In this document: in pieces, positions 1 through 64,000 of the stretch | How positions within the stretch are numbered: position 1 is the first letter of the stretch | Layout: the number at the start of each line of letters is the position of its first letter | NCBI RefSeq assembly: GCF_026410925.1 | Contig: NZ_CP112972.1 | Coordinates: 1,984,001-2,048,000, forward strand | Direction: 5' to 3' | DNA from: Halovenus salina | Lineage (GTDB): Archaea > Halobacteriota > Halobacteria > Halobacteriales > Haloarculaceae | Length of the DNA: 64,000 bases | Notes under the pieces: model-generated | The model's input: only the letters and a program-made list of their open reading frames with translations | What the model was told of the DNA's origin: nothing | Database searches by the model: none | Made by a program: the position numbers and the translations under genes

Positions 1-1605
1 GGTCATCTCGCTCTCTCTGGCAGCCTGTGTTCCCCGGTGGATTGTTGCGAGTGCGCGCGGGTCTGTCGCGTCGCCACGTACCAGGAATGTCGTCCGGCGC
101 TCGCGGTCGTCGTCGGACCGGAAGTTCGCCTGGACGTACTGCTGGTTCTGTCGGAACTCGGTCTCGTGAGCAGTCCAGCCCATCGGACCGGGAAGGTCGG
201 TCTGCCAGTCGTCGTCGGTGACGAAACTCTGCTGGAACCCCTGTCTGTCGAGGTCGTCGTAGGTGAGCAGGCCAGCCCCGCCCACGACCAGCGACACGAC
301 GACCACGACGAGAGCGCCGTGGCGGGCGAGCGTGACGCCAGACCCGAGTATCCCGCCGAGCCGGCCGCTCGTCCCGAGTGCCGTCTTGCGTCGATCGATA
401 CCCCGGGATTCGAGTGCTGTGTCGACCCGGACTTTCAGGGCTGGCACCAGCGTCACGAAGACGAACACCGCGGCGAGCACGCCGAGTGTGATGACGAGCC
501 CGAACGCCCGGATGAAGCCGACGGGGTTAGTGATGTTGGCGAGAAAGCCGACGCCCGCGGTCACGGCCACGAGCAGGAAGGCGACCATCACCGACGCGGT
601 CGACCGGCGCATCGCCGGCCGAACCTTGTCGCCGCCGGCCCGCTGTTCGCGGTGGCGCATGAACACGTGTAACCCGAAGTCGATACTCAGCGCCACGATG
701 AGTACGGGACCGACGATACTGGCGAAGCCGGCGGGAATCCCGAGCCATCCCAGGATGCCGAAAAACCAGAGCACCGAGACACAGACGCCCGTGAATCCGA
801 GTATCACGTCAACGATGTCGCGGTAGGCAAACGCTAGGACGGCGACTACGAGCAACAGTGCCGGCGGGACCACCAGGGTGAACACGTCGACAATCTGTTG
901 CTCGCTCCAGTCGGCCTCCGCCACGGCACCCAGCGTGAACAGGGCCGGACGGTCCTCGGCGGCGTCGTACAGCGCCTGCTGTGCTCGTTCGTCGGGCAAC
1001 GGCTCCTGTTGCTGGGTGACGCTCGCGACCGCGAACGTGAACTGTGTGCGCATGCTCTCGGCGGTGACACTGCCGGGGTCGTAGCTCGCTGGCAGATACC
1101 GCCCCGCGACGACCGGGTCGCCCAGTGTCTCCGCAATCGCGGCACGCAATTCGTCGTCGCTTGCCGCTTCGATTGCCGCCCGCTGTTCGCTGACGGAGGC
1201 GTCGTCGCCGGCCAGGTGGGTACCGACCAGCGTCGGCGGTCCCTGAATCCTTGGCCCCGTGAGTTCGGCAGTGACTGTCGCGTTGTCGAGTACCTCTTCC
1301 TGATAGGAAAGCGTCTCGACGAGCGAGGACCGCGAGAGGACGTTCCCCTCCGGTCGGACGTAGACGCTGGAGACGGCAGTCTCCTCGTTGTCGAGGTAGT
1401 GTTTGTCGAGATACTGGAGGCCGTCACCAACCTCGGTCGTGTTGAACACCTCGTCGTCGATGCTCGTCTGGTCGGCCATGTCAAGATTCGCCACGCCTGC
1501 CCCGGCCACGCCGGTCAACAGCAGTGCGACGACGATGACCAGCAGGTCGTGTTTCGCCGTCACGCCGGCGACGCGGTCGGCCAGCCACGCGAACGGTGAC
1601 GACAT
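1..1605 (-). CDS. RND/MMPL-family membrane exporter, C-terminus beyond left edge
   Basis: The frame stays open from an ATG at 1605 to the window edge (535 residues). A transmembrane helix lies near residues 21-40, followed by an extracytoplasmic domain to about 235. A helix bundle (about 242-390) contains the MMPL-type motif SIDFGLHVFMRHRE. Another helix near 435-455 leads into the start of a second external domain. This half-repeat plan (helix, large loop, helix bundle, helix, loop) is that of RND-superfamily transporters and the haloarchaeal MMPL/patched-like proteins, which move lipids or hydrophobic compounds or partner with protein export. The substrate is unknown. The gene is divergent from a Bat-type regulator, with a palindrome between them, so local control by that regulator is plausible. 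Confidence 0.85.
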   Translation of the reverse strand, partial: MSSPFAWLADRVAGVTAKHDLLVIVVALLLTGVAGAGVANLDMADQTSIDDEVFNTTEVGDGLQYLDKHYLDNEETAVSSVYVRPEGNVLSRSSLVETLSYQEEVLDNATVTAELTGPRIQGPPTLVGTHLAGDDASVSEQRAAIEAASDDELRAAIAETLGDPVVAGRYLPASYDPGSVTAESMRTQFTFAVASVTQQQEPLPDERAQQALYDAAEDRPALFTLGAVAEADWSEQQIVDVFTLVVPPALLLVVAVLAFAYRDIVDVILGFTGVCVSVLWFFGILGWLGIPAGFASIVGPVLIVALSIDFGLHVFMRHREQRAGGDKVRPAMRRSTASVMVAFLLVAVTAGVGFLANITNPVGFIRAFGLVITLGVLAAVFVFVTLVPALKVRVDTALESRGIDRRKTALGTSGRLGGILGSGVTLARHGALVVVVVSLVVGGAGLLTYDDLDRQGFQQSFVTDDDWQTDLPGPMGWTAHETEFRQNQQYVQANFRSDDDRERRTTFLVRGDATDPRALATIHRGTQAARESEMT

Positions 1606-1717
1606 CGCTATCGTCCCTCCCCGTGGCCGCGTGTCGTACTTCCCTGTGTATCCGCTTCTGTTGTGCGTTCTCTCATTCCGTACGCTCATGTAGTATGAGA
1701 TATAACTTGCAACTTGT

Positions 1718-1731
1718 ACCAACATGTTGGT
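1718..1731. promoter_or_regulatory. Perfect 14-bp palindrome, candidate operator
   Basis: ACCAACATGTTGGT equals its own reverse complement. It lies between the divergent RND exporter (start 1605) and the HTH regulator (start 1806). An AT-rich TATA-like segment (about 1698-1706) lies beside it on the exporter side. This is a typical position for a dimeric repressor or activator site. Function is inferred from position and symmetry only. Confidence 0.5.
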
Positions 1732-1805
1732 GACACACTCACCGTGTATCGCCCACTCGACTTACAGAAGCGATGTTCAGACAGACGTTTGCCCCGACAG
1801 CGGCC

Positions 1806-2438
1806 ATGATTAGTGCCCGCTTTCGTATCAAGCTCCCAGAGGACCTCTGGGTCGCGGAGCTGTCGACGGCGTACCCACAGACGACGTTTCGGCTGCTGTC
1901 GGGGTACAAACTCGACGGTCGGGCACTCGAACTCGGTGAGGTTCTCGGAGATAACCCCGAAGAGGTAATCGCGGCGATTCGGGACCACCGGTCGATACAC
2001 AGCTACGAGCTCCTCGAATCCGGCCGCGAGCGTGCCCTCGGGAAGTACGAGACCTCGGACACCGGTCTTTACGAGTTCGTCGAGCGCTCTGGGTTCACCA
2101 TCGAGTTTCCGGTCGACGTCGAGGTGGGGTGGTACGCTTTCGACCTGACGGGGACCAGGGAGGAACTCGACAGACTGGAGACGGCACTGGAGACACTCCC
2201 GCGGCCGTACGAACTCGACGCGCTCGTCACCAGAGCCGAGACCGACGCGCTGTTGACCCAGCGCCAGCGCGAGCTGCTCGAAGCCGCCGTCCGTGAGGGG
2301 TATTTCGAGGTACCCCGTGGCTGTACGCTCGCGGAACTGGCCGAGCGCGTCGGTGTCGACAAATCGAGTGCGAGCACGGTACTCCGCCGCGGCGAGGCCC
2401 GTCTCGTGAAGTGGTTTCTCTCTGGACCCGGCCGGTAG
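1806..2438 (+). CDS. Bacterio-opsin-activator-type HTH transcriptional regulator
   Basis: A 210-residue protein. Its C-terminal HTH_10 (Bat-type) domain reads LTQRQRELLEAAVREGYFEV, then a CTLAELAERVGVDKSSASTV-like recognition segment near residues 150-200. The N-terminal part (about 1-140) is the variable sensory region common in these haloarchaeal regulators. The ATG at 1806 is preferred because MISARFRIKLPEDLW begins the conserved region; an upstream in-frame ATG at 1773 would add 11 non-conserved residues. It is divergent from the RND exporter and probably controls it and itself. The effector is unknown. Confidence 0.85.
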   Translation: MISARFRIKLPEDLWVAELSTAYPQTTFRLLSGYKLDGRALELGEVLGDNPEEVIAAIRDHRSIHSYELLESGRERALGKYETSDTGLYEFVERSGFTIEFPVDVEVGWYAFDLTGTREELDRLETALETLPRPYELDALVTRAETDALLTQRQRELLEAAVREGYFEVPRGCTLAELAERVGVDKSSASTVLRRGEARLVKWFLSGPGR

Positions 2439-2536
2439 ACGGTTGGCCAGAAGAGACACACCGCTCTCGCCCGAGCAACGACACAGCGATGTTCCGAGAG
2501 ACATCTTTACCGCGGCGATTCCTCGCTCCCTGGACG

Positions 2537-2617
2537 AGGCCCGGGGACGCCGCCGTACTGACCATCCTGCGTGATGGGAGCGAGCAGACCGTCGAGGCGG
2601 AACTGGTTGCCAGACCA
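2537..2617 (+). pseudogene. PDZ-domain remnant of an HtrA-like protease
   Basis: Conceptual translation gives RPGDAAVLTILRDGSEQTV followed by EAELVARPE. This matches the last strands of an HtrA/DegP-type PDZ domain (typical GDxVxLTVLRDGxEQTVxVxLxxRP). No protease domain or valid start is nearby; upstream in-frame sequence looks unrelated. It is best read as a leftover C-terminus of a deleted trypsin-like protease gene. The fragment is short, so the call is tentative. Confidence 0.4.
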
Positions 2618-2635
2618 GAATGCTCCCGGTCGCCG

Positions 2636-3121
2636 CTAGCGCTCGAACTCGTAGGCCTTGGACCGTGAGCTGTCGTCCTCTTCCAAGAGTTGGTCCAGCT
2701 CGCGCTCGAACTCCTCGTCGCTAATCTCGCCCTCGACGTAGCTCTCCCGTAGCTCCTGTTTGCGGTCTTCTGTCGTCGGCTCGACGCGCTCTGCGGCGTC
2801 GAACTCCCGCAGAATCGGGTACTCGTCTTCAAGGCGCTCGACAACGGTCACAAGCCGGTCGCTGCGGTGTAACGACGTGTTCCGGAGCACCGAGACGACG
2901 GTCGCGACCAGAAAGACCACGGCGAGCAGGCCGAGAACGACCGCGGCGACGAGCCACTCGGCAGCCGCACTGAGCATCTGTAACACGACCACCTCCTCGC
3001 TGGCCGCGACGCCGCCGGCCAGCACCGACAGCGCGTCGAGTACCCCCAGGAGACCGACGCCGACCAACGCGATACCGGTTAGCACGAAGCTGGCGAAGTA
3101 CAGCCAGTGGCGGGAGATCAT
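2636..3121 (-). CDS. SHOCT-domain membrane protein
   Basis: A 161-residue protein starting at MISRHWLYF. Two hydrophobic segments (about residues 6-28 and 45-77) are followed by a cytoplasmic acidic tail. The tail ends in a SHOCT-like motif (ESYVEGEISDEEFERELDQL), a short C-terminal helix pair frequent in haloarchaeal membrane proteins of unknown function. An ATG further upstream (3226) would add a basic, non-membrane leader unlike the family, so 3121 is preferred. No specific role can be assigned. Confidence 0.75.
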   Translation of the reverse strand: MISRHWLYFASFVLTGIALVGVGLLGVLDALSVLAGGVAASEEVVVLQMLSAAAEWLVAAVVLGLLAVVFLVATVVSVLRNTSLHRSDRLVTVVERLEDEYPILREFDAAERVEPTTEDRKQELRESYVEGEISDEEFERELDQLLEEDDSSRSKAYEFER

Positions 3122-3251
3122 ACCGGAGGATACGATAGAGCGGAGATAAAACCTGCTGACTTCTTCCGGCTGCCGACAAAACCGGCTTGAGCGGCCGACA
3201 CTACTAAGACAGTCTGAAACCATCACTCAGTATATCACTTTGGTGGAGCTG

Positions 3252-4541
3252 ATGAGTCTCAGAATTCATACCGACGAACAGGCGGGTACAGAGTTCTGGA
3301 AACACGCCTTCGAGATGTTGATTTCGTCGTATCCGGAGCCGGTGTTTGTCATCGACAGCGAGGGATGCATCACCGGCTGGAACAACGCGATAGCGGAGTT
3401 ACTGGGGTACAGCGCCGAGGAGGTGACCGGCAAACAGGCCTACGATGTCTTCGGCACGGAGGGCGAAGACGAGACCCTCGCCGAGGAGGTACTCCGGAAA
3501 GGAGAGCCGATTCGCGAGACACAGATTCGGACTGCAGAGGACGCCGACGGGAACGCCTTTCACTCCCGGGCGATGGCGATTCCGGTCCCCGACCCCGACG
3601 GCAATGTGGCTGCCGTCGTCGAGGTCATCGCTTCGGTGACCGACCTCATCGAGACCCAACATCAGATGCAACACGTCCAGGAGGAAGTCTCGGAGAACAT
3701 CGAGGCCAGGGTCACGGCGCTGCGCGAACACGCAGACGAGACCCGCAGAGATGCCCGCAAGGCGGTCGACCGCGCCGACGCACAACACGAGCGCATCGAG
3801 GACCTCCGCTCCGAGGTGTCTTCGTTTAGCGCGACCGTCGAGGAAATTGCGTCGAGTACCGACGAGGTCAGCGAGCAGACCGACGCGACGACTGATCTGG
3901 TCGAGTCGACCCAGGAGTCTGCCGAAGCGGCCGAACGTGCGATGGAGAGTGTCTCCTCGGCCATCTCTGTGGTCCAGGAAAACAGCCGCGAACTCCGGAG
4001 TCGCGCGGACGAACTGGACGAAATTGTCGAGGTCGTCCAGGATATCGCCGACCAGACGAATATGCTGGCGCTGAACGCGAACATCGAGGCTGCTCGCGCC
4101 GGCGAGAAAGGCGAGGGATTCGCGGTCGTCGCCGACGAGGTGAAAGGCCTCGCCGAGCAGTCCCGCGAGGAGGTCGCCGAAATCGAGACGATTGCCGCCG
4201 ACATCCGCGAGGACATCGACGAGACACTCGAAAGCGTCACCGACACCCAGGATGAGGTCGGCGAGGCCATCGAGGCTGTCGAGACCGTCGCCGACAACCA
4301 GCTCGAAATCACCGAGATGGTGACGGGGGTCGCTCAGGCGATGGACGAAACCTCACGGGCGACACAGGACCAGGCCGAAAGTGTCGAGAGCGTCGCGGCA
4401 TCGCTCGACGAGGCCGCCGACCGGATGGCCGAGATTGCCGAGGAACTATCGAACGTCAGTGACCACAGCGACCGCCAGGCCGAACTTGTCGAAGAAATCT
4501 TCGAATCTATTGACCGGCTCCAGGAAGATATCGACATTTGA
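3252..4541 (+). CDS. Soluble PAS-containing methyl-accepting chemotaxis transducer
   Basis: A 429-residue protein with no membrane segment. A PAS domain spans about residues 20-135 ([20 protein letters not shown]). A long coiled coil follows, with the conserved signalling hairpin at about 265-300 ([20 protein letters not shown], then [14 protein letters not shown]), the tip that contacts CheA/CheW. Haloarchaeal soluble Htr proteins of this kind sense cytoplasmic signals. A GGTGG ribosome-binding-like sequence just upstream supports the ATG at 3252 over the TTG at 3240. It is paralogous to the transducer at 41464-42828, sharing the PAS phrase YDV(F/I)GTE-EDETLAE. The ligand is unknown. Confidence 0.93.
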
Positions 4542-4582
4542 GGGGGCCGCTGTGGCGACTTGGCGAGCAGTCAGCCCGCGAC

Positions 4583-6016
4583 TCAGCTCCCGCCGTCGTC
4601 GAACTCGACACCTGTAACCTCGAAGCGAGCGCCCCCTTCTCGTCCGCTCGTCACCGTGACCTCCCACCCGTGTGCCTGGGCGACCTGCTCGACGATGCTC
4701 AGTCCGAACCCGGTGCCAGCATCCGTAGTTGAGTAGCCAGCATCGAACACATCGTCACGCTCGCTTTTCGGAATGCCCGGCCCGTCATCTTCGACGTAGA
4801 ATCCGTCGCCGACCTCGCCAACGGCAACACTCGGGTCGCCGTTGCTGTGTTCGACCGCATTCCCGATTAGATTCTCTAAAAGTGACTCAATTTGGCTTGC
4901 GTCTGCTCGGATAGTCTGATTGGCTCTGTTGTTGAGCGTCGCATTTCCTGTCTCGACATTCTGCCAGCAAGTTTGGGCTGTGTCGTGCAGGTCGATGGGT
5001 TCAGGATCACTGACCGCCCTGCCTTTCTGTGCCACCGCTAGTAAATCGTCGATTAGCGTGAGACTTTGACCCACTGCATTGTCTGCCTTCACAAGGTGAT
5101 CGTTGTCACACTCATTGTGAGCCATCTTTAGGTGGCTTTCAGCAACGGTCAGGGGGGCCTGTAGGTCGTCACTGACAACATTCATAACCGTCTCTAGTCG
5201 CTCGCTCTGACGGGCAAGTTCTTTCTCACGCTCTTTGCGCTCAGTAATGTCGGTAATGAATCCCTCTAGGGCTTCTAACTCCCCATCCTCAGCGTAGATG
5301 CCCCGACCCCGCTCCCACATCCATTTCGTGGTTCCTCCTTTGGTAATAATCCGATAGGTAACCTCGAAGACCCCACGCTCTGAGAGCCCGTCTTGAACGG
5401 CTTCCCACATCGTCTCCCTGTCTTCTGGATGGATAATCTCCTCACCCCACAATACCTCGTTGCCTTCGAGCGTGTCGGAACTGTACCCTGTGAGGCGCTC
5501 CACTTCGCCTTCAACGGTCTCCATCGGCCACTGCTGTTTGTTTTTGCAACGGTAGACCATGCCTGGGAGATTGCCAATGAGTGTTTCGAGCCGCCGCGTC
5601 CGTTCTCGCACCAGTTGCTTCGTCCGGCACGCGTCGACAGCATTCTGTATCCTATTTGCGAGTAGTTCGTACTGTTCTGCCTTTGATCCCTTTTGGAGAT
5701 AGTCGGTAACTCCCGCCGAGATCGCCTCGCTGGCGATTTCCTCTGAGCCCTTGCCGGTGAACAAAATGAATGGAAGATCTGGGTGCTCCTTGCGGACAGC
5801 ATCAAGAAACTGAACCCCGGTCTGTCCGGGCATATTGTAGTCTGAAACAATGCAGTCGTAGCCGTCTTGGCCGAGACGGTCCAATCCCTCGTTAGCACTG
5901 GTCGCCGTCTCGACTGTGATTCTGCTGTCTTCCTGTTTGAGAAAGGAGCTGGTCAGGTCTGCAAACTCGGCTTCATCGTCGACGTGGAGGACACGAATCT
6001 CGGTGCCGGTGCCCAT
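4583..6016 (-). CDS. Receiver-PAS-histidine-kinase-like protein lacking the H-box His
   Basis: A 477-residue protein. An N-terminal receiver domain (1-130) carries phospho-acceptor Asp59 in VSDYNMPG. A PAS domain spans about 145-262. A dimerisation helix spans about 270-330, and a HATPase_c domain 370-470 has an intact N-box (NLIGNAVEH) and G-boxes (DDGPGIP, GTGFGLSIV). The H-box reads VVSDDLQAPL, with Asp283 where VVSHDLRNPL normally has the phosphorylated His. Autophosphorylation by the usual route should therefore be impossible. It may act as an ATP-binding scaffold, a phosphatase, or through its receiver domain. Codon use is visibly more AT-rich than in its neighbours, suggesting transfer. 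Confidence 0.9.
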   Translation of the reverse strand: MGTGTEIRVLHVDDEAEFADLTSSFLKQEDSRITVETATSANEGLDRLGQDGYDCIVSDYNMPGQTGVQFLDAVRKEHPDLPFILFTGKGSEEIASEAISAGVTDYLQKGSKAEQYELLANRIQNAVDACRTKQLVRERTRRLETLIGNLPGMVYRCKNKQQWPMETVEGEVERLTGYSSDTLEGNEVLWGEEIIHPEDRETMWEAVQDGLSERGVFEVTYRIITKGGTTKWMWERGRGIYAEDGELEALEGFITDITERKEREKELARQSERLETVMNVVSDDLQAPLTVAESHLKMAHNECDNDHLVKADNAVGQSLTLIDDLLAVAQKGRAVSDPEPIDLHDTAQTCWQNVETGNATLNNRANQTIRADASQIESLLENLIGNAVEHSNGDPSVAVGEVGDGFYVEDDGPGIPKSERDDVFDAGYSTTDAGTGFGLSIVEQVAQAHGWEVTVTSGREGGARFEVTGVEFDDGGS

Positions 6017-6188
6017 TATGTTTACATTAGGTTCAAATAACTAATAGTTGACTGGGCAATAGAACGGAAAACCAGAGCGAAGTACCACTCTAACCCAGCG
6101 AGAGAATTCCGTCGCGCACGACGTAGCGAATGTGGTTGTGTAGTCTTCTTACACCGACTGCGAAACGCTTAATGGTGAAATCCTGGGC

Positions 6189-7487
6189 CTAACGGTGGTC
6201 GTAGACGCGCTGGACCTTGCCGACCTCGGTGCGAGCGATTGCGCCGGGGTCGACAATCTCCAGCGAGTCGGGAGTGAAGGCCAACACCGAGTCGAGTCGG
6301 TCAGCAACGACCTCTTGGAGCTGGTCTTTGCCGCGCTCGGCGTCCTCTGCCTGCTCGACGGTCAGCTCAATGACGTCGAGGTTGTCCTGTTCGTAGAGGT
6401 CGATGCGGTAGTGGGGAGCCACGTCGTCGATTTCGAGGATAGTGTCCTCAATCTGGCTCGGGTAGAGGTTGATACCGCGGACGATGAGCAGGTCGTCGGA
6501 GCGTCCAGTGACGTTGTCCATCCGGACCATCGTCCGACCACACTCACACTCCTCGTAGTTCAGCGAGGTCATGTCGCCGGTCCGGTAGCGCAACACTGGC
6601 AGGGCGTCCTTGTTGAGCGTCGTCAACACCAGCTCGCCCTCCTCGCCTTCCTCGACTGGCTCGCCAGTCGCGGGGTCGACGACCTCGGGGTAGAAGCGGT
6701 CCTCCCAGACGTGGAGGCCGTCCTGTGCCTCGTGGCACTCGATGGAGACGCCGGGCCCGACGATTTCGGAGAGCCCGTAGAGATCGATACCGTTCACGTC
6801 GAGGCGGCGCTCGATCTCCTCGCGCATCGGGTCGGTACATGGTTCGGCCCCGAAGATGACTGTCGAGACCGGGAGGTCCCTGGGGTCGATGCCCTGTTCC
6901 TCGGCGTGTTCTGCGATATACAGTGAGTAGGAGGGCGTACACGCCAGCGCGTCGCTCCCGAGGTCGGTCATCATCTCCAGTTGCTTCTCGGTGTCGCCGC
7001 CGCCGATGGGGAGCAGTGCCGCACCCAGGGTCTCGGCTCCCTGCTGGAGGCCAGCACCGCCGGTGAACAGCCCGTAGCCGTAGGCGTTCTGAACGAGGTC
7101 GTCCTCGGTGACACCCGCTGCCGCGAGCGAGCGTGCCATCGCCTCCTTCCAGACGTCGAGGTCGTCCTCGGTGTAGGCAACGATTTTGGGCTTGCCTGTG
7201 GTGCCAGAGGAGGCGTGAATCCGGCGCACCTCGGAGTGGTCGACGGCAAAGAGTCCGTCTGGATACTCGTCGCGGAAGTCCTCTTTCGTGGTCGTCGGCA
7301 GCTTCGTGATATCCTCGATGGTCTCGATATCGGCGGGACCGACGCCCATCTCGTCCATCTGCTCGCGATAGAAGGGGACGTTCTCGTAGGCGTTGCGCAC
7401 CGTTTCCCGGAGGCGCTCGTTTTGACGCTCGCGAATCTCCGACCGGTCTGCCGCCTCTATCTCGTTGTAGGGCATGTTGTACATCAT
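6189..7487 (-). CDS. paaK: Phenylacetate-CoA-ligase-family adenylate-forming enzyme
   Basis: A 432-residue acyl-CoA ligase of the ANL superfamily. It has the P-loop-like motif HASSGTTGKPKIVAYT, the mid-domain motif YGLSEIVGPG and the RYRTGD segment. The C-terminal lid (about 330-432) includes DDLLIVRGINLYPSQIE, diagnostic of the PaaK subfamily. It would activate an aryl or acyl acid to its CoA thioester with ATP. The start is one of the clustered Met codons at 7487, 7484 or 7475. It lies last in an operon-like series with a complete Liv-type ABC importer, suggesting uptake followed by activation of an aromatic or branched acid. The exact acid is not shown by sequence. Confidence 0.85.
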   Translation of the reverse strand: MMYNMPYNEIEAADRSEIRERQNERLRETVRNAYENVPFYREQMDEMGVGPADIETIEDITKLPTTTKEDFRDEYPDGLFAVDHSEVRRIHASSGTTGKPKIVAYTEDDLDVWKEAMARSLAAAGVTEDDLVQNAYGYGLFTGGAGLQQGAETLGAALLPIGGGDTEKQLEMMTDLGSDALACTPSYSLYIAEHAEEQGIDPRDLPVSTVIFGAEPCTDPMREEIERRLDVNGIDLYGLSEIVGPGVSIECHEAQDGLHVWEDRFYPEVVDPATGEPVEEGEEGELVLTTLNKDALPVLRYRTGDMTSLNYEECECGRTMVRMDNVTGRSDDLLIVRGINLYPSQIEDTILEIDDVAPHYRIDLYEQDNLDVIELTVEQAEDAERGKDQLQEVVADRLDSVLAFTPDSLEIVDPGAIARTEVGKVQRVYDHR

Positions 7488-7553
7488 ACTCTTGCACAAA
7501 CCTAAAAAACAATTGTGATAGATTGGTGGTAACACACCTCGACGGCACAGGTG

Positions 7554-8030
7554 TCAGGGGTCGTCTGCGGTCGTCAGTCGGGTCCCGTCGACGTAGAGGT
7601 CGTCGGCGGGTGGTCGCCCCTCGGCGTAGTCGTCGTGGTACTCCATCAGCTGAAACAGCGTTCCGGTGGGGTTGGCCGGCGAGAGAAACGCCTCCGTCCA
7701 GCCCGAGAACTCCGCGTAGTCGACGACATCGATATCTGCGGCTTCGAGCGCCTCGATGACAGCGTCGATATCGGCGACCTCTAGGGTGACGTGGTGCAGC
7801 CCCGGCCCGTACTCGTCGAGGAAATCGGTGAGGAACGTCTCCTCGGCTTCGGGGGCGATGAGTTCGAGCCGCGAGGCGTCGCGGCCGAAGTCGTACTGCG
7901 CCCACCGGAACCGCCCCTTGACGGAGTCCTCCGTCAGCTTTCGACAGCCAAGCGCGAACAGCACGGGCTCGGCGTTCTCGATTGCCTCGACGGCGATGCC
8001 CGTATGGTCGACCCGAATTGGTGTCTCCAT
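7554..8030 (-). CDS. VOC/glyoxalase-fold protein, methylmalonyl-CoA-epimerase-like
   Basis: A 158-residue vicinal-oxygen-chelate protein with two beta-alpha-beta-beta-beta modules. Likely metal ligands are His9 (RVDHTGIAV), Glu in RLELIAPE, His in GLHHVTLEV and Glu in TLFQLMEY, a pattern typical of methylmalonyl-CoA epimerases. It sits between the CoA ligase and the ABC importer genes and starts 3 bases after the livF stop, so it is probably co-transcribed. A role acting on a CoA thioester made from the imported substrate is inferred. Other VOC enzymes (lyases, dioxygenases) cannot be excluded. Confidence 0.75.
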   Translation of the reverse strand: METPIRVDHTGIAVEAIENAEPVLFALGCRKLTEDSVKGRFRWAQYDFGRDASRLELIAPEAEETFLTDFLDEYGPGLHHVTLEVADIDAVIEALEAADIDVVDYAEFSGWTEAFLSPANPTGTLFQLMEYHDDYAEGRPPADDLYVDGTRLTTADDP

Positions 8031-8033
8031 GGC

Positions 8034-8756
8034 TCAGACGCTAACTCCCAGGTGGCGGTCGAGTATCTGCCGGTTCGATTCGAGCTCTTCGGAGGTCCCC
8101 TCCCAGACGATGCGTCCCTGGTCGATGACGTAGTTCCGGTCCGCGAGTTCGAGACCGACGTGGACGTTCTGTTCGACGAGCAACACCGAGATACCGCGCT
8201 CGTTGACCTCCTCGACGATGTCCATCACGTCCTGGACGATATAGGGCGCGAGCCCCTCTGTCGGTTCATCGAGCAAGATGAGGTCGGCCCCCGCGACCAG
8301 TGCCCGCGCGATGGCGAGCATCTGCTGTTCGCCTCCTGACAGCGAGGAGCCGGGGTTACCCGTCCGCTCGGCGAGGTTTTCGAACATGTCGAGCGCCTCC
8401 TGGACAGATACCGAGTGGGCCGACTCACTCTCTGTGCCGCCGAACTCGGCCAGCCGGAGGTTCTCCATCACCGACAGTTCGGGGAATATCTGACGTTCTT
8501 CGGGGACCAGCGAGATACCCCGTTTTGCGGTCTCTGTCGGGTCGAACGCGGAGATGTCCTCGCCGCGGTAGGTGACCGTCCCCGCGGTCGGCGTGAGGAT
8601 GCCGTTTATTGTCCGCAGGGTCGTCGTCTTGCCGGCACCGTTGCGGCCGACAAGCGAGACAACCTCGCCCTCCTCGACCGACAGCGAGAGGTCACGGAGG
8701 ACCTGGGTCTCGCCGTAGCCGGCGTCGACGCCGTCGACCGACAACACCTGGCTCAT
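8034..8756 (-). CDS. livF: Branched-chain-type ABC importer ATPase (LivF)
   Basis: A 240-residue ATP-binding subunit. Walker A is GRNGAGKTTTLR, the signature SLSGGEQQ, and Walker B LILLDEPTEG, followed by the switch His region LLVEQNVHVGLEL typical of LivF. It energises uptake through the fused LivHM permease at the cytoplasmic face. The start codon overlaps the livG stop by 4 bases, showing translational coupling. With livG, livHM and the receptor it forms a full hydrophobic-amino-acid-uptake (HAAT) family transporter. Confidence 0.93.
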   Translation of the reverse strand: MSQVLSVDGVDAGYGETQVLRDLSLSVEEGEVVSLVGRNGAGKTTTLRTINGILTPTAGTVTYRGEDISAFDPTETAKRGISLVPEERQIFPELSVMENLRLAEFGGTESESAHSVSVQEALDMFENLAERTGNPGSSLSGGEQQMLAIARALVAGADLILLDEPTEGLAPYIVQDVMDIVEEVNERGISVLLVEQNVHVGLELADRNYVIDQGRIVWEGTSEELESNRQILDRHLGVSV

Positions 8757-9523
8757 TCGGTCATCCCTCCAAGGTAGGCGTCCTGGACGTCTTCGTTGTC
8801 GGTAATCTCCTCGGGCGTTCCCTCCGCGAGCACCTGTCCGTGGTTCAGTACGGTAATCATGTCTGATATCTCCATCACGAGTTCGATGTCGTGTTCGACG
8901 AGAATCAGCGTCTGCTCGACCAACACCTCCTCGATGAGGTCGATTGTCTCCTGTGTCTCCTCGGGACCCATGCCGGCGGTCGGCTCGTCGAACAACACCA
9001 GCTCGGGCTCGGTCGCGAGGACGACCCCGATTTCGAGGCGGCGCTTGTCGCCGTAGGGCAACGCCTCGGCCTCCTCCTCGGCGATATCGAGTAGGTCGAT
9101 TCGCCCGAGGATTCTGTCGGTCTCGTCGTTGATGTCGTCGTACCGGTCGGTCGGCTTGAACAACGCCTCCCGGAAACTGTAGGAGTCTCGCATCCGGGAC
9201 TGGACGGCCAGCCTGACGTTCTCGCGGACGGTCAGGCCGCCGAAGATATTCGAAATCTGGAACGAGCGCCCCATCCCACGCCGGATGCGTTCCTCCGGCG
9301 GGAGGTCGGTGACGTCCTCGCCGTCGAAGTACACCGCGCCCTCGGTCGCGTCGAGCGCGCCCGAGATGAGGTTGAACATCGTCGTCTTACCGGCACCGTT
9401 GGGACCGATGATACTCCGGAACTCGCCGGGTTGGATTGCGATGTCGACGCCGTCTATCGCGGCGAAGTTGCCGAACTCCTTGACGAGGCCGTCGGTCCGG
9501 AGCATCGGCTCTTCAGTTGCCAT
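8753..9523 (-). CDS. livG: Branched-chain-type ABC importer ATPase (LivG)
   Basis: A 256-residue ATP-binding subunit. Walker A is GPNGAGKTTMFN. The degenerate signature LPYGDKRRLEIG is characteristic of LivG, and Walker B is LVLFDEPTAG. It pairs with LivF to power the transporter. It overlaps livF downstream and the fused permease gene upstream by about 4 bases on each side, indicating one transcript. The insertion near residues 110-150, between the Q-loop and signature, is the normal LivG extension. Confidence 0.93.
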   Translation of the reverse strand: MATEEPMLRTDGLVKEFGNFAAIDGVDIAIQPGEFRSIIGPNGAGKTTMFNLISGALDATEGAVYFDGEDVTDLPPEERIRRGMGRSFQISNIFGGLTVRENVRLAVQSRMRDSYSFREALFKPTDRYDDINDETDRILGRIDLLDIAEEEAEALPYGDKRRLEIGVVLATEPELVLFDEPTAGMGPEETQETIDLIEEVLVEQTLILVEHDIELVMEISDMITVLNHGQVLAEGTPEEITDNEDVQDAYLGGMTE

Positions 9524-11742
9524 CAGTCGTCACCTCCTTCGGGTTCGGCCGGCACGTTCGTCGATGGCTTGAACCGCGGCGGCAGCCGCTCTCGGAACAG
9601 TTCCGGCAGCGACACCATCCCTCGCGGGAGGAAGATGACGAAGACGACGAAGGTGAGCCCGAGGAACAGCCGCCACCGCTCGGCGACTGTTCCGGCGACA
9701 CCCTCGATTGGCCCACCGACGCCCAGCATCGACCCGAGCCAGATGAACGGCTCGAACAGGGTCTGCTCTTGCAGGAGCTGTTCGAGCCCGAAGAAGGTGA
9801 ACGCCCCGAGAATCGGGCCAAACAGCGTTCCCATGCCGCCGAGGATGACCATCACGACGACCTCGCCGGATTTGAGCCACTCGACGGCACTCGGTGCGAC
9901 GAAACTCTCGTTAATCGCGAAGATGACGCCGGCGAGCGTCGCGAAGATGCCGCTGACGACGAACGCCCGACGCTTGTAGACCGTCGGGTCGTAGCCGAGA
10001 AAGCGCACGCGCTGTTCGTTCTCACGGATCCCCTTGAGAACCGCACCGAATGGCGACTGGAGCATCCGGCGGGTGATAAGGAAGGACATGATGAGCACAG
10101 CCAAGACGATGTAGTACAACAGCAGATCTCCCGTGAGGGTCACGGGACCGAGGAAGACCCCGATTTCCTCCAGTTCGACACCCATCCCGCCCAGGCCCCA
10201 GTACGAGGAGAAGCCAAACAGTCCCTCGGAGCCGCCGGTCAGCTGGATATCACGGGCGGCCTCGGCGCTACAGACCGGCGTCGTCTCGCAGAACCCGACC
10301 ACCCAGCCGTCGATTTTGGTGAGGCTGGTGTGGAACAACTCGGCGAAGGCGAGCGTTATCATCGCGAAGTAGACGCCGTGGACCCGAATCGAGAAGTAAC
10401 CGACGAGCCAGGCGACGACGCCGCCGACGACCAGCGCGGCCGCCGCTGCGACGAACACCGACTCGCTGAAGTTGAACAGGACAGCACCGGAGACGTACGC
10501 GCCCAGGCCCCAGAAGAGGGCGTGTCCGAGCGAGACGAGTCCGGTGTACCCCATGATGAAATCCAGCGCGAGCGCGAACAGCCCCCAGGTGAGCATCCGC
10601 ATAACGAGCGTGACCATGAACGTCGAGTACAGCCAGTCGACCCCCAGTGGCACCAGCGCGAGCAGGACGATCATCACAGCGCCCAGTTTGAAGCGGGTGT
10701 CCGGAGCCAGGAGACCGCCGGTCGAACCGGTGAGTAGCTCGCCGCCCTCATCTTCGAACTCCGAGCCAAAGAGCCCGCGCGGCCGGGCGATGAGAACGCC
10801 AATCATCAGCACGAAGATGACCATCCCCTCGAGCTGTCCGAGCAGCTCGAATCCCGTATTGACTGGGTCGAGCCAGCCGCCCGGAACCAGGGGGAGCGAA
10901 ATCTGGATGTCGGCATTGATGATTGTCTCCTGTAGCACACCGACCCCCAGGCCGCCGACGACGGCACCGCGGAAACTCCCGAGTCCGCCCAGCACGACGA
11001 TGACGAACGCGGCGATGATGATGTCGAACCCGATACCGGGCACCACCTGGCCGCGACCGGCGGTGAAGACGATGCCGGCGACGGCCGCCAGTGCAGCCCC
11101 AGCACCGAAGACAAGCGAGTAGTACCGGTCGATAGAGATACCCAGATTCCGGACCATCCGGCGGTCCTGTGCGCCAGCCCGGATGATGAGGCCGTACCGG
11201 GTGTACTTCAGCAGTGCCCAGACGCCGAGTGCGAGTGCGCCGCCGAACCCGATGATGAAAAACGAGTACCGGCTGAAGGTCGCACCGAGCACGTCGACGG
11301 TGCCCGTGAGATAGTCCGGGCGGGCGATGCGACGCGGACTAGTCCCCCATATCAGCTTGATGAGGTCGTTGAGCACGAGCACCAGCCCGAACGTCAGCAG
11401 GATGTGATAGAGCGGGTCCCGGCCGTACAGCGGCCGCACGGTGAACCGCTCGATAGCCACACCCATAACCCCGACTAACAGCGGGGCGACGACGAGCGCA
11501 ACGTAGAAGCCGAGACCACCGCCAAGCGGCGTGACGATTGCCGCCGCGAAGTAGGCACCGAAGGCGTACAGCTCGCCGTGGGCGAAGTTGATGACGTGCA
11601 TCACGCCGAAGATAACCGACAGCCCCGCGGCGAGTAACACGTACACCATCCCGACGGTCAGCCCGTCGAGTAATCCTTGCACCGAGATGAAACTCCCGGC
11701 GGACAGTACATCCAACATCGACTGTATCGTGCCTGCGTACAT
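9523..11742 (-). CDS. Fused LivH-LivM ABC permease
   Basis: A 739-residue integral membrane protein made of two permease halves that are normally separate. Residues 1-320 are LivH-like (GLSVIFGVMHVINFAHGE motif, GLIIRAGAQDRRMVRNLGI loop). Residues about 345-735 are LivM-like (GYTGLVSLGHALFWGLGAY, RVRFLGYDPTVYKRRAFVVS loop). A charged linker (about 322-345) joins them. The frame is unbroken across the junction, so this is one polypeptide with both EAA-type loops that dock LivG and LivF. It forms the translocation pore of the HAAT importer. It overlaps livG by 3 bases and follows the receptor gene by about 20. Confidence 0.92.
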   Translation of the reverse strand: MYAGTIQSMLDVLSAGSFISVQGLLDGLTVGMVYVLLAAGLSVIFGVMHVINFAHGELYAFGAYFAAAIVTPLGGGLGFYVALVVAPLLVGVMGVAIERFTVRPLYGRDPLYHILLTFGLVLVLNDLIKLIWGTSPRRIARPDYLTGTVDVLGATFSRYSFFIIGFGGALALGVWALLKYTRYGLIIRAGAQDRRMVRNLGISIDRYYSLVFGAGAALAAVAGIVFTAGRGQVVPGIGFDIIIAAFVIVVLGGLGSFRGAVVGGLGVGVLQETIINADIQISLPLVPGGWLDPVNTGFELLGQLEGMVIFVLMIGVLIARPRGLFGSEFEDEGGELLTGSTGGLLAPDTRFKLGAVMIVLLALVPLGVDWLYSTFMVTLVMRMLTWGLFALALDFIMGYTGLVSLGHALFWGLGAYVSGAVLFNFSESVFVAAAAALVVGGVVAWLVGYFSIRVHGVYFAMITLAFAELFHTSLTKIDGWVVGFCETTPVCSAEAARDIQLTGGSEGLFGFSSYWGLGGMGVELEEIGVFLGPVTLTGDLLLYYIVLAVLIMSFLITRRMLQSPFGAVLKGIRENEQRVRFLGYDPTVYKRRAFVVSGIFATLAGVIFAINESFVAPSAVEWLKSGEVVVMVILGGMGTLFGPILGAFTFFGLEQLLQEQTLFEPFIWLGSMLGVGGPIEGVAGTVAERWRLFLGLTFVVFVIFLPRGMVSLPELFRERLPPRFKPSTNVPAEPEGGDD

Positions 11743-11762
11743 CTGAAACCGAGAGCCCGAGA

Positions 11763-13082
11763 TTACAGTTCGCAGCCCGTGTCCTCACACGGCGGCTGTG
11801 CTGCCTGGCCGTCGAGGTTCGTCAACAGTTCGACTGCGGCGGTCTCGCCCTCCTCGGGCTCGACGTTCTGTCCCATCCAGACGGGGTTCGACGCCTGGTG
11901 GTCGCACTCGCGGAAGGATACGTCGCCGAAGATTGTCTCGTGGCTCATGCCCGGCAGCACGTCTTTGACATCTTCGGGGTCCTTGGAGCCAGCTTCCTGG
12001 ATGCCGTTTGCGAGCATCAGCACCGAGCCGTAGCCGACCCGCGAGAAGTTGTCCGGCGGCGCGTCGTACTCGGCCTGGTAGTCCTCGACGAACTGCGGGT
12101 TCGTCCCCGTGTCGATGCTCGGCACGTATCTGGTGCCGCTGTAGACGTCGTGGGCGGCCGAACCGGCACCGCCGCGGACAACGCGGAACGAACCGGTCGT
12201 CGTTACGATTGGGATATCCTCTTTCAGGCCGCGCTCTGCGGCCTGCACCAGGAAGCGAATCAGGTGCCCGCCGGTCGCGCCGACGACCAGCGCGTCTGCG
12301 TCGCCGACGTTGTCCTCGATCTGGGTGATGGTCGAATCAAAGTTCTGTGCGGCCACGTCAGAGCGGGTGGTCCCTAGCCGCTCGTAGCCGTCGGCGCGGT
12401 CGCTCATCCGAGAGTCGACCTCTTCGAGCACGGAGTCGCCGTAGGCGTAGTCGGCAATCTGGTAATGGAGGTTCGTCCACCCCTGGTCGGCCAGCCACTG
12501 GGTCGTCACCTCGGCAATCTGTGCCGTACTCGTCTCGAAGCGGAAGACGTACTCGTTGCAGTTCGAGCCGGTAATCGACACGTCGGCCGCACCCGGTGTG
12601 TAGACGACCTCGTTCGTCGCGGCGACCTCGTTGATAGCCAGCGCCACCGAACTCGAAATCGCGCCAGTCAGGAACTGTGCGCCGTCGGACTCGATTGCCT
12701 GATTTGCCGCCTGGACGCCGTCCTCGGAGCTGAGCTGGGTGTCGTACTCCGCGACGTCGAACTCGAAGTCGTAGTCGTCGCTCGCGTTGACCTGGTCGAT
12801 AGCCAGCGTTTCGCCTTGGTTTCGCTCGCTTGCGAGCTCTGAGAAGTCGCCCGTGAACGGTTCGAGCACGCCGAGCGTGACCTCGTCGAACTCTGTCCCG
12901 TCGCTCGTCGTTCCGCCGTCCTCGCCGTCCTCGCCGTCGCCTCCGTCTTCGCCGTCGCCGTCGTCTCCGTCGTCGGTGCTCCCGATACAGCCTGACAGTC
13001 CTGTGAGCGCAACAGCACTCCCCGCTGCCGTCGTTTTGAGAAAGTCTCGTCGCTTTTTTTGCATCTGGTTATCGTTTCTCAT
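11763..13082 (-). CDS. Periplasmic-binding-type lipoprotein receptor of the Liv-like importer
   Basis: A 439-residue extracellular receptor of the type I (Leu/Ile/Val-binding) fold. The N-terminus has a Tat twin arginine (KKRRDFLKTT) and a lipobox LSGC ending at about residue 32. A Gly/Asp/Glu-rich tether (about 35-65) follows, then the ligand-binding domains (VTLGVLEPFTGDFSELASER onward). The acid tether is typical of haloarchaeal lipoproteins. It is first in the operon with the fused permease and two ATPases. Starts at 13082 or 13064 are both possible. TATA-like AT-rich sequence lies upstream at about 13108-13140. Confidence 0.92.
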   Translation of the reverse strand: MRNDNQMQKKRRDFLKTTAAGSAVALTGLSGCIGSTDDGDDGDGEDGGDGEDGEDGGTTSDGTEFDEVTLGVLEPFTGDFSELASERNQGETLAIDQVNASDDYDFEFDVAEYDTQLSSEDGVQAANQAIESDGAQFLTGAISSSVALAINEVAATNEVVYTPGAADVSITGSNCNEYVFRFETSTAQIAEVTTQWLADQGWTNLHYQIADYAYGDSVLEEVDSRMSDRADGYERLGTTRSDVAAQNFDSTITQIEDNVGDADALVVGATGGHLIRFLVQAAERGLKEDIPIVTTTGSFRVVRGGAGSAAHDVYSGTRYVPSIDTGTNPQFVEDYQAEYDAPPDNFSRVGYGSVLMLANGIQEAGSKDPEDVKDVLPGMSHETIFGDVSFRECDHQASNPVWMGQNVEPEEGETAAVELLTNLDGQAAQPPCEDTGCEL

Positions 13083-13265
13083 ACGGTCGCTTTCCCGGTA
13101 CTGGCATATATGCATTACCCCATATATATCGTTGGTTTAAGTACTTACCCCGCATAATGGCGGGTTTAAATACGGATATTCAGACTGAATGTCGTCGGCT
13201 CGGCCGAAAAACCGCCGGAGTGTCACGTCGGCGAATCCGCGCTCATACGGGCGTTCGTGGCTCGT

Positions 13266-13382
13266 CTCATAATGATTGTTGCGGTTATTTTCGTGACCAC
13301 GTCACGACTATCGGTGTTTCGCCGCGTGAGGCCCACGTCTCGTTTCCCAACGGCGGTAACGACTCGCAACAATCACTATCAG
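13266..13382 (-). repeat. MITE-like 117-bp element, copy 1
   Basis: It is bounded by imperfect terminal inverted repeats: CTCATAATGATTGTTGC at 13266-13282 and GCAACAATCACTATCAG at 13366-13382. It has the same length as a second element at 38871-38987 in opposite orientation. Both share the terminal repeats, a GTTTC core segment and the internal block ACGACTCGCAAC near one end. It has no coding capacity. It lies between the receptor promoter (receptor gene starts 13082) and the HD-protein stop (13406) and accounts for most of this 320-base gene-free gap. Confidence 0.65.
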
Positions 13383-13405
13383 CCAAAATCATCGCAATAC
13401 CGCTG

Positions 13406-13984
13406 TCAGGAGGTCTGTGAGTACTCGTCGACCCACTCCTGGAGGGTGATACCCATCGCCGCCTGCGTGATGGCGTTCGAGGACATCGAGTTTGCACTTT
13501 TGACGAGCTCGGCCTCAAGCGTGCGTGTGGGCACCTCGCCGAGGAAATGCGGGATGGCGCGCTGGACCGACAGCGGGCAGCCGACCTCGTGGGCGAGGGC
13601 GTACCCCGAAATCGAGTGTGGAATCTCCTCGCTGGCGTAGGTCGGGTCGGGGTCGACGAGGTCGTCCTCGACGTGGTCGGTGTACTCGTAGCATTTGCCG
13701 ACGTCGTGGAGGAGGGCTGCAGCGAGAATCGTATCGAGGTCGGGGTCTGCGCCGTGGAACTCGCGTTGCTCGCGCGCTCCCTCCCGGGCGATGCGCGTCA
13801 CGCCGCGAACGTGCTCGACGTTCGAGACCTCGTGGATGTTCCAGGCGTAGGGGATGTCCTCGATGTCCTGCCAGCCGCCGCGTTCCAGCCCCAGCACCCA
13901 CGCCTCGACGACCTGTTCGCGCAACTGGTCACTCTCGATATCGTCGAGTTCGGGGAAGGCATCCCGGACCTGCTGGTCGTACAT
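13406..13984 (-). CDS. HD-domain metal-dependent phosphohydrolase
   Basis: A 192-residue protein with the HD signature ALLHDVGKCYEYTDH near residues 90-105, plus further metal-ligand histidines (SNVEHVRGV upstream, IPHSISGYALAHEVG downstream). HD proteins hydrolyse phosphate esters, often nucleotides. The ATG at 13984 follows the stop of the EthD gene by about 2 bases. An overlapping GTG at 13990 is possible. It is probably translated from the same transcript as the EthD gene. The substrate is unknown. Confidence 0.85.
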   Translation of the reverse strand: MYDQQVRDAFPELDDIESDQLREQVVEAWVLGLERGGWQDIEDIPYAWNIHEVSNVEHVRGVTRIAREGAREQREFHGADPDLDTILAAALLHDVGKCYEYTDHVEDDLVDPDPTYASEEIPHSISGYALAHEVGCPLSVQRAIPHFLGEVPTRTLEAELVKSANSMSSNAITQAAMGITLQEWVDEYSQTS

Positions 13985-13986
13985 GG

Positions 13987-14700
13987 TCACTCCTCGCTTT
14001 TGACGACCTGCTCCTGGCCGATGAGCCGGGGACGCTCTTCGACAGCGAGGAAGTTGTTGACGTCCTCGCGGGCCTCGGCGGCGACCTCCTTACTCGGGTC
14101 GTAGTCCCGGGACCCCTCGCTGCCGAGTGCCTCGTGGAGGTCTTCGAGTGTCTCGAAGTAGAGTTCGGCGACGCCGTCGAACTCGGCGTTCTCGGGGTCG
14201 GTCGGGTAGACCGTGTGATACCGGACGACGCCCTCGATGTCTTTCGCCAGCGGCGAGTGATTCGACTCCCAGTACTCACGGAACTCCTCGTGGCTCATCC
14301 CCTCTTTGCGGACGAGAAACGCCGAGTGTTTGTAGAGGCCGTCGGTGCTGTCGGCCTCCTCCTTCCAGACTTTCTCCTCGCCGATGAAGCGGGGCCGCTC
14401 TTCGATAGCGAGGAAGTTGTTCACGTCCTCGCGGGCCTCGGCGGCAACCTCTTTCGTAGGGTCGTAATCTCGCGAGCCGGGACTTCCCAGCGCCTCGTGC
14501 AGGTCGTCCAGCGTCTCGAAGTAGAGTTCGGCGATGCCGTCGAACTCGGCGTGTTCGGGTTCGGTCGGCAGCACCTGCTGGTAGCGGACAACGCCCTCGA
14601 TATCTTTCGCGATCGGCGTGTGGTTGTTCTGCCAGTAGTCGACGAACTCCTCGTGGCTCATCCCCTCCTGGCGGACGAGCAGTGCGATATGCTTGTACAT
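13987..14700 (-). CDS. Tandem EthD-like ferredoxin-fold protein
   Basis: A 237-residue protein built of two nearly identical copies of an EthD/dimeric alpha-beta-barrel domain. Copy 1 starts at residue 1 (MYKHIALLVRQEGMSHEEF) and copy 2 at about 122 (LYKHSAFLVRKEGMSHEEF). Each contains NNHTPIAKDIEGVVRY or SNHSPLAKDIEGVVRY and DVNNFLA(I/V)EERPR. EthD-family domains normally dimerise, so the duplication creates an intramolecular dimer. The start at 14700 is set by the first domain. It is upstream of and overlapping the HD gene. Possible roles are a hydrophobic-ligand enzyme or a monooxygenase helper; nothing more specific is visible. Confidence 0.85.
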   Translation of the reverse strand: MYKHIALLVRQEGMSHEEFVDYWQNNHTPIAKDIEGVVRYQQVLPTEPEHAEFDGIAELYFETLDDLHEALGSPGSRDYDPTKEVAAEAREDVNNFLAIEERPRFIGEEKVWKEEADSTDGLYKHSAFLVRKEGMSHEEFREYWESNHSPLAKDIEGVVRYHTVYPTDPENAEFDGVAELYFETLEDLHEALGSEGSRDYDPSKEVAAEAREDVNNFLAVEERPRLIGQEQVVKSEE

Positions 14701-14761
14701 CACCCGTGAGTTCTCGCGGGCCGGTGATAAACGCGGTGGAACCGGGAAAGCGGCGACTCGC

Positions 14762-15598
14762 TCACTCAGGAAGGTGGTCGAGAGCCGCCGCAAGTTCCTC
14801 GTCGTACGGCGACCCGAACAACAGCAGATGGACGAGGAGCGGATACAGCCGGTAGGCGTACCGGCGCGTCTCGAAGAAGCCGTCGTCGATGCCACACAGC
14901 GTCTCGTACCGCTCGAAGAACGCCTCGCCGAAGGTGTCTGTCCAGTCGATGTACGCCAGCTCGATCTCGGGATGGGCGTAGTAACAGGCCGGGTCCAGAA
15001 AGGCAGACACCTCCTCGCCGCTGGTCAGGATGTTCGTTCGCCAGGCGTCGCCGTGAATCAGTGCCGGCGCGGCGGGTTCGACCAGTATCTCGGCCAATCG
15101 GCTCAGAACGGCCTCCAGCCGCCGGTCGAGCGCCGTATCGAGTGCGCCAGCATCGAGACACAACTCGCGGACGTGCTGGAGCCGGTGGTCGATGTAGAAG
15201 CGCGACCAGTGGTCGGTCCAGGGGTTTGGTTGCGTGACTGTGCCCGTGAGCGTCGCGAAGGGAAAGCCAAACCGGTCGGCCGTCGTCTCGTGTAGCGCCG
15301 CGAGATGGTCGGCGGCGTCGCGCTCGACAGCAGGTGTGATTTCGGAGTCGCCCGGGACGTGTGTCAGTACCAGCAGGTTGTCCGAGGCTGCAAGCACCGC
15401 CGGCACCGGCAGCCCGCTCGCGTCGAGGTACTGGAGCATCCTCGCCTCGACCGATAGCGGCGTCTCGCCGGTTTTTGCGACGACTGTCCGACCGTCTTCG
15501 AGGGCGACCCGATGGACGGTGCCGATCATCCCGCCGTCGAGTTCGGACAGCGAGCGAACCGTCGTTCCGAGCGCCCGCTCGATGCGTGTCGTGTCCAC
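14762..15598 (-). CDS. Fructosamine/ketosamine-3-kinase family protein
   Basis: A 278-residue aminoglycoside-phosphotransferase-fold kinase. It has a nucleotide-binding lobe (GTVHRVALEDGRTVVAK), the catalytic loop LIHGDAWRTNIL (Asp as base) and the metal-binding FLDPACYYAHPEIELAYID. This matches fructosamine kinases, which phosphorylate sugar-amine adducts on proteins and so start deglycation. The GTG at 15598 is chosen because conserved sequence begins at once (VDTTRIERALG); further upstream in-frame codons belong to the preceding gene's shadow. Confidence 0.85.
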   Translation of the reverse strand: MDTTRIERALGTTVRSLSELDGGMIGTVHRVALEDGRTVVAKTGETPLSVEARMLQYLDASGLPVPAVLAASDNLLVLTHVPGDSEITPAVERDAADHLAALHETTADRFGFPFATLTGTVTQPNPWTDHWSRFYIDHRLQHVRELCLDAGALDTALDRRLEAVLSRLAEILVEPAAPALIHGDAWRTNILTSGEEVSAFLDPACYYAHPEIELAYIDWTDTFGEAFFERYETLCGIDDGFFETRRYAYRLYPLLVHLLLFGSPYDEELAAALDHLPE

Positions 15599-15638
15599 GA
15601 CAGAACGTCCGGAGCCGCCTACAAGAGTGTCGCGGTCC

Positions 15639-17288
15639 TCAGTCGGTCGAGCCGTCGACCAGCACCGACGAGGGGAGCCCGACTCGGGCGACTGTGCCGC
15701 CTGCGTCTCGCTGTGTGAACGAGAGGTCTCCGCCCAGGTCGGTCGTCGCCCAGTTCGTAACCCAGAGACCGACGCCGGAGCCGTGTTCCAGCGGCGTCTC
15801 CTCGCCACCCTCGACGACGCTGCGTTCTCTGTCTGGAATCCCCGGGCCGTTGTCGCGGACCTCAATGACGACCGGGTACCGCTCGCCCGGTTCGACGGCC
15901 GCGGCGAGGACGACCCGGGGGGTGTCGGTCTCGGCGTGTTCGACTGCGTTCTCGACGAGATTGTCTAGGACGAACCGGAGCGCCGCCCGGTCACAGTGTA
16001 TCTCCCGATCCGGCTGTGCCTCGATGGTGACGCTCGCCCCGGGCCAACGACGCTCGTGTTCGTCAGTGAGGGCGTTGAGGAACGCGCCGAGTTCGAACCG
16101 TCGTTGCTCGTCGGCCGCGAGAATCTCCTCGATTCGCCGGGCTTTCGTCCCTTGGGAGTCCAGCGAATCGGCGGCATCAATTGCGGTATCCAGGCGTGTC
16201 GCGAGGTCGTCCTCGGTTTGGTCGGCGACGACCTCGGCGTTGGCGGTGATGACGCTCACCTCGTTGCGGATGTTGTGTCCCAGGATACGGTTGAAGACCT
16301 CCAGGCGCTGCTTGCGTAGCTCTCGGTCGGTCACGTCACGGAGACTTACGATAGCGCCCAGCTCCCGGCCGTGGCCGTCGGTCAGCTGGGATACCTGGCT
16401 GTCGAACTGCCGGACGCCGCGCGCGGTATCGAGGTCGATGGTGTCGCGTTCAGCGAAGCGCTGGCTCGTGTGGCCGAGGACTCGTTCGATATCTGTGCCA
16501 AGCGGTGTCGACTCCTCGACGACCGTCGCGCGGACGCGCTCGTTGAGCGAGAGCACTCGGTCGTCGGTATCGACAATTGCGACGAGATCGTCTGTCTCCC
16601 GGAGCATCGCTCGCTCACCGACCAGTCCGGCCGTCGGCACTGGGTCGAAGATGCCGTATCGGAATACCGCGAGCACAGCGGCGACGGCGCTGATACCGAA
16701 CCCGGCCGCGAAGATGCTCGCCGAAAGAAGCGTCACGTCCTGATCGGTGAGCTGACCGAACAGCGTGACTGTCAGGCTCGGGGCGATTCCAAGGACGACG
16801 AGTACACTCCCGCTCGACAGCGAGATGTACTCGTCGAGGACCGTGCTCCGAAAGACGAGCAGGCTGCCGATGAGCGCGAACGCCGAGTACGTGCTCAGTG
16901 CGACCGCCGACAGCGCCGAGGCAGTCGCCCCGGCCGACCCGACGGGCTCAACGAGCCAGGGGACCAACACCAGCGACGGCACGAGCAGTACCACCGCAAG
17001 CAGCGGGCGCTGACGGGTGTAGCTCCCGGTGTACTGGAGCGCAAACAGGAACCAGACAACGGTCGAGAGACACCAGAGACCGAGGAAGACGAGCGTCGGC
17101 AGCGTCTCCGAGTTCACGACCGCAAACGACAGTGAGGCTATCGGAATCAGCCCACAGAGCGCGAGATAGCCGGCAACGAGCCCCGACCCCGGGTGTTCCC
17201 ACCGGCGGTAGCCGTCGACGCCGATACCGGCCAGCACGAACCCGGCAACCACGGCGAGGAACAGGATGAGCGAAACGTGGGTTGCCAT
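15639..17288 (-). CDS. 7TM sensor histidine kinase with PAS domain
   Basis: A 549-residue kinase. Seven hydrophobic helices (about residues 5-215) form the histidine-kinase N-terminal 7TM module. A PAS-like domain (about 225-330) follows. The H-box is ILGHNIRNEV, with an intact His. The HATPase_c domain has N-box NLVENAVEHA and G-boxes DNGPGIP and HGSGVGLWV. It signals from the membrane; no partner regulator is adjacent. The 5' end is divergent from the carbonic anhydrase gene. The start at MATHVSLILF puts the first helix at the N-terminus. Confidence 0.9.
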   Translation of the reverse strand: MATHVSLILFLAVVAGFVLAGIGVDGYRRWEHPGSGLVAGYLALCGLIPIASLSFAVVNSETLPTLVFLGLWCLSTVVWFLFALQYTGSYTRQRPLLAVVLLVPSLVLVPWLVEPVGSAGATASALSAVALSTYSAFALIGSLLVFRSTVLDEYISLSSGSVLVVLGIAPSLTVTLFGQLTDQDVTLLSASIFAAGFGISAVAAVLAVFRYGIFDPVPTAGLVGERAMLRETDDLVAIVDTDDRVLSLNERVRATVVEESTPLGTDIERVLGHTSQRFAERDTIDLDTARGVRQFDSQVSQLTDGHGRELGAIVSLRDVTDRELRKQRLEVFNRILGHNIRNEVSVITANAEVVADQTEDDLATRLDTAIDAADSLDSQGTKARRIEEILAADEQRRFELGAFLNALTDEHERRWPGASVTIEAQPDREIHCDRAALRFVLDNLVENAVEHAETDTPRVVLAAAVEPGERYPVVIEVRDNGPGIPDRERSVVEGGEETPLEHGSGVGLWVTNWATTDLGGDLSFTQRDAGGTVARVGLPSSVLVDGSTD

Positions 17289-17392
17289 CGGGAGAGTATC
17301 TCGGTGCGAGCACAATAACGGTGCAGGATTTCCCGGGGCCGCCCGCCACCCTCACGGCCGGGCTTTTTACCCTGACCGTCCAACCCAGGGGC

Positions 17393-17905
17393 ATGCAACG
17401 CTCCTTTCACGACCAGGAACCGACCGTCGCCGACTCCGCCTCTGTCGACTCCACGGCGGTACTCGTCGGTGACGTGACCGTCGGCCCGGAGGCGACGGTT
17501 CTGCCGGGCGCGGTTATCCGCGGCGACGGCGGCGGCGAGGTGGTCCTTGACGCGCGTGCGAACGTCCAAGACAACGTCACCATCCACGCCGACGCTCCCG
17601 ACCAGCGGGTCCACCTCAAGGAAAATGCCGCCGTCGGCCACAACGCAATCGTCCACAACGCGACTGTCGGCGAGCATAGCCTCGTCGGCATGAACGCGAC
17701 GGTGCTTGACGACGCAGTCCTCGAACCCTACAGCGTCGTCGGCGCGAACAGTCTCGTCACCGAGGGCCAGCGCATCGAATCAGAAACGCTCGTCGGGGGG
17801 ACGCCCGCAGAGGTCCTCCGCGAAGACCTCGACAGAGACGCAGCGCTGTTCCAGACTGCCGAACACTACACAACGCGGGTCGACGGGTTCGGTCCCGTCG
17901 ATTAA
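17393..17905 (+). CDS. Gamma-class carbonic anhydrase-like hexapeptide protein
   Basis: A 170-residue left-handed beta-helix protein with repeated hexapeptides (VGDVTVGPEATVLPGAVIRG). The three Zn ligand His residues of the gamma class are present in TIHAD, VGHNAIVH and its final His. It would form a trimer and interconvert CO2 and bicarbonate, or serve as a related acyltransferase-like protein. A TTTTTA box about 17-22 bases upstream of the ATG suggests a leaderless transcript. The last 4 bases overlap the stop of the convergent radical SAM gene. Confidence 0.87.
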   Translation: MQRSFHDQEPTVADSASVDSTAVLVGDVTVGPEATVLPGAVIRGDGGGEVVLDARANVQDNVTIHADAPDQRVHLKENAAVGHNAIVHNATVGEHSLVGMNATVLDDAVLEPYSVVGANSLVTEGQRIESETLVGGTPAEVLREDLDRDAALFQTAEHYTTRVDGFGPVD

Positions 17906-19614
17906 TCGGCACCTTCGGCGGAGCCAACGGTAGCGAACCGGTCGAGGTCCTCCAGGTTCGGCACCGACTCGTAGGGGCGCTCGACCACCACGTCGCCGGC
18001 GCGCTGGCGGCCGATGCCCGGAATCGCCGCCAGCTCGTCCATCGAGGCGCTGTTGACATCGAGTGGATAGGGGACGCCGGTCACCGACCGGTAGCCGTGG
18101 TCCGTGACCGCCACGTCGATAACCTCGCCGAGCGTGCGCTCGCCGGGCACCGCGACGAGCAGGGAGTAGGTACCCAGCTGGCGGCCGAACGTCTTGCCGT
18201 CTTGATGGTACTCCAAGTGTACGTCCTTCAGGACCGTTCCCGGCGGCGCGACGCGCTGGAGCATCGGGTTGTCTATCTCCTCGCGGACCTCCTGTTTGTA
18301 CTGCTTGAACAGCTTCTTGTGGTCGTGGGCGATTTCCGCGCCGGTGTCGGACATCTCGGTGCCCTCGAAGGACATGACCTGGCGGATGTTCACCCGCCGG
18401 ACCATCAGCCCCTCGTCGTAGACGCGCTGGAGAAACTCTCGGTTGTGCTCGAAGGTCTCCCGGCGCTCGCCCTGGAGGCCGTGGACGAGGTTGATACCTG
18501 GCAGGATTTTCGGGAGCCTGCGGGCGGCGTTCGACCCGAAATTGGGGGCGGTCTCGCGGTCGCCTCCCGGCCGGAACCCGCCCACCTCATTGACGATTCG
18601 CACCGCTTCGAGACACTCCTCGGCTGTCACGAGCAGGTTGTTTTCGTCCTGAACGACCGGGTCGGCAGATTCGAGCCCGAAGGCAGCCGTATCCCCTGGC
18701 GTGTTGTGTTCGGCGATAATCCGGATACCCTCGCGGGATTTCTCGGGATAGTCGGTGATAGTCACCGGGTTCATATTGTCGAGGTGAAGCGTCCGCAGAT
18801 TGGGGACGGCCTCGCGAATGCCGCCGTACAGTTCGCGGAGTGCCTCGGGATTTGGGGCCTCGCCGTCGCCGCCGAAGGCGAGAATGTCCGCCTGTCGGCC
18901 CAGTCGGAAGTCCCGCACTCCGTGTTCCGAGAGCGCCTCTACCTCCCCGACGACCGACGCCGCGGACCGGAAGGCGGGGTCGCCGTAGAGCGGTTCCGTA
19001 CAGAACGAACACCGGTAGGCACAGCCGCGCGAGGTCTCCATCTCGGCGATGAGGTAGTCGGGGTGGTTAGGGTGTTGCTCGACGACGAACGCACCCTGCT
19101 CGGCCCACCGGGTAATCTCCTCGTTGTCACGCATCCGGTCGCTGAACCCTTCGAGACCGCCGTGGACGAGGTCGTAAGCGGCGGCCTCCACGTCGCCTTT
19201 GGCGACGAAATCGTAGTCGAGGTCGTCGCGTTCGGTCTCGGTCGCGCCAGCGTTCTCGTCGCCGACGCCGAAGCGGACTGGCCCACCCATCAGCGTCGTT
19301 CCGTCGGCGGTCCAGGCGATGCGGCGCACCTCGTCTGGCTCGGCGGGGGTGCCGCCGACGTACTTGCCAGGGACGGTCATCCCGCCGACGTAGACCACGA
19401 GGTCGGCCGTCGCCACGTCCCCCCAGCGGTCCCGCTCGTCGCGGAGGGCGTCGATGGTGTGGTAGGTAATCGCCGACTGTGGGACGCCGGCGTCGACGAG
19501 CGCGCCAGCGACGTACCGGGGATACGTCGAGATGTAGGGCGGCACGCCGAAGTGTGCGGGCTCGTCAACGTAGCCGTCGACAAGCGTGACCGAAAGATTG
19601 GCCGGGTCCTGCAT
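17902..19614 (-). CDS. Radical SAM enzyme with C-terminal helix-hairpin-helix (COG1031 type)
   Basis: A 570-residue protein. An N-terminal B12-binding-like region (1-180) is followed by a radical SAM core with the [4Fe-4S] motif CAYRCSFC near residue 200. A TRAM-like segment (about 440-515) and a C-terminal HhH motif (VNSASMDELAAIPGIGRQRA) complete it. This is the archaeal COG1031 architecture, thought to act on nucleic acid, though the reaction is not established. The length is typical and no defect is visible. Confidence 0.87.
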   Translation of the reverse strand: MQDPANLSVTLVDGYVDEPAHFGVPPYISTYPRYVAGALVDAGVPQSAITYHTIDALRDERDRWGDVATADLVVYVGGMTVPGKYVGGTPAEPDEVRRIAWTADGTTLMGGPVRFGVGDENAGATETERDDLDYDFVAKGDVEAAAYDLVHGGLEGFSDRMRDNEEITRWAEQGAFVVEQHPNHPDYLIAEMETSRGCAYRCSFCTEPLYGDPAFRSAASVVGEVEALSEHGVRDFRLGRQADILAFGGDGEAPNPEALRELYGGIREAVPNLRTLHLDNMNPVTITDYPEKSREGIRIIAEHNTPGDTAAFGLESADPVVQDENNLLVTAEECLEAVRIVNEVGGFRPGGDRETAPNFGSNAARRLPKILPGINLVHGLQGERRETFEHNREFLQRVYDEGLMVRRVNIRQVMSFEGTEMSDTGAEIAHDHKKLFKQYKQEVREEIDNPMLQRVAPPGTVLKDVHLEYHQDGKTFGRQLGTYSLLVAVPGERTLGEVIDVAVTDHGYRSVTGVPYPLDVNSASMDELAAIPGIGRQRAGDVVVERPYESVPNLEDLDRFATVGSAEGAD

Positions 19615-19671
19615 TGGAAGGCTGTAGCCGCTCGGTCCCCAAAACGGTGTCTACTTGGCGCGTACGGACGC

Positions 19672-20469
19672 TCAGATAAACGCCAGTGGCACCATCAGCG
19701 CCACGCCCAGCGCGATACCACCTGCGAGCTGTGGTTTGCCGCCGCGAGGAAGCCCCTTGCCGAGGTCGAGTGCCTCGGGGATGAATTCCGTGAGAACGAG
19801 ATATATCATCGCGCCGGCGGCGAACCCGAACCCGAAGGGGAGAAACGTCCGGGCGACGCTGACAAAGGCAAAGGCGATGACCGCGCCAATCGGCTGGGGG
19901 AGACTCGAAAAGACCGCCCACCAGACCATCTTCGGCTCCGAGACACCCATCGACCGGAGCGGAATCGAGATGGCGGTCCCTTCGGGGATGTTGTGAATCG
20001 AGATGGCGATGGTCATAAACACCGCGAGCAACGGCACGGTGAACCCGAGCACCGAGAGACCGCCCTCCAGTCCGAGGTCGGCAAACGAGACGCCGACGGC
20101 GATGCCCTCCGGGAAGCTGTGGACCGTGAGAATGCCAAGAATGAGTACGAGCTTCGTGAAGTCGGCCTCCTCGTACTCGTGGGGGTCGATGTCTGCGTCG
20201 ACGAGCACGTCGTGGGCGAGCGTGACCAGTACGACGCCGACGGCCATGCCAGCGCCGATTTCGAGTGGTGTTCCCTCGGCCAGTCCCTCCTGAATGAGCC
20301 CGAACGTCGAGGCAGATATCATAATCCCCGAGGAGAACCCCCACAGAACGACGCTGTGGCGGTCGCTTATCGAGTCGAAGAAGAAAAACGGCACCACGCC
20401 GAGTCCCGTCGCCAACGCGGTGACTAGGCCGGCGACGAACACCAGGACGAGGTTCTCGAAGACGACCAT
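19672..20469 (-). CDS. ZIP-family divalent metal transporter
   Basis: A 265-residue, roughly eight-helix membrane protein with both ZIP metal-site motifs: HSFPEGIAVG in TM4 and HNIPEGTAIS in TM5. A cytoplasmic His/Glu/Asp-containing loop (DADIDPHEYEEADF) precedes TM4. It imports Zn2+ or related metals (Fe, Mn) into the cytoplasm. It appears to be a single-gene unit; no metal regulator is adjacent. Confidence 0.92.
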   Translation of the reverse strand: MVVFENLVLVFVAGLVTALATGLGVVPFFFFDSISDRHSVVLWGFSSGIMISASTFGLIQEGLAEGTPLEIGAGMAVGVVLVTLAHDVLVDADIDPHEYEEADFTKLVLILGILTVHSFPEGIAVGVSFADLGLEGGLSVLGFTVPLLAVFMTIAISIHNIPEGTAISIPLRSMGVSEPKMVWWAVFSSLPQPIGAVIAFAFVSVARTFLPFGFGFAAGAMIYLVLTEFIPEALDLGKGLPRGGKPQLAGGIALGVALMVPLAFI

Positions 20470-20545
20470 GCGTCACTAGCCGAGAGAGTCGTACAAAGTA
20501 GCATCGGACTCCGAGGCGGTCCCGGTGCCCGGGTTGGGGTAACTG

Positions 20546-20698
20546 TTATGTCGGACTTATGATATCTCGACAGTCCGGACACTCTGCGTAGATTCCGGGG
20601 CCGGTGGCGGTCGCGTACTGTATCAGGATGTGACGGTCATCGATCTCTGTGCCACAGGACGGGCACGTACCGACTGGGGACGGACGTTGGACTGTCAT
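20546..20698 (-). CDS. Small zinc-ribbon protein (50 residues)
   Basis: Two Cys pairs, CPSCG near residue 11 and CPDC near residue 40, form a zinc ribbon of the kind abundant in haloarchaea. The ATG at 20698 (MTVQRPSPVGTCPSCG) is preferred over an upstream start that adds a non-conserved leader. Function unknown; these microproteins usually bind nucleic acid or protein partners. The 130-base gap upstream holds only a weak imperfect palindrome (20723-20741). Confidence 0.65.
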   Translation of the reverse strand: MTVQRPSPVGTCPSCGTEIDDRHILIQYATATGPGIYAECPDCRDIISPT

Positions 20699-20867
20699 GG
20701 GTGGGTGCGTGATAAGGGGGGAAAGAGCGTGTGACACTCTTGTCGAGAGCGAGGGTGACGCCCTCTACACTAACCATGAACGTTCGGGGATAAATAGGCA
20801 ACCCACCCGGAGTGAAAGTGAAACTGCCCGACGGAATGCTTGTGGGTCGCGTTATCATTCGACAGCG

Positions 20868-21155
20868 CTACGACGGCGGGTCGACACAGACGGCGACGCG
20901 GTCGTCGGCCGCCGCCACGAGCGCGGCCTTCTCCTCGCGCGAATGAGATTTGATATCGTACTCACGGGACTGTGCGGTACTTCTGTCGTCGTGATACTCA
21001 ACGTACCGCAGCGAGACCGGAGTCCGCCCGGCGGTGTATTTTGCTCCGTCGCCGGCGTTGTGTTCTGTGACACGCCGGCCGACATCGGTCGTATAGCCGG
21101 TATAGAAGGTGCTATCGTCACACTCTAGCACGTAGACGTAGTGGTGGTTGGCCAT
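20868..21155 (-). CDS. GIY-YIG nuclease-fold protein (UPF0213 type)
   Basis: A 95-residue stand-alone GIY-YIG domain. The motif is HYVYVLECDDSTFYTGYTTD (YVY...YTG), followed by catalytic Arg in VGRRVTEHN and Glu in QSREYDIKSHSREEK. It resembles the YhbQ/UPF0213 family, proposed DNA nucleases in repair. It has the usual length for the family. It is upstream of and close to the lipoprotein gene on the same strand, with no obvious functional link. Confidence 0.88.
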   Translation of the reverse strand: MANHHYVYVLECDDSTFYTGYTTDVGRRVTEHNAGDGAKYTAGRTPVSLRYVEYHDDRSTAQSREYDIKSHSREEKAALVAAADDRVAVCVDPPS

Positions 21156-21167
21156 CTGGGGCCGGTG

Positions 21168-21554
21168 TTACTCGATGTCGTAGGTGCTGATGTCTGCGAA
21201 CTCCTCCTGGTCGGCCGTGAACCACCGGACGATGATGGTCTGGCCGGACGCGAACTGTCCGTTGACCTCGACGCTATCGCCTTCCTCGACCGGGAGCCCC
21301 CAGCCCTGGAGTAGCGCCTCGCCATCGTCAGTCTCCCGGAGTATCTGAACGCCGCCGGCGTTGTCCTCGTCGAGGGCGTCGCCGCCGTCGTGAGTGACGG
21401 TGAGCGTGGTGCCCTCGACCTCGAAGACAAACGAGGCGTCCGGCACATCGTCGCCGTCACCGCCCCCGAGACAGCCGGCCAGTCCGACAGTGGCTCCCAG
21501 CGATGTCATCGTTGCTCCTGCGACGAACTGTCGTCTCGTAAGTCGGTCTCGCAT
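21168..21554 (-). CDS. Tat lipoprotein with pilin-like C-terminal beta domain
   Basis: A 128-residue secreted protein. A Tat signal (RLTRRQFVAGATM) and lipobox (GLAGC) at about residue 28 are followed by a Gly/Asp tether. The beta-rich domain FEVEGTTLTVTHDGGDAL, ending VRWFTADQEEF, resembles the C-terminal domain of haloarchaeal type IV pilins, but the class III signal peptide is absent. It is anchored to the outer face of the membrane by lipid. No specific function is visible. Confidence 0.75.
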   Translation of the reverse strand: MRDRLTRRQFVAGATMTSLGATVGLAGCLGGGDGDDVPDASFVFEVEGTTLTVTHDGGDALDEDNAGGVQILRETDDGEALLQGWGLPVEEGDSVEVNGQFASGQTIIVRWFTADQEEFADISTYDIE

Positions 21555-21626
21555 ACTCTGTGTGATATTGGGGACACTTATTAGTTATTCGCCTCCTCTC
21601 TGATTTTGGTCATATCCAGACCGCTA

Positions 21627-21839
21627 TCACCTCTCCGAGAGGGCCTCGACATCCGCGGCGGTTACCTCGCGGTCGTCGGGCAGGTCGTCGATGCAGTCGT
21701 GACAGAGGAAGTGCTCGGTGCCGTCTGCGAGTTCGAGCACCAGCCCGCCGGTCGACTCCTGGTTGAACGACCAGAGATTCGCCGAGGCGGACCCGATGGT
21801 GACCGCCTCCCCACAGCCATCACACGGTTCACGTGACAT
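21627..21839 (-). CDS. Small Cys-pair (zinc-finger) protein
   Basis: A 70-residue acidic protein with CDGCG at residues 6-10 and CHDC near residue 46, a likely four-Cys zinc site. Start 21839 (MSREPCDGCGEAV) follows the stop of the upstream microprotein gene after about 40 bases. The rest is acidic and helical (DREVTAADVEALSER). It resembles uncharacterised haloarchaeal zinc-finger proteins. Confidence 0.65.
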   Translation of the reverse strand: MSREPCDGCGEAVTIGSASANLWSFNQESTGGLVLELADGTEHFLCHDCIDDLPDDREVTAADVEALSER

Positions 21840-21880
21840 ACTCGGCGTAGCGGCTCGGCGGACAAGACACTTTCCCGCCG

Positions 21881-22051
21881 TCACCCCTCACCGGCTGATA
21901 TTGCCGCCATCGCACTGCCGGCCATCGTCATCACACTTGCTCCGATGACGACGCTGTTTTGGTCGCCGCCGAGCGCTCCGACACCGAGAATGGTCAGTCC
22001 ACACAGCGAGAGCACTGAGCTGGCGAGCACGCCTGCAGTCTGCCGGTCCAT
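21881..22051 (-). CDS. Two-helix membrane microprotein (56 residues)
   Basis: An ATG at 22051, 3 bases after the PaaI gene stop, opens a 56-residue frame. Hydrophobic helices lie at about residues 7-27 (GVLASSVLSLCGLTILGVGA) and 34-53 (VVIGASVMMTMAGSAMA-like), separated by GGDQNS. High GC at third positions and tight spacing with PaaI support it as a real, probably co-transcribed gene. Function unknown. Confidence 0.6.
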   Translation of the reverse strand: MDRQTAGVLASSVLSLCGLTILGVGALGGDQNSVVIGASVMTMAGSAMAAISAGEG

Positions 22052-22053
22052 GC

Positions 22054-22449
22054 TTAGGGACGGTAGACACGGCCGCGGAACGTGGCGACGCGGTCGTCTG
22101 CCTCGTCTGTGACGACGATTTCGTACTCGGCGGTCGCGCCCGCAAGGTGTGTCTCCTCTGCGGTCGCGGTCAGCGTCTCGCCGACCTCGACGGCGTCGAG
22201 ATACGAGATGTTCGTCTCCAGGGCGAGTGCAGTGTCGCCGTGGGAGTTCGAGGCGGCGGCGAAGGCGGCATCGGCCAGTGAGTAGATTGCCCCGCCGTGT
22301 GGCGTCCCGTGGAAGTTGAGAAGGTCGTCGGTGACAGTGAGTTCGGTTCTGGCGGAGCCTGGTTCGAGACCGGCCAGTTCGATGCCCAGCGTCTCACAGA
22401 ACGGGTCCGAGTCGATTCGCTCGCGCACGTCGTCGTCGACGCCTGTCAT
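22054..22449 (-). CDS. paaI: PaaI-family hotdog thioesterase
   Basis: A 131-residue hotdog-fold acyl-CoA thioesterase. It has the signature NFHGTPHGGAIYSLADAAFA, where the HGG loop and the following acidic residue form the active site of the PaaI group. PaaI removes CoA from phenylacetyl- or hydroxyphenylacetyl-CoA intermediates. The gene is about 15 kb from the PaaK-like ligase, so a shared pathway is only a suggestion. General thioesterase activity is the safer statement. Confidence 0.83.
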   Translation of the reverse strand: MTGVDDDVRERIDSDPFCETLGIELAGLEPGSARTELTVTDDLLNFHGTPHGGAIYSLADAAFAAASNSHGDTALALETNISYLDAVEVGETLTATAEETHLAGATAEYEIVVTDEADDRVATFRGRVYRP

Positions 22450-22574
22450 GGTCGTCCGTTCACCGACGAGCGAGAAATAACCACCGGCCAGCAGCTACAA
22501 CAACAACAACCGGTGCCGAGACCAACAACTGTATACCACTCATCGGACTTATATTACTACTATAGCCCACGGCC

Positions 22575-24008
22575 ATGGTTCGGACAGATTCGATTACCGT
22601 ACTCGTCGTTGACGACAGCGACTTCTTCGTCTCGATGCTTGCCGACAAGCTCACGACAGAGTACAATATCACGACCAAGATGGCGACAAACGCCGCTGAC
22701 GCGCTGGCTGAGCTCCGTGACGGTGATGTCGACTGCATCGTGAGCGACTACGAGATGCCCGAGACCTCCGGGCTGGAGCTCTACGAGATGGTCGACGCCG
22801 ACGTTCCGTTCGTCTTGCTCACCGCACAGGGTGACGAGTCGACCGCCAGCCGTGCAATCAGCATTGGCGTCGACGACTACCTGCTCAAGGGTGCGGTCAT
22901 GGAGAAATCGCTCGACTTGCTGGTCAATCGTATCCAGAACGTCATCGAGCAGCGACGGACCCAGCGCAAGTACGAACAACTCATCGACAACACGCCCGAC
23001 GGCATCGCACAGCTCAGCCTCGATGGCGAGATTCTCGCCGCGAACGAGGCCGTCGCAACGGAGTTCGGCGTTGCACAGTCCGACCTGGTCGGCCGTCAGC
23101 TCTCGGAGTTTCTGCCCGAAGACGTCGCCGCCGGCCGCCTCGAAGAGTGCAAGCGGGCGCTGACGACCGACAACGCGGTCACGTTCCAGGACAGTATCGG
23201 CGTCCGACACTTCCACAACATCGCGGTCCCGCTTCCGACGGCCGGCAACGAATCCGTCCAGCTGGTGAGCCGAGAGATAACACACCAGAAACACAACGAG
23301 CGCAAGCTCGAACAGAAAAACGAGAGTCTCGCGATGATAAACCGCATCGTCCGCCACGACATCAACAACGACCTCCAGCTGCTGGTGTCGTGGTCCGAGC
23401 AGCTTGAGGACCACGTCGACGAGGCAGGGAGGACCTTCCTCGAACGCATCCAGAGCACGAGCGACCACATGGCTGAACTCACGGCGACGGCGCGTGACTT
23501 TGTCCGGTCCCTCGAAAGCGAGGACGACCCCGACCTCGAACCCGTCGCGTTACGGGGTGTGCTCGAGACTGAAATCGAGAAGAAACGGGCGAGCTACGCC
23601 GACGCCACCATCGTGGCCGAGGACTTCCCGCAGGTGACCGTCCGGGCCAACGAGCTCCTCTCTTCGGTGTTCGGGAACCTCCTGAGCAACGCCGTCCGGC
23701 ACAACGGCGCTGACAACCCCGAGGTGAGAGTCGGCGTCGAGGAGACCGACACCAACGTTCGCGTCCGCATTGAGGACAACGGTCCTGGCATCCCTGACGA
23801 CCGCAAACAGGACATCTTCGGGAAAGGGAAGACCGACGCCGATAGCCCCGGAACTGGCCTCGGACTCTTTCTCGTGTCGACGCTCGTCGACCAGTACGAC
23901 GGCCGCATCTGGGCCGAGGACGGCGACCCCGGCGGGGCGGCGTTCGTCGTCGAGTTGCCGACGACCGATCAAGAACCACAGAACGGTGCTCCCCCAGACT
24001 GGACCTGA
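22575..24008 (+). CDS. Hybrid receiver-PAS-histidine kinase
   Basis: A 477-residue cytoplasmic protein. The receiver domain (1-125) has Asp58 in IVSDYEMPET. PAS (about 135-245) is followed by an H-box with His261 (RIVRHDINND) and a HATPase_c domain (NLLSNAVRHN, DNGPGIP, GTGLGLFLV). It has the same architecture and length as the 4583-6016 protein but keeps the catalytic His. TATA-like CTTATATTA at 22548-22556 lies about 23 bases before the ATG, consistent with a leaderless transcript. Confidence 0.93.
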   Translation: MVRTDSITVLVVDDSDFFVSMLADKLTTEYNITTKMATNAADALAELRDGDVDCIVSDYEMPETSGLELYEMVDADVPFVLLTAQGDESTASRAISIGVDDYLLKGAVMEKSLDLLVNRIQNVIEQRRTQRKYEQLIDNTPDGIAQLSLDGEILAANEAVATEFGVAQSDLVGRQLSEFLPEDVAAGRLEECKRALTTDNAVTFQDSIGVRHFHNIAVPLPTAGNESVQLVSREITHQKHNERKLEQKNESLAMINRIVRHDINNDLQLLVSWSEQLEDHVDEAGRTFLERIQSTSDHMAELTATARDFVRSLESEDDPDLEPVALRGVLETEIEKKRASYADATIVAEDFPQVTVRANELLSSVFGNLLSNAVRHNGADNPEVRVGVEETDTNVRVRIEDNGPGIPDDRKQDIFGKGKTDADSPGTGLGLFLVSTLVDQYDGRIWAEDGDPGGAAFVVELPTTDQEPQNGAPPDWT

Positions 24009-24093
24009 CCGCCGGCGGCAGCCGTGTGAACTGTTCTCACTTTGTTGGAACAGGGACAATACACATTACAGTGGTCGGTGATCTAGTTCCACG

Positions 24094-24552
24094 ATGACGA
24101 CAGACGAGACAACAGAGACACTGGGGGGTATCGAGATGACAGCAACAGAAATCGAGCAGTTTCTCACGGAGCAGGGACACGGCATCCTGTCGCTCGCCGA
24201 CGACGCCGACGCTTACGGCGTTCCCATCTCGTTTGGATACGACGGCGAGTGGCTGTACGCGTCACTGCTTGCCTTTGGCGAGCAGAGCCGGAAACTCGCC
24301 TATCTGGACGAGACCGACACCGCCTGCCTGACGACCTATCAGGTCAGCACACGCTTCGACTGGAAAAGCGTCGTCGTCCGGGGTGACGTTCGTGAGGTGA
24401 GCGAGGATGACATCGAGTATATGGACGACGTGCTCGACGAGAACGCCTGGTTTCCGACCATCTTCCCGCCGTCGGACCCGATGACCGGCGTGCGCCACGT
24501 CGCGCTTGTCCCTGAGGAGATGACCGGCCGGAAAGGCCAGGCCTACCAGTGA
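24094..24552 (+). CDS. Pyridoxamine-5'-phosphate-oxidase-like flavin protein
   Basis: A 152-residue split-barrel protein of the PNPOx-like superfamily. It has the early motif GHGILSLADDADAYGVPISF and the strand RFDWKSVVVRGDVREVSE. Haloarchaeal members bind FMN, F420 or heme and act as small oxidoreductases. True PdxH is longer, so vitamin B6 synthesis is unlikely. It is monocistronic and convergent with the NUDIX gene. Confidence 0.8.
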   Translation: MTTDETTETLGGIEMTATEIEQFLTEQGHGILSLADDADAYGVPISFGYDGEWLYASLLAFGEQSRKLAYLDETDTACLTTYQVSTRFDWKSVVVRGDVREVSEDDIEYMDDVLDENAWFPTIFPPSDPMTGVRHVALVPEEMTGRKGQAYQ

Positions 24553-24585
24553 ACGGGTGCCGCCGAGGTCGGGTCAGCAGACTGG

Positions 24586-25059
24586 CTACATGTCGACGCC
24601 GAGTTCCATCTCGTAGCTGTGCATGGCGCCACCCTCGTCAGTGAGGACGAAGGTACCGGTAAAGGTCTCTCCGTCGAGCATGTGTGGCATCCATATCCGG
24701 TCGTCGACCCACATCTCGTCGTAGGGCAGGTCGTCGACGGCGTGCCACTCCGGTATCGCCTCTTCGGTCGCCTCCGGATTCCCCTCGATTCCGTCGGCGG
24801 TGAAGACGTGGACGTACATCGAGTCCTCTTCGGGCGCGTCGTCCCGGAAGTGAAAGCCGAACTCGCCGCATTTCTCGACGCCCGTCGGTTCGACCCGCAA
24901 CTCCTCGCGGACCTCCCGCCGTGCGGCCTCGAACGGCGTTTCGCCGGCTTCGAGCTTCCCGCCCGGGCCGACAAGATTCCCCTCACCGAGCCCGCGCTGT
25001 TTCCGAATCAACAGCAGTTCCCCGTCGACGATAGGGTGACACAGCGTCGACTCGTTCAT
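24586..25059 (-). CDS. NUDIX hydrolase, MTH1-like
   Basis: A 157-residue protein with a complete Nudix box (GGKLEAGETPFEAARREVRE followed by EL) near residues 33-55. The context LLIRKQRGLGEGNLVGPGGK resembles MTH1/8-oxo-dGTP diphosphatases, which clean oxidised nucleotides from the pool. The conserved tail with WHAVDDLPYDEMWVDDRIWM also fits that group. Substrate specificity is inferred, not proven. It is divergent from the alpha/beta hydrolase at 25150. Confidence 0.87.
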   Translation of the reverse strand: MNESTLCHPIVDGELLLIRKQRGLGEGNLVGPGGKLEAGETPFEAARREVREELRVEPTGVEKCGEFGFHFRDDAPEEDSMYVHVFTADGIEGNPEATEEAIPEWHAVDDLPYDEMWVDDRIWMPHMLDGETFTGTFVLTDEGGAMHSYEMELGVDM

Positions 25060-25149
25060 GCTCGTGGATTGCGCTCGCGGTAAGTAGCCGTTGTGGTCTC
25101 TAGCGACGCCGGCCCCAGATTTATTCGACAGGTGTGTCTACTGTGGCCT

Positions 25150-26199
25150 ATGACCGTACCAGACGGCGTCTCCTCCCGGACCGTCTCGACGGACCGACTC
25201 GAAACACACCTCCTCGAATCCGGAGCCGAGGACGGCGACCCGGTGGTGTTCGTCCACGGCAACGCCTCCTCCTCGCGCTTCTATGCGGAGTTGCTCGCGG
25301 ACCTCCCCGAGGAGTATCGGGCGATTGCACCCGACCTGCGGGGCTACGGTCGCTCCGAGCGACGGCCAATCGACGCGACTCGTGGGTTGCGGGATTTCGG
25401 GGAGGACATCCGAGCGCTCGTGACAGAACTGGGAATCCAGCGGCCGGCGCTCGTGGGCTGGTCGACTGGTGGCGGCGTGGCGATGCGCTATGCCATCGAG
25501 CACCCCAAGGAGGTGGCGTCGCTCGCGCTGTTGAATCCCGTCTCGCCGTACGGCTACGGCGGCACCCGCCGGGACGGTACGCCCTGTCAGCCCGACTACG
25601 CGGGGACGGGTGCGGGGATGGCAAACGAGGAGTTCATCGAGCGACTGGAGGCAGGCGACCGAAGCGCCGACTCCGACGCATCGCCGCGCAACGTCATGCG
25701 CTCGTTCTATCTCGCGCCCGAAACCGAACTCGATCCCGATATCGAGGACACATACGTCGACGCGTTGTTAGATACCGAGACCGGCGACGACTACTACCCC
25801 GGCGATGCGACACCCTCGGAGAACTGGCCGGGGGTCGCGCCGGGCGAGGGTGGGACCAACAACGCGCTCTCGCCGAAGTATCTTGACCTGACCGGCATCG
25901 ACGAAGTCAACCCCAAGCCGCCGATTCTGTGGATTCGCGGAGCCGAGGACCGCATCGTCTCCGACACCTCGTTTTTCGACGCCGGCTACCTCGGCAAAAT
26001 CGGCGAACTCCCGGACTGGCCCGGCGAAGACGAGTACCCGCCACAGCCGATGGTCTCACAGACGCGAGATGTCTTCGAGGCCTACGCCGACGCCGGCGGC
26101 GCGTACGAGGAGGTCGTCGTCAAGGAGGCGGGCCACTCGCCACACATCGAGCAACACGACGAGGTGCTGTCTGCGCTCACTGTTCATCTCGATGGGTAA
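25150..26199 (+). CDS. Alpha/beta-hydrolase-fold protein
   Basis: A 349-residue hydrolase with oxyanion motif VVFVHGNASSS, nucleophile elbow GWSTGGG (Ser), an acidic residue in GAEDRIVSD and catalytic His in EAGHSPHIEQ. A cap insertion lies at about 130-260. An AT-rich TATA-like sequence (ATTTATTC, near 25119) is about 30 bases upstream of the ATG at 25150; the frame extends further 5' but without conserved sequence. It could be an esterase, a C-C hydrolase or an epoxide hydrolase relative. The substrate is unknown. Confidence 0.87.
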   Translation: MTVPDGVSSRTVSTDRLETHLLESGAEDGDPVVFVHGNASSSRFYAELLADLPEEYRAIAPDLRGYGRSERRPIDATRGLRDFGEDIRALVTELGIQRPALVGWSTGGGVAMRYAIEHPKEVASLALLNPVSPYGYGGTRRDGTPCQPDYAGTGAGMANEEFIERLEAGDRSADSDASPRNVMRSFYLAPETELDPDIEDTYVDALLDTETGDDYYPGDATPSENWPGVAPGEGGTNNALSPKYLDLTGIDEVNPKPPILWIRGAEDRIVSDTSFFDAGYLGKIGELPDWPGEDEYPPQPMVSQTRDVFEAYADAGGAYEEVVVKEAGHSPHIEQHDEVLSALTVHLDG

Positions 26200-26221
26200 C
26201 GCCTTGTCTAGCCCTGTAACG

Positions 26222-27331
26222 TCACTCCTCAGACACTTCAAGTGCGAGTTCGTGCTCTGAGATGGTGGCTTCCGGACGCAGGAACTCCCGGTAGTCGAAC
26301 TCGGCCAGTTCGTTGCCGTCGGCCACTCGCCGCGGCCAGTCCGGGTTCGCGAGCGCGCCCGTCGCAAGCGTCAGGAGGTCTGCACCGTCGTCGAGCGCGG
26401 TGCGTGCGGCCTCGGGGGTCCCAAGTCCGCCGTTTGCGATGATGACCGTGTCGTCGGTGGCGTACTCGACGGCGGTCTCTGCGAGCGAGGGGCCGTCCTC
26501 GCCGAACGAGGAGACGGTCGCGTCGGGCTCGGTGGTGTGAATGTACTCGGCACCGGCGGCCGACAGCTCCTCGAAGAACACCGCTGCGGCGTCTTCGCCC
26601 TCTTCCCACTGGTGGTCCGTGTCGGTCACCATCGTCTGAGACACTCGGAGGCCGACGACGAAATCATCCGGGACGGCGTCGGCGACTGCTGAGACGACTT
26701 CGACCGGATACCGGACGCGGGCCGCCGGCCCGCCGCCGTACTCGTCGTCACGCTGGTTCATCGTCGACGAGAGGAACTCGTTGATGAAGTAGCCGTTTGC
26801 GCCGTGTATCTCGATGCCGTCGAAGCCGGCTTCGGCAGCGTTCACAGCCGCTGAGACGAACCCCTCTCGCGCCGTGTCGAGGTCGTCGTGGGTGGCCTGT
26901 TCGGGCACGGGATAGGGACCGCTCCCGCCGTAGGCCTCTGATTTCTCAGCGTCGGGCTGGACCGGTGACGGCGCGATGGTCTCCTGGGGCTCGGAGGGCG
27001 GCATCCCCTGGTTCTGTGCGCCACTGTGCATCAACTGTGCGAAAATCGGCGCGCCAGCATCGTGGACCGCATCAACCACCGTCTTCCAGGCGTCGACCTG
27101 GGCGTCGGTAACAAGCCCCGGCTGATTCAGATAGCCCTTGCTGTAGGCGCTGTCGGTGTAGACGCCCTCCGTCACGAGGAAGCCGAACCCACCGTCTGCG
27201 AACTTCGCGTAGTATCTGGCCATCTCGTCGGTCGCACGCCCGTCGGCCGTCGCGCTCACCCGTGTCATCGGCGCCAGGCCGACACGATTGTCGAGGGTCA
27301 ACTCCTGTAGCGACGTTGAATCGAATAACAT
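26222..27331 (-). CDS. Old-yellow-enzyme-family NADH:flavin oxidoreductase
   Basis: A 369-residue FMN TIM-barrel enzyme. It has the N-terminal LTLDNRVGLAPMTRVSATAD, the active-site region FDGIEIHGANGYFINEFLSS (His-Asn pair) and the phosphate-binding C-terminus VIIANGGLGTPEAA. It would reduce electron-poor C=C bonds or other xenobiotics with NAD(P)H. The start at 27331 fits the family; an upstream ATG at 27355 would add 8 residues. It is convergent with the alpha/beta hydrolase. Confidence 0.9.
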   Translation of the reverse strand: MLFDSTSLQELTLDNRVGLAPMTRVSATADGRATDEMARYYAKFADGGFGFLVTEGVYTDSAYSKGYLNQPGLVTDAQVDAWKTVVDAVHDAGAPIFAQLMHSGAQNQGMPPSEPQETIAPSPVQPDAEKSEAYGGSGPYPVPEQATHDDLDTAREGFVSAAVNAAEAGFDGIEIHGANGYFINEFLSSTMNQRDDEYGGGPAARVRYPVEVVSAVADAVPDDFVVGLRVSQTMVTDTDHQWEEGEDAAAVFFEELSAAGAEYIHTTEPDATVSSFGEDGPSLAETAVEYATDDTVIIANGGLGTPEAARTALDDGADLLTLATGALANPDWPRRVADGNELAEFDYREFLRPEATISEHELALEVSEE

Positions 27332-27466
27332 CTCGAACGGCAGTATGTGTTTCATCGGAATAGGCCCCTCGTTCTCACTCCGCCGAGGTTGGGCCGTGGT
27401 GGCGGTCGGCAGCTGTCGACGACTCGAATCGGAAACTCTTAACCACGCCCCTGATAACAGTCTGGC

Positions 27467-27616
27467 ATGGCTAAGTTCGAAGAAGCAGAGGAACGGCTCT
27501 TCACGGCCCAGGTCTGCATGCGGTGTAACGCTCGCAACGCCCAGCGTGCCGATAGTTGCCGGAAATGTGGCTACAAGAATCTCCGACCGAAAGCACGCGA
27601 AACACGCAGCGCATAA
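27467..27616 (+). CDS. rpl40e: Ribosomal protein L40e
   Basis: A 49-residue protein starting [12 protein letters not shown]. The C4 zinc site is CMRCN near residue 17 and CRKCGYKN near residue 31, with a basic C-terminus ([11 protein letters not shown]). This is the archaeal large-subunit protein L40e. The CTCTTAACC TATA-like box about 25 bases before the ATG suggests a leaderless transcript. It is divergent from the OYE gene. Confidence 0.92.
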
Positions 27617-28105
27617 CCCTTCCTGTCTTCTTATAGACGCAGGCACCGCCGAGCAACAGCACCGCCCGATAATACATCCGTGGGGCCTTTCACGTACATT
27701 GGACACCATTAGATACCATCCGTCACCACACTTATCCGTATCCACTCACAAGGCAGAGATGCATGTCGCCGACCCCTGCTACCGGTCGGACGCGTGCCTC
27801 GCCCGGGAGAAAACAGTCCGACGTGTTGGCACGAGGTCCGCAACGGCAGCGGGTGACAGTCTCGAGTGTTCGGCCTGCGGTGACACCGTCAGGCCCCGTG
27901 TGGCAGCGGCCGCGTCCACGTTGCTCCCTGTGGTCGCCTGCGGTCGCGTGCTCGCACGGACGTATGCTCGCTTGCTGGGTCGGCGACTGTGCATCCCGGA
28001 CGGGTCGCGAGACGGTGCGTCGTGCTCCCCATTGACGGCGACCGCTCGCTGTCAGCCGTAACGAGTCTCCCACACCACCTCTCTGGACATCCCTGTCCCG
28101 GCTCT
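27617..28105. other. 489-base stretch without a convincing gene
   Basis: An ATG at 27759 opens a 100-codon frame (MHVADPCYRSDACLAREK, with a Cys pair CSACGD). The product would be strongly basic, unlike the acidic proteins around it, has no recognisable family, and overlaps other open frames of similar length. It may be a decayed or fortuitous frame. No tRNA, repeat or clear promoter was recognised. Confidence 0.3.
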
Positions 28106-28717
28106 TTACTCGTCCGGATACTTCGGCTCCCGACGCTGCGCTCGTTCGAGCGCCCGCTCTATAACTCCGCGAACGTCACCCTCGTAGGCGTCACCGTGGC
28201 CGGCGTACAGCCGGTCGACGCTCTCGGGCAGTCGGTCAAGTACCCGCTCGATGGAATCGATGAGCCGTTCGCGGGACTGACCGGGGTAGTCCGTCCGGCC
28301 GAAGCTCCCGTCGTCGAACGCGCCGTCGTTGTAGACGACGACATCGCCGGAGAACATCGACCGCTCGCCGACTAGCGAGATGTGGTCCGCTGCGTGACCA
28401 GGGGTATACACCACTTCACAGCCCTCGTCGCCGACTTGGACCGTCTCTCCGTCCACGAGGTCGTGGGTCTTCTGTGGATGGTCGCCGTAGGCGTAGCAGT
28501 CGGCGTCGAACGCCGAGAGCACCGCGTCGAGTTCGCTCACGTGGTCGCCGTGCTGGTGTGTGAGGACAACGGCGTCGAGGCTGTCGGTGTGGTCGGCGAT
28601 TACCTCTTCGACACCCTCCATCGCGCCGGCGTCGACGAGGGTCGTCTGCTCGCCGACCGCGAGGTAGGCGTTGCACGTGAAGGCGTCTGCGCCGTCGGTG
28701 ACGGTGATGACGTCCAT
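28106..28717 (-). CDS. Metallo-beta-lactamase-fold hydrolase (glyoxalase II-like)
   Basis: A 203-residue MBL-fold protein. It has the metal motif THQHGDH, His in YTPGHAADH, Asp in FSGDVVVYND and final His in YAGHGDAY, forming a dinuclear Zn site. Length and ligand set resemble small glyoxalase-II-like thioester hydrolases. Start 28717 (MDVITVTDG) places the conserved first strand at the N-terminus. It lies about 40 bases downstream of the UDG gene on the same strand. The substrate is unknown. Confidence 0.87.
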   Translation of the reverse strand: MDVITVTDGADAFTCNAYLAVGEQTTLVDAGAMEGVEEVIADHTDSLDAVVLTHQHGDHVSELDAVLSAFDADCYAYGDHPQKTHDLVDGETVQVGDEGCEVVYTPGHAADHISLVGERSMFSGDVVVYNDGAFDDGSFGRTDYPGQSRERLIDSIERVLDRLPESVDRLYAGHGDAYEGDVRGVIERALERAQRREPKYPDE

Positions 28718-28757
28718 ACCCGAGACCACGCCCGCCACCGGCTTGAACGTTGTCCGC

Positions 28758-29357
28758 TCAGAACTCGCCGAGGGTAGACTGCCCGCCGTCCCCGGCGTAC
28801 TCGGCGGCGGTCGAGAGTGTCGACTCGAAGGTTCCACGCTGGCTCGGGTCGTACAGCGTCGCGGCCGGATGGACACAGAGGAGTACCGGATACTCCTCGC
28901 CGTCGACGGTCACCGCATCAAGGTTGCCGGCTTCGCCCGTGACGCCGACCGACCGGTCGAGAAGGTGTTCGGCGGGTACCTTCCCCAGCGTGACCACCAG
29001 ATCGGGGTCGACCGTCGTAATCTCGCGGTCGAGGTACCCCCGACAGTTCGTCAGCTCATCACCGGTCGGGTCACGGTTATCGGGCGGGCGACACCGCACG
29101 CAGTTGGTGATGCGTACGTCGGCTCTGGCGAGGCCGACCCCCCGCAGGCCGTCGTCGAGCACATCGCCGCTGCGACCGACGAACGGTTCGCCGTCCTCGT
29201 CCTCGTTCGCGCCGGGTGCCTCCCCGACGAACAGCACCGCCGCGTCAGTGGGCCCGACGCCGTCGACAATCTGGCTCCGGGAGTCGCCCAGTTCGGGACA
29301 GCGCTCACAGCCGGTGACGCCGACGCGCTCCTCGTTCCAGCACGCTGGCTTATCCAT
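28758..29357 (-). CDS. Family 4-type uracil-DNA glycosylase
   Basis: A 199-residue Fe-S glycosylase. Motif A is [17 protein letters not shown]. Fe-S cluster Cys residues lie in GCERCPEL near residue 17 and in [11 protein letters not shown] and LTNCRGYL further on. The late motif is VHPAATLYD. It removes uracil from deaminated DNA, opening base-excision repair. It is slightly shorter than some family 4 enzymes but with all key blocks present. It is upstream of the MBL gene on the same strand. Confidence 0.9.
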
Positions 29358-29393
29358 ACCGAGAGGACGGCGGCCGGCAGGAAAATCCTGTCG

Positions 29394-29954
29394 TCACTCG
29401 GTTTGTCGGCGAAACGCGTCGCCGCCACGCGCCGCGAGCCGGGCGACTCTGAGCGGCTCCGGCCGCCCGCCCTCGGGTGTGAACGCGCGCACGACCGCAG
29501 CGGCCGCCTCGTCGTCGATGCCGAGACTTCGGACATAGACAGGACCGTCGTCGAGTTCGACTGGCTGGCGCTCTGGCAGCGCGTCGTAGCTGTCGAGTCG
29601 CTTCTGGGCGGCCTCGCCGTCGAAGGCCTCTCGAATGGCGTCGCCCAGTCCCTCGCTGTCCTCAAAGCTCACTGACAACACCGGGGTTTCAGTTGCCTCG
29701 TACAGCCGACCGAGGTCGACAATGTTGTACCAAGCGGGGGCGATACCCGCCACCAACAGGTATTGGATGTCTTCGCGGCCGAGGTCGGCAAAAATCAAGG
29801 CAATAGCGGCCGTCGCGTCGGTTCCACCGACAGAACACGTCTCGAAGGCAACCCCGTCGACGGTCCGGTCGGCGCGTGTCACTACACCGGCGACTGTGCT
29901 TGTCTCTCCGCGGTACGATTCAGCAACCCCGAGGGCGCGTGCCCCGGATTTCAC
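29394..29954 (-). CDS. DUF99/UPF0215 protein, endonuclease V homologue
   Basis: A 186-residue protein with the archaeal DUF99 pattern ([56 protein letters not shown]). The family (COG1628) is regarded as a structural relative of endonuclease V. It probably starts with GTG at 29954, overlapping the stop of the DUF5786 gene (GTGA). Position next to a uracil-DNA glycosylase fits a nucleic acid repair link, which is inference. Confidence 0.82.
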
Positions 29955-30124
29955 TCTTTGATGTCCTCGAGCTTGTCGAGCAGTTCGTCGTTCGACGCAG
30001 TGAACTCGAAGTCGACCTCGCCGTCGTGGTTATTCTCGCCGGCAGTAACAGCCTCGTCGTCGTCGATATCAGCGTCGAGTTCCTGGTTCTCCTGTTCGGA
30101 TTCGTCGTAACTCCCGAACCCCAT
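29951..30124 (-). CDS. DUF5786 haloarchaeal small acidic protein
   Basis: A 57-residue acidic protein starting MGFGSYDESEQENQELDAD, the recognised N-terminus of this haloarchaeal family. It ends [13 protein letters not shown]. Start 30124 is taken for that motif. It overlaps the DUF99 gene by 4 bases, so the two are likely co-translated. Function unknown. Confidence 0.8.
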   Translation of the reverse strand: MGFGSYDESEQENQELDADIDDDEAVTAGENNHDGEVDFEFTASNDELLDKLEDIKE

Positions 30125-30190
30125 ACACGTAGGCAAACGAGACTCAGACTGAAAAATGGCTCGCCGATACTAGTTCACATGATGGGGCCG

Positions 30191-31486
30191 CTACTGCCGA
30201 GCGAAGGTATTCGCCTCGATTTCGGTCTCGGGGGCACCGGGCTCTTCGGCATCGTAACGGTGGCAGGCGACCGGATGTGGCGTCTCGATCTCCTGTAACT
30301 CGGGTGTGTGGCGCTCGCAGATGCTTTCTGTGACCGCCTCCAGGGGGTCGCTTGCCCCCGCGAGGTCGCCGCCGTCGAGGATATCGATTGTCTCGGCGAG
30401 TGCTGCCTCGACAGCCGAATCCGAGAGCGTCGGCGGAATCTCGAACGTCTCGCGCACCCGCGAGCCGAGGTCGCCCGTCCCAGATAGTGACTGCCTGAGG
30501 GCGTCGATGCTGGCGTAGCCGTCGCTCAGCGAGAGCCGGAACGCGACGACGCCCAGCCACTCCTCGCGGGGTAACTCCACGTCGGATGGCGGGATGATAG
30601 ACGGACACCGCGGGTGGAACTGACAACCAGTGGGTAGGTCGGCAGCGTCGGGCAACTCGTCGGTCAGGAGGTCGGTGCTGGTGTGTGACTCCGTCGGGTC
30701 GAGGCTCGGCACCGAGCCGAGCAGCATCTGTGTGTAGGGATGGTGTGGGTTCTCGACGACCTCGGCTGTCGGCCCGGATTCGACGAGCGAGCCGAGATAC
30801 ATCACGGCGACGCGGTCACAGAACTGCCGGACGACGTCGATGTCGTGGCTGATGAGCAACACCGAGAGGTCGAACTCCGTCTGGAGTTCTTTCAGGAGGC
30901 CGAGCACGTCCGACTTCGTCCGGCCGTCCAGCGCGCTGACGGGTTCGTCGGCGATGATGAGGTCCGGGTTGAGGACGAGCGCGCGGGCGATTGCGATGCG
31001 CTGTTTCTCCCCGCCGGAGAACTCGTGTGGGTAGCTGTCGGGGTCCTCGTCGCCGAGCCCGACGCGTGCGAGCGTGTCCTCGACGACCTCTCTGCGGCGC
31101 TCGCTGTCGGTCATCCCGTGGACGCGAAGCGGCTCCGCGACAGTCTCGGCGATGGTCATCCTGTCGTTGAACGCGGATTCGGGGTCCTGTAACACGAGCT
31201 GAACCTGCCGGCGGTACTGGCGCAGCTCACGCTTCCCGAGGTCGCTGATGGGCTCACCGTCGAACAGAACCTCGCCGCCGGTCGGCTCCTCCAACTGGAG
31301 AATCGACAGCGCCGTCGTCGACTTCCCACAGCCGGACTCGCCGACGAGGCCGAACGCCTCGCCGCGATGAACGTCGAAACTGACGCCGTCGACGGCTTTC
31401 ACAGTGCCGACCTGCCGACGGAGCAGTCCCTCGGTCACCGGAAAGTGTTTTTCGAGGTTCCTGACCGACAGCAGTGTGTCAGTCAC
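30191..31486 (-). CDS. dppF: Oligopeptide/dipeptide ABC transporter ATPase (DppF/OppF)
   Basis: A 431-residue ATPase with Walker A GESGCGKSTTALS, signature FSGGEKQRIAIAR and Walker B LIIADEPVSALD. The oligopeptide-transporter C-terminal motif with Cys-rich HPRCPSII follows, then a roughly 110-residue extension ending HPVACHRYDAEE. The GTG start at 31486 overlaps the dppD stop by about 8 bases; family alignment (TDTLLSVRNLEKHFPVTEG) begins there. It partners DppD and the DppB/C permeases. The C-terminal extension may bind an Fe-S cluster, as in related peptide ATPases. Confidence 0.92.
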   Translation of the reverse strand: MTDTLLSVRNLEKHFPVTEGLLRRQVGTVKAVDGVSFDVHRGEAFGLVGESGCGKSTTALSILQLEEPTGGEVLFDGEPISDLGKRELRQYRRQVQLVLQDPESAFNDRMTIAETVAEPLRVHGMTDSERRREVVEDTLARVGLGDEDPDSYPHEFSGGEKQRIAIARALVLNPDLIIADEPVSALDGRTKSDVLGLLKELQTEFDLSVLLISHDIDVVRQFCDRVAVMYLGSLVESGPTAEVVENPHHPYTQMLLGSVPSLDPTESHTSTDLLTDELPDAADLPTGCQFHPRCPSIIPPSDVELPREEWLGVVAFRLSLSDGYASIDALRQSLSGTGDLGSRVRETFEIPPTLSDSAVEAALAETIDILDGGDLAGASDPLEAVTESICERHTPELQEIETPHPVACHRYDAEEPGAPETEIEANTFARQ

Positions 31487-32546
31487 GGCTATCACCTCCG
31501 TCGGCTTCGGCCGTCTGCTTCGGTGTCTCTTCTGGGTCGTCGAATGCCGCGCCGGCTCGTCGAGCCTCGAACAGTATCTCTCCGGGGTCGCGCTCGGGAC
31601 CATAGTGCACACACGACACGCGGTGGGCGTCGTCGCCCTCGACGGCCGCAAACGGCGGCTTCGAGTCGCGGCAGTCATCGACCGCGTGGGCACACTCCCG
31701 GTGGAACCGACAGCCCTGTGGCGGAATCGGGTCCCGCGTGGCGAGGTCGTCCCCGCGCTCGCCGTCGCCGGTGAAACTCGCAAAGAGATCTTGGGAGTAC
31801 GGATGAGCGGGCGTCTGGAGGACATCTGCCGTCGTGCCACGCTCGACATCTGTTCCACCGTAGAGGACGACCATCCTGTCCGCGAGCGAGGCGACGACCC
31901 GAAGGTCGTGGGTGACAAGCACGAGCGAGAAGTCCCGCTCCTTGCGGAGGTCGTCAAGCAGGTCGATGATGCGCCCCTGAATCATCACGTCGAGGGCGCT
32001 GACGGGCTCGTCAGCGATGAGGAGATCCGGCTCGGCGGCCAGCGCAATCGCGATCGCGACGCGCTGGCACATCCCATCCGAGAGTTCGTGGGGGTACTCG
32101 TCGACGCGCTCGGCCGGACGCGAGAGGCCAACGGTACCGAGCAGGTCGATTGCCCGCTCGCGGGCCTGCTCGCCGCTCACGTCTTGGTGGAAGGTAATCG
32201 CCTCGGCAATCTGGTCACCGACCGTGTACACGGGGTCGAGCGCGTTCTGTGCGTTCTGGAAGAGATAGGAGATGCGGTTGCCACGAATCGAGGTGAGCTC
32301 CGACTCCGAGAGGCCGAGCAGATTCTCTCCCTCGAAGCGGACCTCACCGCTGATGTTTGCCGGCGGGTCGACCATCCCCATGACTGTGTTACAGGCCATG
32401 GTCTTGCCGCTGCCGCTCTCGCCGACGAGACAGACCGTCTCGTTGCGGTCGACCTCGAAGCTCAAGCCGTCGACCGCGCGTACGAGGCCGTCGTCTGTAT
32501 GCAGATGCGTCTGGAGGTCACTAACTGAGAGTATCGTCTCGTTCAT
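31479..32546 (-). CDS. dppD: Oligopeptide/dipeptide ABC transporter ATPase (DppD/OppD)
   Basis: A 355-residue ATPase with Walker A GESGSGKTMACN, a signature region ELSDGMCQRVAIAIAL and Walker B LLIADEPVSALD. The C-terminal Cys cluster HRECAHAVDDCRD ... HRVSCVHY is typical of peptide transporters. The signature has Asp and Met where LSGGQ-type motifs have Gly and Gln, as seen in OppD proteins. It overlaps dppC (ATGA) and dppF. It energises import of peptides or similar solutes. Confidence 0.92.
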   Translation of the reverse strand: MNETILSVSDLQTHLHTDDGLVRAVDGLSFEVDRNETVCLVGESGSGKTMACNTVMGMVDPPANISGEVRFEGENLLGLSESELTSIRGNRISYLFQNAQNALDPVYTVGDQIAEAITFHQDVSGEQARERAIDLLGTVGLSRPAERVDEYPHELSDGMCQRVAIAIALAAEPDLLIADEPVSALDVMIQGRIIDLLDDLRKERDFSLVLVTHDLRVVASLADRMVVLYGGTDVERGTTADVLQTPAHPYSQDLFASFTGDGERGDDLATRDPIPPQGCRFHRECAHAVDDCRDSKPPFAAVEGDDAHRVSCVHYGPERDPGEILFEARRAGAAFDDPEETPKQTAEADGGDSRD

Positions 32547-33739
32547 GCTTTCCCTCGCGGGTCCAAGATGTCGCGGAAGCCATCGCCGATGAGTTTACAC
32601 GACACGATAGTCGCCGCCAGCGCCAGCGCCGGAAGCGCCGCAACCCACCAGGCGTCGAGCGGCGGAGCCCTGTACAGCCCCTGCCCGATGGTCTGTCCCC
32701 AGGAGCGGTCGAACGGCTTGTAGCCCAAGAATCCAAGTCCGGCCTCGGTGAGGACGATTATCGCAATCAGGTGGAAGGTCGCCGGGACGACCGAGTTCGT
32801 CACGTTCGGAAAGATGTGCCGCCGGAGGATATACCCCTGGGGCGCACCGATTGCACGCGCCGAGAGGACGTACCCCTCCTCGCGGCGCTGGAGGGTCTCG
32901 CTGCGGACGATACGCGCGATACCGCCCCACGACAGGAATCCGAACACGACGATGAACATAATCTTCGTGTTCAGCAAGAACATGTACGCGAACAGATAGA
33001 CTGCAAGCGCGGGCATCGTGAGCTGAATGTCGACGTAGCCCATTAGGATGTCGTCGACGAGGCCGCCCCGGTAGCCGGCGACGACGCCGACGACCGTCGC
33101 CAGCGGCATGACGAGTCCCAGGGTGATGAGCACGATATAGAAAAGCGGCCGTGTCCCCATCACAAGTAGGTCAGTCATTCTGTAGGCCTGGTCATTGGTC
33201 CCGAGCGGATACGTCCAGGAGCCTTGGCAGATGCCTCCGCTGTTGCTGGTCGGGCCCGCACAGCCGCTGGGGTAGAGGGTGTCAATCGTGGCCCCGACCG
33301 GGGGTTGAAGCGTATCGAAGGAGTCGCCGTTAACGAGCGTATTGAGCGGAGCCCAATCCCGCACTGTAGCCCACCCGCCGACGGCGACGACCGTCGCGAG
33401 GATAACGAGAGCGAGTACTGTCGCCCAGCGCCCGCGGAGGTGGCCGAGCAGTCTCCTCACCCGCTGTGGCCGTTTGGCGAGTGGCACGATCATATACGCC
33501 AGGATGACGACGAGTGCGATCAGCAAGAGCCAGTCTATCCAGCCGACCTTCCACTGCATAACGAGAGACAGGTCACCTGTGTTGCGGTGGTAGTTGAACA
33601 GGTCGGCCACGGCGAACAGGCCAACAAGCAAAACCACACGCTCGGCAGTTATCCAGCGGCGCCAGCCGCCGTGGTCGTCCCAGTCTATCTGTTCGAACTC
33701 CGCAACGTCGCGGCCATCGGATGGAGATGCATCAGTCAT
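32543..33739 (-). CDS. dppC: Dipeptide-type ABC permease (DppC)
   Basis: A 398-residue permease. It has an acidic N-terminal extension with early helices (about 40-95), a periplasmic domain (about 140-205) and the BPD core of five helices. The EAA loop reads GGIARIVRSETLQRREEGYV with AIGAPQGYILRRHIFPN. It forms the channel with a DppB subunit encoded divergently. Start 33739 (MTDASPSDGRDV) follows conserved spacing. AT-rich promoter sequence lies in the 265-base divergent gap 33740-34004. Confidence 0.92.
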   Translation of the reverse strand: MTDASPSDGRDVAEFEQIDWDDHGGWRRWITAERVVLLVGLFAVADLFNYHRNTGDLSLVMQWKVGWIDWLLLIALVVILAYMIVPLAKRPQRVRRLLGHLRGRWATVLALVILATVVAVGGWATVRDWAPLNTLVNGDSFDTLQPPVGATIDTLYPSGCAGPTSNSGGICQGSWTYPLGTNDQAYRMTDLLVMGTRPLFYIVLITLGLVMPLATVVGVVAGYRGGLVDDILMGYVDIQLTMPALAVYLFAYMFLLNTKIMFIVVFGFLSWGGIARIVRSETLQRREEGYVLSARAIGAPQGYILRRHIFPNVTNSVVPATFHLIAIIVLTEAGLGFLGYKPFDRSWGQTIGQGLYRAPPLDAWWVAALPALALAATIVSCKLIGDGFRDILDPRGKA

Positions 33740-34004
33740 CTGTTGGAGGGAAAATGCGCTTACTCCTTCGGACACGGATAGCGCCGGTAGCCTCAAGGAG
33801 GGTTTGTACAACGGGAATGCTATTTTCGTACACTGCCTGTAATCTACACGCGTATCGTATTCTATCCGATTAATGTTTGGTCTATCATTAAAATCATTTC
33901 GGCATATGTCTCTCTCTGAAACAGAAACAAACGTGCAAATATGTGGGTACAGATAGCCGTACCTGTCATATGCCCTCTACGAGCCCCTTCTGGGGTGATC
34001 CCCG

Positions 34005-34991
34005 ATGAAGTTCGCGCGTCTGATTGCACAGCGTATCGCTCTGGGCCTGCTCGCCGCCTGGTCGGTGCTTTCGCTCGTCTTTCTGGCGTTTGCTGCTACC
34101 GACGATTACTTTCTTGGACGGCAAATCTACCGTGAAGGTTTGCTTGGTGCGGGCGAAGAGGCCATCGAACAGTTTCGAGAGGCGTACTTCGCACAGCGCG
34201 GCCTGGACGGCTCACTCGTCGAGCAGTACGTCAACTGGATGAGCAACATGCTCACGTTGCAGTGGGGTCAGTCGTTCCGAACGGGCGAACCGGTGCGAGG
34301 AATCATGCAAGACGCGGTCGTGACCACCGGAACGTACGTTCTGCCAGCAATCGTTCTTGCTATCGTCATCGCGCTGGTGGCCGGCGTCTACACGGCCATA
34401 CGCAGTGATACTGCACGTGCAAACGGGGTCCGTTCGGTTGCCTACCTCGGTCTGGGGGTGCCGTACTACTGGATCGGTGCGTTGGTACTCACCGTCGCTG
34501 GCGGCGTCCGTCTCAACGCACAGTGGATCGGCATGCACGCAACGACGATTCAGCCCATCGAGAGGCCGTTCGTCTACGAGACATTCCTCCCGATGGTCCT
34601 CGTGACGATAGTACTGGTGCCGGCCGTTCTCAGCTACGCGCGGGCGTACTCGATGCAGTACGTTGCTGCCGACACGACGCGACTCGTTCGCGCGAAGGGT
34701 GGGGGACAGCTCGCGGTCGCCCGGCACGTTCTCCGTAATGCGGCCATTCCGCTTGTCTCGCTCGTGTTCACCGAGACGCTCGCGTTGCTCGCAATCGCCG
34801 TATTCGTCATCGAGGCCATGTTCGGGATAGAGGGGCTGGGATTGGTGTTCTACAATGCGGTCTGGATCCGCGACATGCCAGTCATGATGAGCGGCGTTCT
34901 GGTCGTCATCTGTTTCAGCGTCGTCGGCAATATTCTGCAAGACCTGGCGTACTCCGTCCTTGACCCGCGGGTCGATACCGGCACCCGGTGA
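34005..34991 (+). CDS. dppB: Dipeptide-type ABC permease (DppB), copy 1
   Basis: A 328-residue, six-helix permease starting MKFARLIAQRIALGLL. It has the DppB/OppB EAA loop (YSMQYVAADTTRLVRAKGGG, then ARHVLRNAAIPLV) and an extracellular loop rich in NxxQW-type residues at about 60-85. It is divergent from dppC-dppD-dppF and would pair with DppC. It is followed 200 bases later by a close paralogue. There is no binding-protein gene in the window, so the receptor must lie elsewhere or be shared. Confidence 0.92.
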   Translation: MKFARLIAQRIALGLLAAWSVLSLVFLAFAATDDYFLGRQIYREGLLGAGEEAIEQFREAYFAQRGLDGSLVEQYVNWMSNMLTLQWGQSFRTGEPVRGIMQDAVVTTGTYVLPAIVLAIVIALVAGVYTAIRSDTARANGVRSVAYLGLGVPYYWIGALVLTVAGGVRLNAQWIGMHATTIQPIERPFVYETFLPMVLVTIVLVPAVLSYARAYSMQYVAADTTRLVRAKGGGQLAVARHVLRNAAIPLVSLVFTETLALLAIAVFVIEAMFGIEGLGLVFYNAVWIRDMPVMMSGVLVVICFSVVGNILQDLAYSVLDPRVDTGTR

Positions 34992-35188
34992 GTCACGGCC
35001 CGTGTCCTCGCGCCTGACACGCTCCGTAGCAGCTGTTCTGTCTGTGATACTGACCGGCATCGTAGCTACCGTCGGCTGTATATTACAGTTTCTCTGGGAG
35101 AGTGGCGTCTGAAAATATTTACGTTCGCAAACAGGAGTATAAGCACACATCACATGCCCTCCACGAACGTCTGTCGGGGTGGTCCTCG

Positions 35189-36175
35189 ATGAGCTTTGCA
35201 CGTCTGATTGCACAACGCATCGCTCTGGGCTTGCTGGCCGCCTGGTCGGCGCTTTCGCTCGTCTTCTTGGCCTTTACAGCCACCGAAGATTACGTCCTCG
35301 AGGGGCGTATTGCCGCTGCTGCGTACGGTGGGGCCGGCGAGGAAACCCTCGACCGAATCCGGGAGACGTACTTCGCCAAACGCGGGACTGACCGACCGCT
35401 GGTCGAGCAGTATGTTGATTGGATGAGCAACATGTTCACGCTCCAGTGGGGCGAGTCATTCGAGACCGGCGAGCCGGTGCGAGGGACCCTCGGAGACGCG
35501 GTCGTGACCACCGGGACCTACGTTCTGCCGGCACTCGTTCTCGCTACCGTCATCGCGCTGGCGTTCGGCGTCTACACGGCGATGCGCAGTGACACCGCCC
35601 GCGAGGGTGGAGTCCGGTCGGTGGCCTACTTGGGTCTCGGGATTCCGTACTACTGGATTGGGGCGCTGATCCTCACTGTCGCCGGGGGTGTCGGCCTCCG
35701 GGCACAGTGGATCGGTCGGAGTGCAACGACGATTCAACCGATGAACATGCCGTTCGTCTACGAGACGGTCGTTCCGATGGTCCTCGTGACGATAGTACTG
35801 GTGCCGGCCGTTCTCAGCTACGCGCGGGCGTACTCGATGCAGTACGTTGCTGCCGATACAACTCGCCTCGTTCGCGCGAAGGGTGGGGGACAGCTCGCGG
35901 TTGCCCGGCACGTTCTCCGTAATGCGGCCATTCCGCTCGTCTCGCTCGTGTTCACCGAAACGCTCGCGTTGCTCGCAATCGCTGTGTTCGTCATCGAGGC
36001 GATGTTCGCGATGGACGGCCTGGGGTTGGTCTTTTACAACGCCGTCTGGACCCGTGATATCCCGATTATGATGGGCGCGGTTCTGGTCGTGATACTGTTT
36101 AGTGTCGCCGGCAACATCCTCCAGGACCTGGCGTATTCTGTTCTCGACCCGCGCGTCGACACCGGCACGCGGTGA
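35189..36175 (+). CDS. Dipeptide-type ABC permease (DppB), copy 2
   Basis: A 328-residue paralogue of the permease at 34005 with identical length and collinear sequence. About 90 residues around the EAA loop are almost unchanged even at DNA level, while N-terminal loops (IAAAAYGGAGEETLDRIRET versus YREGLLGAGEEAIEQFREAY) have diverged. Start 35189 matches the copy-1 start. The upstream bases (TGCCCTC-ACGA... GGGGTG) are also duplicated. It may provide an alternative partner for DppC with different specificity. Promoter-like AT-rich sequence is at 35085-35150. Confidence 0.92.
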   Translation: MSFARLIAQRIALGLLAAWSALSLVFLAFTATEDYVLEGRIAAAAYGGAGEETLDRIRETYFAKRGTDRPLVEQYVDWMSNMFTLQWGESFETGEPVRGTLGDAVVTTGTYVLPALVLATVIALAFGVYTAMRSDTAREGGVRSVAYLGLGIPYYWIGALILTVAGGVGLRAQWIGRSATTIQPMNMPFVYETVVPMVLVTIVLVPAVLSYARAYSMQYVAADTTRLVRAKGGGQLAVARHVLRNAAIPLVSLVFTETLALLAIAVFVIEAMFAMDGLGLVFYNAVWTRDIPIMMGAVLVVILFSVAGNILQDLAYSVLDPRVDTGTR

Positions 36176-36229
36176 GATAGTCTCGTTTCCCGCTTTCTTG
36201 TCTGTCCGAAACCGCAACCCCTCGTTTTG

Positions 36230-36256
36230 TAGTATTGGGAATATAGAAAAATACTA
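36230..36256. promoter_or_regulatory. Sulfur-locus palindrome TAGTATT-N13-AATACTA
   Basis: Perfect 7-base half-sites TAGTATT (36230-36236) and AATACTA (36250-36256) separated by 13 bases, i.e. 20 bp centre to centre. It ends 26 bases before the flavoprotein ATG at 36283, where the TATA element should be. Similar sites precede other sulfur genes in this window. Confidence 0.5.
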
Positions 36257-36282
36257 TACGACTGGCACGCCAAGCTAGCAGC

Positions 36283-37626
36283 ATGAGCGAGACGCTCGTC
36301 ATCGTCGGTGGTGACGCGGCCGGACTGAGTGCCGCAAGCAAGGCAAAGCGAGCAGACCCCGACCGCGAGGTAATCGTCTTCGAGCGAGGGGAATGGGTCT
36401 CCTATGCGGCCTGTGGGATGCCCTACTACGTGAAAGGCGAAGTCGAGGAGCTCGACGACCTCGTGGCGGTCGTCCCCGAGACGTTCCGTGACCAACGCGG
36501 TATCGACCTGCGGACGGGACACGAGGTTTTCGCCGTCGACCCGGACACACAGACTGTCTCGGTCGACGGTCCCGACGAGCGCTTCGAACAACCCTACGAC
36601 GACCTGCTGATAGCCACAGGCGCAAGCGCGGTCGTGCCGCCGTTCGACGGGATGGCGCTCGACGGCGTGTTCACGATGCACGACATGGACGAGACGGCGG
36701 CTATCGACGCCTACATCGACGACAAGACGCCACAAACGGCCGCTATCGTCGGCGGCGGCTACGTCGGTGTCGAGATGGCAGAAGCGCTCACAGCCCGGGG
36801 GCTGGATGTCTCGCTCTACGAGGCGTTGCCCCGGCTGCTCCAGCCCTTTGGCGATGTCGTCGCCGAGTCGGTCGCCGACCACCTCCGCGAGCACGGTGTC
36901 GACCTCTTTCTCGACACGCCGGTCTCCGGCTTTCGGGGTGACGGCGCAGTCGAGGAGGTCGCCTTCGCTGGCGAGACGAACGCCGCAGATATCGCCATCG
37001 TCGGCGTCGGCGTCGAGCCCAACGCCACCCTCGCCGAGGGGGCGGATATCGAACTCGGGCACACAGGCGCAATCGCGACCGACGAGTACGGACAGACCAG
37101 CGCCGACCACATCTACGCCGCCGGCGACTGTGCCGAAGCCCGCCATGCCGTCACCGGCGAATCGGCCCACGTCCCGCTGGCACTGACGGCCAACCGGAGC
37201 GGTCGCGCAATCGGACAGACCGTCACCGGGACGCCAACGCCGGTCGGCGACATTGCCGGCACGGCAATCGTGAAAGCCTTCGAGACCGGTGCCGCACGGA
37301 CCGGCATCCTCGACGAGGAGCGGGCACGAGAGGCGGGCTTCGACCCGGTGTCGGCCACCATCACCGCACCGACGCGACCCCACTACTACCCCGGCGGAGC
37401 AGACCTCACCGTCACACTGGTAGCCGACCGTGAAAGCGGACGGCTCATCGGGGGGAGTCTCGTCGGCCGCGACGGACTCAAGCGTATCGACACCGTGGCG
37501 ACGGCGCTCCACGCGGAGATGACAGTTACCGAACTCCAGAACGCCGACCTGGCGTACGCGCCGCCGTTCAGCCCCGTCTGGGACCCGGTGCTGACGGCCG
37601 CGAAAGTGCTCGACGGACAGCGATGA
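36283..37626 (+). CDS. CoA-disulfide-reductase-like FAD/NAD(P) oxidoreductase
   Basis: A 447-residue flavoprotein with the FAD-binding motif VIVGGDAAGLSAASKA and the single redox Cys in WVSYAACGMPYY. It has the NAD(P) motif AAIVGGGYVGVEMAE, the FAD segment IYAAGDCAE and a C-terminal dimerisation domain. The single-Cys motif defines the CoA-disulfide reductase / NADH oxidase / persulfide reductase group. In this sulfur-gene setting, reduction of CoA-disulfide or CoA-persulfide is likely. It has no C-terminal rhodanese domain. It is overlapped by the M20 peptidase gene (ATGA). Confidence 0.87.
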   Translation: MSETLVIVGGDAAGLSAASKAKRADPDREVIVFERGEWVSYAACGMPYYVKGEVEELDDLVAVVPETFRDQRGIDLRTGHEVFAVDPDTQTVSVDGPDERFEQPYDDLLIATGASAVVPPFDGMALDGVFTMHDMDETAAIDAYIDDKTPQTAAIVGGGYVGVEMAEALTARGLDVSLYEALPRLLQPFGDVVAESVADHLREHGVDLFLDTPVSGFRGDGAVEEVAFAGETNAADIAIVGVGVEPNATLAEGADIELGHTGAIATDEYGQTSADHIYAAGDCAEARHAVTGESAHVPLALTANRSGRAIGQTVTGTPTPVGDIAGTAIVKAFETGAARTGILDEERAREAGFDPVSATITAPTRPHYYPGGADLTVTLVADRESGRLIGGSLVGRDGLKRIDTVATALHAEMTVTELQNADLAYAPPFSPVWDPVLTAAKVLDGQR

Positions 37627-38870
37627 CCGACTCCCTTGTCGCGTACGTCGACGACCACCGGGAGAACCTGATTGCGGAGACGCTCGCGTTGCTCGCTGTC
37701 GATACCGCGAACCCACCGGGCGAGACGCGCGCGCTCGTCGAACACATCGAGGATCGGCTCTCGGGACTCAGTGTCGACACCGAGCGGTTCGCGGTCGACC
37801 CCGCAAAGCCTAATCTTCTGGTGACGGTTCCCGGTGCTGGCGAGGAGATATTCCTGTACAACGGACACCTCGATACGGTGCCGTTCGACGCCGACGTCTG
37901 GGCGCACGACCCGCTCGGTGAACGGGCCGGCGACCGCATCTATGGCCGGGGCGCGACCGACATGAAAGGGGCCGTCGCGGCGATGCTGATGACAATCCGT
38001 GCCTACGCCGAAACTGGGACCGAGCCGCCGGCCGACCTGCAGTTTGCGTTCGTCAGCGACGAGGAGGTGGGCGGCGACGCCGGGCTGCCGGCGCTTTTGT
38101 CTGCCGACGTTCTCGACGCCGACGCCTGCGTTATCGGTGAACCCACCTGTCAGGAGGGTCGCCACTCCGTGACCGTCGCCGACCGGGGGAGCATCTGGCT
38201 GACGCTCGAAGCCCGTGGAGAGGGCGCTCACGGCTCCCGCCCGGTGCTCGGCGAGAACGCTATTGACCAGCTCTACGGCGCAATCCAGCGCGTGCGTGAC
38301 ATTGTCGGCAGCCGCGAGCTGCAGCTCGCGGAGTGGATGGAACCGATTCTCGACGACTCCGTCGCCTACTACAGGCCGACTGTCGGTGAGACAGCCGCCC
38401 GCGAGCTCTTCGAGTCCCCTTCGATAAATCTCGGCACCATTGAGGGCGGCGAGGCGGTCAACAGTGTCCCCGAACGCGCTCGGGCCGAACTCGACATCAG
38501 GCTCACCGCGAGCGTCGAGACATCCCGGCTCCTCGCGGAGATACGTGATTGCGTCGCCGGCTGTGAGGGAATTACTATCGCTGACGTGAGTTGGAGTACC
38601 GGAACCGCCGAACCGGTCGACAGCCCCCTCGTCGACGCCGTTACCGTGACGGTCGAGGAAGTGACCGGGATGCGGGTCTACCGCCGGAGTGCGACCGGCG
38701 GCGGTGACGCGAAATCACTTCGGAACGCCGGCATTCCGTCTGTCGAATTTGCGCTCGGGACCGACACAGTTCACGCCGTCGACGAGTACACAACTGTCGA
38801 CGCGCTCGTCGGGAACGCGACGGTGTACGCTCGGCTCCCCCATCTCTGGGCCGCGAGAACAGAGCGGTGA
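37623..38870 (+). CDS. M20-family metallopeptidase/deacylase (ArgE/DapE-like)
   Basis: A 415-residue M20 enzyme. Metal ligands lie in YNGHLDTVPFD (His), GRGATDMKGAVA (bridging Asp), FVSDEEVGGD (catalytic Glu and ligand Glu) and near the C-terminus in GTDTVHAVDEY (His). Family members remove acyl groups from amino acids or cleave dipeptides. It overlaps the CoA-disulfide-reductase-like gene by 4 bases, so the two are co-translated. A MITE-like repeat begins immediately after its stop codon. The substrate is unknown; a cysteine- or thiol-conjugate deacylase would suit the context but is speculative. Confidence 0.88.
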   Translation: MTDSLVAYVDDHRENLIAETLALLAVDTANPPGETRALVEHIEDRLSGLSVDTERFAVDPAKPNLLVTVPGAGEEIFLYNGHLDTVPFDADVWAHDPLGERAGDRIYGRGATDMKGAVAAMLMTIRAYAETGTEPPADLQFAFVSDEEVGGDAGLPALLSADVLDADACVIGEPTCQEGRHSVTVADRGSIWLTLEARGEGAHGSRPVLGENAIDQLYGAIQRVRDIVGSRELQLAEWMEPILDDSVAYYRPTVGETAARELFESPSINLGTIEGGEAVNSVPERARAELDIRLTASVETSRLLAEIRDCVAGCEGITIADVSWSTGTAEPVDSPLVDAVTVTVEEVTGMRVYRRSATGGGDAKSLRNAGIPSVEFALGTDTVHAVDEYTTVDALVGNATVYARLPHLWAARTER

Positions 38871-38987
38871 GTCATTGTGTTTGTTGCGAGTCGTTGCCGC
38901 CACGCTGTCGCTCGTTCTGTGCTTCAGAGCGTGAAACAGCCGACGGTATGAACCAGGTCTAAAAATCACCGCAATAATCACTATCAG
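38871..38987 (+). repeat. MITE-like 117-bp element, copy 2
   Basis: The right terminus GCAATAATCACTATCAG (38971-38987) matches copy 1's terminus (GCAACAATCACTATCAG) with one change. The left terminus GTCATTGTGTTTGTTGC (38871-38887) is a weaker inverted partner. It has exactly the same length as the element at 13266-13382, in opposite orientation relative to shared internal blocks. It starts one base after the M20 gene stop and supplies the stop codon (TGA in the terminal repeat) of the DUF2892 gene. Confidence 0.65.
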
Positions 38988-39199
38988 ACGTTGCAGGTGT
39001 TGACGCCGAGGACCTGATTGATGATACAGCGCTGTGTCAGCCCGGTCCCGAGCAACACGACACCGACGAGGAGTAGCGCCGCGCCGAGCGGGAGCGCCGC
39101 CGAGACGACACCGGCGACGATGAGCAGCCCGACGACTGCGAGAATCGGTCCTGCGACGAGACGAGCTGTCCGGTCGAAGCCGCCAACGTTCTGTTCCAT
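38984..39199 (-). CDS. DUF2892 inner-membrane protein (YgaP C-terminal-like)
   Basis: A 71-residue protein with MEQNVGGFDRTARLVAGPI, two hydrophobic helices (about 14-36 and 38-56) and the Cys-containing tail TQRCIINQVLGVNTC. This is the DUF2892 module found fused to rhodanese in YgaP and often encoded near sulfurtransferases. Start 39199 is about 28 bases from a TATATAAC box, consistent with a leaderless transcript. An inverted repeat lies between box and start. It is divergent from the aminotransferase gene. The last codon abuts a MITE-like repeat. Confidence 0.8.
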   Translation of the reverse strand: MEQNVGGFDRTARLVAGPILAVVGLLIVAGVVSAALPLGAALLLVGVVLLGTGLTQRCIINQVLGVNTCNV

Positions 39200-39204
39200 A
39201 TCTA

Positions 39205-39224
39205 ACTGTTGGGTGCCCAACAGT
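39205..39224. promoter_or_regulatory. Inverted repeat between TATA box and start, candidate operator
   Basis: ACTGTTGGG-TG-CCCAACAGT: two perfect 9-base arms with a 2-base spacer. On the minus strand it sits between the TATATAAC-like TATA box (about 39223-39231) and the probable leaderless start of the DUF2892 gene (39199). A bound repressor there would block transcription start. Confidence 0.5.
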
Positions 39225-39236
39225 ATATAACTTGTC

Positions 39237-39294
39237 CTATATTGTAGTTATTATAAAATACTACTGTCTATATTGTAGGATTTACACAACATTA
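39237..39294. promoter_or_regulatory. Two sulfur-locus palindromic sites between divergent genes
   Basis: The first site is CTATATT (39237-39243), 13 bases, AATACTA (39257-39263). The second begins with the repeated CTATATTGTAG at 39268-39278 (first copy 39237-39247) and has a weaker partner AACATTA at 39288-39294. The 31-base offset is three helical turns. One site may serve each of the divergent DUF2892 and aminotransferase genes. Confidence 0.45.
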
Positions 39295-39418
39295 TTACGG
39301 CGACCCAACGTAGCGCCGGTATGTGCGAAAAGACAGGCGGCGAGCAGACAGGCTGTCGGAGAGCGAACGACGGGCACAGACTGGAGACGAGCCTGGGCGG
39401 AACTGCCGAGGGGAAGCG

Positions 39419-40561
39419 ATGAGCGAGGACACCGCGCGCCCGACGACACCAATGGCGTTGCGGGACGCGATGCCGGCCTTCGAGAAGGGGCGGTACTTCA
39501 ACTTCGGCGCACACGGACCCAGCCCTCGTCACGTCGTCAAGTCGGCCGAAAACGAGACACAGGCTCACGAGTACGAGGTGCCGGTCACCGACGACCCCTA
39601 CAAGTGGGCGTTCGAGCGGTTCGACGACGCCCGGGAGCGCCTCGCGACGTTTCTCGGCGTTGAGGGCGACGAAGTGGCACTCACAGAGAGCACGACCGCC
39701 GGCATCACCGCCATCGCGGGCGCTATCGACTGGGAGCCCGGCGATGTCATCGTCCGAACGGACCTCGAACACCCGGCGGGGGTGCTCCCCTGGCAGCGCC
39801 TCGAAGCCGAGGGTGTCGAGGTACGCGTCGTCGAGACCGAAGCCGGCCGCATCGACGTTGACGCCTTCACAGAGGCAGTCGCCGACGCGAAACTCGCCTG
39901 TTTCAGCGCGCTGACGTGGACGCACGGAACGATGCTCCCTGTCGAGGAGTTGGTCGATATCGCCCACGAGGCGGGCGCGTTCACGCTCGTCGACGCCGTC
40001 CAGGTCCCCGGCCAGCGGCCGATGGACGTCACCGCCTGGGGAGCAGACGCCGTTGCGGCGGCCGGACACAAGTGGCTGCTCGGTGCCTGGGGTGCCGGCT
40101 TTCTCTACGTCGACCGCGAGGCCGCGGCAGAGCTTTCCCCCCGGGCTGTCGGCTACCGAAGCGTCGAGGACCCGACCGGGGACGACCTGGCGTTCGCCGC
40201 CGGAGCCCGGCGGTTCGAGGTCGGAACCACGAGTCTGGCACCCTACGCTGCCCTCTCTGAGGCAATCGAGACTATCGAATCCGTCGGCATCGAGGAGATA
40301 CACGACCGCAGCACGCGCCTCGCCGGCCGGCTTGCCGAGGCAATCCCGACCGACCGTCTGCTGAGTCCCGCGGACCCCGAGTCCGGGCTCGTGGCTGTCG
40401 ATGTTGACGACCCAGAGGCGACGACCGAACGCCTCGCCGAGGACGGGCTCATCGTCCGCCCGCTTCCCGAACCAGCGGCGGTCCGGGCGTCGATTCACGC
40501 GGTCAACACCGAGGAAGACGTCGACCGTCTCGCCGCCGCGCTCGAATCCGAGTGGGCGTGA
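39419..40561 (+). CDS. Class V aminotransferase, cysteine-desulfurase-like
   Basis: A 380-residue PLP enzyme. The cofactor-binding His/Asp region is TLVDAVQVPGQRPMDV, and the Schiff-base Lys is in AAGHKWLLGAWGAGFLY. It resembles the Csd/isopenicillin-N-epimerase-like branch. The mobile loop Cys of true SufS/NifS proteins is not evident in the C-terminal half. It could liberate sulfur from cysteine or act on another amino acid. The ATG at 39419 begins the conserved part; in-frame codons back to 39323 encode basic sequence. It lies downstream of the sulfur-type palindromes. Confidence 0.83.
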   Translation: MSEDTARPTTPMALRDAMPAFEKGRYFNFGAHGPSPRHVVKSAENETQAHEYEVPVTDDPYKWAFERFDDARERLATFLGVEGDEVALTESTTAGITAIAGAIDWEPGDVIVRTDLEHPAGVLPWQRLEAEGVEVRVVETEAGRIDVDAFTEAVADAKLACFSALTWTHGTMLPVEELVDIAHEAGAFTLVDAVQVPGQRPMDVTAWGADAVAAAGHKWLLGAWGAGFLYVDREAAAELSPRAVGYRSVEDPTGDDLAFAAGARRFEVGTTSLAPYAALSEAIETIESVGIEEIHDRSTRLAGRLAEAIPTDRLLSPADPESGLVAVDVDDPEATTERLAEDGLIVRPLPEPAAVRASIHAVNTEEDVDRLAAALESEWA

Positions 40562-40608
40562 CCATCCGGATATAAACTCACTTCTGGCACCCGTCGCTCA
40601 CTCACCGC

Positions 40609-41265
40609 ATGGACGCTGTTCTGTTCGACTTGGACGGAACACTGGTACAGTACCGACGCTCGCCCGGTGAGGTGCTCGCACGGAGCTACGAGCGCGTCGG
40701 CGTCGACCCGGTGTTTCCCGTCGAGGCGTACTACGACCGCTACGACGAGTTTGCCGAGCGAACCTCCTCGATGAGCGAACTCCGGCGGGAGTGTTTCGCC
40801 GCGCTTGCGGCCGAGCGGGGCCGGCCGCCGTCGGTCGGCCGGGAGATTGCAGCGGCGTTCGACCGCGAGCGTGACCAGTCGAACGCCGAGACACTCCCTG
40901 GTGTCCGGCCGACCCTCGATACCCTCGCCGAGCGATACGCCCTGGGCGTCGTCACGAATGGTGTCCGGGACGCCCAGCTGACGAAACTCGACGCGACGGG
41001 ACTCGACCGGTATTTCGAGACTGTCGTCGTCGCCGGTGACGACTGCGAGCCGAAGCCGGCGGCTGCCCCCTTCGAGATGGCACTGGCAGAGCTGGCGGCC
41101 GAACCGACTAGCGCTGTCCACGTCGGTGACACGCCCGAGACCGACGTTGCCGGCGGAGCCGCGCTCGGCCTCGACACGGTGCTGGTCGCCTCGGACTCCC
41201 AGCCCGCTGATGCGACCTACGTTATCTCCTCGCCGGAGGCGTTGCGCTCGCCGCCCTGGGAGTAG
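40609..41265 (+). CDS. HAD-superfamily hydrolase
   Basis: A 218-residue phosphatase-fold protein with nucleophile motif FDLDGTLV at residues 6-13 and a helical cap (about 20-90). It also has motif II VVTNGVRD, the Lys in EPKPAAAPF and acidic motif IV VHVGDTPETDVAG. This is typical of haloarchaeal HAD-IA phosphatases (phosphoglycolate phosphatase-like). GATATAAAC at 40568-40576 is a probable TATA box. It follows the aminotransferase by 47 bases. The substrate is unknown. Confidence 0.88.
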   Translation: MDAVLFDLDGTLVQYRRSPGEVLARSYERVGVDPVFPVEAYYDRYDEFAERTSSMSELRRECFAALAAERGRPPSVGREIAAAFDRERDQSNAETLPGVRPTLDTLAERYALGVVTNGVRDAQLTKLDATGLDRYFETVVVAGDDCEPKPAAAPFEMALAELAAEPTSAVHVGDTPETDVAGGAALGLDTVLVASDSQPADATYVISSPEALRSPPWE

Positions 41266-41356
41266 CGACACAGCGTGTCGCGAACACAACCTAACAATCA
41301 CTCGCTGTACACTGTTGTGTGGGGGTCGATTACGGAGATTCGAGGCGGACGCCTCG
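41265..41356. other. Series of three inverted repeats between convergent genes
   Basis: GCGACAC-AGC-GTGTCGC (41265-41281) starts at the HAD stop codon. ACACAAC (41284-41290) pairs with GTTGTGT (41314-41320). CGAGGCG-GA-CGCCTCG spans 41341-41356. All arms are 7-base perfect complements. Between convergent genes this may be termination or an RNA element. No clear U-tract follows. The rest of the 198-base gap shows nothing. Confidence 0.4.
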
Positions 41357-41463
41357 CGGTTCGGGGCGGCAAACCGTCAGTAAAACAAGTACCGTTCTGA
41401 CCTGCAACTGTCGGGCTGTCTCCCTATCCGAGCCAGCCTCCAACGAATCGTGCGCTCTCGTGG

Positions 41464-42828
41464 CTACTGATCGACCAAATCGTCGACCGCACGACCGATA
41501 TCCGTTACTTGGCGCTGTTGGCTCGACGTTGTGTCGCTCAATGCGACGAGTTGCTGTTCGAGCGACGTGAGCTCCTCAACGGCGGCATCGACTGTTGCAG
41601 TCACCTCCTCGGAACTCGACGCGTGTGCGTCGGTTGCTTTGGCGACTTCCTGTGCGCTTGTCGCCGTTTCGCTGATTGCGTCACCAATCTCTTGGAGTGC
41701 AGTCACGGTGTTGTCGACGGCTTCGATTGCGTCCGCGATTTCTGTGGTTGTCTTGGTGAGTTCCTCTTCTGTTCGTTTGGTCATCTCGATCATCTCCGTG
41801 ACCATCGCTTCGATTTCACCGGCCTGCTGTTGGGAGTCGCCAGCCAGGTTCTTGATCTCGTCGGCGACAACAGCGAACCCGTCACCCGCCTCACCGGCGC
41901 GGGCAGCTTCGATTGAGGCATTCAACGCGAGCATATTCGTCTGCTCTGCGATGCCGTCAATCACATCGATGATTTCGTTCATCTCGTCGGCCTGTGTGGT
42001 AAGCGCGTTGAGCGTGTCGGTCACGCCGTCAGCCTGCTCTCTGACGGCCTCCATCCGGTCGATAGCGGCAGATGCTGTCTGTTCACCGTCATCGGCACGG
42101 CTGTTTGCCTGCTGTGCGGCACTGCTTACAGCCTCTGCACTCGAGGCAATCTCTTCGATTGTCGCAGACTGGTTCGAGAGTTCGCCTGCGGCTTGCTCCA
42201 TGCGGTCGGTCTGTTCTTCGGCAAACGACTCAATTTCATCAGTGGTAGAGACAATCTCGTCGATAGCCTCGGAGAGGTCGTCCAGCTCCGAGCGAACGGT
42301 GCCGCTGACTTTATCCTGGAGTCGCTCGAGCTCCCGCTGACGGTGGACGTGTTCGGAGACATCCGGTGTCACCTCGAACGCCCCGACAACAGAGCCCTCC
42401 GGGCCGCGAAGCGGGACACCGTAGGTCTGGAATATCTTATCGCTCGTCGGCACTTCTCGGACCCCGTCTTCCTTGATTGCCTCGCCTCTCCGAGCGACCG
42501 TCTCGGCGAGTGTCTCGTCTTCGTCTTCTGTTCCGATTACATCGTAGGCATTCTTGCCCAGCACTTCTCCCCGAGAGGTGTCGAGGTCGCCAGCCAGCGT
42601 CTCGTTCCAGTGAGTAAGCGTCCCATCGTCGGTCGTTACAAACACTCCCTCGGGGAACTCGCTGACGAGCTGATTGAACATCTCCTTCCAGAAGTCCCGT
42701 TCCTGGCGGAGGCGTTCGTCGCCTGCTTCGCTAATATCGGTCTGTGACGTGTATGTTTCCCAAAGATATTCGGTTGCGTGAGACTCTTTGCCCGCTTGTG
42801 AGTCATCAGCCCCCTCTGTGAAGCTCAT
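41464..42828 (-). CDS. Soluble PAS-containing methyl-accepting chemotaxis transducer
   Basis: A 454-residue paralogue of the transducer at 3252-4541. A short acidic N-terminus is followed by PAS (about 50-165; [20 protein letters not shown]), a coiled coil and the signalling hairpin ([20 protein letters not shown], then [14 protein letters not shown]). No membrane helix is present, so it senses a cytosolic signal and reports to CheA. Codons are somewhat more AT-rich than in surrounding genes. An AT-rich direct repeat lies upstream at 42851-42883. It is inserted between sulfur genes; a link to sulfur or redox taxis is conjecture. Confidence 0.93.
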
Positions 42829-42850
42829 GACAGTGCTTTGACGCCACTGA

Positions 42851-42883
42851 ATTCAATGTTTGGATAGGATTCAATATTTGATA
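42851..42883 (-). promoter_or_regulatory. AT-rich imperfect direct repeat before the transducer gene
   Basis: ATTCAATGTTTGGATA (42851-42866) is followed by ATTCAATATTTGATA (42869-42883). It covers the region 23-55 bases upstream of the transducer ATG (42828), where TATA and BRE should be. It could be a tandem regulator site. The rest of the gap to 43101 shows only a weak stem (CCGTC/GACGG, 42920-42935). Confidence 0.35.
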
Positions 42884-43101
42884 ACAAGCGGCTGGTCTCA
42901 GTGACGACCCGCCTGAAGACCGTCCGTTAAGACGGGCGAGTGAGTCTCTCCATCTCTCGTTTCATCTACTCCGTCGTTGGCTTCCGGTTCCAACTCTGTT
43001 GCTCATGTGGGACGGTATGACCAGACGCGTATCCTCTCCTGGCGCGATACCTGCTGGATATCAAATAGACGCCTGTGGGCCGCTATGATATACTCCGGCA
43101 A

Positions 43102-43674
43102 TCACACGAGCAACTGGATATCGGCGTCGGCCATATCCTGCAGCGCGGTCGCGGCCCCGACGCCGGTCGTGACACCATCGTAGAAGTCGTCTTCGTCGTA
43201 GTCCATCAGTTCGATGGTCATCTGGCAGGCCTGAAACTCCACGCCCATCTCCAGGGAGGTGTCGACGAGTTCCTCGATTGTCGCCGTATCGTTGTCGTCG
43301 ATTCGCCGCTCCATCATCTTGGTCGTAACACGGTCCATGCCGGGAATCGCGCCGACAACGTTCGGGACGGGCATGTTGGGGTTCCCGACGGAGCTGAGTT
43401 TGAGGTTTTTCGAGCGCTCCTCGTGGAGGATCTCCAGCCCCCAGAACGTGTGAAAGACCGTCACCTCGTAGCCAAACGCCGCCGCGGTGCTCGCGAGGAT
43501 GAGCGGCGGATACGCCATGTCGAGGGTTCCCTTCGTCGCGATGATGGACATCTTTTTGGCGTCGTCCTCCTCGGTCGCCTCCGCGAGCGATTCCTCCAGC
43601 TCCTCGACGCGTGCGGCGAGTTCCGCACGAGAGGGCGTCTCCTCCGCCGGTGCGTCGGGTGTCTCCGTGCTCAT
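43102..43674 (-). CDS. DsrE-like sulfur-trafficking protein
   Basis: A 190-residue protein. An N-terminal coiled coil (about 10-38) precedes a DsrE/F-fold domain (KKMSIIATKGTLDMAYPPLI, VTVFHTFWGLEIL). The conserved Cys in VEFQACQMTIELMDYDED probably carries a persulfide. DsrE-type proteins accept sulfane sulfur from rhodanese and TusA. Start 43674 follows the TusA stop by 2 bases; a GTG at 43680 would overlap it. Co-transcription with tusA, and nearness to the rhodanese gene, support sulfur transfer. Confidence 0.85.
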   Translation of the reverse strand: MSTETPDAPAEETPSRAELAARVEELEESLAEATEEDDAKKMSIIATKGTLDMAYPPLILASTAAAFGYEVTVFHTFWGLEILHEERSKNLKLSSVGNPNMPVPNVVGAIPGMDRVTTKMMERRIDDNDTATIEELVDTSLEMGVEFQACQMTIELMDYDEDDFYDGVTTGVGAATALQDMADADIQLLV

Positions 43675-43676
43675 CG

Positions 43677-43922
43677 TCACTCTGTCTTGCGGACGTAGTG
43701 TCTGTACACGTCGCTGTCCTCGGCCTGGTCGAGGAGTTCGACCCCGCTGGTTCCGGCCGCCCAGCCGTCGATGTCGCTCATGCTGCCGGAGTCAGTCGCG
43801 AGCACTTCAAGAACCTCTCCCTCACCGAGGTCGTCGATGGCTCCTTTCGTTTTCACGACCGGCATGGGACACGATGCACCTTTCACGTCGAGCGTCTCCG
43901 TAACGTTGAATTCCGTACTCAT
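43677..43922 (-). CDS. tusA: TusA-family sulfur carrier
   Basis: An 81-residue TusA/SirA-like protein. The active Cys lies in LDVKGASCPMPVVKTK (CPxP motif, residue about 18). The rest follows the two-layer alpha/beta fold. It carries persulfide sulfur between donors such as rhodanese or cysteine desulfurase and acceptors such as DsrE. It is first in a two-gene operon with the DsrE-like gene. It lies just downstream of a palindromic sulfur-locus site and is divergent from the rhodanese-MBL gene. Confidence 0.92.
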   Translation of the reverse strand: MSTEFNVTETLDVKGASCPMPVVKTKGAIDDLGEGEVLEVLATDSGSMSDIDGWAAGTSGVELLDQAEDSDVYRHYVRKTE

Positions 43923-43942
43923 TGGTTATCTGCTCCGTCCTT

Positions 43943-43969
43943 CTATATTGGAGCTACTGCACAATACTA
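43943..43969 (-). promoter_or_regulatory. Sulfur-locus palindrome before tusA
   Basis: CTATATT (43943-43949), 13 bases, AATACTA (43963-43969). Read on the tusA strand this is TAGTATTGTGCAGTAG..., ending 20 bases before the tusA ATG. Half-site and spacing match the sites at 36230 and 39237. Confidence 0.5.
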
Positions 43970-44087
43970 ACTCGGTGGGTAAAAGAATGTTGGTCCTTGT
44001 ACTTGCTGTGAACAACAGGAACCGAAGATTGCGGGATTTATGACATAGAACGAGCCTAGTAGACTCCTTAGACGAAAATTGTGATAT

Positions 44088-44114
44088 TTGTATTGTGTAG
44101 TTAGTGAATTACTA
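44088..44114 (+). promoter_or_regulatory. Sulfur-locus palindrome before the rhodanese-MBL gene
   Basis: TTGTATT (44088-44094), 13 bases, ATTACTA (44108-44114); one or two changes from TAGTATT-N13-AATACTA. It ends 45 bases before the ATG at 44160. ATGCAAACTC follows, similar to the sequence after the 49179 site. Confidence 0.45.
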
Positions 44115-44159
44115 TGCAAACTCTTTTGTGTATCTACCCGGTAGAGAGGGGTGTACACG

Positions 44160-45353
44160 ATGAACCCAGAAGATTTCCCGGCTCCGGCTGTCGACGTCGA
44201 GAGCGTCGCTCCTGAGACACTGAAAGACCGTATCGACGCAGGTGAGCAGGTCACGCTTCTCGACGCGCGGATGGAGTCCGAATACGACGAGTGGCATATC
44301 GACGGACCGACGGTCGACTCGCTCAACGTTCCGTACTTTCATTTCCTCGACGACGAGGTCGACGACGAGATACTCGCGGAGATTCCAGCCGACCGCGAGC
44401 TGACTGTTCTCTGTGCGAAAGGCGGGGCTAGCGAGTACGTCGCCGGCACACTCGCCGAACTCGGCTACGACGTGAACCACCTCGACGAGGGGATGAACGG
44501 TTGGGCGAGCATCTACGAGGCTGTCGAAGTGACCGAGTATGACGGTGCTGGGACGCTGTTGCAGTACCAGCGCCCCTCCTCTGGCTGTCTCGGCTACCTC
44601 CTCTACGACGGCGGCGAAGCCGCGATCATCGACCCGCTTCGGGCCTTTACCGACCGGTATCTCGCCGACGCCGCGGAACTCGGCGTCGACCTGACCTACG
44701 CCATCGACACGCACGTCCACGCCGACCACATCTCGGGCGTGCGCGACCTCGATGCCGAGGGCGTCGAGGGCGTCATTCCCGAGGCCGCTGTCGACCGTGG
44801 CATCACCTACGCCGACGACCTGACCACCGCCGCCGACGGCGACATCTTCACCGTCGGCGACGCGACCATCGAAACCGTCGCCACGCCCGGCCACACCACC
44901 GGGATGACCTCCTATCTCGTCGACGACAGCTTCCTGGCGACCGGAGACGGCCTGTTCGTCGAGAGTGTCGCTCGCCCGGACCTCGAAGAGGGCGACGAGG
45001 GCGCACCCGATGCCGCGCGCATGCTCTATGAGTCACTCCAGGAGCGCGTGCTGACGCTGCCCGAGGAGACAATCATCGGCGGCGCACACGCGAGTGACGC
45101 CGCAGTCCCCGCCGAGGACGGCACCTACACCGCACCACTCGGTGACCTCGTCGCGGAGATGGACGCGCTGACGATGGACGAAGACGAGTTCGTCGAGCTG
45201 ATTCTCGCGGATATGCCGCCCCGGCCGGCCAACTACGAGGAGATTATCGCGACGAACCTCGGCCAGAACAGTGTCGACGACGAGGAAGCGTTCACACTCG
45301 AACTCGGGCCGAACAACTGCGCTGCGAGCCAGGAGTCGCTCGCGGGTGACTGA
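44160..45353 (+). CDS. Rhodanese-metallo-beta-lactamase fusion, persulfide-dioxygenase-like
   Basis: A 397-residue fusion. An N-terminal rhodanese domain (about 15-125) carries catalytic Cys in LTVLCAKGGASEYVAG. A C-terminal ETHE1-like MBL domain (about 135-370) has the metal motif THVHADH, then TPGHTTGM and ATGDGLFVES. ETHE1 enzymes oxidise glutathione- or CoA-persulfide to sulfite using Fe(II) and O2, and rhodanese handles the sulfane sulfur. The sulfite can leave through the TauE exporter downstream. ATG 44160 is preferred over an upstream GTG (44151). It heads an operon with the YeeE genes. Confidence 0.9.
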   Translation: MNPEDFPAPAVDVESVAPETLKDRIDAGEQVTLLDARMESEYDEWHIDGPTVDSLNVPYFHFLDDEVDDEILAEIPADRELTVLCAKGGASEYVAGTLAELGYDVNHLDEGMNGWASIYEAVEVTEYDGAGTLLQYQRPSSGCLGYLLYDGGEAAIIDPLRAFTDRYLADAAELGVDLTYAIDTHVHADHISGVRDLDAEGVEGVIPEAAVDRGITYADDLTTAADGDIFTVGDATIETVATPGHTTGMTSYLVDDSFLATGDGLFVESVARPDLEEGDEGAPDAARMLYESLQERVLTLPEETIIGGAHASDAAVPAEDGTYTAPLGDLVAEMDALTMDEDEFVELILADMPPRPANYEEIIATNLGQNSVDDEEAFTLELGPNNCAASQESLAGD

Positions 45354-45361
45354 GACGAGCG

Positions 45362-45916
45362 ATGCTCGACCCAGTACCGCTGGCGGTTGTCGGTGAGCTG
45401 TTTCCAAACGGCGTCAGTCGCTACGCCGTCGGCGGCTTCCTCGTCGGCCTCGGAACGGTGCTCATCTACGTCGGGACGGGTATCCCGGCCGGCGCGAGTA
45501 CGTTCCTCGAATCGACGCTGTCGTACGTCTCCGGCCAGTCACGATTCCGGCAGTACGTCGACTCCCGTGACTGGCGAGTCGTGTTCACGGCCGGTATCAT
45601 CCTCGGGGGCCTGCTGTTTGCGGCCACCGTTCAGTCTGGCCTCCTCTCGTCGGGGCTCTACGAGGCCGGCTCGACCGGCGAACTCTACGATATCGGCGGC
45701 GTGACCCTGTGGCTGACCGAGGTCCAGCCGTGGCGGCTGTTCGTAGGCGGTCTCTTCGTTGGAATTGGTACCCGAATCGGGAAAGGCTGTACGTCGGGCC
45801 ACGGCGTCTGTGGCGTCGGCTCGGCGTCGAAAACGTCCATCGTGGGCGTCGTCACCTTTCTGCTGGTTGCTATTGCGACCGCCCAGATTGTCGCCGCCAC
45901 GGGGGTGACGCCGTGA
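45362..45916 (+). CDS. YeeE/YedE-family sulfur transporter, half 1
   Basis: A 184-residue membrane protein of about five helices with the conserved Cys motif GKGCTSGHGVCGVGSAS near residue 140. YeeE/YedE proteins take up thiosulfate or related sulfane sulfur by handing it along conserved Cys residues. Here the transporter is split into two genes. Starts 8 bases after the rhodanese-MBL stop and overlaps the next gene (TGATG), showing coupling. A TusA partner is encoded divergently. Confidence 0.88.
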   Translation: MLDPVPLAVVGELFPNGVSRYAVGGFLVGLGTVLIYVGTGIPAGASTFLESTLSYVSGQSRFRQYVDSRDWRVVFTAGIILGGLLFAATVQSGLLSSGLYEAGSTGELYDIGGVTLWLTEVQPWRLFVGGLFVGIGTRIGKGCTSGHGVCGVGSASKTSIVGVVTFLLVAIATAQIVAATGVTP

Positions 45917-46371
45917 TGGCGGACCGCCATCCGCTGTTCAAACCCCTGGTGTTCGTCGGGGGTATCGTCTTCGGCTTCGGACTTGGATTCAGTCATATGG
46001 CCCGTCCCGAGGTGGTCCTGAACTTCCTCACGTTCGAGGATTTCGGACTGTTGTTCGTCATGTTCGGTGCGGCCATCGTCTCGGGTATCGCCTTTGCGGT
46101 CATGCCACGGATTCGCGACACCGCACCGCTGTCGGGCAACCGCTACGAGCGCCGGCTGAAGTCATTCGACCGGAACGTGCTCGTCGGCGGCGCTATCTTC
46201 GGTGTCGGCTGGGGGCTCTCGGGCATCTGTCCCGGCGCGGCTTACGCCAGTCTCGGCACCGGCAACGTCACGATCCTCTGGGCGCTCGCGGGGATGTTCG
46301 TCGGCGCCTACGCACAGGGATACGTGCGGAGTCGCGCGTCTGCTGGCGTCACAGCGGCGAGTGCTGACTGA
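45916..46371 (+). CDS. YeeE/YedE-family sulfur transporter, half 2
   Basis: A 151-residue membrane protein with about four helices and the second conserved Cys motif, GWGLSGICPGAAYASLGTGN. It complements half 1; together they match a full-length YeeE/YedE. ATG 45916 overlaps the previous stop by one base. The periplasmic and cytosolic Cys arrangement suggests sulfur relay into the cytosol toward TusA/rhodanese. Confidence 0.87.
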   Translation: MADRHPLFKPLVFVGGIVFGFGLGFSHMARPEVVLNFLTFEDFGLLFVMFGAAIVSGIAFAVMPRIRDTAPLSGNRYERRLKSFDRNVLVGGAIFGVGWGLSGICPGAAYASLGTGNVTILWALAGMFVGAYAQGYVRSRASAGVTAASAD

Positions 46372-46383
46372 GCCTGTCTCATC

Positions 46384-47565
46384 ATGGAACTTTCAGTAGT
46401 TGCTGTCTTTCTCGTCGCCGGTGTCGCGAGCCTGTTCATGTCGTGGGTTATCGGAGCCGGCTCCAGCGGCGCGACGCCGTTTGCCCCGGCGGTCGGTGCG
46501 AACGCGATTTCGACGATGCGGGCGGCGTTTGTCGTCGGCATCTTTGGTTTTGCCGGCGCGGTGATACAGGGTGCGAACGTCTCTGAGGCGGTCGGTCGGG
46601 GCCTCGTCGGCGGCGGTAGCCTTCCCGCGACCGGCGTCATCGTCGTCCTGTTCATCGGTGCCGGGCTGATGGCCGTCGGCATCAAGACAGGGTATCCGAT
46701 TGCCACTGCCTTCACCGTCACCGGCGCTGTCGTCGGTGTCGGCCTCGCACTCGGTGGGACGCCCGTCTGGTCGAAGTACCTCCAGGTGGGCGCGGTCTGG
46801 CTGCTGACGCCGGTCGTCGGCGGCGGGCTCGCGTACGCCATCGCGAGCGTCCTCCCCCGGAACGACGTGCCCGAACGGTACAGCGTCGCGGCCCTTGCTG
46901 GTCTCGTCGGGGCGGTGCTGGCGAACGTCGAGTTCGCCTATCTCGGTCCGGGCGAGCGTGCGGGGACCGCCGCTGGCTTCGTGGGGCGAACGCTCGGCGC
47001 CGAGACGGCGACGACAGCCGGCTCCGTCTCGGTCCTCGTCGGGCTCGGGGTCGCCGGGCTCGTCTGGTGGGATGTCGGACGGCAGACGACCAACGGACTC
47101 CGGCGGGTGCTCCTTGCGCTTGGCTCGCTTGTTGCCTTCTCGGCGGGTGGGAGCCAGGTTGGCCTCGCTGTTGGCCCCCTGCTCCCGTTGCTCGACGGCG
47201 TCGAGATGGTTTCGGTGACCGCAGTCCTCGTCGGCGGCGGTGCTGGCATCCTCGTCGGCTCCTGGACCGGCGCGCCGCGGATGATAAAATCGCTGGCACA
47301 GGACTACTCCTCGCTCGGCCCGCGACGCTCTATCGCTGCGCTTGTTCCTTCGTTTCTCATCGCACAGGCCGCCGTGTTTCTCGGCGTCCCGGTCTCGTTC
47401 AACGAGATTATCGTCAGCGCAATCATCGGAAGCGGCGCGGCGGTCGGCGGTGGTGACGCGGTGAGCCCGCGGAAAATCCTGGTCACCGTCGGTGCCTGGG
47501 CTGGCTCGCTCGTGTTCGCGCTTGCCGCTGGCTACGCTGTGGTCCTCGCGCTGCCGATGCAGTGA
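46384..47565 (+). CDS. PiT/CysP-family anion permease
   Basis: A 393-residue transporter of the inorganic phosphate transporter (PiT) superfamily, about 10-11 helices in two repeats. Repeat motifs are GANAISTMRAAFVVGIFGF and VSFNEIIVSAIIGSGAAVGG. It lies directly after the YeeE pair, so uptake of sulfate or another sulfur oxyanion, as for CysP of Bacillus, is more likely than phosphate. That assignment rests on context. It has no cytoplasmic regulatory domain. Confidence 0.82.
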   Translation: MELSVVAVFLVAGVASLFMSWVIGAGSSGATPFAPAVGANAISTMRAAFVVGIFGFAGAVIQGANVSEAVGRGLVGGGSLPATGVIVVLFIGAGLMAVGIKTGYPIATAFTVTGAVVGVGLALGGTPVWSKYLQVGAVWLLTPVVGGGLAYAIASVLPRNDVPERYSVAALAGLVGAVLANVEFAYLGPGERAGTAAGFVGRTLGAETATTAGSVSVLVGLGVAGLVWWDVGRQTTNGLRRVLLALGSLVAFSAGGSQVGLAVGPLLPLLDGVEMVSVTAVLVGGGAGILVGSWTGAPRMIKSLAQDYSSLGPRRSIAALVPSFLIAQAAVFLGVPVSFNEIIVSAIIGSGAAVGGGDAVSPRKILVTVGAWAGSLVFALAAGYAVVLALPMQ

Positions 47566-47596
47566 GCCACAGGTCCCGACCGGCTGTCTCACGCAG

Positions 47597-47622
47597 CAGT
47601 ATTTCAGAACTAAACAATACTA
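47597..47622. promoter_or_regulatory. Sulfur-locus palindrome variant (12-base spacer)
   Basis: CAGTATT (47597-47603), 12 bases, AATACTA (47616-47622). It lies in the 329-base gap 47566-47894, 30 bases after the permease stop. One base shorter in spacing than the others, so possibly a decayed or weaker site. Apart from this site and the next, the gap shows no gene I can support. Confidence 0.35.
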
Positions 47623-47787
47623 CTGTCGAGAGACCGTCACAGATACACCTGCGTCGCTCGCTGTTTCTGTACTGGTTGCTGTGCGCGCCACTCTCTGAGA
47701 GGATTCTGGGGTAAGCAACACTTGTGCCGGTATATCCCAATAACTTATGACGCTATTCGTCTCTCCTACCGATGTGATTTATAGAAA

Positions 47788-47814
47788 TAGTATTGTGCTA
47801 TCGGTCCAAAACTG
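47788..47814 (+). promoter_or_regulatory. Sulfur-locus site before the microprotein-TauE pair
   Basis: TAGTATTGTGC at 47788-47798 reproduces the tusA-strand half-site exactly. The distal arm AAAACTG (47808-47814) keeps 5 of 7 positions after a 13-base spacer. CTGTTAATTAC just downstream may include the TATA box for the gene at 47895. Confidence 0.45.
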
Positions 47815-47894
47815 TTAATTACACCCGTCGATTACTCTCTACTGAAGCAGTGCATGAAACAATCACAACTACACAACACTGGCGGTGAGACACG

Positions 47895-48044
47895 ATGGTA
47901 ACGCTTGGTAGCTATCCACCGGCCATGGAGGCGGCCCTCCTCATCGGTGCAGTCCTCGTGGAGGCGCTTGTTCTCTACGTCGGCTACGGCGCGATGGAAC
48001 AGTTCGTTGGACCACAACTGCTCGACCGCATCACACAGACATAG
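47895..48044 (+). CDS. Membrane microprotein upstream of TauE (49 residues)
   Basis: ATG at 47895 preceded by a GGTGAG ribosome-binding-like site. It encodes MVTLGSYPPAMEAALLIGAV, one hydrophobic helix (about 11-33), then a polar tail ending LDRITQT. Its stop abuts the TauE ATG with no gap, so the two are translationally linked. It may be a small subunit or assembly factor of the exporter. Too short to classify otherwise. Confidence 0.7.
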   Translation: MVTLGSYPPAMEAALLIGAVLVEALVLYVGYGAMEQFVGPQLLDRITQT

Positions 48045-49073
48045 ATGGATATCTTCGGACTCAGTCTGGCGTTACTCGTCCTGTTTGTCGGGTTTGGGCT
48101 GCTCATCGGCATCCTGTTTGGCTTCTTCGGGATGGGTGGCTCGTTTCTCGTCACGCCGGCGTTGCTGGTGATGGGGTACGACTCTCGGGTCGCCGTCGGG
48201 AGTGGGCTCGCGTTCGTGTTCGGTACGTCGGTCATCGCGACGCTGAAACATCGCGACCTCGGGCAGGTCGACTACAAGCTCGGGGTGTTGATGATTGCGG
48301 GGACGACCGCGGGCATCGAGGTCGGTAAGGAAGTGGTGCTCCACCTCGAAGAGCTGGGACTTGCAGGCAGCATCATCAGCGTCACCTACGTCGTGTTGCT
48401 GGGAGGTATCGGCGTCTTTGTGACCTACGAGTCGGTGAAGGGCAGCGACGGCGGCCCCGACCATGAGGCGGCTGACGAACCGGCCGATGCAGAGGATATC
48501 CCCGACATCGCGAAGACGATTCAGTCATACCGGGTACCGCCGATGATAGCTCTCAGGGGCGGCGTCAGGGTGTCGCTGTGGATGATTCTCGGCGTTGCCT
48601 TCGCCACGGGACTGTTGTCAGGATTCCTGGGTGTCGGGGGCGGCTTCATCCGGATGCCCGCACTGTTCTATCTCATCGGCGTGCCGGTCCCGGTCGCCGT
48701 CGGGACCGACCTCTTCGAGATTGTCTTCTCGGGCGGTATCGGGAGTTTCACCTACGCGCTCGACGGCGGTGTCAATCTGCGCATCGTGTTGCCGTTGCTG
48801 GCCGGGAGCGCGCTCGGCGCGCGCATCGGGTCGGCCGCGACGAGCATCGTCGACGAGGACGAAATCAAGGTCTACTTCGGCGTGATGCTCCTTGGCGGCG
48901 CTGTCGCTGTTGCCGTCCGCGAAATCGGGAATGTCTACGGTATCGGCGTGTTCGATGTCGTCAGCCTGGTGTTGATTCTCGGCTCGGCGCTGCTGGTCAG
49001 CGGTGCTGTCGTCTACAGCACGGTGAGCGAGCTCCGAGACCGCGAGACGGTCACAGCAACGGCCGCCGACTGA
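48045..49073 (+). CDS. TauE/SafE-family sulfite/sulfonate exporter
   Basis: A 342-residue membrane protein with about eight helices in two repeats, each with the family motif: GFFGMGGSFLVTPALLVMGY and GFLGVGGGFIRMPALFYLIG. A hydrophilic loop (about 130-165) separates the repeats. TauE/SafE proteins export sulfite, sulfoacetate or other organosulfur anions. It follows a persulfide dioxygenase in the same region, so removal of toxic sulfite is the likely role. Confidence 0.9.
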   Translation: MDIFGLSLALLVLFVGFGLLIGILFGFFGMGGSFLVTPALLVMGYDSRVAVGSGLAFVFGTSVIATLKHRDLGQVDYKLGVLMIAGTTAGIEVGKEVVLHLEELGLAGSIISVTYVVLLGGIGVFVTYESVKGSDGGPDHEAADEPADAEDIPDIAKTIQSYRVPPMIALRGGVRVSLWMILGVAFATGLLSGFLGVGGGFIRMPALFYLIGVPVPVAVGTDLFEIVFSGGIGSFTYALDGGVNLRIVLPLLAGSALGARIGSAATSIVDEDEIKVYFGVMLLGGAVAVAVREIGNVYGIGVFDVVSLVLILGSALLVSGAVVYSTVSELRDRETVTATAAD

Positions 49074-49178
49074 TTGAGACGGTCGTTCCGTGACCGGCTC
49101 CCGAAGCTCGGTGTGTCGAGTGGGTCTCTGTTCGACCTGCGGCCTCCTTCACACCAGAGTATCCCAGGGTTCTACAGG

Positions 49179-49197
49179 ATTGTGCAATCTATGCAAA
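49179..49197 (+). promoter_or_regulatory. Shared upstream element before the HTH regulator
   Basis: ATTGTGCAATCTATGCAAA, containing the small palindrome GATTG-TG-CAATC (49178-49189). The same 19-base string with two changes precedes thioredoxin (49701-49719). TTCTTTTAAC just downstream is a probable TATA element, about 35 bases before the ATG. Confidence 0.5.
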
Positions 49198-49236
49198 TTC
49201 TTTTAACAGCGTGGCCCCTATCTCCTGATACGACAG

Positions 49237-49641
49237 ATGCCAGATTCGATGTCTGAACAGCTACGACAGGATATGCAGTGTGAGGGGCTGCTCGAGTGTT
49301 TCCACGGGCTCAAACAGCTCGACAAGGATGTCTTCCGGGTGCTCGTCCAGAGCGAGGAGCCACAGACCGTCGACGAGATTGCCGAGCGCGTCGACAGAGA
49401 GCGCTCGACTGCCTACCGGGCGGTCCAGCGGCTCATCCAGGCCGGCTTCATCCAGAAAGAGCAGGTTAACTACGACCAGGGCGGCTACTACCACGTCTAC
49501 CGGCCGACCGACCCCTCCAAGATCGCCGACAACATGCAACGACTCCTCAACGACTGGTACGCGAAGATGGGCCAGCTCATCCAGGAGTTCGAGACGAAAT
49601 ACGAGGAGGACACATCCTCGATGCAGTCGGTCGAAGGGTAG
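49237..49641 (+). CDS. TrmB-like winged-HTH regulator
   Basis: A 134-residue protein. The winged HTH (about 25-95) reads LDKDVFRVLVQSEEPQTVDE with recognition helix ERSTAYRAVQRLIQAGF. A C-terminal coiled-coil dimerisation helix follows (LNDWYAKMGQLIQEFETKYE). Its place at the end of the sulfur region, and a promoter element shared with thioredoxin, suggest it regulates these genes and itself, perhaps through Cys17 redox state. Start could be 49237 or 49249. Confidence 0.82.
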   Translation: MPDSMSEQLRQDMQCEGLLECFHGLKQLDKDVFRVLVQSEEPQTVDEIAERVDRERSTAYRAVQRLIQAGFIQKEQVNYDQGGYYHVYRPTDPSKIADNMQRLLNDWYAKMGQLIQEFETKYEEDTSSMQSVEG

Positions 49642-49700
49642 TACACCTGCTGTGTGTGGGTTTCGCCCCCGGCGCTGCTGAAAATCAGACGTTCTCTTGT

Positions 49701-49719
49701 ATTGTGCAATCTCTACAAA
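49701..49719 (+). promoter_or_regulatory. Shared upstream element before thioredoxin
   Basis: ATTGTGCAATCTCTACAAA, two changes from the element at 49179. TTGTATT (49697-49703) also reproduces the rhodanese-MBL half-site. CCCTTAACTA follows as likely TATA, about 30 bases before the thioredoxin ATG. Confidence 0.5.
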
Positions 49720-49753
49720 ACCCTTAACTACGACCAGAGCCAACGAACAGGTG

Positions 49754-50104
49754 ATGGCAACCGATACTGCGACAGATGCTGCTGCGCCCGAGGAACCGCT
49801 ACACATCGACGGCGAGGCTGAACTCGACGAGACCGTCGCCGACTACGATGTCGTACTCGCTGACTTCTATGCCGACTGGTGTGGTCCCTGTCAGATGCTC
49901 GAACCGATTGTCGAGACGCTCGCGGCCGAGACCGACGCGGCCGTCACCAAGGTAGATGTCGACGCGAACCAGCAACTCGCCAGCGCATACGGGGTCCGTG
50001 GCGTCCCGACGCTCGTACTGTTTGCGGGCGGCGAACAGGTCGAGGAGATAGTCGGTGTCCAGGGAGAAGACGAACTGCGCTCGCTCGTCGAGAGCTACAC
50101 CTAA
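49754..50104 (+). CDS. Thioredoxin
   Basis: A 116-residue thioredoxin with active site DFYADWCGPCQMLEP, cis-Pro loop GVRGVPTLVLF and a short acidic N-terminal extension. It reduces disulfides and persulfides and may release sulfide from carriers in this sulfur region. ATG 49754 begins the acidic extension. The IS200/IS605 element lies directly after its stop. Confidence 0.93.
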   Translation: MATDTATDAAAPEEPLHIDGEAELDETVADYDVVLADFYADWCGPCQMLEPIVETLAAETDAAVTKVDVDANQQLASAYGVRGVPTLVLFAGGEQVEEIVGVQGEDELRSLVESYT

Positions 50105-50129
50105 TTCTACAGGCGGAGCAGGCCGAGTG

Positions 50130-50150
50130 CCTCGGGGCTTGACCCCGAGG
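50130..50150 (+). repeat. Left-end subterminal hairpin of the IS element
   Basis: CCTCGGGG-CTTGA-CCCCGAGG: 8-base perfect stem with a 5-base loop, 25 bases after the thioredoxin stop. It is the kind of imperfect-palindrome site bound by TnpA in single-stranded DNA. Confidence 0.7.
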
Positions 50151-50169
50151 GTGAAGGCCGTAAGCCCCA

Positions 50170-50568
50170 CTAAACGTGTTCCGTTCGCTCGATGTACTGT
50201 TCAATCGTCTCGGTCGAAACGTCACCAGCCGTTCCGACGTAGTACGATTCCTCCCAGAACCCACCACCCCACAGGTACTCTTGTAACAGAGGTTCGTGTT
50301 GTTCCCACATCTCCCGCGACGTGATGCTCTTGACCGTTCGCACAATTTCGCTCGGCGCGTGTTTCGGATGGGCTGACAGAAACAGGTGTACGTGGTTGGG
50401 AGAGATGTGCAACGACAGTATCTCGTAGCCGTACTTGTCGCATACATCACGGAAACTCGACTCCAGCGAATCCTCGATTGGTTCGAGAATCGCGTGGCGG
50501 TACTTCGGACACCACACGAAGTGGTAGTTGACGTTGTACACCGTGTGGTTCGACCGCTTTTCGCCCAT
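50170..50568 (-). CDS. tnpA: IS200/IS605 TnpA (HUH/Y1) transposase
   Basis: A 132-residue Y1 transposase starting MGEKRSNHTVYNVNYHFVWC. It has the HUH motif SPNHVHLFLSA and the nucleophile Tyr in the C-terminal helix (TETIEQYIERTEHV). It cuts and joins single-stranded DNA at the element ends without target duplication. It has the usual family length and no frameshift. An upstream start at 50589 would add 7 residues. Confidence 0.94.
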   Translation of the reverse strand: MGEKRSNHTVYNVNYHFVWCPKYRHAILEPIEDSLESSFRDVCDKYGYEILSLHISPNHVHLFLSAHPKHAPSEIVRTVKSITSREMWEQHEPLLQEYLWGGGFWEESYYVGTAGDVSTETIEQYIERTEHV

Positions 50569-50663
50569 ACCTACCAGTACAACGACCAATCAAAGGTATT
50601 CTTTGAAGTGACCTACAGACAACCACCAGTAGACTTTTAAGCGTGGAGGAGCAAGGAGTAGAC

Positions 50664-50807
50664 GTGACGAAGCAACTCAAGGTATCCGATTCCGTGTACG
50701 ACGACCTTGACGAACTCAAGGACGAGGAGGGCCACACGAGTTTCGACAGCGTACTCCGAACGCTCCTCCTTCACTACCGTCACGTCCAACCCAACGACCA
50801 AGAATGA
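50664..50807 (+). CDS. Small RHH-like protein overlapping tnpB
   Basis: A GTG-started 47-residue frame (TKQLKVSDSVYDDLDELKDE, then GHTSFDSVLRTLLLHYRHV). It has the beta-strand then two-helix pattern of ribbon-helix-helix DNA-binding proteins of the VapB/CopG kind. AAGGAG lies 5 bases upstream. The stop overlaps the tnpB ATG (ATGA), so the two are co-translated. It could control transposase expression. An in-frame GTG at 50643 is an alternative start. Confidence 0.7.
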   Translation: MTKQLKVSDSVYDDLDELKDEEGHTSFDSVLRTLLLHYRHVQPNDQE

Positions 50808-52081
50808 CCAACGAACAGGCTCTCGTCAAGACGCTGGACTTCCAACTCGACATCCAGAGTGACAACGAGAGCCTGCTCCGTGACGCTTGTCTCGAATCGC
50901 GCTCGGTGTACAACGAAACCATCCAGCTCGCCAAACAAGGTGTGAATTGGGACGCGATTCCCGACCGCGTGGCCGACGACGCCAACCTCGTGAAGAACAC
51001 GACTCAGCGCGTCGTTGCGAAGGCTCTCGGGGCGATGGAGAACTACTACGAGTACGACGACTTCGGTCAGCCGAGTCACACCAAAGACGGCGCGTACCCG
51101 CTTCGTGCGAACTACGAGGAAGGGTACAACTTGTCGCTTACCGACGACGGCGACGTGGCGTTCCGCATCAGCGCGAAACCGTACAAGCACGTCAAAGGCG
51201 TTCTTAACGGCGACGACGCTCATCTCGACATTCTCAAGACCGCGCTTACGAGCGACGACTGGAACATTGGGACAGCAGAAGTCCTGTTCCACAACGAGAA
51301 CGCCGAGTTGCACGTCAACGTCACGAACACCGAGCAAACTGTTCGTGACAAGCAGGACTCACGGACGGTCGTCGGTGTGGACGTGAACGAGGATAACGTC
51401 GCGTTGACCGCGCTGAACGAAGATGGCGTCGAAGATACGTTGGTCATCGACTTCCCCGAAATCAAGTTCGAGCGCCACCGCTACTTCACGATGCGAAAGC
51501 GTGTGCAGAACGCGGGGAAAGACAGTGTTCACGACACGTTGGAAGGACGTGAGGAACGGTTTGTCCGCGACAGACTCCACAAAGTGTCTCGGCACATCGT
51601 GGAGTGGAGTCGTCAGTTCGAGAAGCCGTGTATCGTCTTTGAAGACCTCAAAGAGATGCGCGACAGTATCGACTACGGCACGCGGATGAACCGACGCTTG
51701 CACCACCTCCCGTTCCGCGCTCTCCAATACTACACGTCATACAAGGCGTCGTTCGAGGGCATTCCAACCGCGTGGATTAACCCCGAGTACACCAGCCAGC
51801 GGTGTCCGATATGTGGGCATACGGAGCGAGCGAACCGCAACAAGAAGCGGTTCAAGTGTCGGTCGTGTTCCCATCAAGACCACAGCGACCGTGGTGCAAG
51901 CGTCAACATCGCCGTGAAAGGCATCAAGAAACATCAGGACTGGAATGTGCCTGCTCTCAACAGCCTTCCCGTTGTTCGGAAGGTGCGACGACAGGCATCG
52001 GGGGCCGTGGACGCCCCGACCGTGACCCACCCGACCGTTCGAGGCTATCAGGCCGATGGTCGCGTGGGAGTGTCCGACTAA
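50804..52081 (+). CDS. tnpB: IS605-type TnpB RNA-guided nuclease
   Basis: A 425-residue TnpB. The split RuvC site is intact: Asp193 (VVGVDVNEDN), Glu280 (CIVFEDLKEM) and Asp362 (HSDRGASVNIA). The zinc finger has Cys334, 337, 352 and 355 (CPICG, CRSC). TnpB proteins are RNA-guided DNA endonucleases and ancestors of Cas12; their guide RNA arises from the tnpB 3' end and right end of the element. All domains are complete. It is translationally coupled to the small RHH gene. Confidence 0.95.
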   Translation: MTNEQALVKTLDFQLDIQSDNESLLRDACLESRSVYNETIQLAKQGVNWDAIPDRVADDANLVKNTTQRVVAKALGAMENYYEYDDFGQPSHTKDGAYPLRANYEEGYNLSLTDDGDVAFRISAKPYKHVKGVLNGDDAHLDILKTALTSDDWNIGTAEVLFHNENAELHVNVTNTEQTVRDKQDSRTVVGVDVNEDNVALTALNEDGVEDTLVIDFPEIKFERHRYFTMRKRVQNAGKDSVHDTLEGREERFVRDRLHKVSRHIVEWSRQFEKPCIVFEDLKEMRDSIDYGTRMNRRLHHLPFRALQYYTSYKASFEGIPTAWINPEYTSQRCPICGHTERANRNKKRFKCRSCSHQDHSDRGASVNIAVKGIKKHQDWNVPALNSLPVVRKVRRQASGAVDAPTVTHPTVRGYQADGRVGVSD

Positions 52082-52091
52082 TCCACGGGAA

Positions 52092-52114
52092 GCCTCGGGG
52101 CTTGACCCCGAGGC
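52092..52114 (+). repeat. Right-end subterminal hairpin of the IS element
   Basis: GCCTCGGGG-CTTGA-CCCCGAGGC: 9-base stem, same loop and sequence as the left-end hairpin. It lies 11 bases after the tnpB stop, and the dihydroorotase stop follows at 52123-52125. It would fall within the 3' part of any TnpB guide RNA. Confidence 0.7.
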
Positions 52115-52122
52115 GGTTCACG

Positions 52123-53406
52123 TTACTCTTCTGTCGTGCGGACGTTCTGGCCGCGAGGATCGCCAAACGGTTCGTCGGCGTCGCGCTCGAAGACCTGTTC
52201 TCCACGGACCATCGTCCACTCGGGAAACAGTCCATCCCATCCCTCGAAGGGCGTCCACGGGCAGTTCGTGTGTAGCGCGTCTGCTCGTATCTCGGTGACT
52301 GCGTCCGGGTCGACCAGCACGAGGTCGGCGTAGTTCCCCTCGCGCACACGGCCGCGGTCCGGAAGGTCGAACACGTCCGCGGGGGTCGCCGCCGTCAGGT
52401 CTCGCACCCGCTCGTAGCTCAGACGGCCACGCTCGGCCTCGACAAGCAACAGCGGCAGGACAGTCTCGACGCCCGGGACACCACTCGGCGCGTCCCAGAC
52501 ACCGACGTCTTTCTCTTCGGCGGTGTGTGGTGCGTGGTCGGTCGCAATCATGTCGACGGTGCCGTCGGCGACGCGCTCGTAGACGCGCGAGCGAAGCGTA
52601 TCCCGGCGTAGCGGCGGGTTCATCACGCCGTGGGTGCCAAGCTCGGAGAGATACTCGCGGGAGAGAAAGAGGTGGTGTGGCGTCACCTCGCAGGTCATTC
52701 CGTGTTCGGCGGCGATGTCGATTCCCTCTGGTGTGCTGGTGTGTGCGACGTGAATCTGGATATCTCGCTCGGTCGCCAGCTCGCAGGCCCGCCGAACGGC
52801 CTCCTGTTCTGCCTGTGGTCGGCGGTAGGCACTCCAGGCGTCGGCGTCGTCGCGCTCTCTGGCGCTCTCGTTGAACAGCGTCTCGTCCTCGGCGTGGACG
52901 GTGACGGTCACGTCGTGCTCGCGTGCCTGTTCGAGCGCCTCGGCATACAGCGAGGTGTCGATACCCATCTCGCCGGTCGAATCAGCCAGAAATACCTCGC
53001 CGAGGGCGAACAGCGGCCGGTCGAACAGCGTTGCCGGCTCCCAGTCGGCGGTGACGCCGCCGTTGATGCCGAAATCGATGTGGGCCTGTTCGGCGTAGCC
53101 GAGTTTCTCGTCGACGGCCGCCCCGTCGACTGTCGGCGGCTCGGTGTTCGGCTGGTCGACGACCGTCGTGACGCCGCCGGCGGCGGCGCTTTTCGTTCCC
53201 GTCTCCCAGGTCTCTTTGTGGCCGAATCCCGGCTGGCGGAAGTGGACGTGGACGTCAATCATCCCCGGCAACAGCCGTTTCCCCGTCGCGTCGAGGACGC
53301 GCTCGTCGTCGGCATCGAGTCCGTCGCCGACGGCGGCGATACGCTCCCCGCTGACGCGAACGTCTCGGGTGTCTCCCTCCGCAAGTGTCGCGTTCCGAAT
53401 GAGCAT
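52123..53406 (-). CDS. pyrC: Dihydroorotase
   Basis: A 427-residue amidohydrolase of the class I dihydroorotase type. It has the metal His-x-His in MIDVHVHFRQPGFGHKE, further His in VTVHAEDE and VAHTSTPEG, and catalytic Asp in MIATDHAPHT. It catalyses the third step of pyrimidine synthesis. The ATG 53406 is taken; a GTG at 53412 is two codons upstream. The IS605 element ends just beyond its 3' end but leaves the stop intact. Confidence 0.93.
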   Translation of the reverse strand: MLIRNATLAEGDTRDVRVSGERIAAVGDGLDADDERVLDATGKRLLPGMIDVHVHFRQPGFGHKETWETGTKSAAAGGVTTVVDQPNTEPPTVDGAAVDEKLGYAEQAHIDFGINGGVTADWEPATLFDRPLFALGEVFLADSTGEMGIDTSLYAEALEQAREHDVTVTVHAEDETLFNESARERDDADAWSAYRRPQAEQEAVRRACELATERDIQIHVAHTSTPEGIDIAAEHGMTCEVTPHHLFLSREYLSELGTHGVMNPPLRRDTLRSRVYERVADGTVDMIATDHAPHTAEEKDVGVWDAPSGVPGVETVLPLLLVEAERGRLSYERVRDLTAATPADVFDLPDRGRVREGNYADLVLVDPDAVTEIRADALHTNCPWTPFEGWDGLFPEWTMVRGEQVFERDADEPFGDPRGQNVRTTEE

Positions 53407-53450
53407 ATCCACGCTCTACACCGAGGGGTGGTAAGTCTCCCGGACGACCG

Positions 53451-54116
53451 CTACACGCTGTCGACGGTCGGGTCGTCGCCGGCGAGGTGGTGGATTACTG
53501 CGTCGACAATAGCTCCTGTCTCGCCGCCGGCTCTGGCGATACTCCCGACGGCGTCGCGCTCGAATTCGACGGCGAGGGCGTCGTAGAGGGGCGCGAGCAC
53601 GTCGGCGACGGCCGCGTGGTCTTCCACCATCAAAATCCCGGAGGTAACGGCCACGTCGCTGTGGACACGCTGTGCGAGGCCTGCTATCTTCCCCGCCGCA
53701 GAAAGCGAGTGTGTTCCCGGACAGAAGGAACCCTCGGGCTCGCCCTCGTCGGCGTCGACACCAACCTCGCTGAGGGCGGCGTTCACCCGGCCGGTCACGC
53801 GGTCGTAGCGCTCGGTGATGCCGGTTCGGGAGTCCTCGACCGGCTCTGTCACCGCGAAGGCGACAGTGTTGCCGGTGAAGGCGACGGCGTGGCCGCCGAC
53901 GCTGCGCTCGGCGATTGGGTAGCCATGGTCCGATGCAATCTGGCACGCCCGCTCGTAGCCGTCTCGGTTGCTGTCCCGTCGGCCGAATGCGACGTTTTTC
54001 GGTGGTCGCCAGACCCGGACGCCACCCTCGCCGGTCTCGCGGGTCCGCTCGACGAGGTCGTCGGTCACTGCCAGGTCGGCCGAGAGCTCCTCCTTGCGGC
54101 CACGTAACGCGTACAT
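53451..54116 (-). CDS. Lipoate-protein-ligase A family protein
   Basis: A 221-residue protein of the biotin/lipoate protein ligase family. It has RVWRPPKNVAFGRRDSNRDG and VGGHAVAFTGNTVAFAVTEP in the place of the ligase RRxSGGGAVYHD block, plus GSFCPGTHSLSAAGKIAGLA with the conserved Lys. It could attach lipoate or octanoate to 2-oxoacid dehydrogenase or GcvH proteins. The His-Ala instead of Ala-Val-Tyr-His in the central motif makes it an atypical member. It lies 2 bases after the MptD stop, so the two are likely co-transcribed. Confidence 0.8.
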   Translation of the reverse strand: MYALRGRKEELSADLAVTDDLVERTRETGEGGVRVWRPPKNVAFGRRDSNRDGYERACQIASDHGYPIAERSVGGHAVAFTGNTVAFAVTEPVEDSRTGITERYDRVTGRVNAALSEVGVDADEGEPEGSFCPGTHSLSAAGKIAGLAQRVHSDVAVTSGILMVEDHAAVADVLAPLYDALAVEFERDAVGSIARAGGETGAIVDAVIHHLAGDDPTVDSV

Positions 54117-54118
54117 GC

Positions 54119-54481
54119 TCACTCCCGGCCCGTCACCGAGACGGGAGCCATTAGCGGGTAGCCGTCGACCAGTTCCATCTCTGCGACGACGCGGACGCCT
54201 TCGTACTCGATTGTCAACTCGACCTCGATGAACTCGCCGGTGAGTTCGGTGTAGCTCGCCGGGCCGTCGGCGATTTCGGCCGCGAGACGGTCGGTGTCTG
54301 GCGTGACCGTCACGTCGACACAGTGTGGCTGGTTTTCGATTGCCTCTTCCATCGCTCGCGCGAGCGACGGCGCGCTCTCGGGGCTGACCGGCGTCCCCGC
54401 GAACTGGTGGTACAGCGAGCCGAATTTGATGCCCGCCTCGAAACAGGCCGCCTCCGCGTTGGTCGGTGTCGTGTCGGTCAT
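54119..54481 (-). CDS. mptD: MptD-type (DUF372) dihydroneopterin aldolase
   Basis: A 120-residue protein matching archaeal MptD/DUF372. Key segments are ACFEAGIKFGSLYHQFAGTP, APSLARAMEEAIENQPHCVD and the C-terminal EYEGVRVVAEMELVDGYPLM. MptD forms the hydroxymethyl-dihydropterin precursor of archaeal pterin/folate cofactors. It has the expected family length. It is upstream of the lipoate-ligase-like gene. A link between folate-type cofactors and lipoylated GcvH in glycine cleavage is possible but inferred. Confidence 0.87.
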   Translation of the reverse strand: MTDTTPTNAEAACFEAGIKFGSLYHQFAGTPVSPESAPSLARAMEEAIENQPHCVDVTVTPDTDRLAAEIADGPASYTELTGEFIEVELTIEYEGVRVVAEMELVDGYPLMAPVSVTGRE

Positions 54482-54517
54482 GCTCGGTCGGCTCGTTCAT
54501 TGGTGACGAACGCGTAT

Positions 54518-57127
54518 CTACCCGTCGGTCCCGGCGACGGGCGACTCTGCTGTGCCAGCCACATCCTGTCTGGCTTCGCCCTGGAGGGGGACTGTCACGT
54601 TGATTGTCGTCCCATCGTCGTCTGTCGACGCCGTCACAGAGCCACCGAGCGAGACGGTGAGCCAGTTTATCAGCCACAGCCCCAGCCCGCTGCCGTGATG
54701 GAGCTGGTCTTCCCCACCCTTTTCGAGAAAGACCAGCTCCTGGTCGGAGATGCCCGGCCCGTCGTCCTCGACAGTCATCGTCAGCCGACCCTCCGCTGTC
54801 GTCAGCCGGACCCGCACGTCGACCGCCGAGGGCGGGGCGTCGCTGTGGACGAAGGCGTTCTCGACCAGCTCCGTGAGCACCTGCTTCAGCTCCGAGTAGA
54901 CCTGGCTGTCGGCCACCTCCTCGTCTGATGCGATCGTACAGCTCCCCCCGTGTTCGCGTGCGGTCTCCTCTGCCACCGCGGCCAGCTCCTCGCCAGGGAC
55001 GTACACTGTCCCAAGCGCCTCGGCAGAGAGGGACTGTTCGATGTCTCGGGCGGTCTCGGAGTGGTCTGCGAGCGCTGCGGTGCGTTCGCTGATGGTGTCC
55101 AGCGAGTCCTGTATCTCCGGGGAAATCGCGCCGGTCTGCTCTGCAATCCGGTCGGCGAGCAGGCTCCTATGGCCGTCGATGACGTTTATCGAGGTGCGAA
55201 GGTTGTGACGCAACACGCGATGGAGCACCGACAGCCGCTGTTCACGCAGGAGCTTGTCGGTCACGTCGAGCTGGATGGCGACGAACGCGACCGGCTCGCC
55301 GTCCTCATCGGTGACCGGCGCAATCGTCTGCTGTGTGATATAGCGGTTGCCGTGTTTGGTCTCGTTGATAGACTGCTCCTCGAAGACGTTGCCCGCGAGA
55401 ATCGTCTGCCACAGCCGCTCGTAGTGGCCCTCGCTCATCTCGCCGGAGTTGAGTATCCGTGGGTTCGAGCCGACGGCCTCCTCGGCGGTGTAGCCGGTGA
55501 GTGTCTCGAAGGCCGGGTTGACGTACTGTATCGTTCCCTCTGTATCGGTGATGAACATCGCTGCTCCCGCGTGGTCGATTGCCTTCTTGTACTGGAGTGC
55601 CTCCCGGTGGGCATCGATGCTCTCGATGGTTTCGGGGATGCGCCGACAGATCTCCTCGATGAGCTGGCGCTCGGCCTCGTCGAACCCCGTCGGGTCGGTC
55701 GTGTAGATGCCCAGCACGAACTGCTGTTGTTCGTCGAAACACACGGGAACCGCGAGACAGGCGGTGATGCCGTGCGCACTCGCCCGTCGGCTCCACGCCG
55801 CGTCGGTCGTCTCTGTCTGGACCTCGTGGCTGTGCTCGCGGGCTGTTGCGGCCCGGACCGGCTCGTCTTCGCGCGCTGCACTCGCTGCCCACTCCGCGTA
55901 GGCCGTCGCCGTGCCGACGGCCGTCTCGCTGGCGTCGGGCATCTCCTGGTCAGTAATGCCAAGCCCTGCGACAGTTCGGGACTGGTCGCTGTTGCTCGGG
56001 GACAGGCGGACGAGCGCGTAGGCGTCGACGGACTCGAACCGTTCGGGGACGTTCTGGACGAACTCCCACGGGTCGGTGACGTTGACGAGTGCCTCGCTGA
56101 TCTCCTGGTAGATGCCCGTCAGCTCTTCGAGACGCGTGGCTCTGGTCACGTCTTTCAGGGTGATACTCTCCTCGGCGATGAGCGCGTCTGGGGCCGTCGA
56201 CCGCGTTGCCTCGTACGTTCTGGTGTGGCCCGCGACCGTTCTCGTCACGCGCTGTGTTTCGCCCGGAGACAGCGCCGTGAGCTCGGCGTCGATCTCGTCG
56301 AGTGGCGCACGTGGAATCTGTTCCAGTCCCAGCACGGTGGCCGCTTGCTCGTTGTAGTCGATGACGATGTCGGCGTCGTCGAGCACGAGCCCGCCGTCAG
56401 AGAGGTTGTCGGCGAGCGCGGAGTGGTCGGGCGAGCTGTGCTGGGTGAACTCCGCTCGGGCATAGAACAGCACACCGAGCGCGAAAACGGCCACACCCAG
56501 GGGCTCGTAGTTGATGAACACGAGCGGGTCGACGAACCGCGCCAACGCGAACGGGACGGCCGGAAGTCCGGTCGCGATGACCAGCGCGTACAACAGCAGC
56601 GGGTGGCTTTTGGTGGTCCCACTCTTGCGGGTGAACGACTCGAACAGCCAGAGAAAGCCGACACCCGCTGCCGTGTAGGCGAAGCCGGTTACGACCCAGT
56701 GTGGGGTGTAGTATATCGGCGTCAGGTGTCTGAACGGCTCGGCCGTAACCGCCATGTCGAAATACGCCCCGTGAAGCGGATTCGTCAGTTTCGCGCCGAT
56801 AATTGTGAGGAAGATGACCGCGCTGGTGAGTCGGACCGCGCGGTGGCGGTGGTATCGACGGCCTGCATATGCGGACGCGAATCCCAGCCACGCGAACACC
56901 GTTGCGATACCGACGACGAGCGCGGCGGTGTGTGTCGCTCGCGCTCGTGGTCCTGCCTGGAGTGCCAACTGAATCGCCGTCAACAGCGACCACGCGCCGC
57001 TCAACACGAGCAACCACGCCAGACTCAGGCGCGTGTCGGGATGGTCGAGCGACCGGACGCCGAGCAGTCCCAGTAGACAGATAATACCGGTTACTGCGAA
57101 CACGAAAATATATGCCAGCTGTAGCAT
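54518..57127 (-). CDS. 7TM-PAS-GAF-PAS sensor histidine kinase
   Basis: An 869-residue kinase. Seven hydrophobic helices (1-225) are followed by a PAS-like domain (about 240-335), a GAF domain (about 345-505) and a second PAS (about 510-630). The H-box is VLHRVLRHNLRTSINVID with intact His. HATPase_c has ELVENAFVHS, DDGPGIS and GSGLGLWLI. It integrates membrane, GAF-ligand and PAS inputs. No adjacent receiver protein is present. An 18-bp inverted repeat lies 10 bases upstream of the start. Confidence 0.92.
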   Translation of the reverse strand: MLQLAYIFVFAVTGIICLLGLLGVRSLDHPDTRLSLAWLLVLSGAWSLLTAIQLALQAGPRARATHTAALVVGIATVFAWLGFASAYAGRRYHRHRAVRLTSAVIFLTIIGAKLTNPLHGAYFDMAVTAEPFRHLTPIYYTPHWVVTGFAYTAAGVGFLWLFESFTRKSGTTKSHPLLLYALVIATGLPAVPFALARFVDPLVFINYEPLGVAVFALGVLFYARAEFTQHSSPDHSALADNLSDGGLVLDDADIVIDYNEQAATVLGLEQIPRAPLDEIDAELTALSPGETQRVTRTVAGHTRTYEATRSTAPDALIAEESITLKDVTRATRLEELTGIYQEISEALVNVTDPWEFVQNVPERFESVDAYALVRLSPSNSDQSRTVAGLGITDQEMPDASETAVGTATAYAEWAASAAREDEPVRAATAREHSHEVQTETTDAAWSRRASAHGITACLAVPVCFDEQQQFVLGIYTTDPTGFDEAERQLIEEICRRIPETIESIDAHREALQYKKAIDHAGAAMFITDTEGTIQYVNPAFETLTGYTAEEAVGSNPRILNSGEMSEGHYERLWQTILAGNVFEEQSINETKHGNRYITQQTIAPVTDEDGEPVAFVAIQLDVTDKLLREQRLSVLHRVLRHNLRTSINVIDGHRSLLADRIAEQTGAISPEIQDSLDTISERTAALADHSETARDIEQSLSAEALGTVYVPGEELAAVAEETAREHGGSCTIASDEEVADSQVYSELKQVLTELVENAFVHSDAPPSAVDVRVRLTTAEGRLTMTVEDDGPGISDQELVFLEKGGEDQLHHGSGLGLWLINWLTVSLGGSVTASTDDDGTTINVTVPLQGEARQDVAGTAESPVAGTDG

Positions 57128-57136
57128 GTGATATAC

Positions 57137-57154
57137 GGTCGACTCCTGTCGACC
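57137..57154 (-). promoter_or_regulatory. Inverted repeat upstream of the large sensor kinase
   Basis: GGTCGAC-TCCT-GTCGACC: 7-base perfect arms and a 4-base spacer, 10-27 bases before the kinase start on its strand. It overlaps the expected TATA/initiation region, so it may be a repressor site. Confidence 0.4.
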
Positions 57155-57290
57155 TGTCTCCCCTGTGGTCCGGACTATCTGCTGGATATACGTAAACTAT
57201 CGTCCAATTCCCACCAACCGGAAACTACCCCTGTGTGCCTTTGGTGTGAATCGTGTGCTACTTATTTCGTCTCCCGCTTGGTGTAACTGA

Positions 57291-58052
57291 ATGGACGACC
57301 CGGTCTTACTCACGGGAGCGGGCGGACACGTCGGGCGGACTGTCTACGAGCGCCTGGCCGAACAGTACGACTGGCGGCTCATGTATCACACCCAGCCCAC
57401 CGAGGAGCCCGGCGCTCCCTATTTCACCGGCGACGTGCAAGAGCCCGAAGACGTACGCCCTGCGATTGCCGAGGCGGGCGCGGTTGTCCACCTCGCGGGC
57501 GACCCCCGGCGCGGAGCCCCCTGGCGGAGCGTTCTCGCGAACAACATCGACGGCACGCATACGGTCTACGAACTCGCCGTCGAGCACGATGTCGACCGCG
57601 TGGTCTTTGCCTCCTCGAACCACGCCGTCGGTGCCTTCGAGACCGACGAACGAACTCCCGAGATGTACCGGGCCGACGACGACGTTCGCCTCGACGGCAC
57701 CGAGCTCCCTCGCCCCGGCAACAAGTACGGCATCAGCAAGGCGACCGGCGAGACAATCGGTCGATACTACCACGATGAGTACGGCATCTCGGTCTGTAAC
57801 ATCCGCATCGGCAACCTCAACGAGGACCACCCGCCAATCGACTACGAGCGGGGCCAGGCGATGTGGCTCTCGCCTCGGGACTGTGCCCACATCCACGACC
57901 GCGCGCTCCAGGCCGACTACGACTACGAAATCGTCTACGGTATCTCAGATAACGACCGGAAATATTACTCGCTAGAACGCGCTAAAGGGGCACTTGGCTA
58001 CGAGCCACGGGACAACTCCGCGGAGTGGGACGGCGCGGAGAAGGTTTCGTGA
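57291..58052 (+). CDS. NAD-dependent epimerase/dehydratase, uronate-dehydrogenase-like
   Basis: A 253-residue extended SDR with nucleotide motif LTGAGGHVGRTVYE, VVHLAGDP, RVVFASSNHAVG and catalytic Tyr/Lys in RPGNKYGISKATGE. NHAVGAF resembles uronate dehydrogenases and related sugar oxidoreductases, which oxidise hexuronate to the lactone. The substrate is not certain. It is divergent from the sensor kinase and followed by a second SDR-like gene. Confidence 0.85.
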   Translation: MDDPVLLTGAGGHVGRTVYERLAEQYDWRLMYHTQPTEEPGAPYFTGDVQEPEDVRPAIAEAGAVVHLAGDPRRGAPWRSVLANNIDGTHTVYELAVEHDVDRVVFASSNHAVGAFETDERTPEMYRADDDVRLDGTELPRPGNKYGISKATGETIGRYYHDEYGISVCNIRIGNLNEDHPPIDYERGQAMWLSPRDCAHIHDRALQADYDYEIVYGISDNDRKYYSLERAKGALGYEPRDNSAEWDGAEKVS

Positions 58053-58114
58053 CCTGTTGCTCCTGAACTGCGTTTCAGCAATCACTTTTGACCCCATCTC
58101 TCGTAGCCGTCGGC

Positions 58115-58774
58115 ATGAGCGATACCGTTCTGATTGTCGGCGTCGGCGAGACGATTGGCGAAGCGACAGCGCGACAGCTACACGGTGCGGGCTACGATGT
58201 GGGCCTGTTCGCCAGGTCAGCGCCCTTCATCGAAGAACTCGCAGCGGACCTCGGGGCGGGCGCGGTTGCGGTCCCAACGGACATCACCGACATGGCGGCG
58301 GTCGAGGCCGGCGTCGAGCGCGTCCAGGCGGAACTCGGCCAACTCGGCGCGGTCGTCCTCAACGCCAGCGCCGGCGGCGGCCGACCAATCGAAGACGCGA
58401 GCGTCGACCGCCTCCAATCGATGCTCGACGTTCGGGTCGCTGGTTCGCTTGCCTGCGTCCAGGCCGCACTCCCGGACCTCCGGGAAACTGAGGGGACGGT
58501 CGTGTTCAGCGGCACGACCTACGCAGAGGAGACCGCGCCCGAGCAGGTCGAGTGGGGTGCCGTCGCGCCGGCCACACAGGGACTTGCGGCCACCCTCGAC
58601 GCCGCGCTCGGAGCGGTCCAAGTCACGTACGTCAGCATCGGTACCGGAATTGCACCAGCCGACACGGACGCCGGACAGCGCCTCGACGCTGACGAACTCG
58701 CGGCCGTCTACCAGCAACTCATCGAGCGCGACCGGGCGGTGACACGGAGACTTGATGTCCGCCTCCGGGAGTGA
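58115..58774 (+). CDS. SDR-like protein lacking the catalytic Tyr-Lys
   Basis: A 219-residue classical-SDR fold. The dinucleotide motif is VLIVGVGETIGEATARQLHG and the NAG-like motif is VVLNASAGGG. Where YxxxK is expected, the segment reads WGAVAPATQGLAATLD, without Tyr or Lys. It is therefore probably not a standard dehydrogenase; it could bind NAD(P) as a sensor or have altered chemistry. It lies about 60 bases after the uronate-dehydrogenase-like gene, possibly in one operon. Confidence 0.8.
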   Translation: MSDTVLIVGVGETIGEATARQLHGAGYDVGLFARSAPFIEELAADLGAGAVAVPTDITDMAAVEAGVERVQAELGQLGAVVLNASAGGGRPIEDASVDRLQSMLDVRVAGSLACVQAALPDLRETEGTVVFSGTTYAEETAPEQVEWGAVAPATQGLAATLDAALGAVQVTYVSIGTGIAPADTDAGQRLDADELAAVYQQLIERDRAVTRRLDVRLRE

Positions 58775-58836
58775 CAGGTACAAGAGCGATTTGACCCGTC
58801 ACCACTGCCTTTTTATTCACCGACGTAGCCGACGGT

Positions 58837-59367
58837 ATGGACCGCCGACGATTCCTCGCCACCGCCTCTTCACTCGCAGGTGTCGCGCTCGCAGGCTGTC
58901 TGAGCAGCGACCCCGACTCGACGGAGCCGACCGAGACGACGCCGACAGCCACGCCTGCCTCGGACCCGTCCGCAACCGCCACTCCGGAGTGGGTCTCGGA
59001 CCCTTGTGGCTCTCCCCCCGAAATCGACGGACTGCCAGAGCCACCGGAGACGCGAACACAGGACCGTGTCGTCGACTACGTGACCGAGTTTGAGCGGACC
59101 TACACCGTGGCGACCAGGGACGGGTACGACGAGATTGAGGGGGTCAGTGTCACTACCACGGAAGAGACAGACAACGGCTACCGAATCGAGCTTGCTGTCG
59201 AGGGAAATACGGAGACGCCGGGAGCCAACGAGACGCCACAGCCAGTCGACGCGACTGCACATCGCGCGACGTATCGGCTGTCGAAGAATCATCTGCTTCG
59301 CGAACATCAGGGATACGCCGCCGGTCGAACGCTCTCAGAAGACTGCTGGGCGGTCAGAACTGACTGA
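58837..59367 (+). CDS. Tat lipoprotein of unknown function
   Basis: A 176-residue lipoprotein. It has Tat motif DRRRFLATASSLAG, lipobox ALAGC near residue 21, a Thr/Pro/Ser-rich tether (about 25-52) and a small alpha/beta domain containing DPCGSPPEIDGLPEP and a C-terminal SEDCWAVRT. The two domain Cys residues may form a disulfide. A TTTTTATTC TATA box about 20-27 bases upstream of the ATG suggests a leaderless transcript. No homologue is recognised. Confidence 0.75.
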   Translation: MDRRRFLATASSLAGVALAGCLSSDPDSTEPTETTPTATPASDPSATATPEWVSDPCGSPPEIDGLPEPPETRTQDRVVDYVTEFERTYTVATRDGYDEIEGVSVTTTEETDNGYRIELAVEGNTETPGANETPQPVDATAHRATYRLSKNHLLREHQGYAAGRTLSEDCWAVRTD

Positions 59368-59391
59368 CAGGTCGTCGGTTCTGATAACCCC

Positions 59392-60354
59392 TCAGACTGG
59401 GTCCATGCCCGCGTCCTCGCGCAGGACGTTGATGTACTTCTGGAAGCCGGCTTCGAGGTCGTACTCGGGGTCGTAGCCGAGGTCCTCTTGGGCTTTGGTC
59501 ATGTCGAGGTTCTGTGTCCAGGGCAGTTCGCCCTCGTCGGAGACCTCGATGTCGGCGTCGGGGACGATGTCCTCGACGGCTTCGGCGGCCTCACGAACAG
59601 TCGCCAGGACGCCACGGACGTTGTACACGCGCTGGGACAGCTCCGACTCCGGCGTGAACGCGCCCTTGCGGAACGCCTGGGCGATGTCTTCGACGTGTTG
59701 CCAGTCGATGGCCTGGTCGCCGTACTCGACGCTGTAGGACTCACCCAGCGCGGGCTTTTCGATGATGTTCGCGAGAAACGCCGAGCCGCCAGTCTCGCGG
59801 TAAGGGCCGTAGGCGACCGTCGGGCGCAGGGCCACGTGGTCGAGGCCGTAATCCTCCTCGTAAATCCGGGCCTGGTGTTCGTTGTACTCCTTGGTCGCGC
59901 CGTAGAGCGTGTCGGGGTAGACGAGTTCCTCTTCGTCAATCCACTCGGCGTCGTAGTTGTGGGGCGGAGCGTACACCGCCGCCGAGGAGGCCCAGGCGAC
60001 GCGTTCGACCTGGTCGTCGAGCGTGCGCGCAGCCTCGAAGATGTTGTTGGTGCCCGTGATGTTGACGTCGGCGGCCATCCGCGGGTTGTCGCGGGCGGTC
60101 GTCGTCAACAGCGCGGCCAGGTGGACGATGTGGGTCGTCCCCGTTTCCTTGACAGCCCGAATCACGTCCGTCGAGTCAGCGATATCGCCCCGGCGGATCT
60201 CGGTCTCCTCGGCGACGCCGAGTTCTTCGAGGATGCTGGTATCGGTCGAGATGTCGTAGGCAACCACATCGTGACCCTGATCCAGCAGGTCCGCGACGAC
60301 GTACGAGCCGATGAAGCCGGTACCACCAGTGACGAGGACAGTACTGTCGCTCAT
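59392..60354 (-). CDS. NAD-dependent nucleotide-sugar epimerase/dehydratase
   Basis: A 320-residue extended SDR with Rossmann motif VLVTGGTGFIGSYVVADLL, VHLAALLTT, VAWASSAAVY and active-site Tyr/Lys in TLYGATKEYNEHQ. It resembles UDP-glucose 4-epimerase and L-threonine-dehydrogenase-like SDRs. A nucleotide sugar is the likely substrate. It is monocistronic and convergent with the lipoprotein gene. Confidence 0.87.
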   Translation of the reverse strand: MSDSTVLVTGGTGFIGSYVVADLLDQGHDVVAYDISTDTSILEELGVAEETEIRRGDIADSTDVIRAVKETGTTHIVHLAALLTTTARDNPRMAADVNITGTNNIFEAARTLDDQVERVAWASSAAVYAPPHNYDAEWIDEEELVYPDTLYGATKEYNEHQARIYEEDYGLDHVALRPTVAYGPYRETGGSAFLANIIEKPALGESYSVEYGDQAIDWQHVEDIAQAFRKGAFTPESELSQRVYNVRGVLATVREAAEAVEDIVPDADIEVSDEGELPWTQNLDMTKAQEDLGYDPEYDLEAGFQKYINVLREDAGMDPV

Positions 60355-60529
60355 ACCTACACCTGCACGGGCATCCGTGGTTAGTGCATCGATATTTTGG
60401 CGGTCGGCTCTGGATGCACGATTCGTGGGATAGCTGGCTTGTGTCGGTATTTCAGGCGGTTTAACGGTATCTCACTCGGAGAACATCGGGAACAGACGGG
60501 CTTTTGAGCGTTGCGTGCCGATAGACGGT

Positions 60530-60778
60530 ATGAACATCGACCTGTCGGATATCGAGGCCCGAATCGAGCGCGAAATCGACGACGCCGAGGCGTCGGTCAC
60601 ACAGCCACGCGGCCCCGAGGACGACGACCACCTCGCGGCAACGGTCGTCTCGCCGGCCTTCGAGGGCGAAACGCTCGTCGACCAACACGAGATGGTTTAC
60701 GACGCACTCGACGAGTACATGACGACCGAGATTCACGCCCTCGAACTGAAGACGTACACGCCCGAGCAGTACGATTAG
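60530..60778 (+). CDS. BolA-family protein
   Basis: An 82-residue BolA-fold protein. It has an N-terminal helix (SDIEARIEREIDDAEASV), the core DDHLAATVVSPAFEGETLVD, and conserved QHEMVYDALDEYM then LELKTYTPEQY. BolA proteins pair with monothiol glutaredoxins to bind [2Fe-2S] clusters, and such a gene follows 39 bases downstream. ATG 60530 is chosen; an upstream start at 60515 adds 5 residues. Confidence 0.87.
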   Translation: MNIDLSDIEARIEREIDDAEASVTQPRGPEDDDHLAATVVSPAFEGETLVDQHEMVYDALDEYMTTEIHALELKTYTPEQYD

Positions 60779-60817
60779 CTGTCCAGAAGTCCTTTGCTGT
60801 TCGGACACTAACCGTGG

Positions 60818-61159
60818 ATGATGACATTTGACCCGAACCAGAGCCTTCCACAAGAGGAAGTCGACGAAATCGTAGAGACGGCAATCGACAAGAACGAGGT
60901 TGTCCTGTTTATCAAGGGCACGAAACACATGCCTCAGTGTGGGTACTCCGACCGCGCGTTGAGTCTGGTCGGCCAGTACCGCGAGGAGTTCGAGGTCGTT
61001 GACGTGCTCGACTCACTCGAGGAGTTCAGGGCCGCTCTCGAAGCACACAGCGGCTGGGAGACCATCCCACAGACGTTTGTCGACGGGGAGTTCGTCGGTG
61101 GCAGTGACGTGCTCTCGGAACTCGACGAGCGGGGCGAACTCGAAGCGACTGTCGCCTGA
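60818..61159 (+). CDS. Monothiol glutaredoxin (CGYS type)
   Basis: A 113-residue glutaredoxin of the Grx4/GrxD class: VVLFIKGTKHMPQCGYSDRA (single active Cys in CGYS, the CGFS variant), then WETIPQTFVDGEFVGGSDVL. It coordinates or transfers a [2Fe-2S] cluster with a small thiol, here presumably with the adjacent BolA. It is preceded by the BolA gene on the same strand. The stop abuts the threonine-ammonia-lyase stop (no gap). Confidence 0.91.
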   Translation: MMTFDPNQSLPQEEVDEIVETAIDKNEVVLFIKGTKHMPQCGYSDRALSLVGQYREEFEVVDVLDSLEEFRAALEAHSGWETIPQTFVDGEFVGGSDVLSELDERGELEATVA

Positions 61160-62401
61160 TCAGGGAAGCATACTCGTTCCGCCGTCACCGCCTTCGAGCA
61201 CTTCGATTTCGTATCCTGCATCCTCTAATGCGTCGAGCAACGCAACGACGTGGTTGTCGCCGCGGGTTTCGAGGTCGATTTCGACCTCTGTTGCCGACAT
61301 CGAGATATCCCGCGAGGTGCGGTCGTGCTGGATGGCGTAGATGTTCGCCTCTTTTTCCGAGATGATGTCGATCAGCCCGTCGAGCGCGCCCGGTCGGTCC
61401 GGGAGCACGGTCCGGATGCGGAGATACCGACCAGTCTCGACCAGGCCGCGCATGATGACTGTCGTCAGCATGTTCATATCGATGTTGCCACCACACAGCG
61501 TCGGCACGATGGTCTCGTCGTCCTCGTAGTCGAACTTTTGGGCTAGCAGTGCGGCGAGTGCCACCGCGCCCGCGCCTTCGGTAAGCGTCTTGCTCCGTTC
61601 GAGCAGAGTCGTTACGGCGACGGCAATCTCGCCGTCCGAGACCGTCACGACCTCGTCGACGTGCTCTTCGATGACCTGGAAGGTCTTCTCGCCAGTGGTC
61701 CGGGTGGCAATACCGTCGGCGATGGTCTCGACGCTGTCCAGCTCGATACGTTCGCCCTTGTCCAGCGAGGGCGCGACACTCGATGCGCCCTCGGCCTGGA
61801 CGCCGACCACGCGCAGGTCGGGCTTTCTGCCCTTGAGTGCCGTCGCAACCCCGGAGATGAGGCCGCCGCCGCCGATTGGCACGACTACGGTGTCGACTTC
61901 GGGGAGTTCGTCGTAGATTTCAAGACCAATCGTTCCCTGGCCGGCCATCACCTCCCAGTCGTCGAAGGCGGGGAGGTAGTAGCGCCCCTCCTCGCGTTCA
62001 AGTTCGCGGGCGTGTTCGGCGGCCTCGTCGTAGTCGACGCCGTGGAGGATCACCTCCGCGCCGTAATCTTCCGTCGCCTGTATCTTCGAAATTGGCGCAC
62101 CTTCGGGCATCACCACCTTGGAGTCGACGCCCATGCGGGTGGCCGCGAGCGCCACACCCTGCGCGTGATTGCCTGCACTTGCAGTCACGACCCCTGGGTC
62201 ACGATCCGCTTCGGGGAGTGTCGCAATCCTGTTTGTCGCCCCGCGTATTTTGAACGAGCCGGTCCGCTGGAGCATCTCCTGTTTCAGGTGGACATCTGCA
62301 CCTGTTATATCCGAGAACGTATTCGAGTAGACGAGCGGCGTCTCACGGGACGTTTCGGCGACCCGGTCCTGTGCCGCGAGAACGTCAGCTAACTCAAGCA
62401 T
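61160..62401 (-). CDS. ilvA: Threonine ammonia-lyase
   Basis: A 413-residue PLP enzyme with Schiff-base Lys in RTGSFKIRGATNRIA, phosphate loop VPIGGGGLISG and TASAGNHAQGVALAA. A C-terminal ACT domain (about 320-405; LRIRTVLPDRPGALDGLID) probably binds the Ile/Val effector. It deaminates threonine to 2-oxobutyrate for isoleucine synthesis. Full length with a single ACT domain, as in catabolic/short forms. Confidence 0.93.
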   Translation of the reverse strand: MLELADVLAAQDRVAETSRETPLVYSNTFSDITGADVHLKQEMLQRTGSFKIRGATNRIATLPEADRDPGVVTASAGNHAQGVALAATRMGVDSKVVMPEGAPISKIQATEDYGAEVILHGVDYDEAAEHARELEREEGRYYLPAFDDWEVMAGQGTIGLEIYDELPEVDTVVVPIGGGGLISGVATALKGRKPDLRVVGVQAEGASSVAPSLDKGERIELDSVETIADGIATRTTGEKTFQVIEEHVDEVVTVSDGEIAVAVTTLLERSKTLTEGAGAVALAALLAQKFDYEDDETIVPTLCGGNIDMNMLTTVIMRGLVETGRYLRIRTVLPDRPGALDGLIDIISEKEANIYAIQHDRTSRDISMSATEVEIDLETRGDNHVVALLDALEDAGYEIEVLEGGDGGTSMLP

Positions 62402-62790
62402 GTTCTGCCCGTTTGCGTGGGTGCGTGTTAGTGATGTCGGGACCGGAAAGAAAGCGGAACGTGTGACATGCAGTCGCGACTGCGTGCGTAGGGTTGCCCT
62501 CGGGGTACTTAAAACATCGTGCCGGTATCAAAATCGAAAACCGCTTGACTGCAAGCTAATATGCCGTCTGTCTGACGGTGAGACGACGCCCGTCTGTCTT
62601 ATAAATAGGTGGCGATAATTCGTGCTTCGTTTCGGTTGTTGATCCGGTGTCGCCGGATTAATTCTATATCGCGACATATGATTTACAAACATTTGCCAAG
62701 GCGTCCCTGGCCTGGAGTCGTTGTCAATAGTCGGTAACACGAGGTATGGATTGTCGCTACACTCTTGAGGGCGTAGCCGCACGCACAAGT

Positions 62791-62998
62791 ATGGATTCCG
62801 GGGTATCAGAACACGTCGACTTTGTGTCCGGCCAATGGGGTTCTCACAGAACTTGGGGGCACGTCGATCAGAAAACCCGAAATCGCTGACTGAACCGACA
62901 CGGCACGCTCGACAGTTAGCCGCGTGATACGGGAGTTGACCGAGGCAGCCCTTGTCGAACGCGGCGACGGCAAGTACGTCACGGCGACGTTGGGATAG
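62791..62998 (+). pseudogene. Decayed winged-HTH regulator fragment
   Basis: An ATG at 62791 begins MDSGVSEHVDFVSGQ, like the N-terminus of a haloarchaeal HTH regulator, then the frame is lost. In another frame, from about 62908, it reads RSTVSRVIRELTEAALVERG then DGKYVTATLG and a stop at 62996-62998. This is the recognition helix and wing of the same regulator class as the gene at 63758. An in-frame TGA precedes it. At least one frameshift and stop are needed to restore it. Confidence 0.6.
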
Positions 62999-63728
62999 TT
63001 TGCCGCTTTAGATCAGGGCTGTGACCCTCTCTTTCTCATCGTGTTTCTTGTGGATCGTTGCTGCCATAGTTTCACTTATCTCCCGTAGCAGACTCTGAAA
63101 CGGGCGGTTCGCTAAACCGGTCTGAACATTACCGCAACGACCATACCCAGTGGGCGACGTACACCTATCCGCGATTGCCGTCGATAGCTGACTTCCTCAT
63201 CCCGGCGTTCGGGGTTTGCGACGGTCTTGAGCCGCCGCGTCTCCGATGGCGTGGTGTCTGTCCACGGCCCTGAACACATGTCAGATGGTACCAGATGTTA
63301 TACTATGGGGGTCGCTCGCCGACATATCACTGCTGCCATCTGCTCTGTCATCGCCGCCTCCCAAACTGTCGCCGCCGATGCAGCCAGCGGTCTACCCGAT
63401 GACCGACGCGTGTGTCCTATGTTGCTGCTTGCAGCCTGTCCCATGGCTGCGGTGATTGACTCACAGACCCCTGCCTGAGTAGCTCGCTTATGATGTGAGT
63501 AAGCGTCCCCTCTTCACTGGCCTGTCCGTTCACTTTTGCCACTATTTATATGATATAGTAGTAAATGATATACAGAAATCCTGGTCAACGTTGCGTGGTG
63601 GTCGTCAAAACCGTGCCAGTCCTTCCGTGAGGAGCTACTTAATACCGCGACCACTCGCATCCACCTTCGGAGAATTATCAAATCGGCCATCTCCGCCTGC
63701 GCCCTGGCAATCTCAGATTGGAAAGTGT

Positions 63729-63744
63729 TTTAGGCTGCCCTAAA
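63729..63744. promoter_or_regulatory. Inverted repeat before the right-edge regulator
   Basis: TTTAGG-CTGC-CCTAAA, 6-base arms and 4-base spacer, 14-29 bases upstream of the ATG at 63758. It may be an autoregulatory site, or in part the TATA region (GTTTTAGG). Confidence 0.35.
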
Positions 63745-63757
63745 CAACGGGCAGAGG

Positions 63758-64000
63758 ATGATGGCCGAGTGCTTAAGCGAGAAGTCGGCGGACGGGGAGA
63801 CCGACGGGCTGGCTGCCAGTGCAGTCGAAGCCGTGGCATTCCTCGCTCGTTCGGAGCACCGCCTTCAGGTGCTCGATCTATTGGCTGACAGCAGTTGCTC
63901 TCGCGGGGAGTTACGCGGGCAAACGGATGCAACGCGGGTAACGCTGAGCCGCATCCTCGGGGATCTTGAAGAGCGAGGGTTCATCGAGCCACGCAACGGC
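63758..64000 (+). CDS. Winged-HTH transcriptional regulator, cut by right edge
   Basis: The first 81 residues of a regulator. An acidic N-terminus (MMAECLSEKSADGETDGLA) is followed by AVEAVAFLARSEHRLQVLDL and an ArsR/MarR-like HTH (CSRGELRGQTDATRVTLSRI, LGDLEERGFIEPRNG). This form is frequent in haloarchaea, often followed by a C-terminal ligand-binding half, which would lie beyond the window. Start may be 63758 or 63761. It has a pseudogene relative 0.8 kb upstream. Confidence 0.8.
   Translation, partial: MMAECLSEKSADGETDGLAASAVEAVAFLARSEHRLQVLDLLADSSCSRGELRGQTDATRVTLSRILGDLEERGFIEPRNG

Follow-up and report, generated by a model that had tools for sequence, protein, structure and literature searches.

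Gene content of the region

The window, a 64,000-nt stretch of Halovenus salina DNA, contains a group of genes whose family assignments suggest roles in moving, oxidising and exporting sulfur:

36283-37626, + strand: CoA-disulfide-reductase-like FAD oxidoreductase (TIGR03385, E 2e-126, below the curated cut-off; Pyr_redox_2)
38984-39199, - strand: small membrane protein with a YgaP-like TM domain (PF11127; query trimmed to 39187)
39419-40561, + strand: class V aminotransferase, SufS/cysteine-desulfurase-like (matches below NCBIfam cut-offs)
43102-43680, - strand: DsrE2-like sulfur carrier (NF047629, 164 bits, cut-off 210)
43677-43922, - strand: TusA-like sulfurtransferase (PF01206, E 5.8e-20)
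44160-45353, + strand: rhodanese plus metallo-beta-lactamase (MBL) fold protein (PF00753, PF00581)
45362-45916, + strand: YeeE/YedE half-transporter A (PF04143)
45916-46371, + strand: YeeE/YedE half-transporter B, DUF6691 (PF20398, PF04143)
46384-47565, + strand: PHO4-family, CysP-like permease (PF01384; NF053884, E 1.9e-18, below cut-off)
47895-48044, + strand: DUF7512 protein, 49 aa (PF24352)
48045-49073, + strand: TauE/SafE exporter (PF01925, E 5.6e-42)
49237-49641, + strand: TrmB-like single-wHTH regulator with C15 and C21, the proposed binder
49754-50104, + strand: thioredoxin (TIGR01068, above cut-off)

From its sequence, the MBL-rhodanese protein is probably a persulfide dioxygenase; its match to the Blh model is weak (37.6 bits against a cut-off of 625, with the query starting at 44163, one codon in).

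Operator sites in the window

The palindrome TAGTATT-N13-AATACTA occurs five times in the window at ≤3 mismatches, against 0.08 expected per window (mean of 100 shuffles, maximum 1). These matches and the related sites are as follows:

36230-36256, unstranded: operator, perfect palindrome (0 mismatches), ending 26 bp before the CoA-disulfide-reductase-like gene
39237-39263, unstranded: operator (3 mismatches), flanked by the YgaP-TM gene (-) and the SufS-like gene (+)
39268-39294, unstranded: second, weaker operator-like site adjoining 39237-39263
43943-43969, - strand: tusA-dsrE2 operator (3 mismatches), ~20 bp downstream of a TATA element and over the likely start site
44088-44114, + strand: MBL-rhodanese operator (2 mismatches), directly upstream of BRE-like GCAAAC
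47597-47622, unstranded: possible distal second operator with a 12-base spacer, arm matches 13/14
47788-47814, + strand: DUF7512-tauE operator (2 mismatches), right arm fused to BRE-like CCAAAAC, then TTAA
49179-49197, + strand: core-only operator of the TrmB-like gene, ATTGTGCAATCTATGCAAA
49697-49723, + strand: thioredoxin operator, right arm fused to a BRE-like element

The first-pass annotation had listed six sites, all of which lie where it placed them; five are recovered at ≤3 mismatches, and the sixth, 47597-47622, is the weakest. The extended string that it saw recurring before tusA, the TauE pair, the rhodanese-MBL gene and thioredoxin was found there as TAGTATTGTGC or TTGTATTGTG. Its remark that comparable sites are absent beyond 36-50 kb also held, in that the rest of the 64,000-nt window has no match at ≤3 mismatches.

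A weight matrix trained on relatives (threshold 11) gave scores of 27-32 to the sites at 36230, 39237, 43943, 44088 and 47788 and to the thioredoxin site at 49697. It added matches at 39268 (18.8) and in the TrmB promoter at 49175 (14.8), and its sole match outside the operator region, at 8854, scored 11.5, close to the threshold. In this window scan the matrix missed 47597, a site with a different spacer. A distal site of the 47597 type was also seen in Halovenus aranensis (locus L046), by an earlier matrix version only.

Conservation in relatives and across genomes

As the same window supplied both pattern and stretch, relatives provide the fair test. In 79 haloarchaeal loci (1.43 Mb), none of which was used in defining the pattern, there are 163 sites of the TAGTATT-N13-AATACTA type, against 2 for the reversed control. 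Most of these, 117, lie ≤250 bp upstream of 14 followed gene families (129 when paralogs are included), and 34 have no family assignment. Within 180 bp upstream of relatives' genes, the pattern at ≤3 mismatches precedes MBL-rhodanese genes in 31/42 cases, TusA in 15/42, DUF7512 in 22/33 and thioredoxin in 29/50, where shuffles gave means of 0.30-0.55. Among spacers of 5 to 20 bases, 13 was the best in all four gene sets (counts at ≤4 mismatches). The proximal DUF7512 site is present in 26/26 loci having PHO4 then DUF7512, L046 included. Since the loci are phylogenetically related, these counts are not independent events. Conservation in relatives argues that the operator sites are functional.

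Genome-wide, the loose pattern is noisy, with 46 matches in the 3.77 Mb of the H. salina genome against 31 for the reversed control. Five of the 46 fall inside 11.6 kb (binomial P 3e-7). The 16-letter form TAGTATTG-N11-CAATACTA is cleaner, with 9 matches against 1 in the control, and a 9-base-spacer pattern search bearing on the tauE and trx operators gave 2 against 0. The genome-wide pattern search also located an additional operator upstream of a tusA-SQR pair 1.9 Mb away on the same contig (SQR assigned through 8dhk, E 1.2e-39); it recurs in two other loci, L158 and L159. The remaining own-genome matches of the 16-letter form, with 3 mismatches each (L002, L005, L127 and L128), have no evident sulfur gene in the ORF lists inspected and are probably due to chance.

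In a sample of 195 genomes, the strict motif occurs in 133, against 5 for the control. For 30 loci fetched from this search, thioredoxin or DUF7512 lies directly downstream in 25 (BLAST), and one further fetched locus, L142, has thioredoxin.

Operator position relative to the promoter

In the aligned promoters one fixed element recurs, TATTG-N11-CAA flanked by TAG/CTA. Its right arm is fused to the BRE in the TauE and thioredoxin promoters and lies ~9 bp further upstream in the MBL-rhodanese promoter, and in the tusA-dsrE2 promoter the element covers the likely start site. In consensi, the TTG stands 22 bp before the TATA element for DUF7512-TauE, thioredoxin and TrmB, 31 bp before it for MBL-rhodanese and 20 bp after it for TusA; the tusA operator and a TATA-like element keep a fixed register in 31/42 relatives. 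At the TrmB-like gene's own promoter, the palindrome at ≤3 mismatches was found in 0/81 relatives, and the inner core TTG-N11-CA is retained in 75/81 (shuffle mean 6.8).

The first-pass annotation had placed sulfur import, trafficking, oxidation and export under one dimeric regulator. Conservation in the 79 loci together with the 195-genome search supports shared control, linking one operator with trafficking (TusA, DsrE2), oxidation (MBL-rhodanese, and SQR, which was out of that annotation's view), export (TauE) and thioredoxin. For import, we infer membership of the YeeE/YedE and PHO4/CysP-like genes from their close same-strand position after the MBL gene, with which they may form an operon.

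The TrmB-like protein as candidate binder

The 134-residue TrmB-like protein has a PF01978 wHTH at residues 19-93 (E 6.6e-18). TrmB is the best of the 13 families listed for it, among which there is neither a C-terminal sugar-sensing domain nor an ArsR-named model. Cysteines are conserved across the aligned TrmB-like proteins at C15 (84/85) and C21 (85/85), and the predicted recognition helix, like the operator, is nearly invariant. Structure prediction yielded a monomer model with a mean pLDDT of 80.8, with residues 1-3 and 5-14 below 50. A 20-bp arm spacing is large for a single small winged-helix dimer, and a pair of dimers may bind instead.

The TrmB-like gene was found in 176/195 genomes sampled from the order. 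The strict motif occurs in 133/176 genomes with the gene and 0/19 without it (Fisher 4e-11); 43/176 have the gene and no strict match. In three genomes (G048, G050 and G185) the best TrmB-like matches are weak (E 4e-12 to 6e-11), and counting these as gene-less gives 132/173 versus 1/22. Several of the 19 TrmB-less genomes are incomplete. A match to the window's tusA at E ≤1e-5 was found in 0/19, a set without a positive control, and 10/19 have only distant MBL matches (39-64% identity; best full-length 52%). Because tusA is unmatched and the MBL proteins are distant there, what co-occurs is an entire module, from which the binder cannot be picked out, and co-occurrence was rejected as proof of the binder. 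Linkage also connects gene and motif, as 73/122 listed genome-wide sites lie ≤10 kb from a TrmB-like gene. Together, linkage and co-occurrence support the first-pass choice of the protein at 49237-49641 as candidate regulator, and it is the most likely binder of the operator.

Comparison with known regulators

OxsR (HVO_2970, arCOG02242), a TrmB-family protein of Haloferax volcanii, is likewise a small single-wHTH protein with a 3R0A-aligned N-terminal cysteine (PMC9426492). Its sites also lie up- or downstream of BRE/TATA and its targets include thiol-relay genes (PMC9426492). For OxsR itself, DNA binding depends on an intersubunit disulfide formed under oxidants. C21 of the window protein aligns with Cys17 of PDB 3R0A (MM_1094), which the OxsR authors aligned with OxsR C24 (PMC9426492); transitively, C21 thus aligns with the OxsR redox cysteine and may be its equivalent. 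The window protein differs in having a second conserved cysteine, C15, and in that its proposed targets are mainly sulfur genes. The CG-rich OxsR motif CGGnCGnGCG is nearly absent here (3/481 upstream regions) and was ruled out as the shared element; OxsR-bound sites do not all contain it, according to PMC9426492.

HVO_1360, an uncharacterised small TrmB paralog, also belongs to arCOG02242 and has its cysteines at positions 15 and 21 (PMC9426492), which are the numbers in the window protein too. The window protein is likely its ortholog, judging by the cysteine positions as printed. In the open-licence literature searched, HVO_1360 is named by PMC9426492 only, and no description of a sulfur regulon of the TrmB-like protein was found.

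BigR is an ArsR-type regulator. Its operon in Xylella and Agrobacterium combines a sulfurtransferase-dioxygenase (Blh) and a TauE-related sulfite transporter under this one regulator, a two-cysteine sulfide/polysulfide sensor, as is proposed here (PMC5823870). By family and operator, similar content appears in the window, where the genes for the rhodanese plus ETHE1-like MBL protein and TauE share the operator at two promoters. Unlike BigR, the candidate is archaeal and of the TrmB family, would act at several promoters with differing operator positions, and would add TusA/DsrE2, a PHO4-like permease, thioredoxin and a separate SQR to the set.

SurR of the Thermococcales, an ArsR-family protein, is archaeal and responds to sulfur through cysteines (PMC9426492); it differs in protein family, targets and organisms. 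The winged-helix regulators Sta1, Lrs14 and AbfR2 resemble the TrmB-like protein in fold and sequence (NF053606, 73.6 bits; 6CMV), whereas it falls below the Sta1 cut-off of 80 and both cysteines are missing from the aligned part of 6CMV.

Proposed mechanism and alternatives

On balance, the sites probably act as the operator through which a sulfur regulon of haloarchaea is controlled, with the TrmB-like protein as binder and sulfane sulfur as signal. It is proposed that the protein binds the operator as a dimer, the core being TATTG-N11-CAA and the 16-letter form above the most symmetric version. Sulfane sulfur, as persulfide or polysulfide, would modify C15 and C21 in the N-terminal helix and so alter DNA binding, and the position of the operator relative to the promoter would set the outcome. 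Sites lying a short way ahead of the BRE or merged with it (MBL-rhodanese-YeeE-PHO4, DUF7512-TauE, thioredoxin and the TrmB gene) may drive or gate induction; those over the start region (tusA-dsrE2 and probably tusA-SQR) may block transcription. Sulfide and persulfide would be converted to sulfite via SQR and MBL-rhodanese, with sulfur handed along TusA/DsrE2 and sulfite exported by TauE. More tentatively, the two-cysteine TrmB protein may be the haloarchaeal master sulfane-sulfur sensor, with no kinship to the ArsR/CsoR sensors of bacteria but with the same duties; through one operator in three promoter positions (fused to the BRE, upstream of it and over the start site), a single signal would then activate some genes and repress others.

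As regards the signal, the present evidence fits sulfane sulfur and general oxidants alike.

A rather unlikely alternative retains the operator and the TrmB-like binder and takes general thiol oxidation (hypochlorite or disulfide stress) as the signal, perhaps through OxsR heterodimers, with sulfur genes as one branch of a wider redox response. OxsR is a hypochlorite-responsive thiol switch sharing its arCOG with HVO_1360, its authors proposed a heterodimer with HVO_1360 (C15, C21), and the operator-bearing thioredoxin and CoA-disulfide-reductase-like genes belong to OxsR target classes (Table 1, PMC9426492). The conserved targets are, however, sulfurtransferases, SQR, a probable persulfide dioxygenase and TauE, not general oxidative-stress genes, and the near-absence of the OxsR motif also speaks against this reading.

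Somewhat less probable again is that another transcription factor binds a genuine operator and the TrmB-like gene is merely a regulon member. Its promoter has the motif core alone, and 49/122 listed sites lie >10 kb from any listed TrmB gene; against this, the 14 window genes that were followed include no other regulator, the gene shows linkage and co-occurrence with the motif, and the near-invariant recognition helix predicted for its product parallels the conservation of the operator.

That the element is a promoter signature of a particular TFB/TBP combination, with the CAA arm as BRE, is very improbable: the right arm is indeed fused to a BRE-like element at the TauE, thioredoxin and TrmB promoters, but the left arm sits well ahead of it, and a BRE/TFB signature alone was rejected because the whole of each MBL site precedes a separate BRE-like element and the TusA sites follow the TATA element. 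Random matching in A+T-rich intergenic sequence, for which the noisy loose pattern might speak, is a negligible prospect given the window shuffles, the relatives' promoter counts, the fixed geometry and the controls in relatives and 195 genomes.

Significance

Haloarchaeal genes of sulfur trafficking, oxidation and export share a conserved upstream operator, often beside the gene of its probable regulator, a small, unstudied protein with cysteines. A sulfur-sensing circuit of archaea is thereby open to direct testing, and the finding yields a candidate regulator, a base-defined operator and a target list. If the proposed sulfur regulon is correct, it would represent convergence, with an archaeal TrmB protein in the role of bacterial ArsR and CsoR proteins. 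The promoters also offer natural material for learning how, in archaea, the placement of an operator around BRE/TATA decides between activation and repression. The cluster is present in Halobacterium salinarum (locus L068), and sulfur sensing is therefore testable in a tractable host.

Distribution of the operator in the genome

The palindrome TAGTATT-N13-AATACTA had been described in the first-pass annotation as a shared operator confined to 36-50 kb of the window. All six sites named there are present, and at up to three mismatches the 64 kb hold five matches, all within 36.2-47.9 kb (shuffle mean 0.08). The probability of five loose-pattern matches inside 11.6 kb is P 3e-7, a value for which both pattern and stretch were chosen from the same window. 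Two side observations concern this part of the window:

34005-34991 and 35102-36175: tandem, very similar ABC-transporter permease genes, PF00528 in both
41464-42828 (-): gene for a PAS-domain methyl-accepting chemotaxis transducer, lying within the sulfur region; the window scan gave it no operator-like site at up to three mismatches

Genome-wide, at the same threshold, the loose pattern gave 46 matches in 3.77 Mb against 31 for its reversed control, so these matches are mostly noise. The stricter palindrome TAGTATTG-N11-CAATACTA gave 9 against 1. Four of the nine lie inside the sulfur cluster, and inspection of nearby genes revealed no evident sulfur gene at four others. The fifth site of interest (locus L007, contig position 145332), found by pattern search alone about 1.9 Mb along the contig from the cluster, stops 37 bp short of a TusA-like gene, and this is followed by a sulfide:quinone oxidoreductase (SQR)-like gene. 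The product of the latter matches SQR structure 8dhk (E 1.2e-39) and scores under the NCBIfam SQR model's own cut-off. Two loci from a 195-genome search, L158 and L159, repeat the order operator, TusA-like gene, SQR-like gene; relative to the gene, SQR sites are reversed compared with the other operator classes.

Conservation in related haloarchaea

One scan of named genomes yielded 80 loci around the TrmB-like gene, the nearest from Halovenus aranensis (97% over 127 residues), which makes the window probably DNA of a Halovenus species or a near relative. In 41 of them TusA, DsrE2, the rhodanese-metallo-beta-lactamase protein (MBL) and both YeeE halves are encoded beside it at an identity of at least 45%. 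The original pattern occurs 163 times in 1.43 Mb of these relatives and its reversed control twice. Of the 163 sites, 117 lie within 250 bp upstream of 14 gene families of the window, or 129 including distant paralogs, and several of the other 34 directly precede MBL paralogs by gene position (e.g. L091, L111 and L114). With the H. aranensis locus left out, the pattern was found at up to three mismatches in the 180 bp upstream of MBL (31/42), TusA (15/42), DUF7512 (22/33) and thioredoxin genes (29/50), with shuffle means of 0.30 to 0.55; these loci share descent, and the counts are not independent events, though many genera are spanned. A spacer of 13 had the top count in all four classes (spacers 5-20, up to four mismatches).

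Promoter architecture

Consensus of aligned promoters, by class
MBL: TAGTATTGt...GaA.TACTATGCAAAc.CTTttg
DUF7512-TauE: ATATAGTATTGTacagTaatCCCAAAACCGTTAta
Thioredoxin: tAGTATTGTata.t.t.ccCAaAACtcTTAA
TrmB: ATTGTgcaatct.taCAcAAgtCTTTTA
TusA: ACA.tcTTTTA...ggTATTGTGcgaTAgcTCCAATACA

The core common to the five classes is TTG-N11-CA, in a variant form in MBL; TrmB promoters carry it without outer arms (75/81; shuffle mean 6.8). With BRE and TATA elements assigned by eye and distances counted on the consensi, TTG precedes the TATA element by 22 bp in the TauE, thioredoxin and TrmB classes and by 31 bp, nearly one helical turn more, in MBL. In TusA it follows the TATA element at 20 bp, and the operator there likely covers the start site. 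A TATA-like element is kept in that register in 31 of 42 TusA promoters.

A site fused to the BRE is compatible with repression and with activation alike. OxsR, a TrmB-family regulator of Haloferax volcanii (HVO_2970), is reported to activate from upstream sites and to repress from downstream ones (PMC9426492). By analogy, a dual rule is the more likely one for the TrmB-like protein: an upstream site would lead to activation and a downstream site to repression.

All 26 loci in which DUF7512 follows PHO4 have the proximal DUF7512 site. A distal site (47597-47622) precedes the proximal TauE operator by 191 bp, and a weight matrix placed a site 250-400 bp before DUF7512 in seven of the 26 (L050, L055, L064, L067, L098, L100 and L105). 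The distal site may serve looping or another promoter, or may be a relic.

A universal-stress-protein gene (PF00582; L052:7503-8369, -) is present in 23 loci in all, L052 included, and in those inspected for its position it stands between PHO4 and DUF7512; it is absent from that position in the window. An operator-like site lies within 300 bp upstream in 23/23, in part one shared with the divergent DUF7512.

The candidate regulator

The TrmB-like protein, proposed earlier as the operator's binder, was found in 176 of 195 genomes (E <= 1e-10), and a 20-letter operator form in 133 (reversed control, 5). All 133 belong to the 176, and none to the 19 without the gene (Fisher 4e-11); counting three weak matches (G048, G050, G185) as gene-less gives 132/173 versus 1/22. 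The whole module seems to be gained or lost together, because the 19 TrmB-less genomes gave no match to the window's TusA, in a search without a positive control within the set, and 10 of them have distant MBL proteins only. Among the matches listed in genomes with a listed TrmB position, 61 of 122 operator sites lie within 3 kb of the gene and 73 within 10 kb. Thioredoxin or DUF7512 is directly downstream in 25 of 30 loci fetched from this search (BLAST); the rest are L142, with thioredoxin, the two TusA-like/SQR-like loci, L133 and L154. Linkage thus supports the TrmB-like protein as candidate regulator, as judged from sequence, and does not prove it; binding by another protein is the rival reading.

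The protein has 134 residues and one TrmB winged helix. In its AlphaFold model the wHTH is flanked by an N-terminal helix (6-21), of low confidence up to residue 14, and by a long helix at the C-terminus (93-132); the nearest solved folds are 3R0A and AbfR2 (6CMV). In its CEGLLEC stretch, C15 is kept in 84 and C21 in 85 of 85 aligned proteins. C21 aligns with Cys17 of 3R0A, which PMC9426492 aligns with OxsR C24, the residue of the OxsR intersubunit disulfide. The same source describes HVO_1360 (28% identity to OxsR; cysteines 15 and 21), which, on that description, very likely belongs to the same subfamily. Only 3 of 481 upstream regions here carry the CG-rich OxsR motif.

Sulfane sulfur as the favoured signal

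A switch in which sulfane sulfur would act on C15/C21 is favoured, since the conserved targets belong to families by which sulfane sulfur is made, carried and oxidised and sulfite is exported; the operon of the bacterial sensor BigR covers these tasks too. That operon encodes Blh and a TauE-related exporter, and H2S and polysulfides inactivate BigR with the involvement of two cysteines, according to PMC5823870. A general oxidant is the rival signal. Neither TrmB regulators that work through thiols nor persulfide regulons in bacteria are new; no description of this operator, target set and regulator subfamily as a sulfur regulon was seen in the open-licence literature searched.

Further genes and neighbours

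In L118:18302-20392, a CoA-disulfide-reductase-like gene (-) faces a DUF1684 gene (+, PF07920) with operator-like sites in between. In H. volcanii, ChIP has identified both families as targets of OxsR (PMC9426492), which hints at targets shared by OxsR and the TrmB-like regulator. A DUF302 gene (PF03625; L054:12367-12642, -) and a DsrE-like gene (L118:14238-14660, +) also stand behind operator-like sites. Beside thioredoxin lies an IS200/IS605-type pair:

50170-50589 (-): IS200-like Y1 transposase, PF01797
50804-52081 (+): TnpB-like protein, PF07282

A second, diverged module copy shares one locus with the first (L078:11859-14875; TrmB 60%, MBL 54%, TusA 73%). Its MBL, TusA and TrmB promoters match the motif poorly, and the copy offers a natural test of regulator-operator co-evolution.
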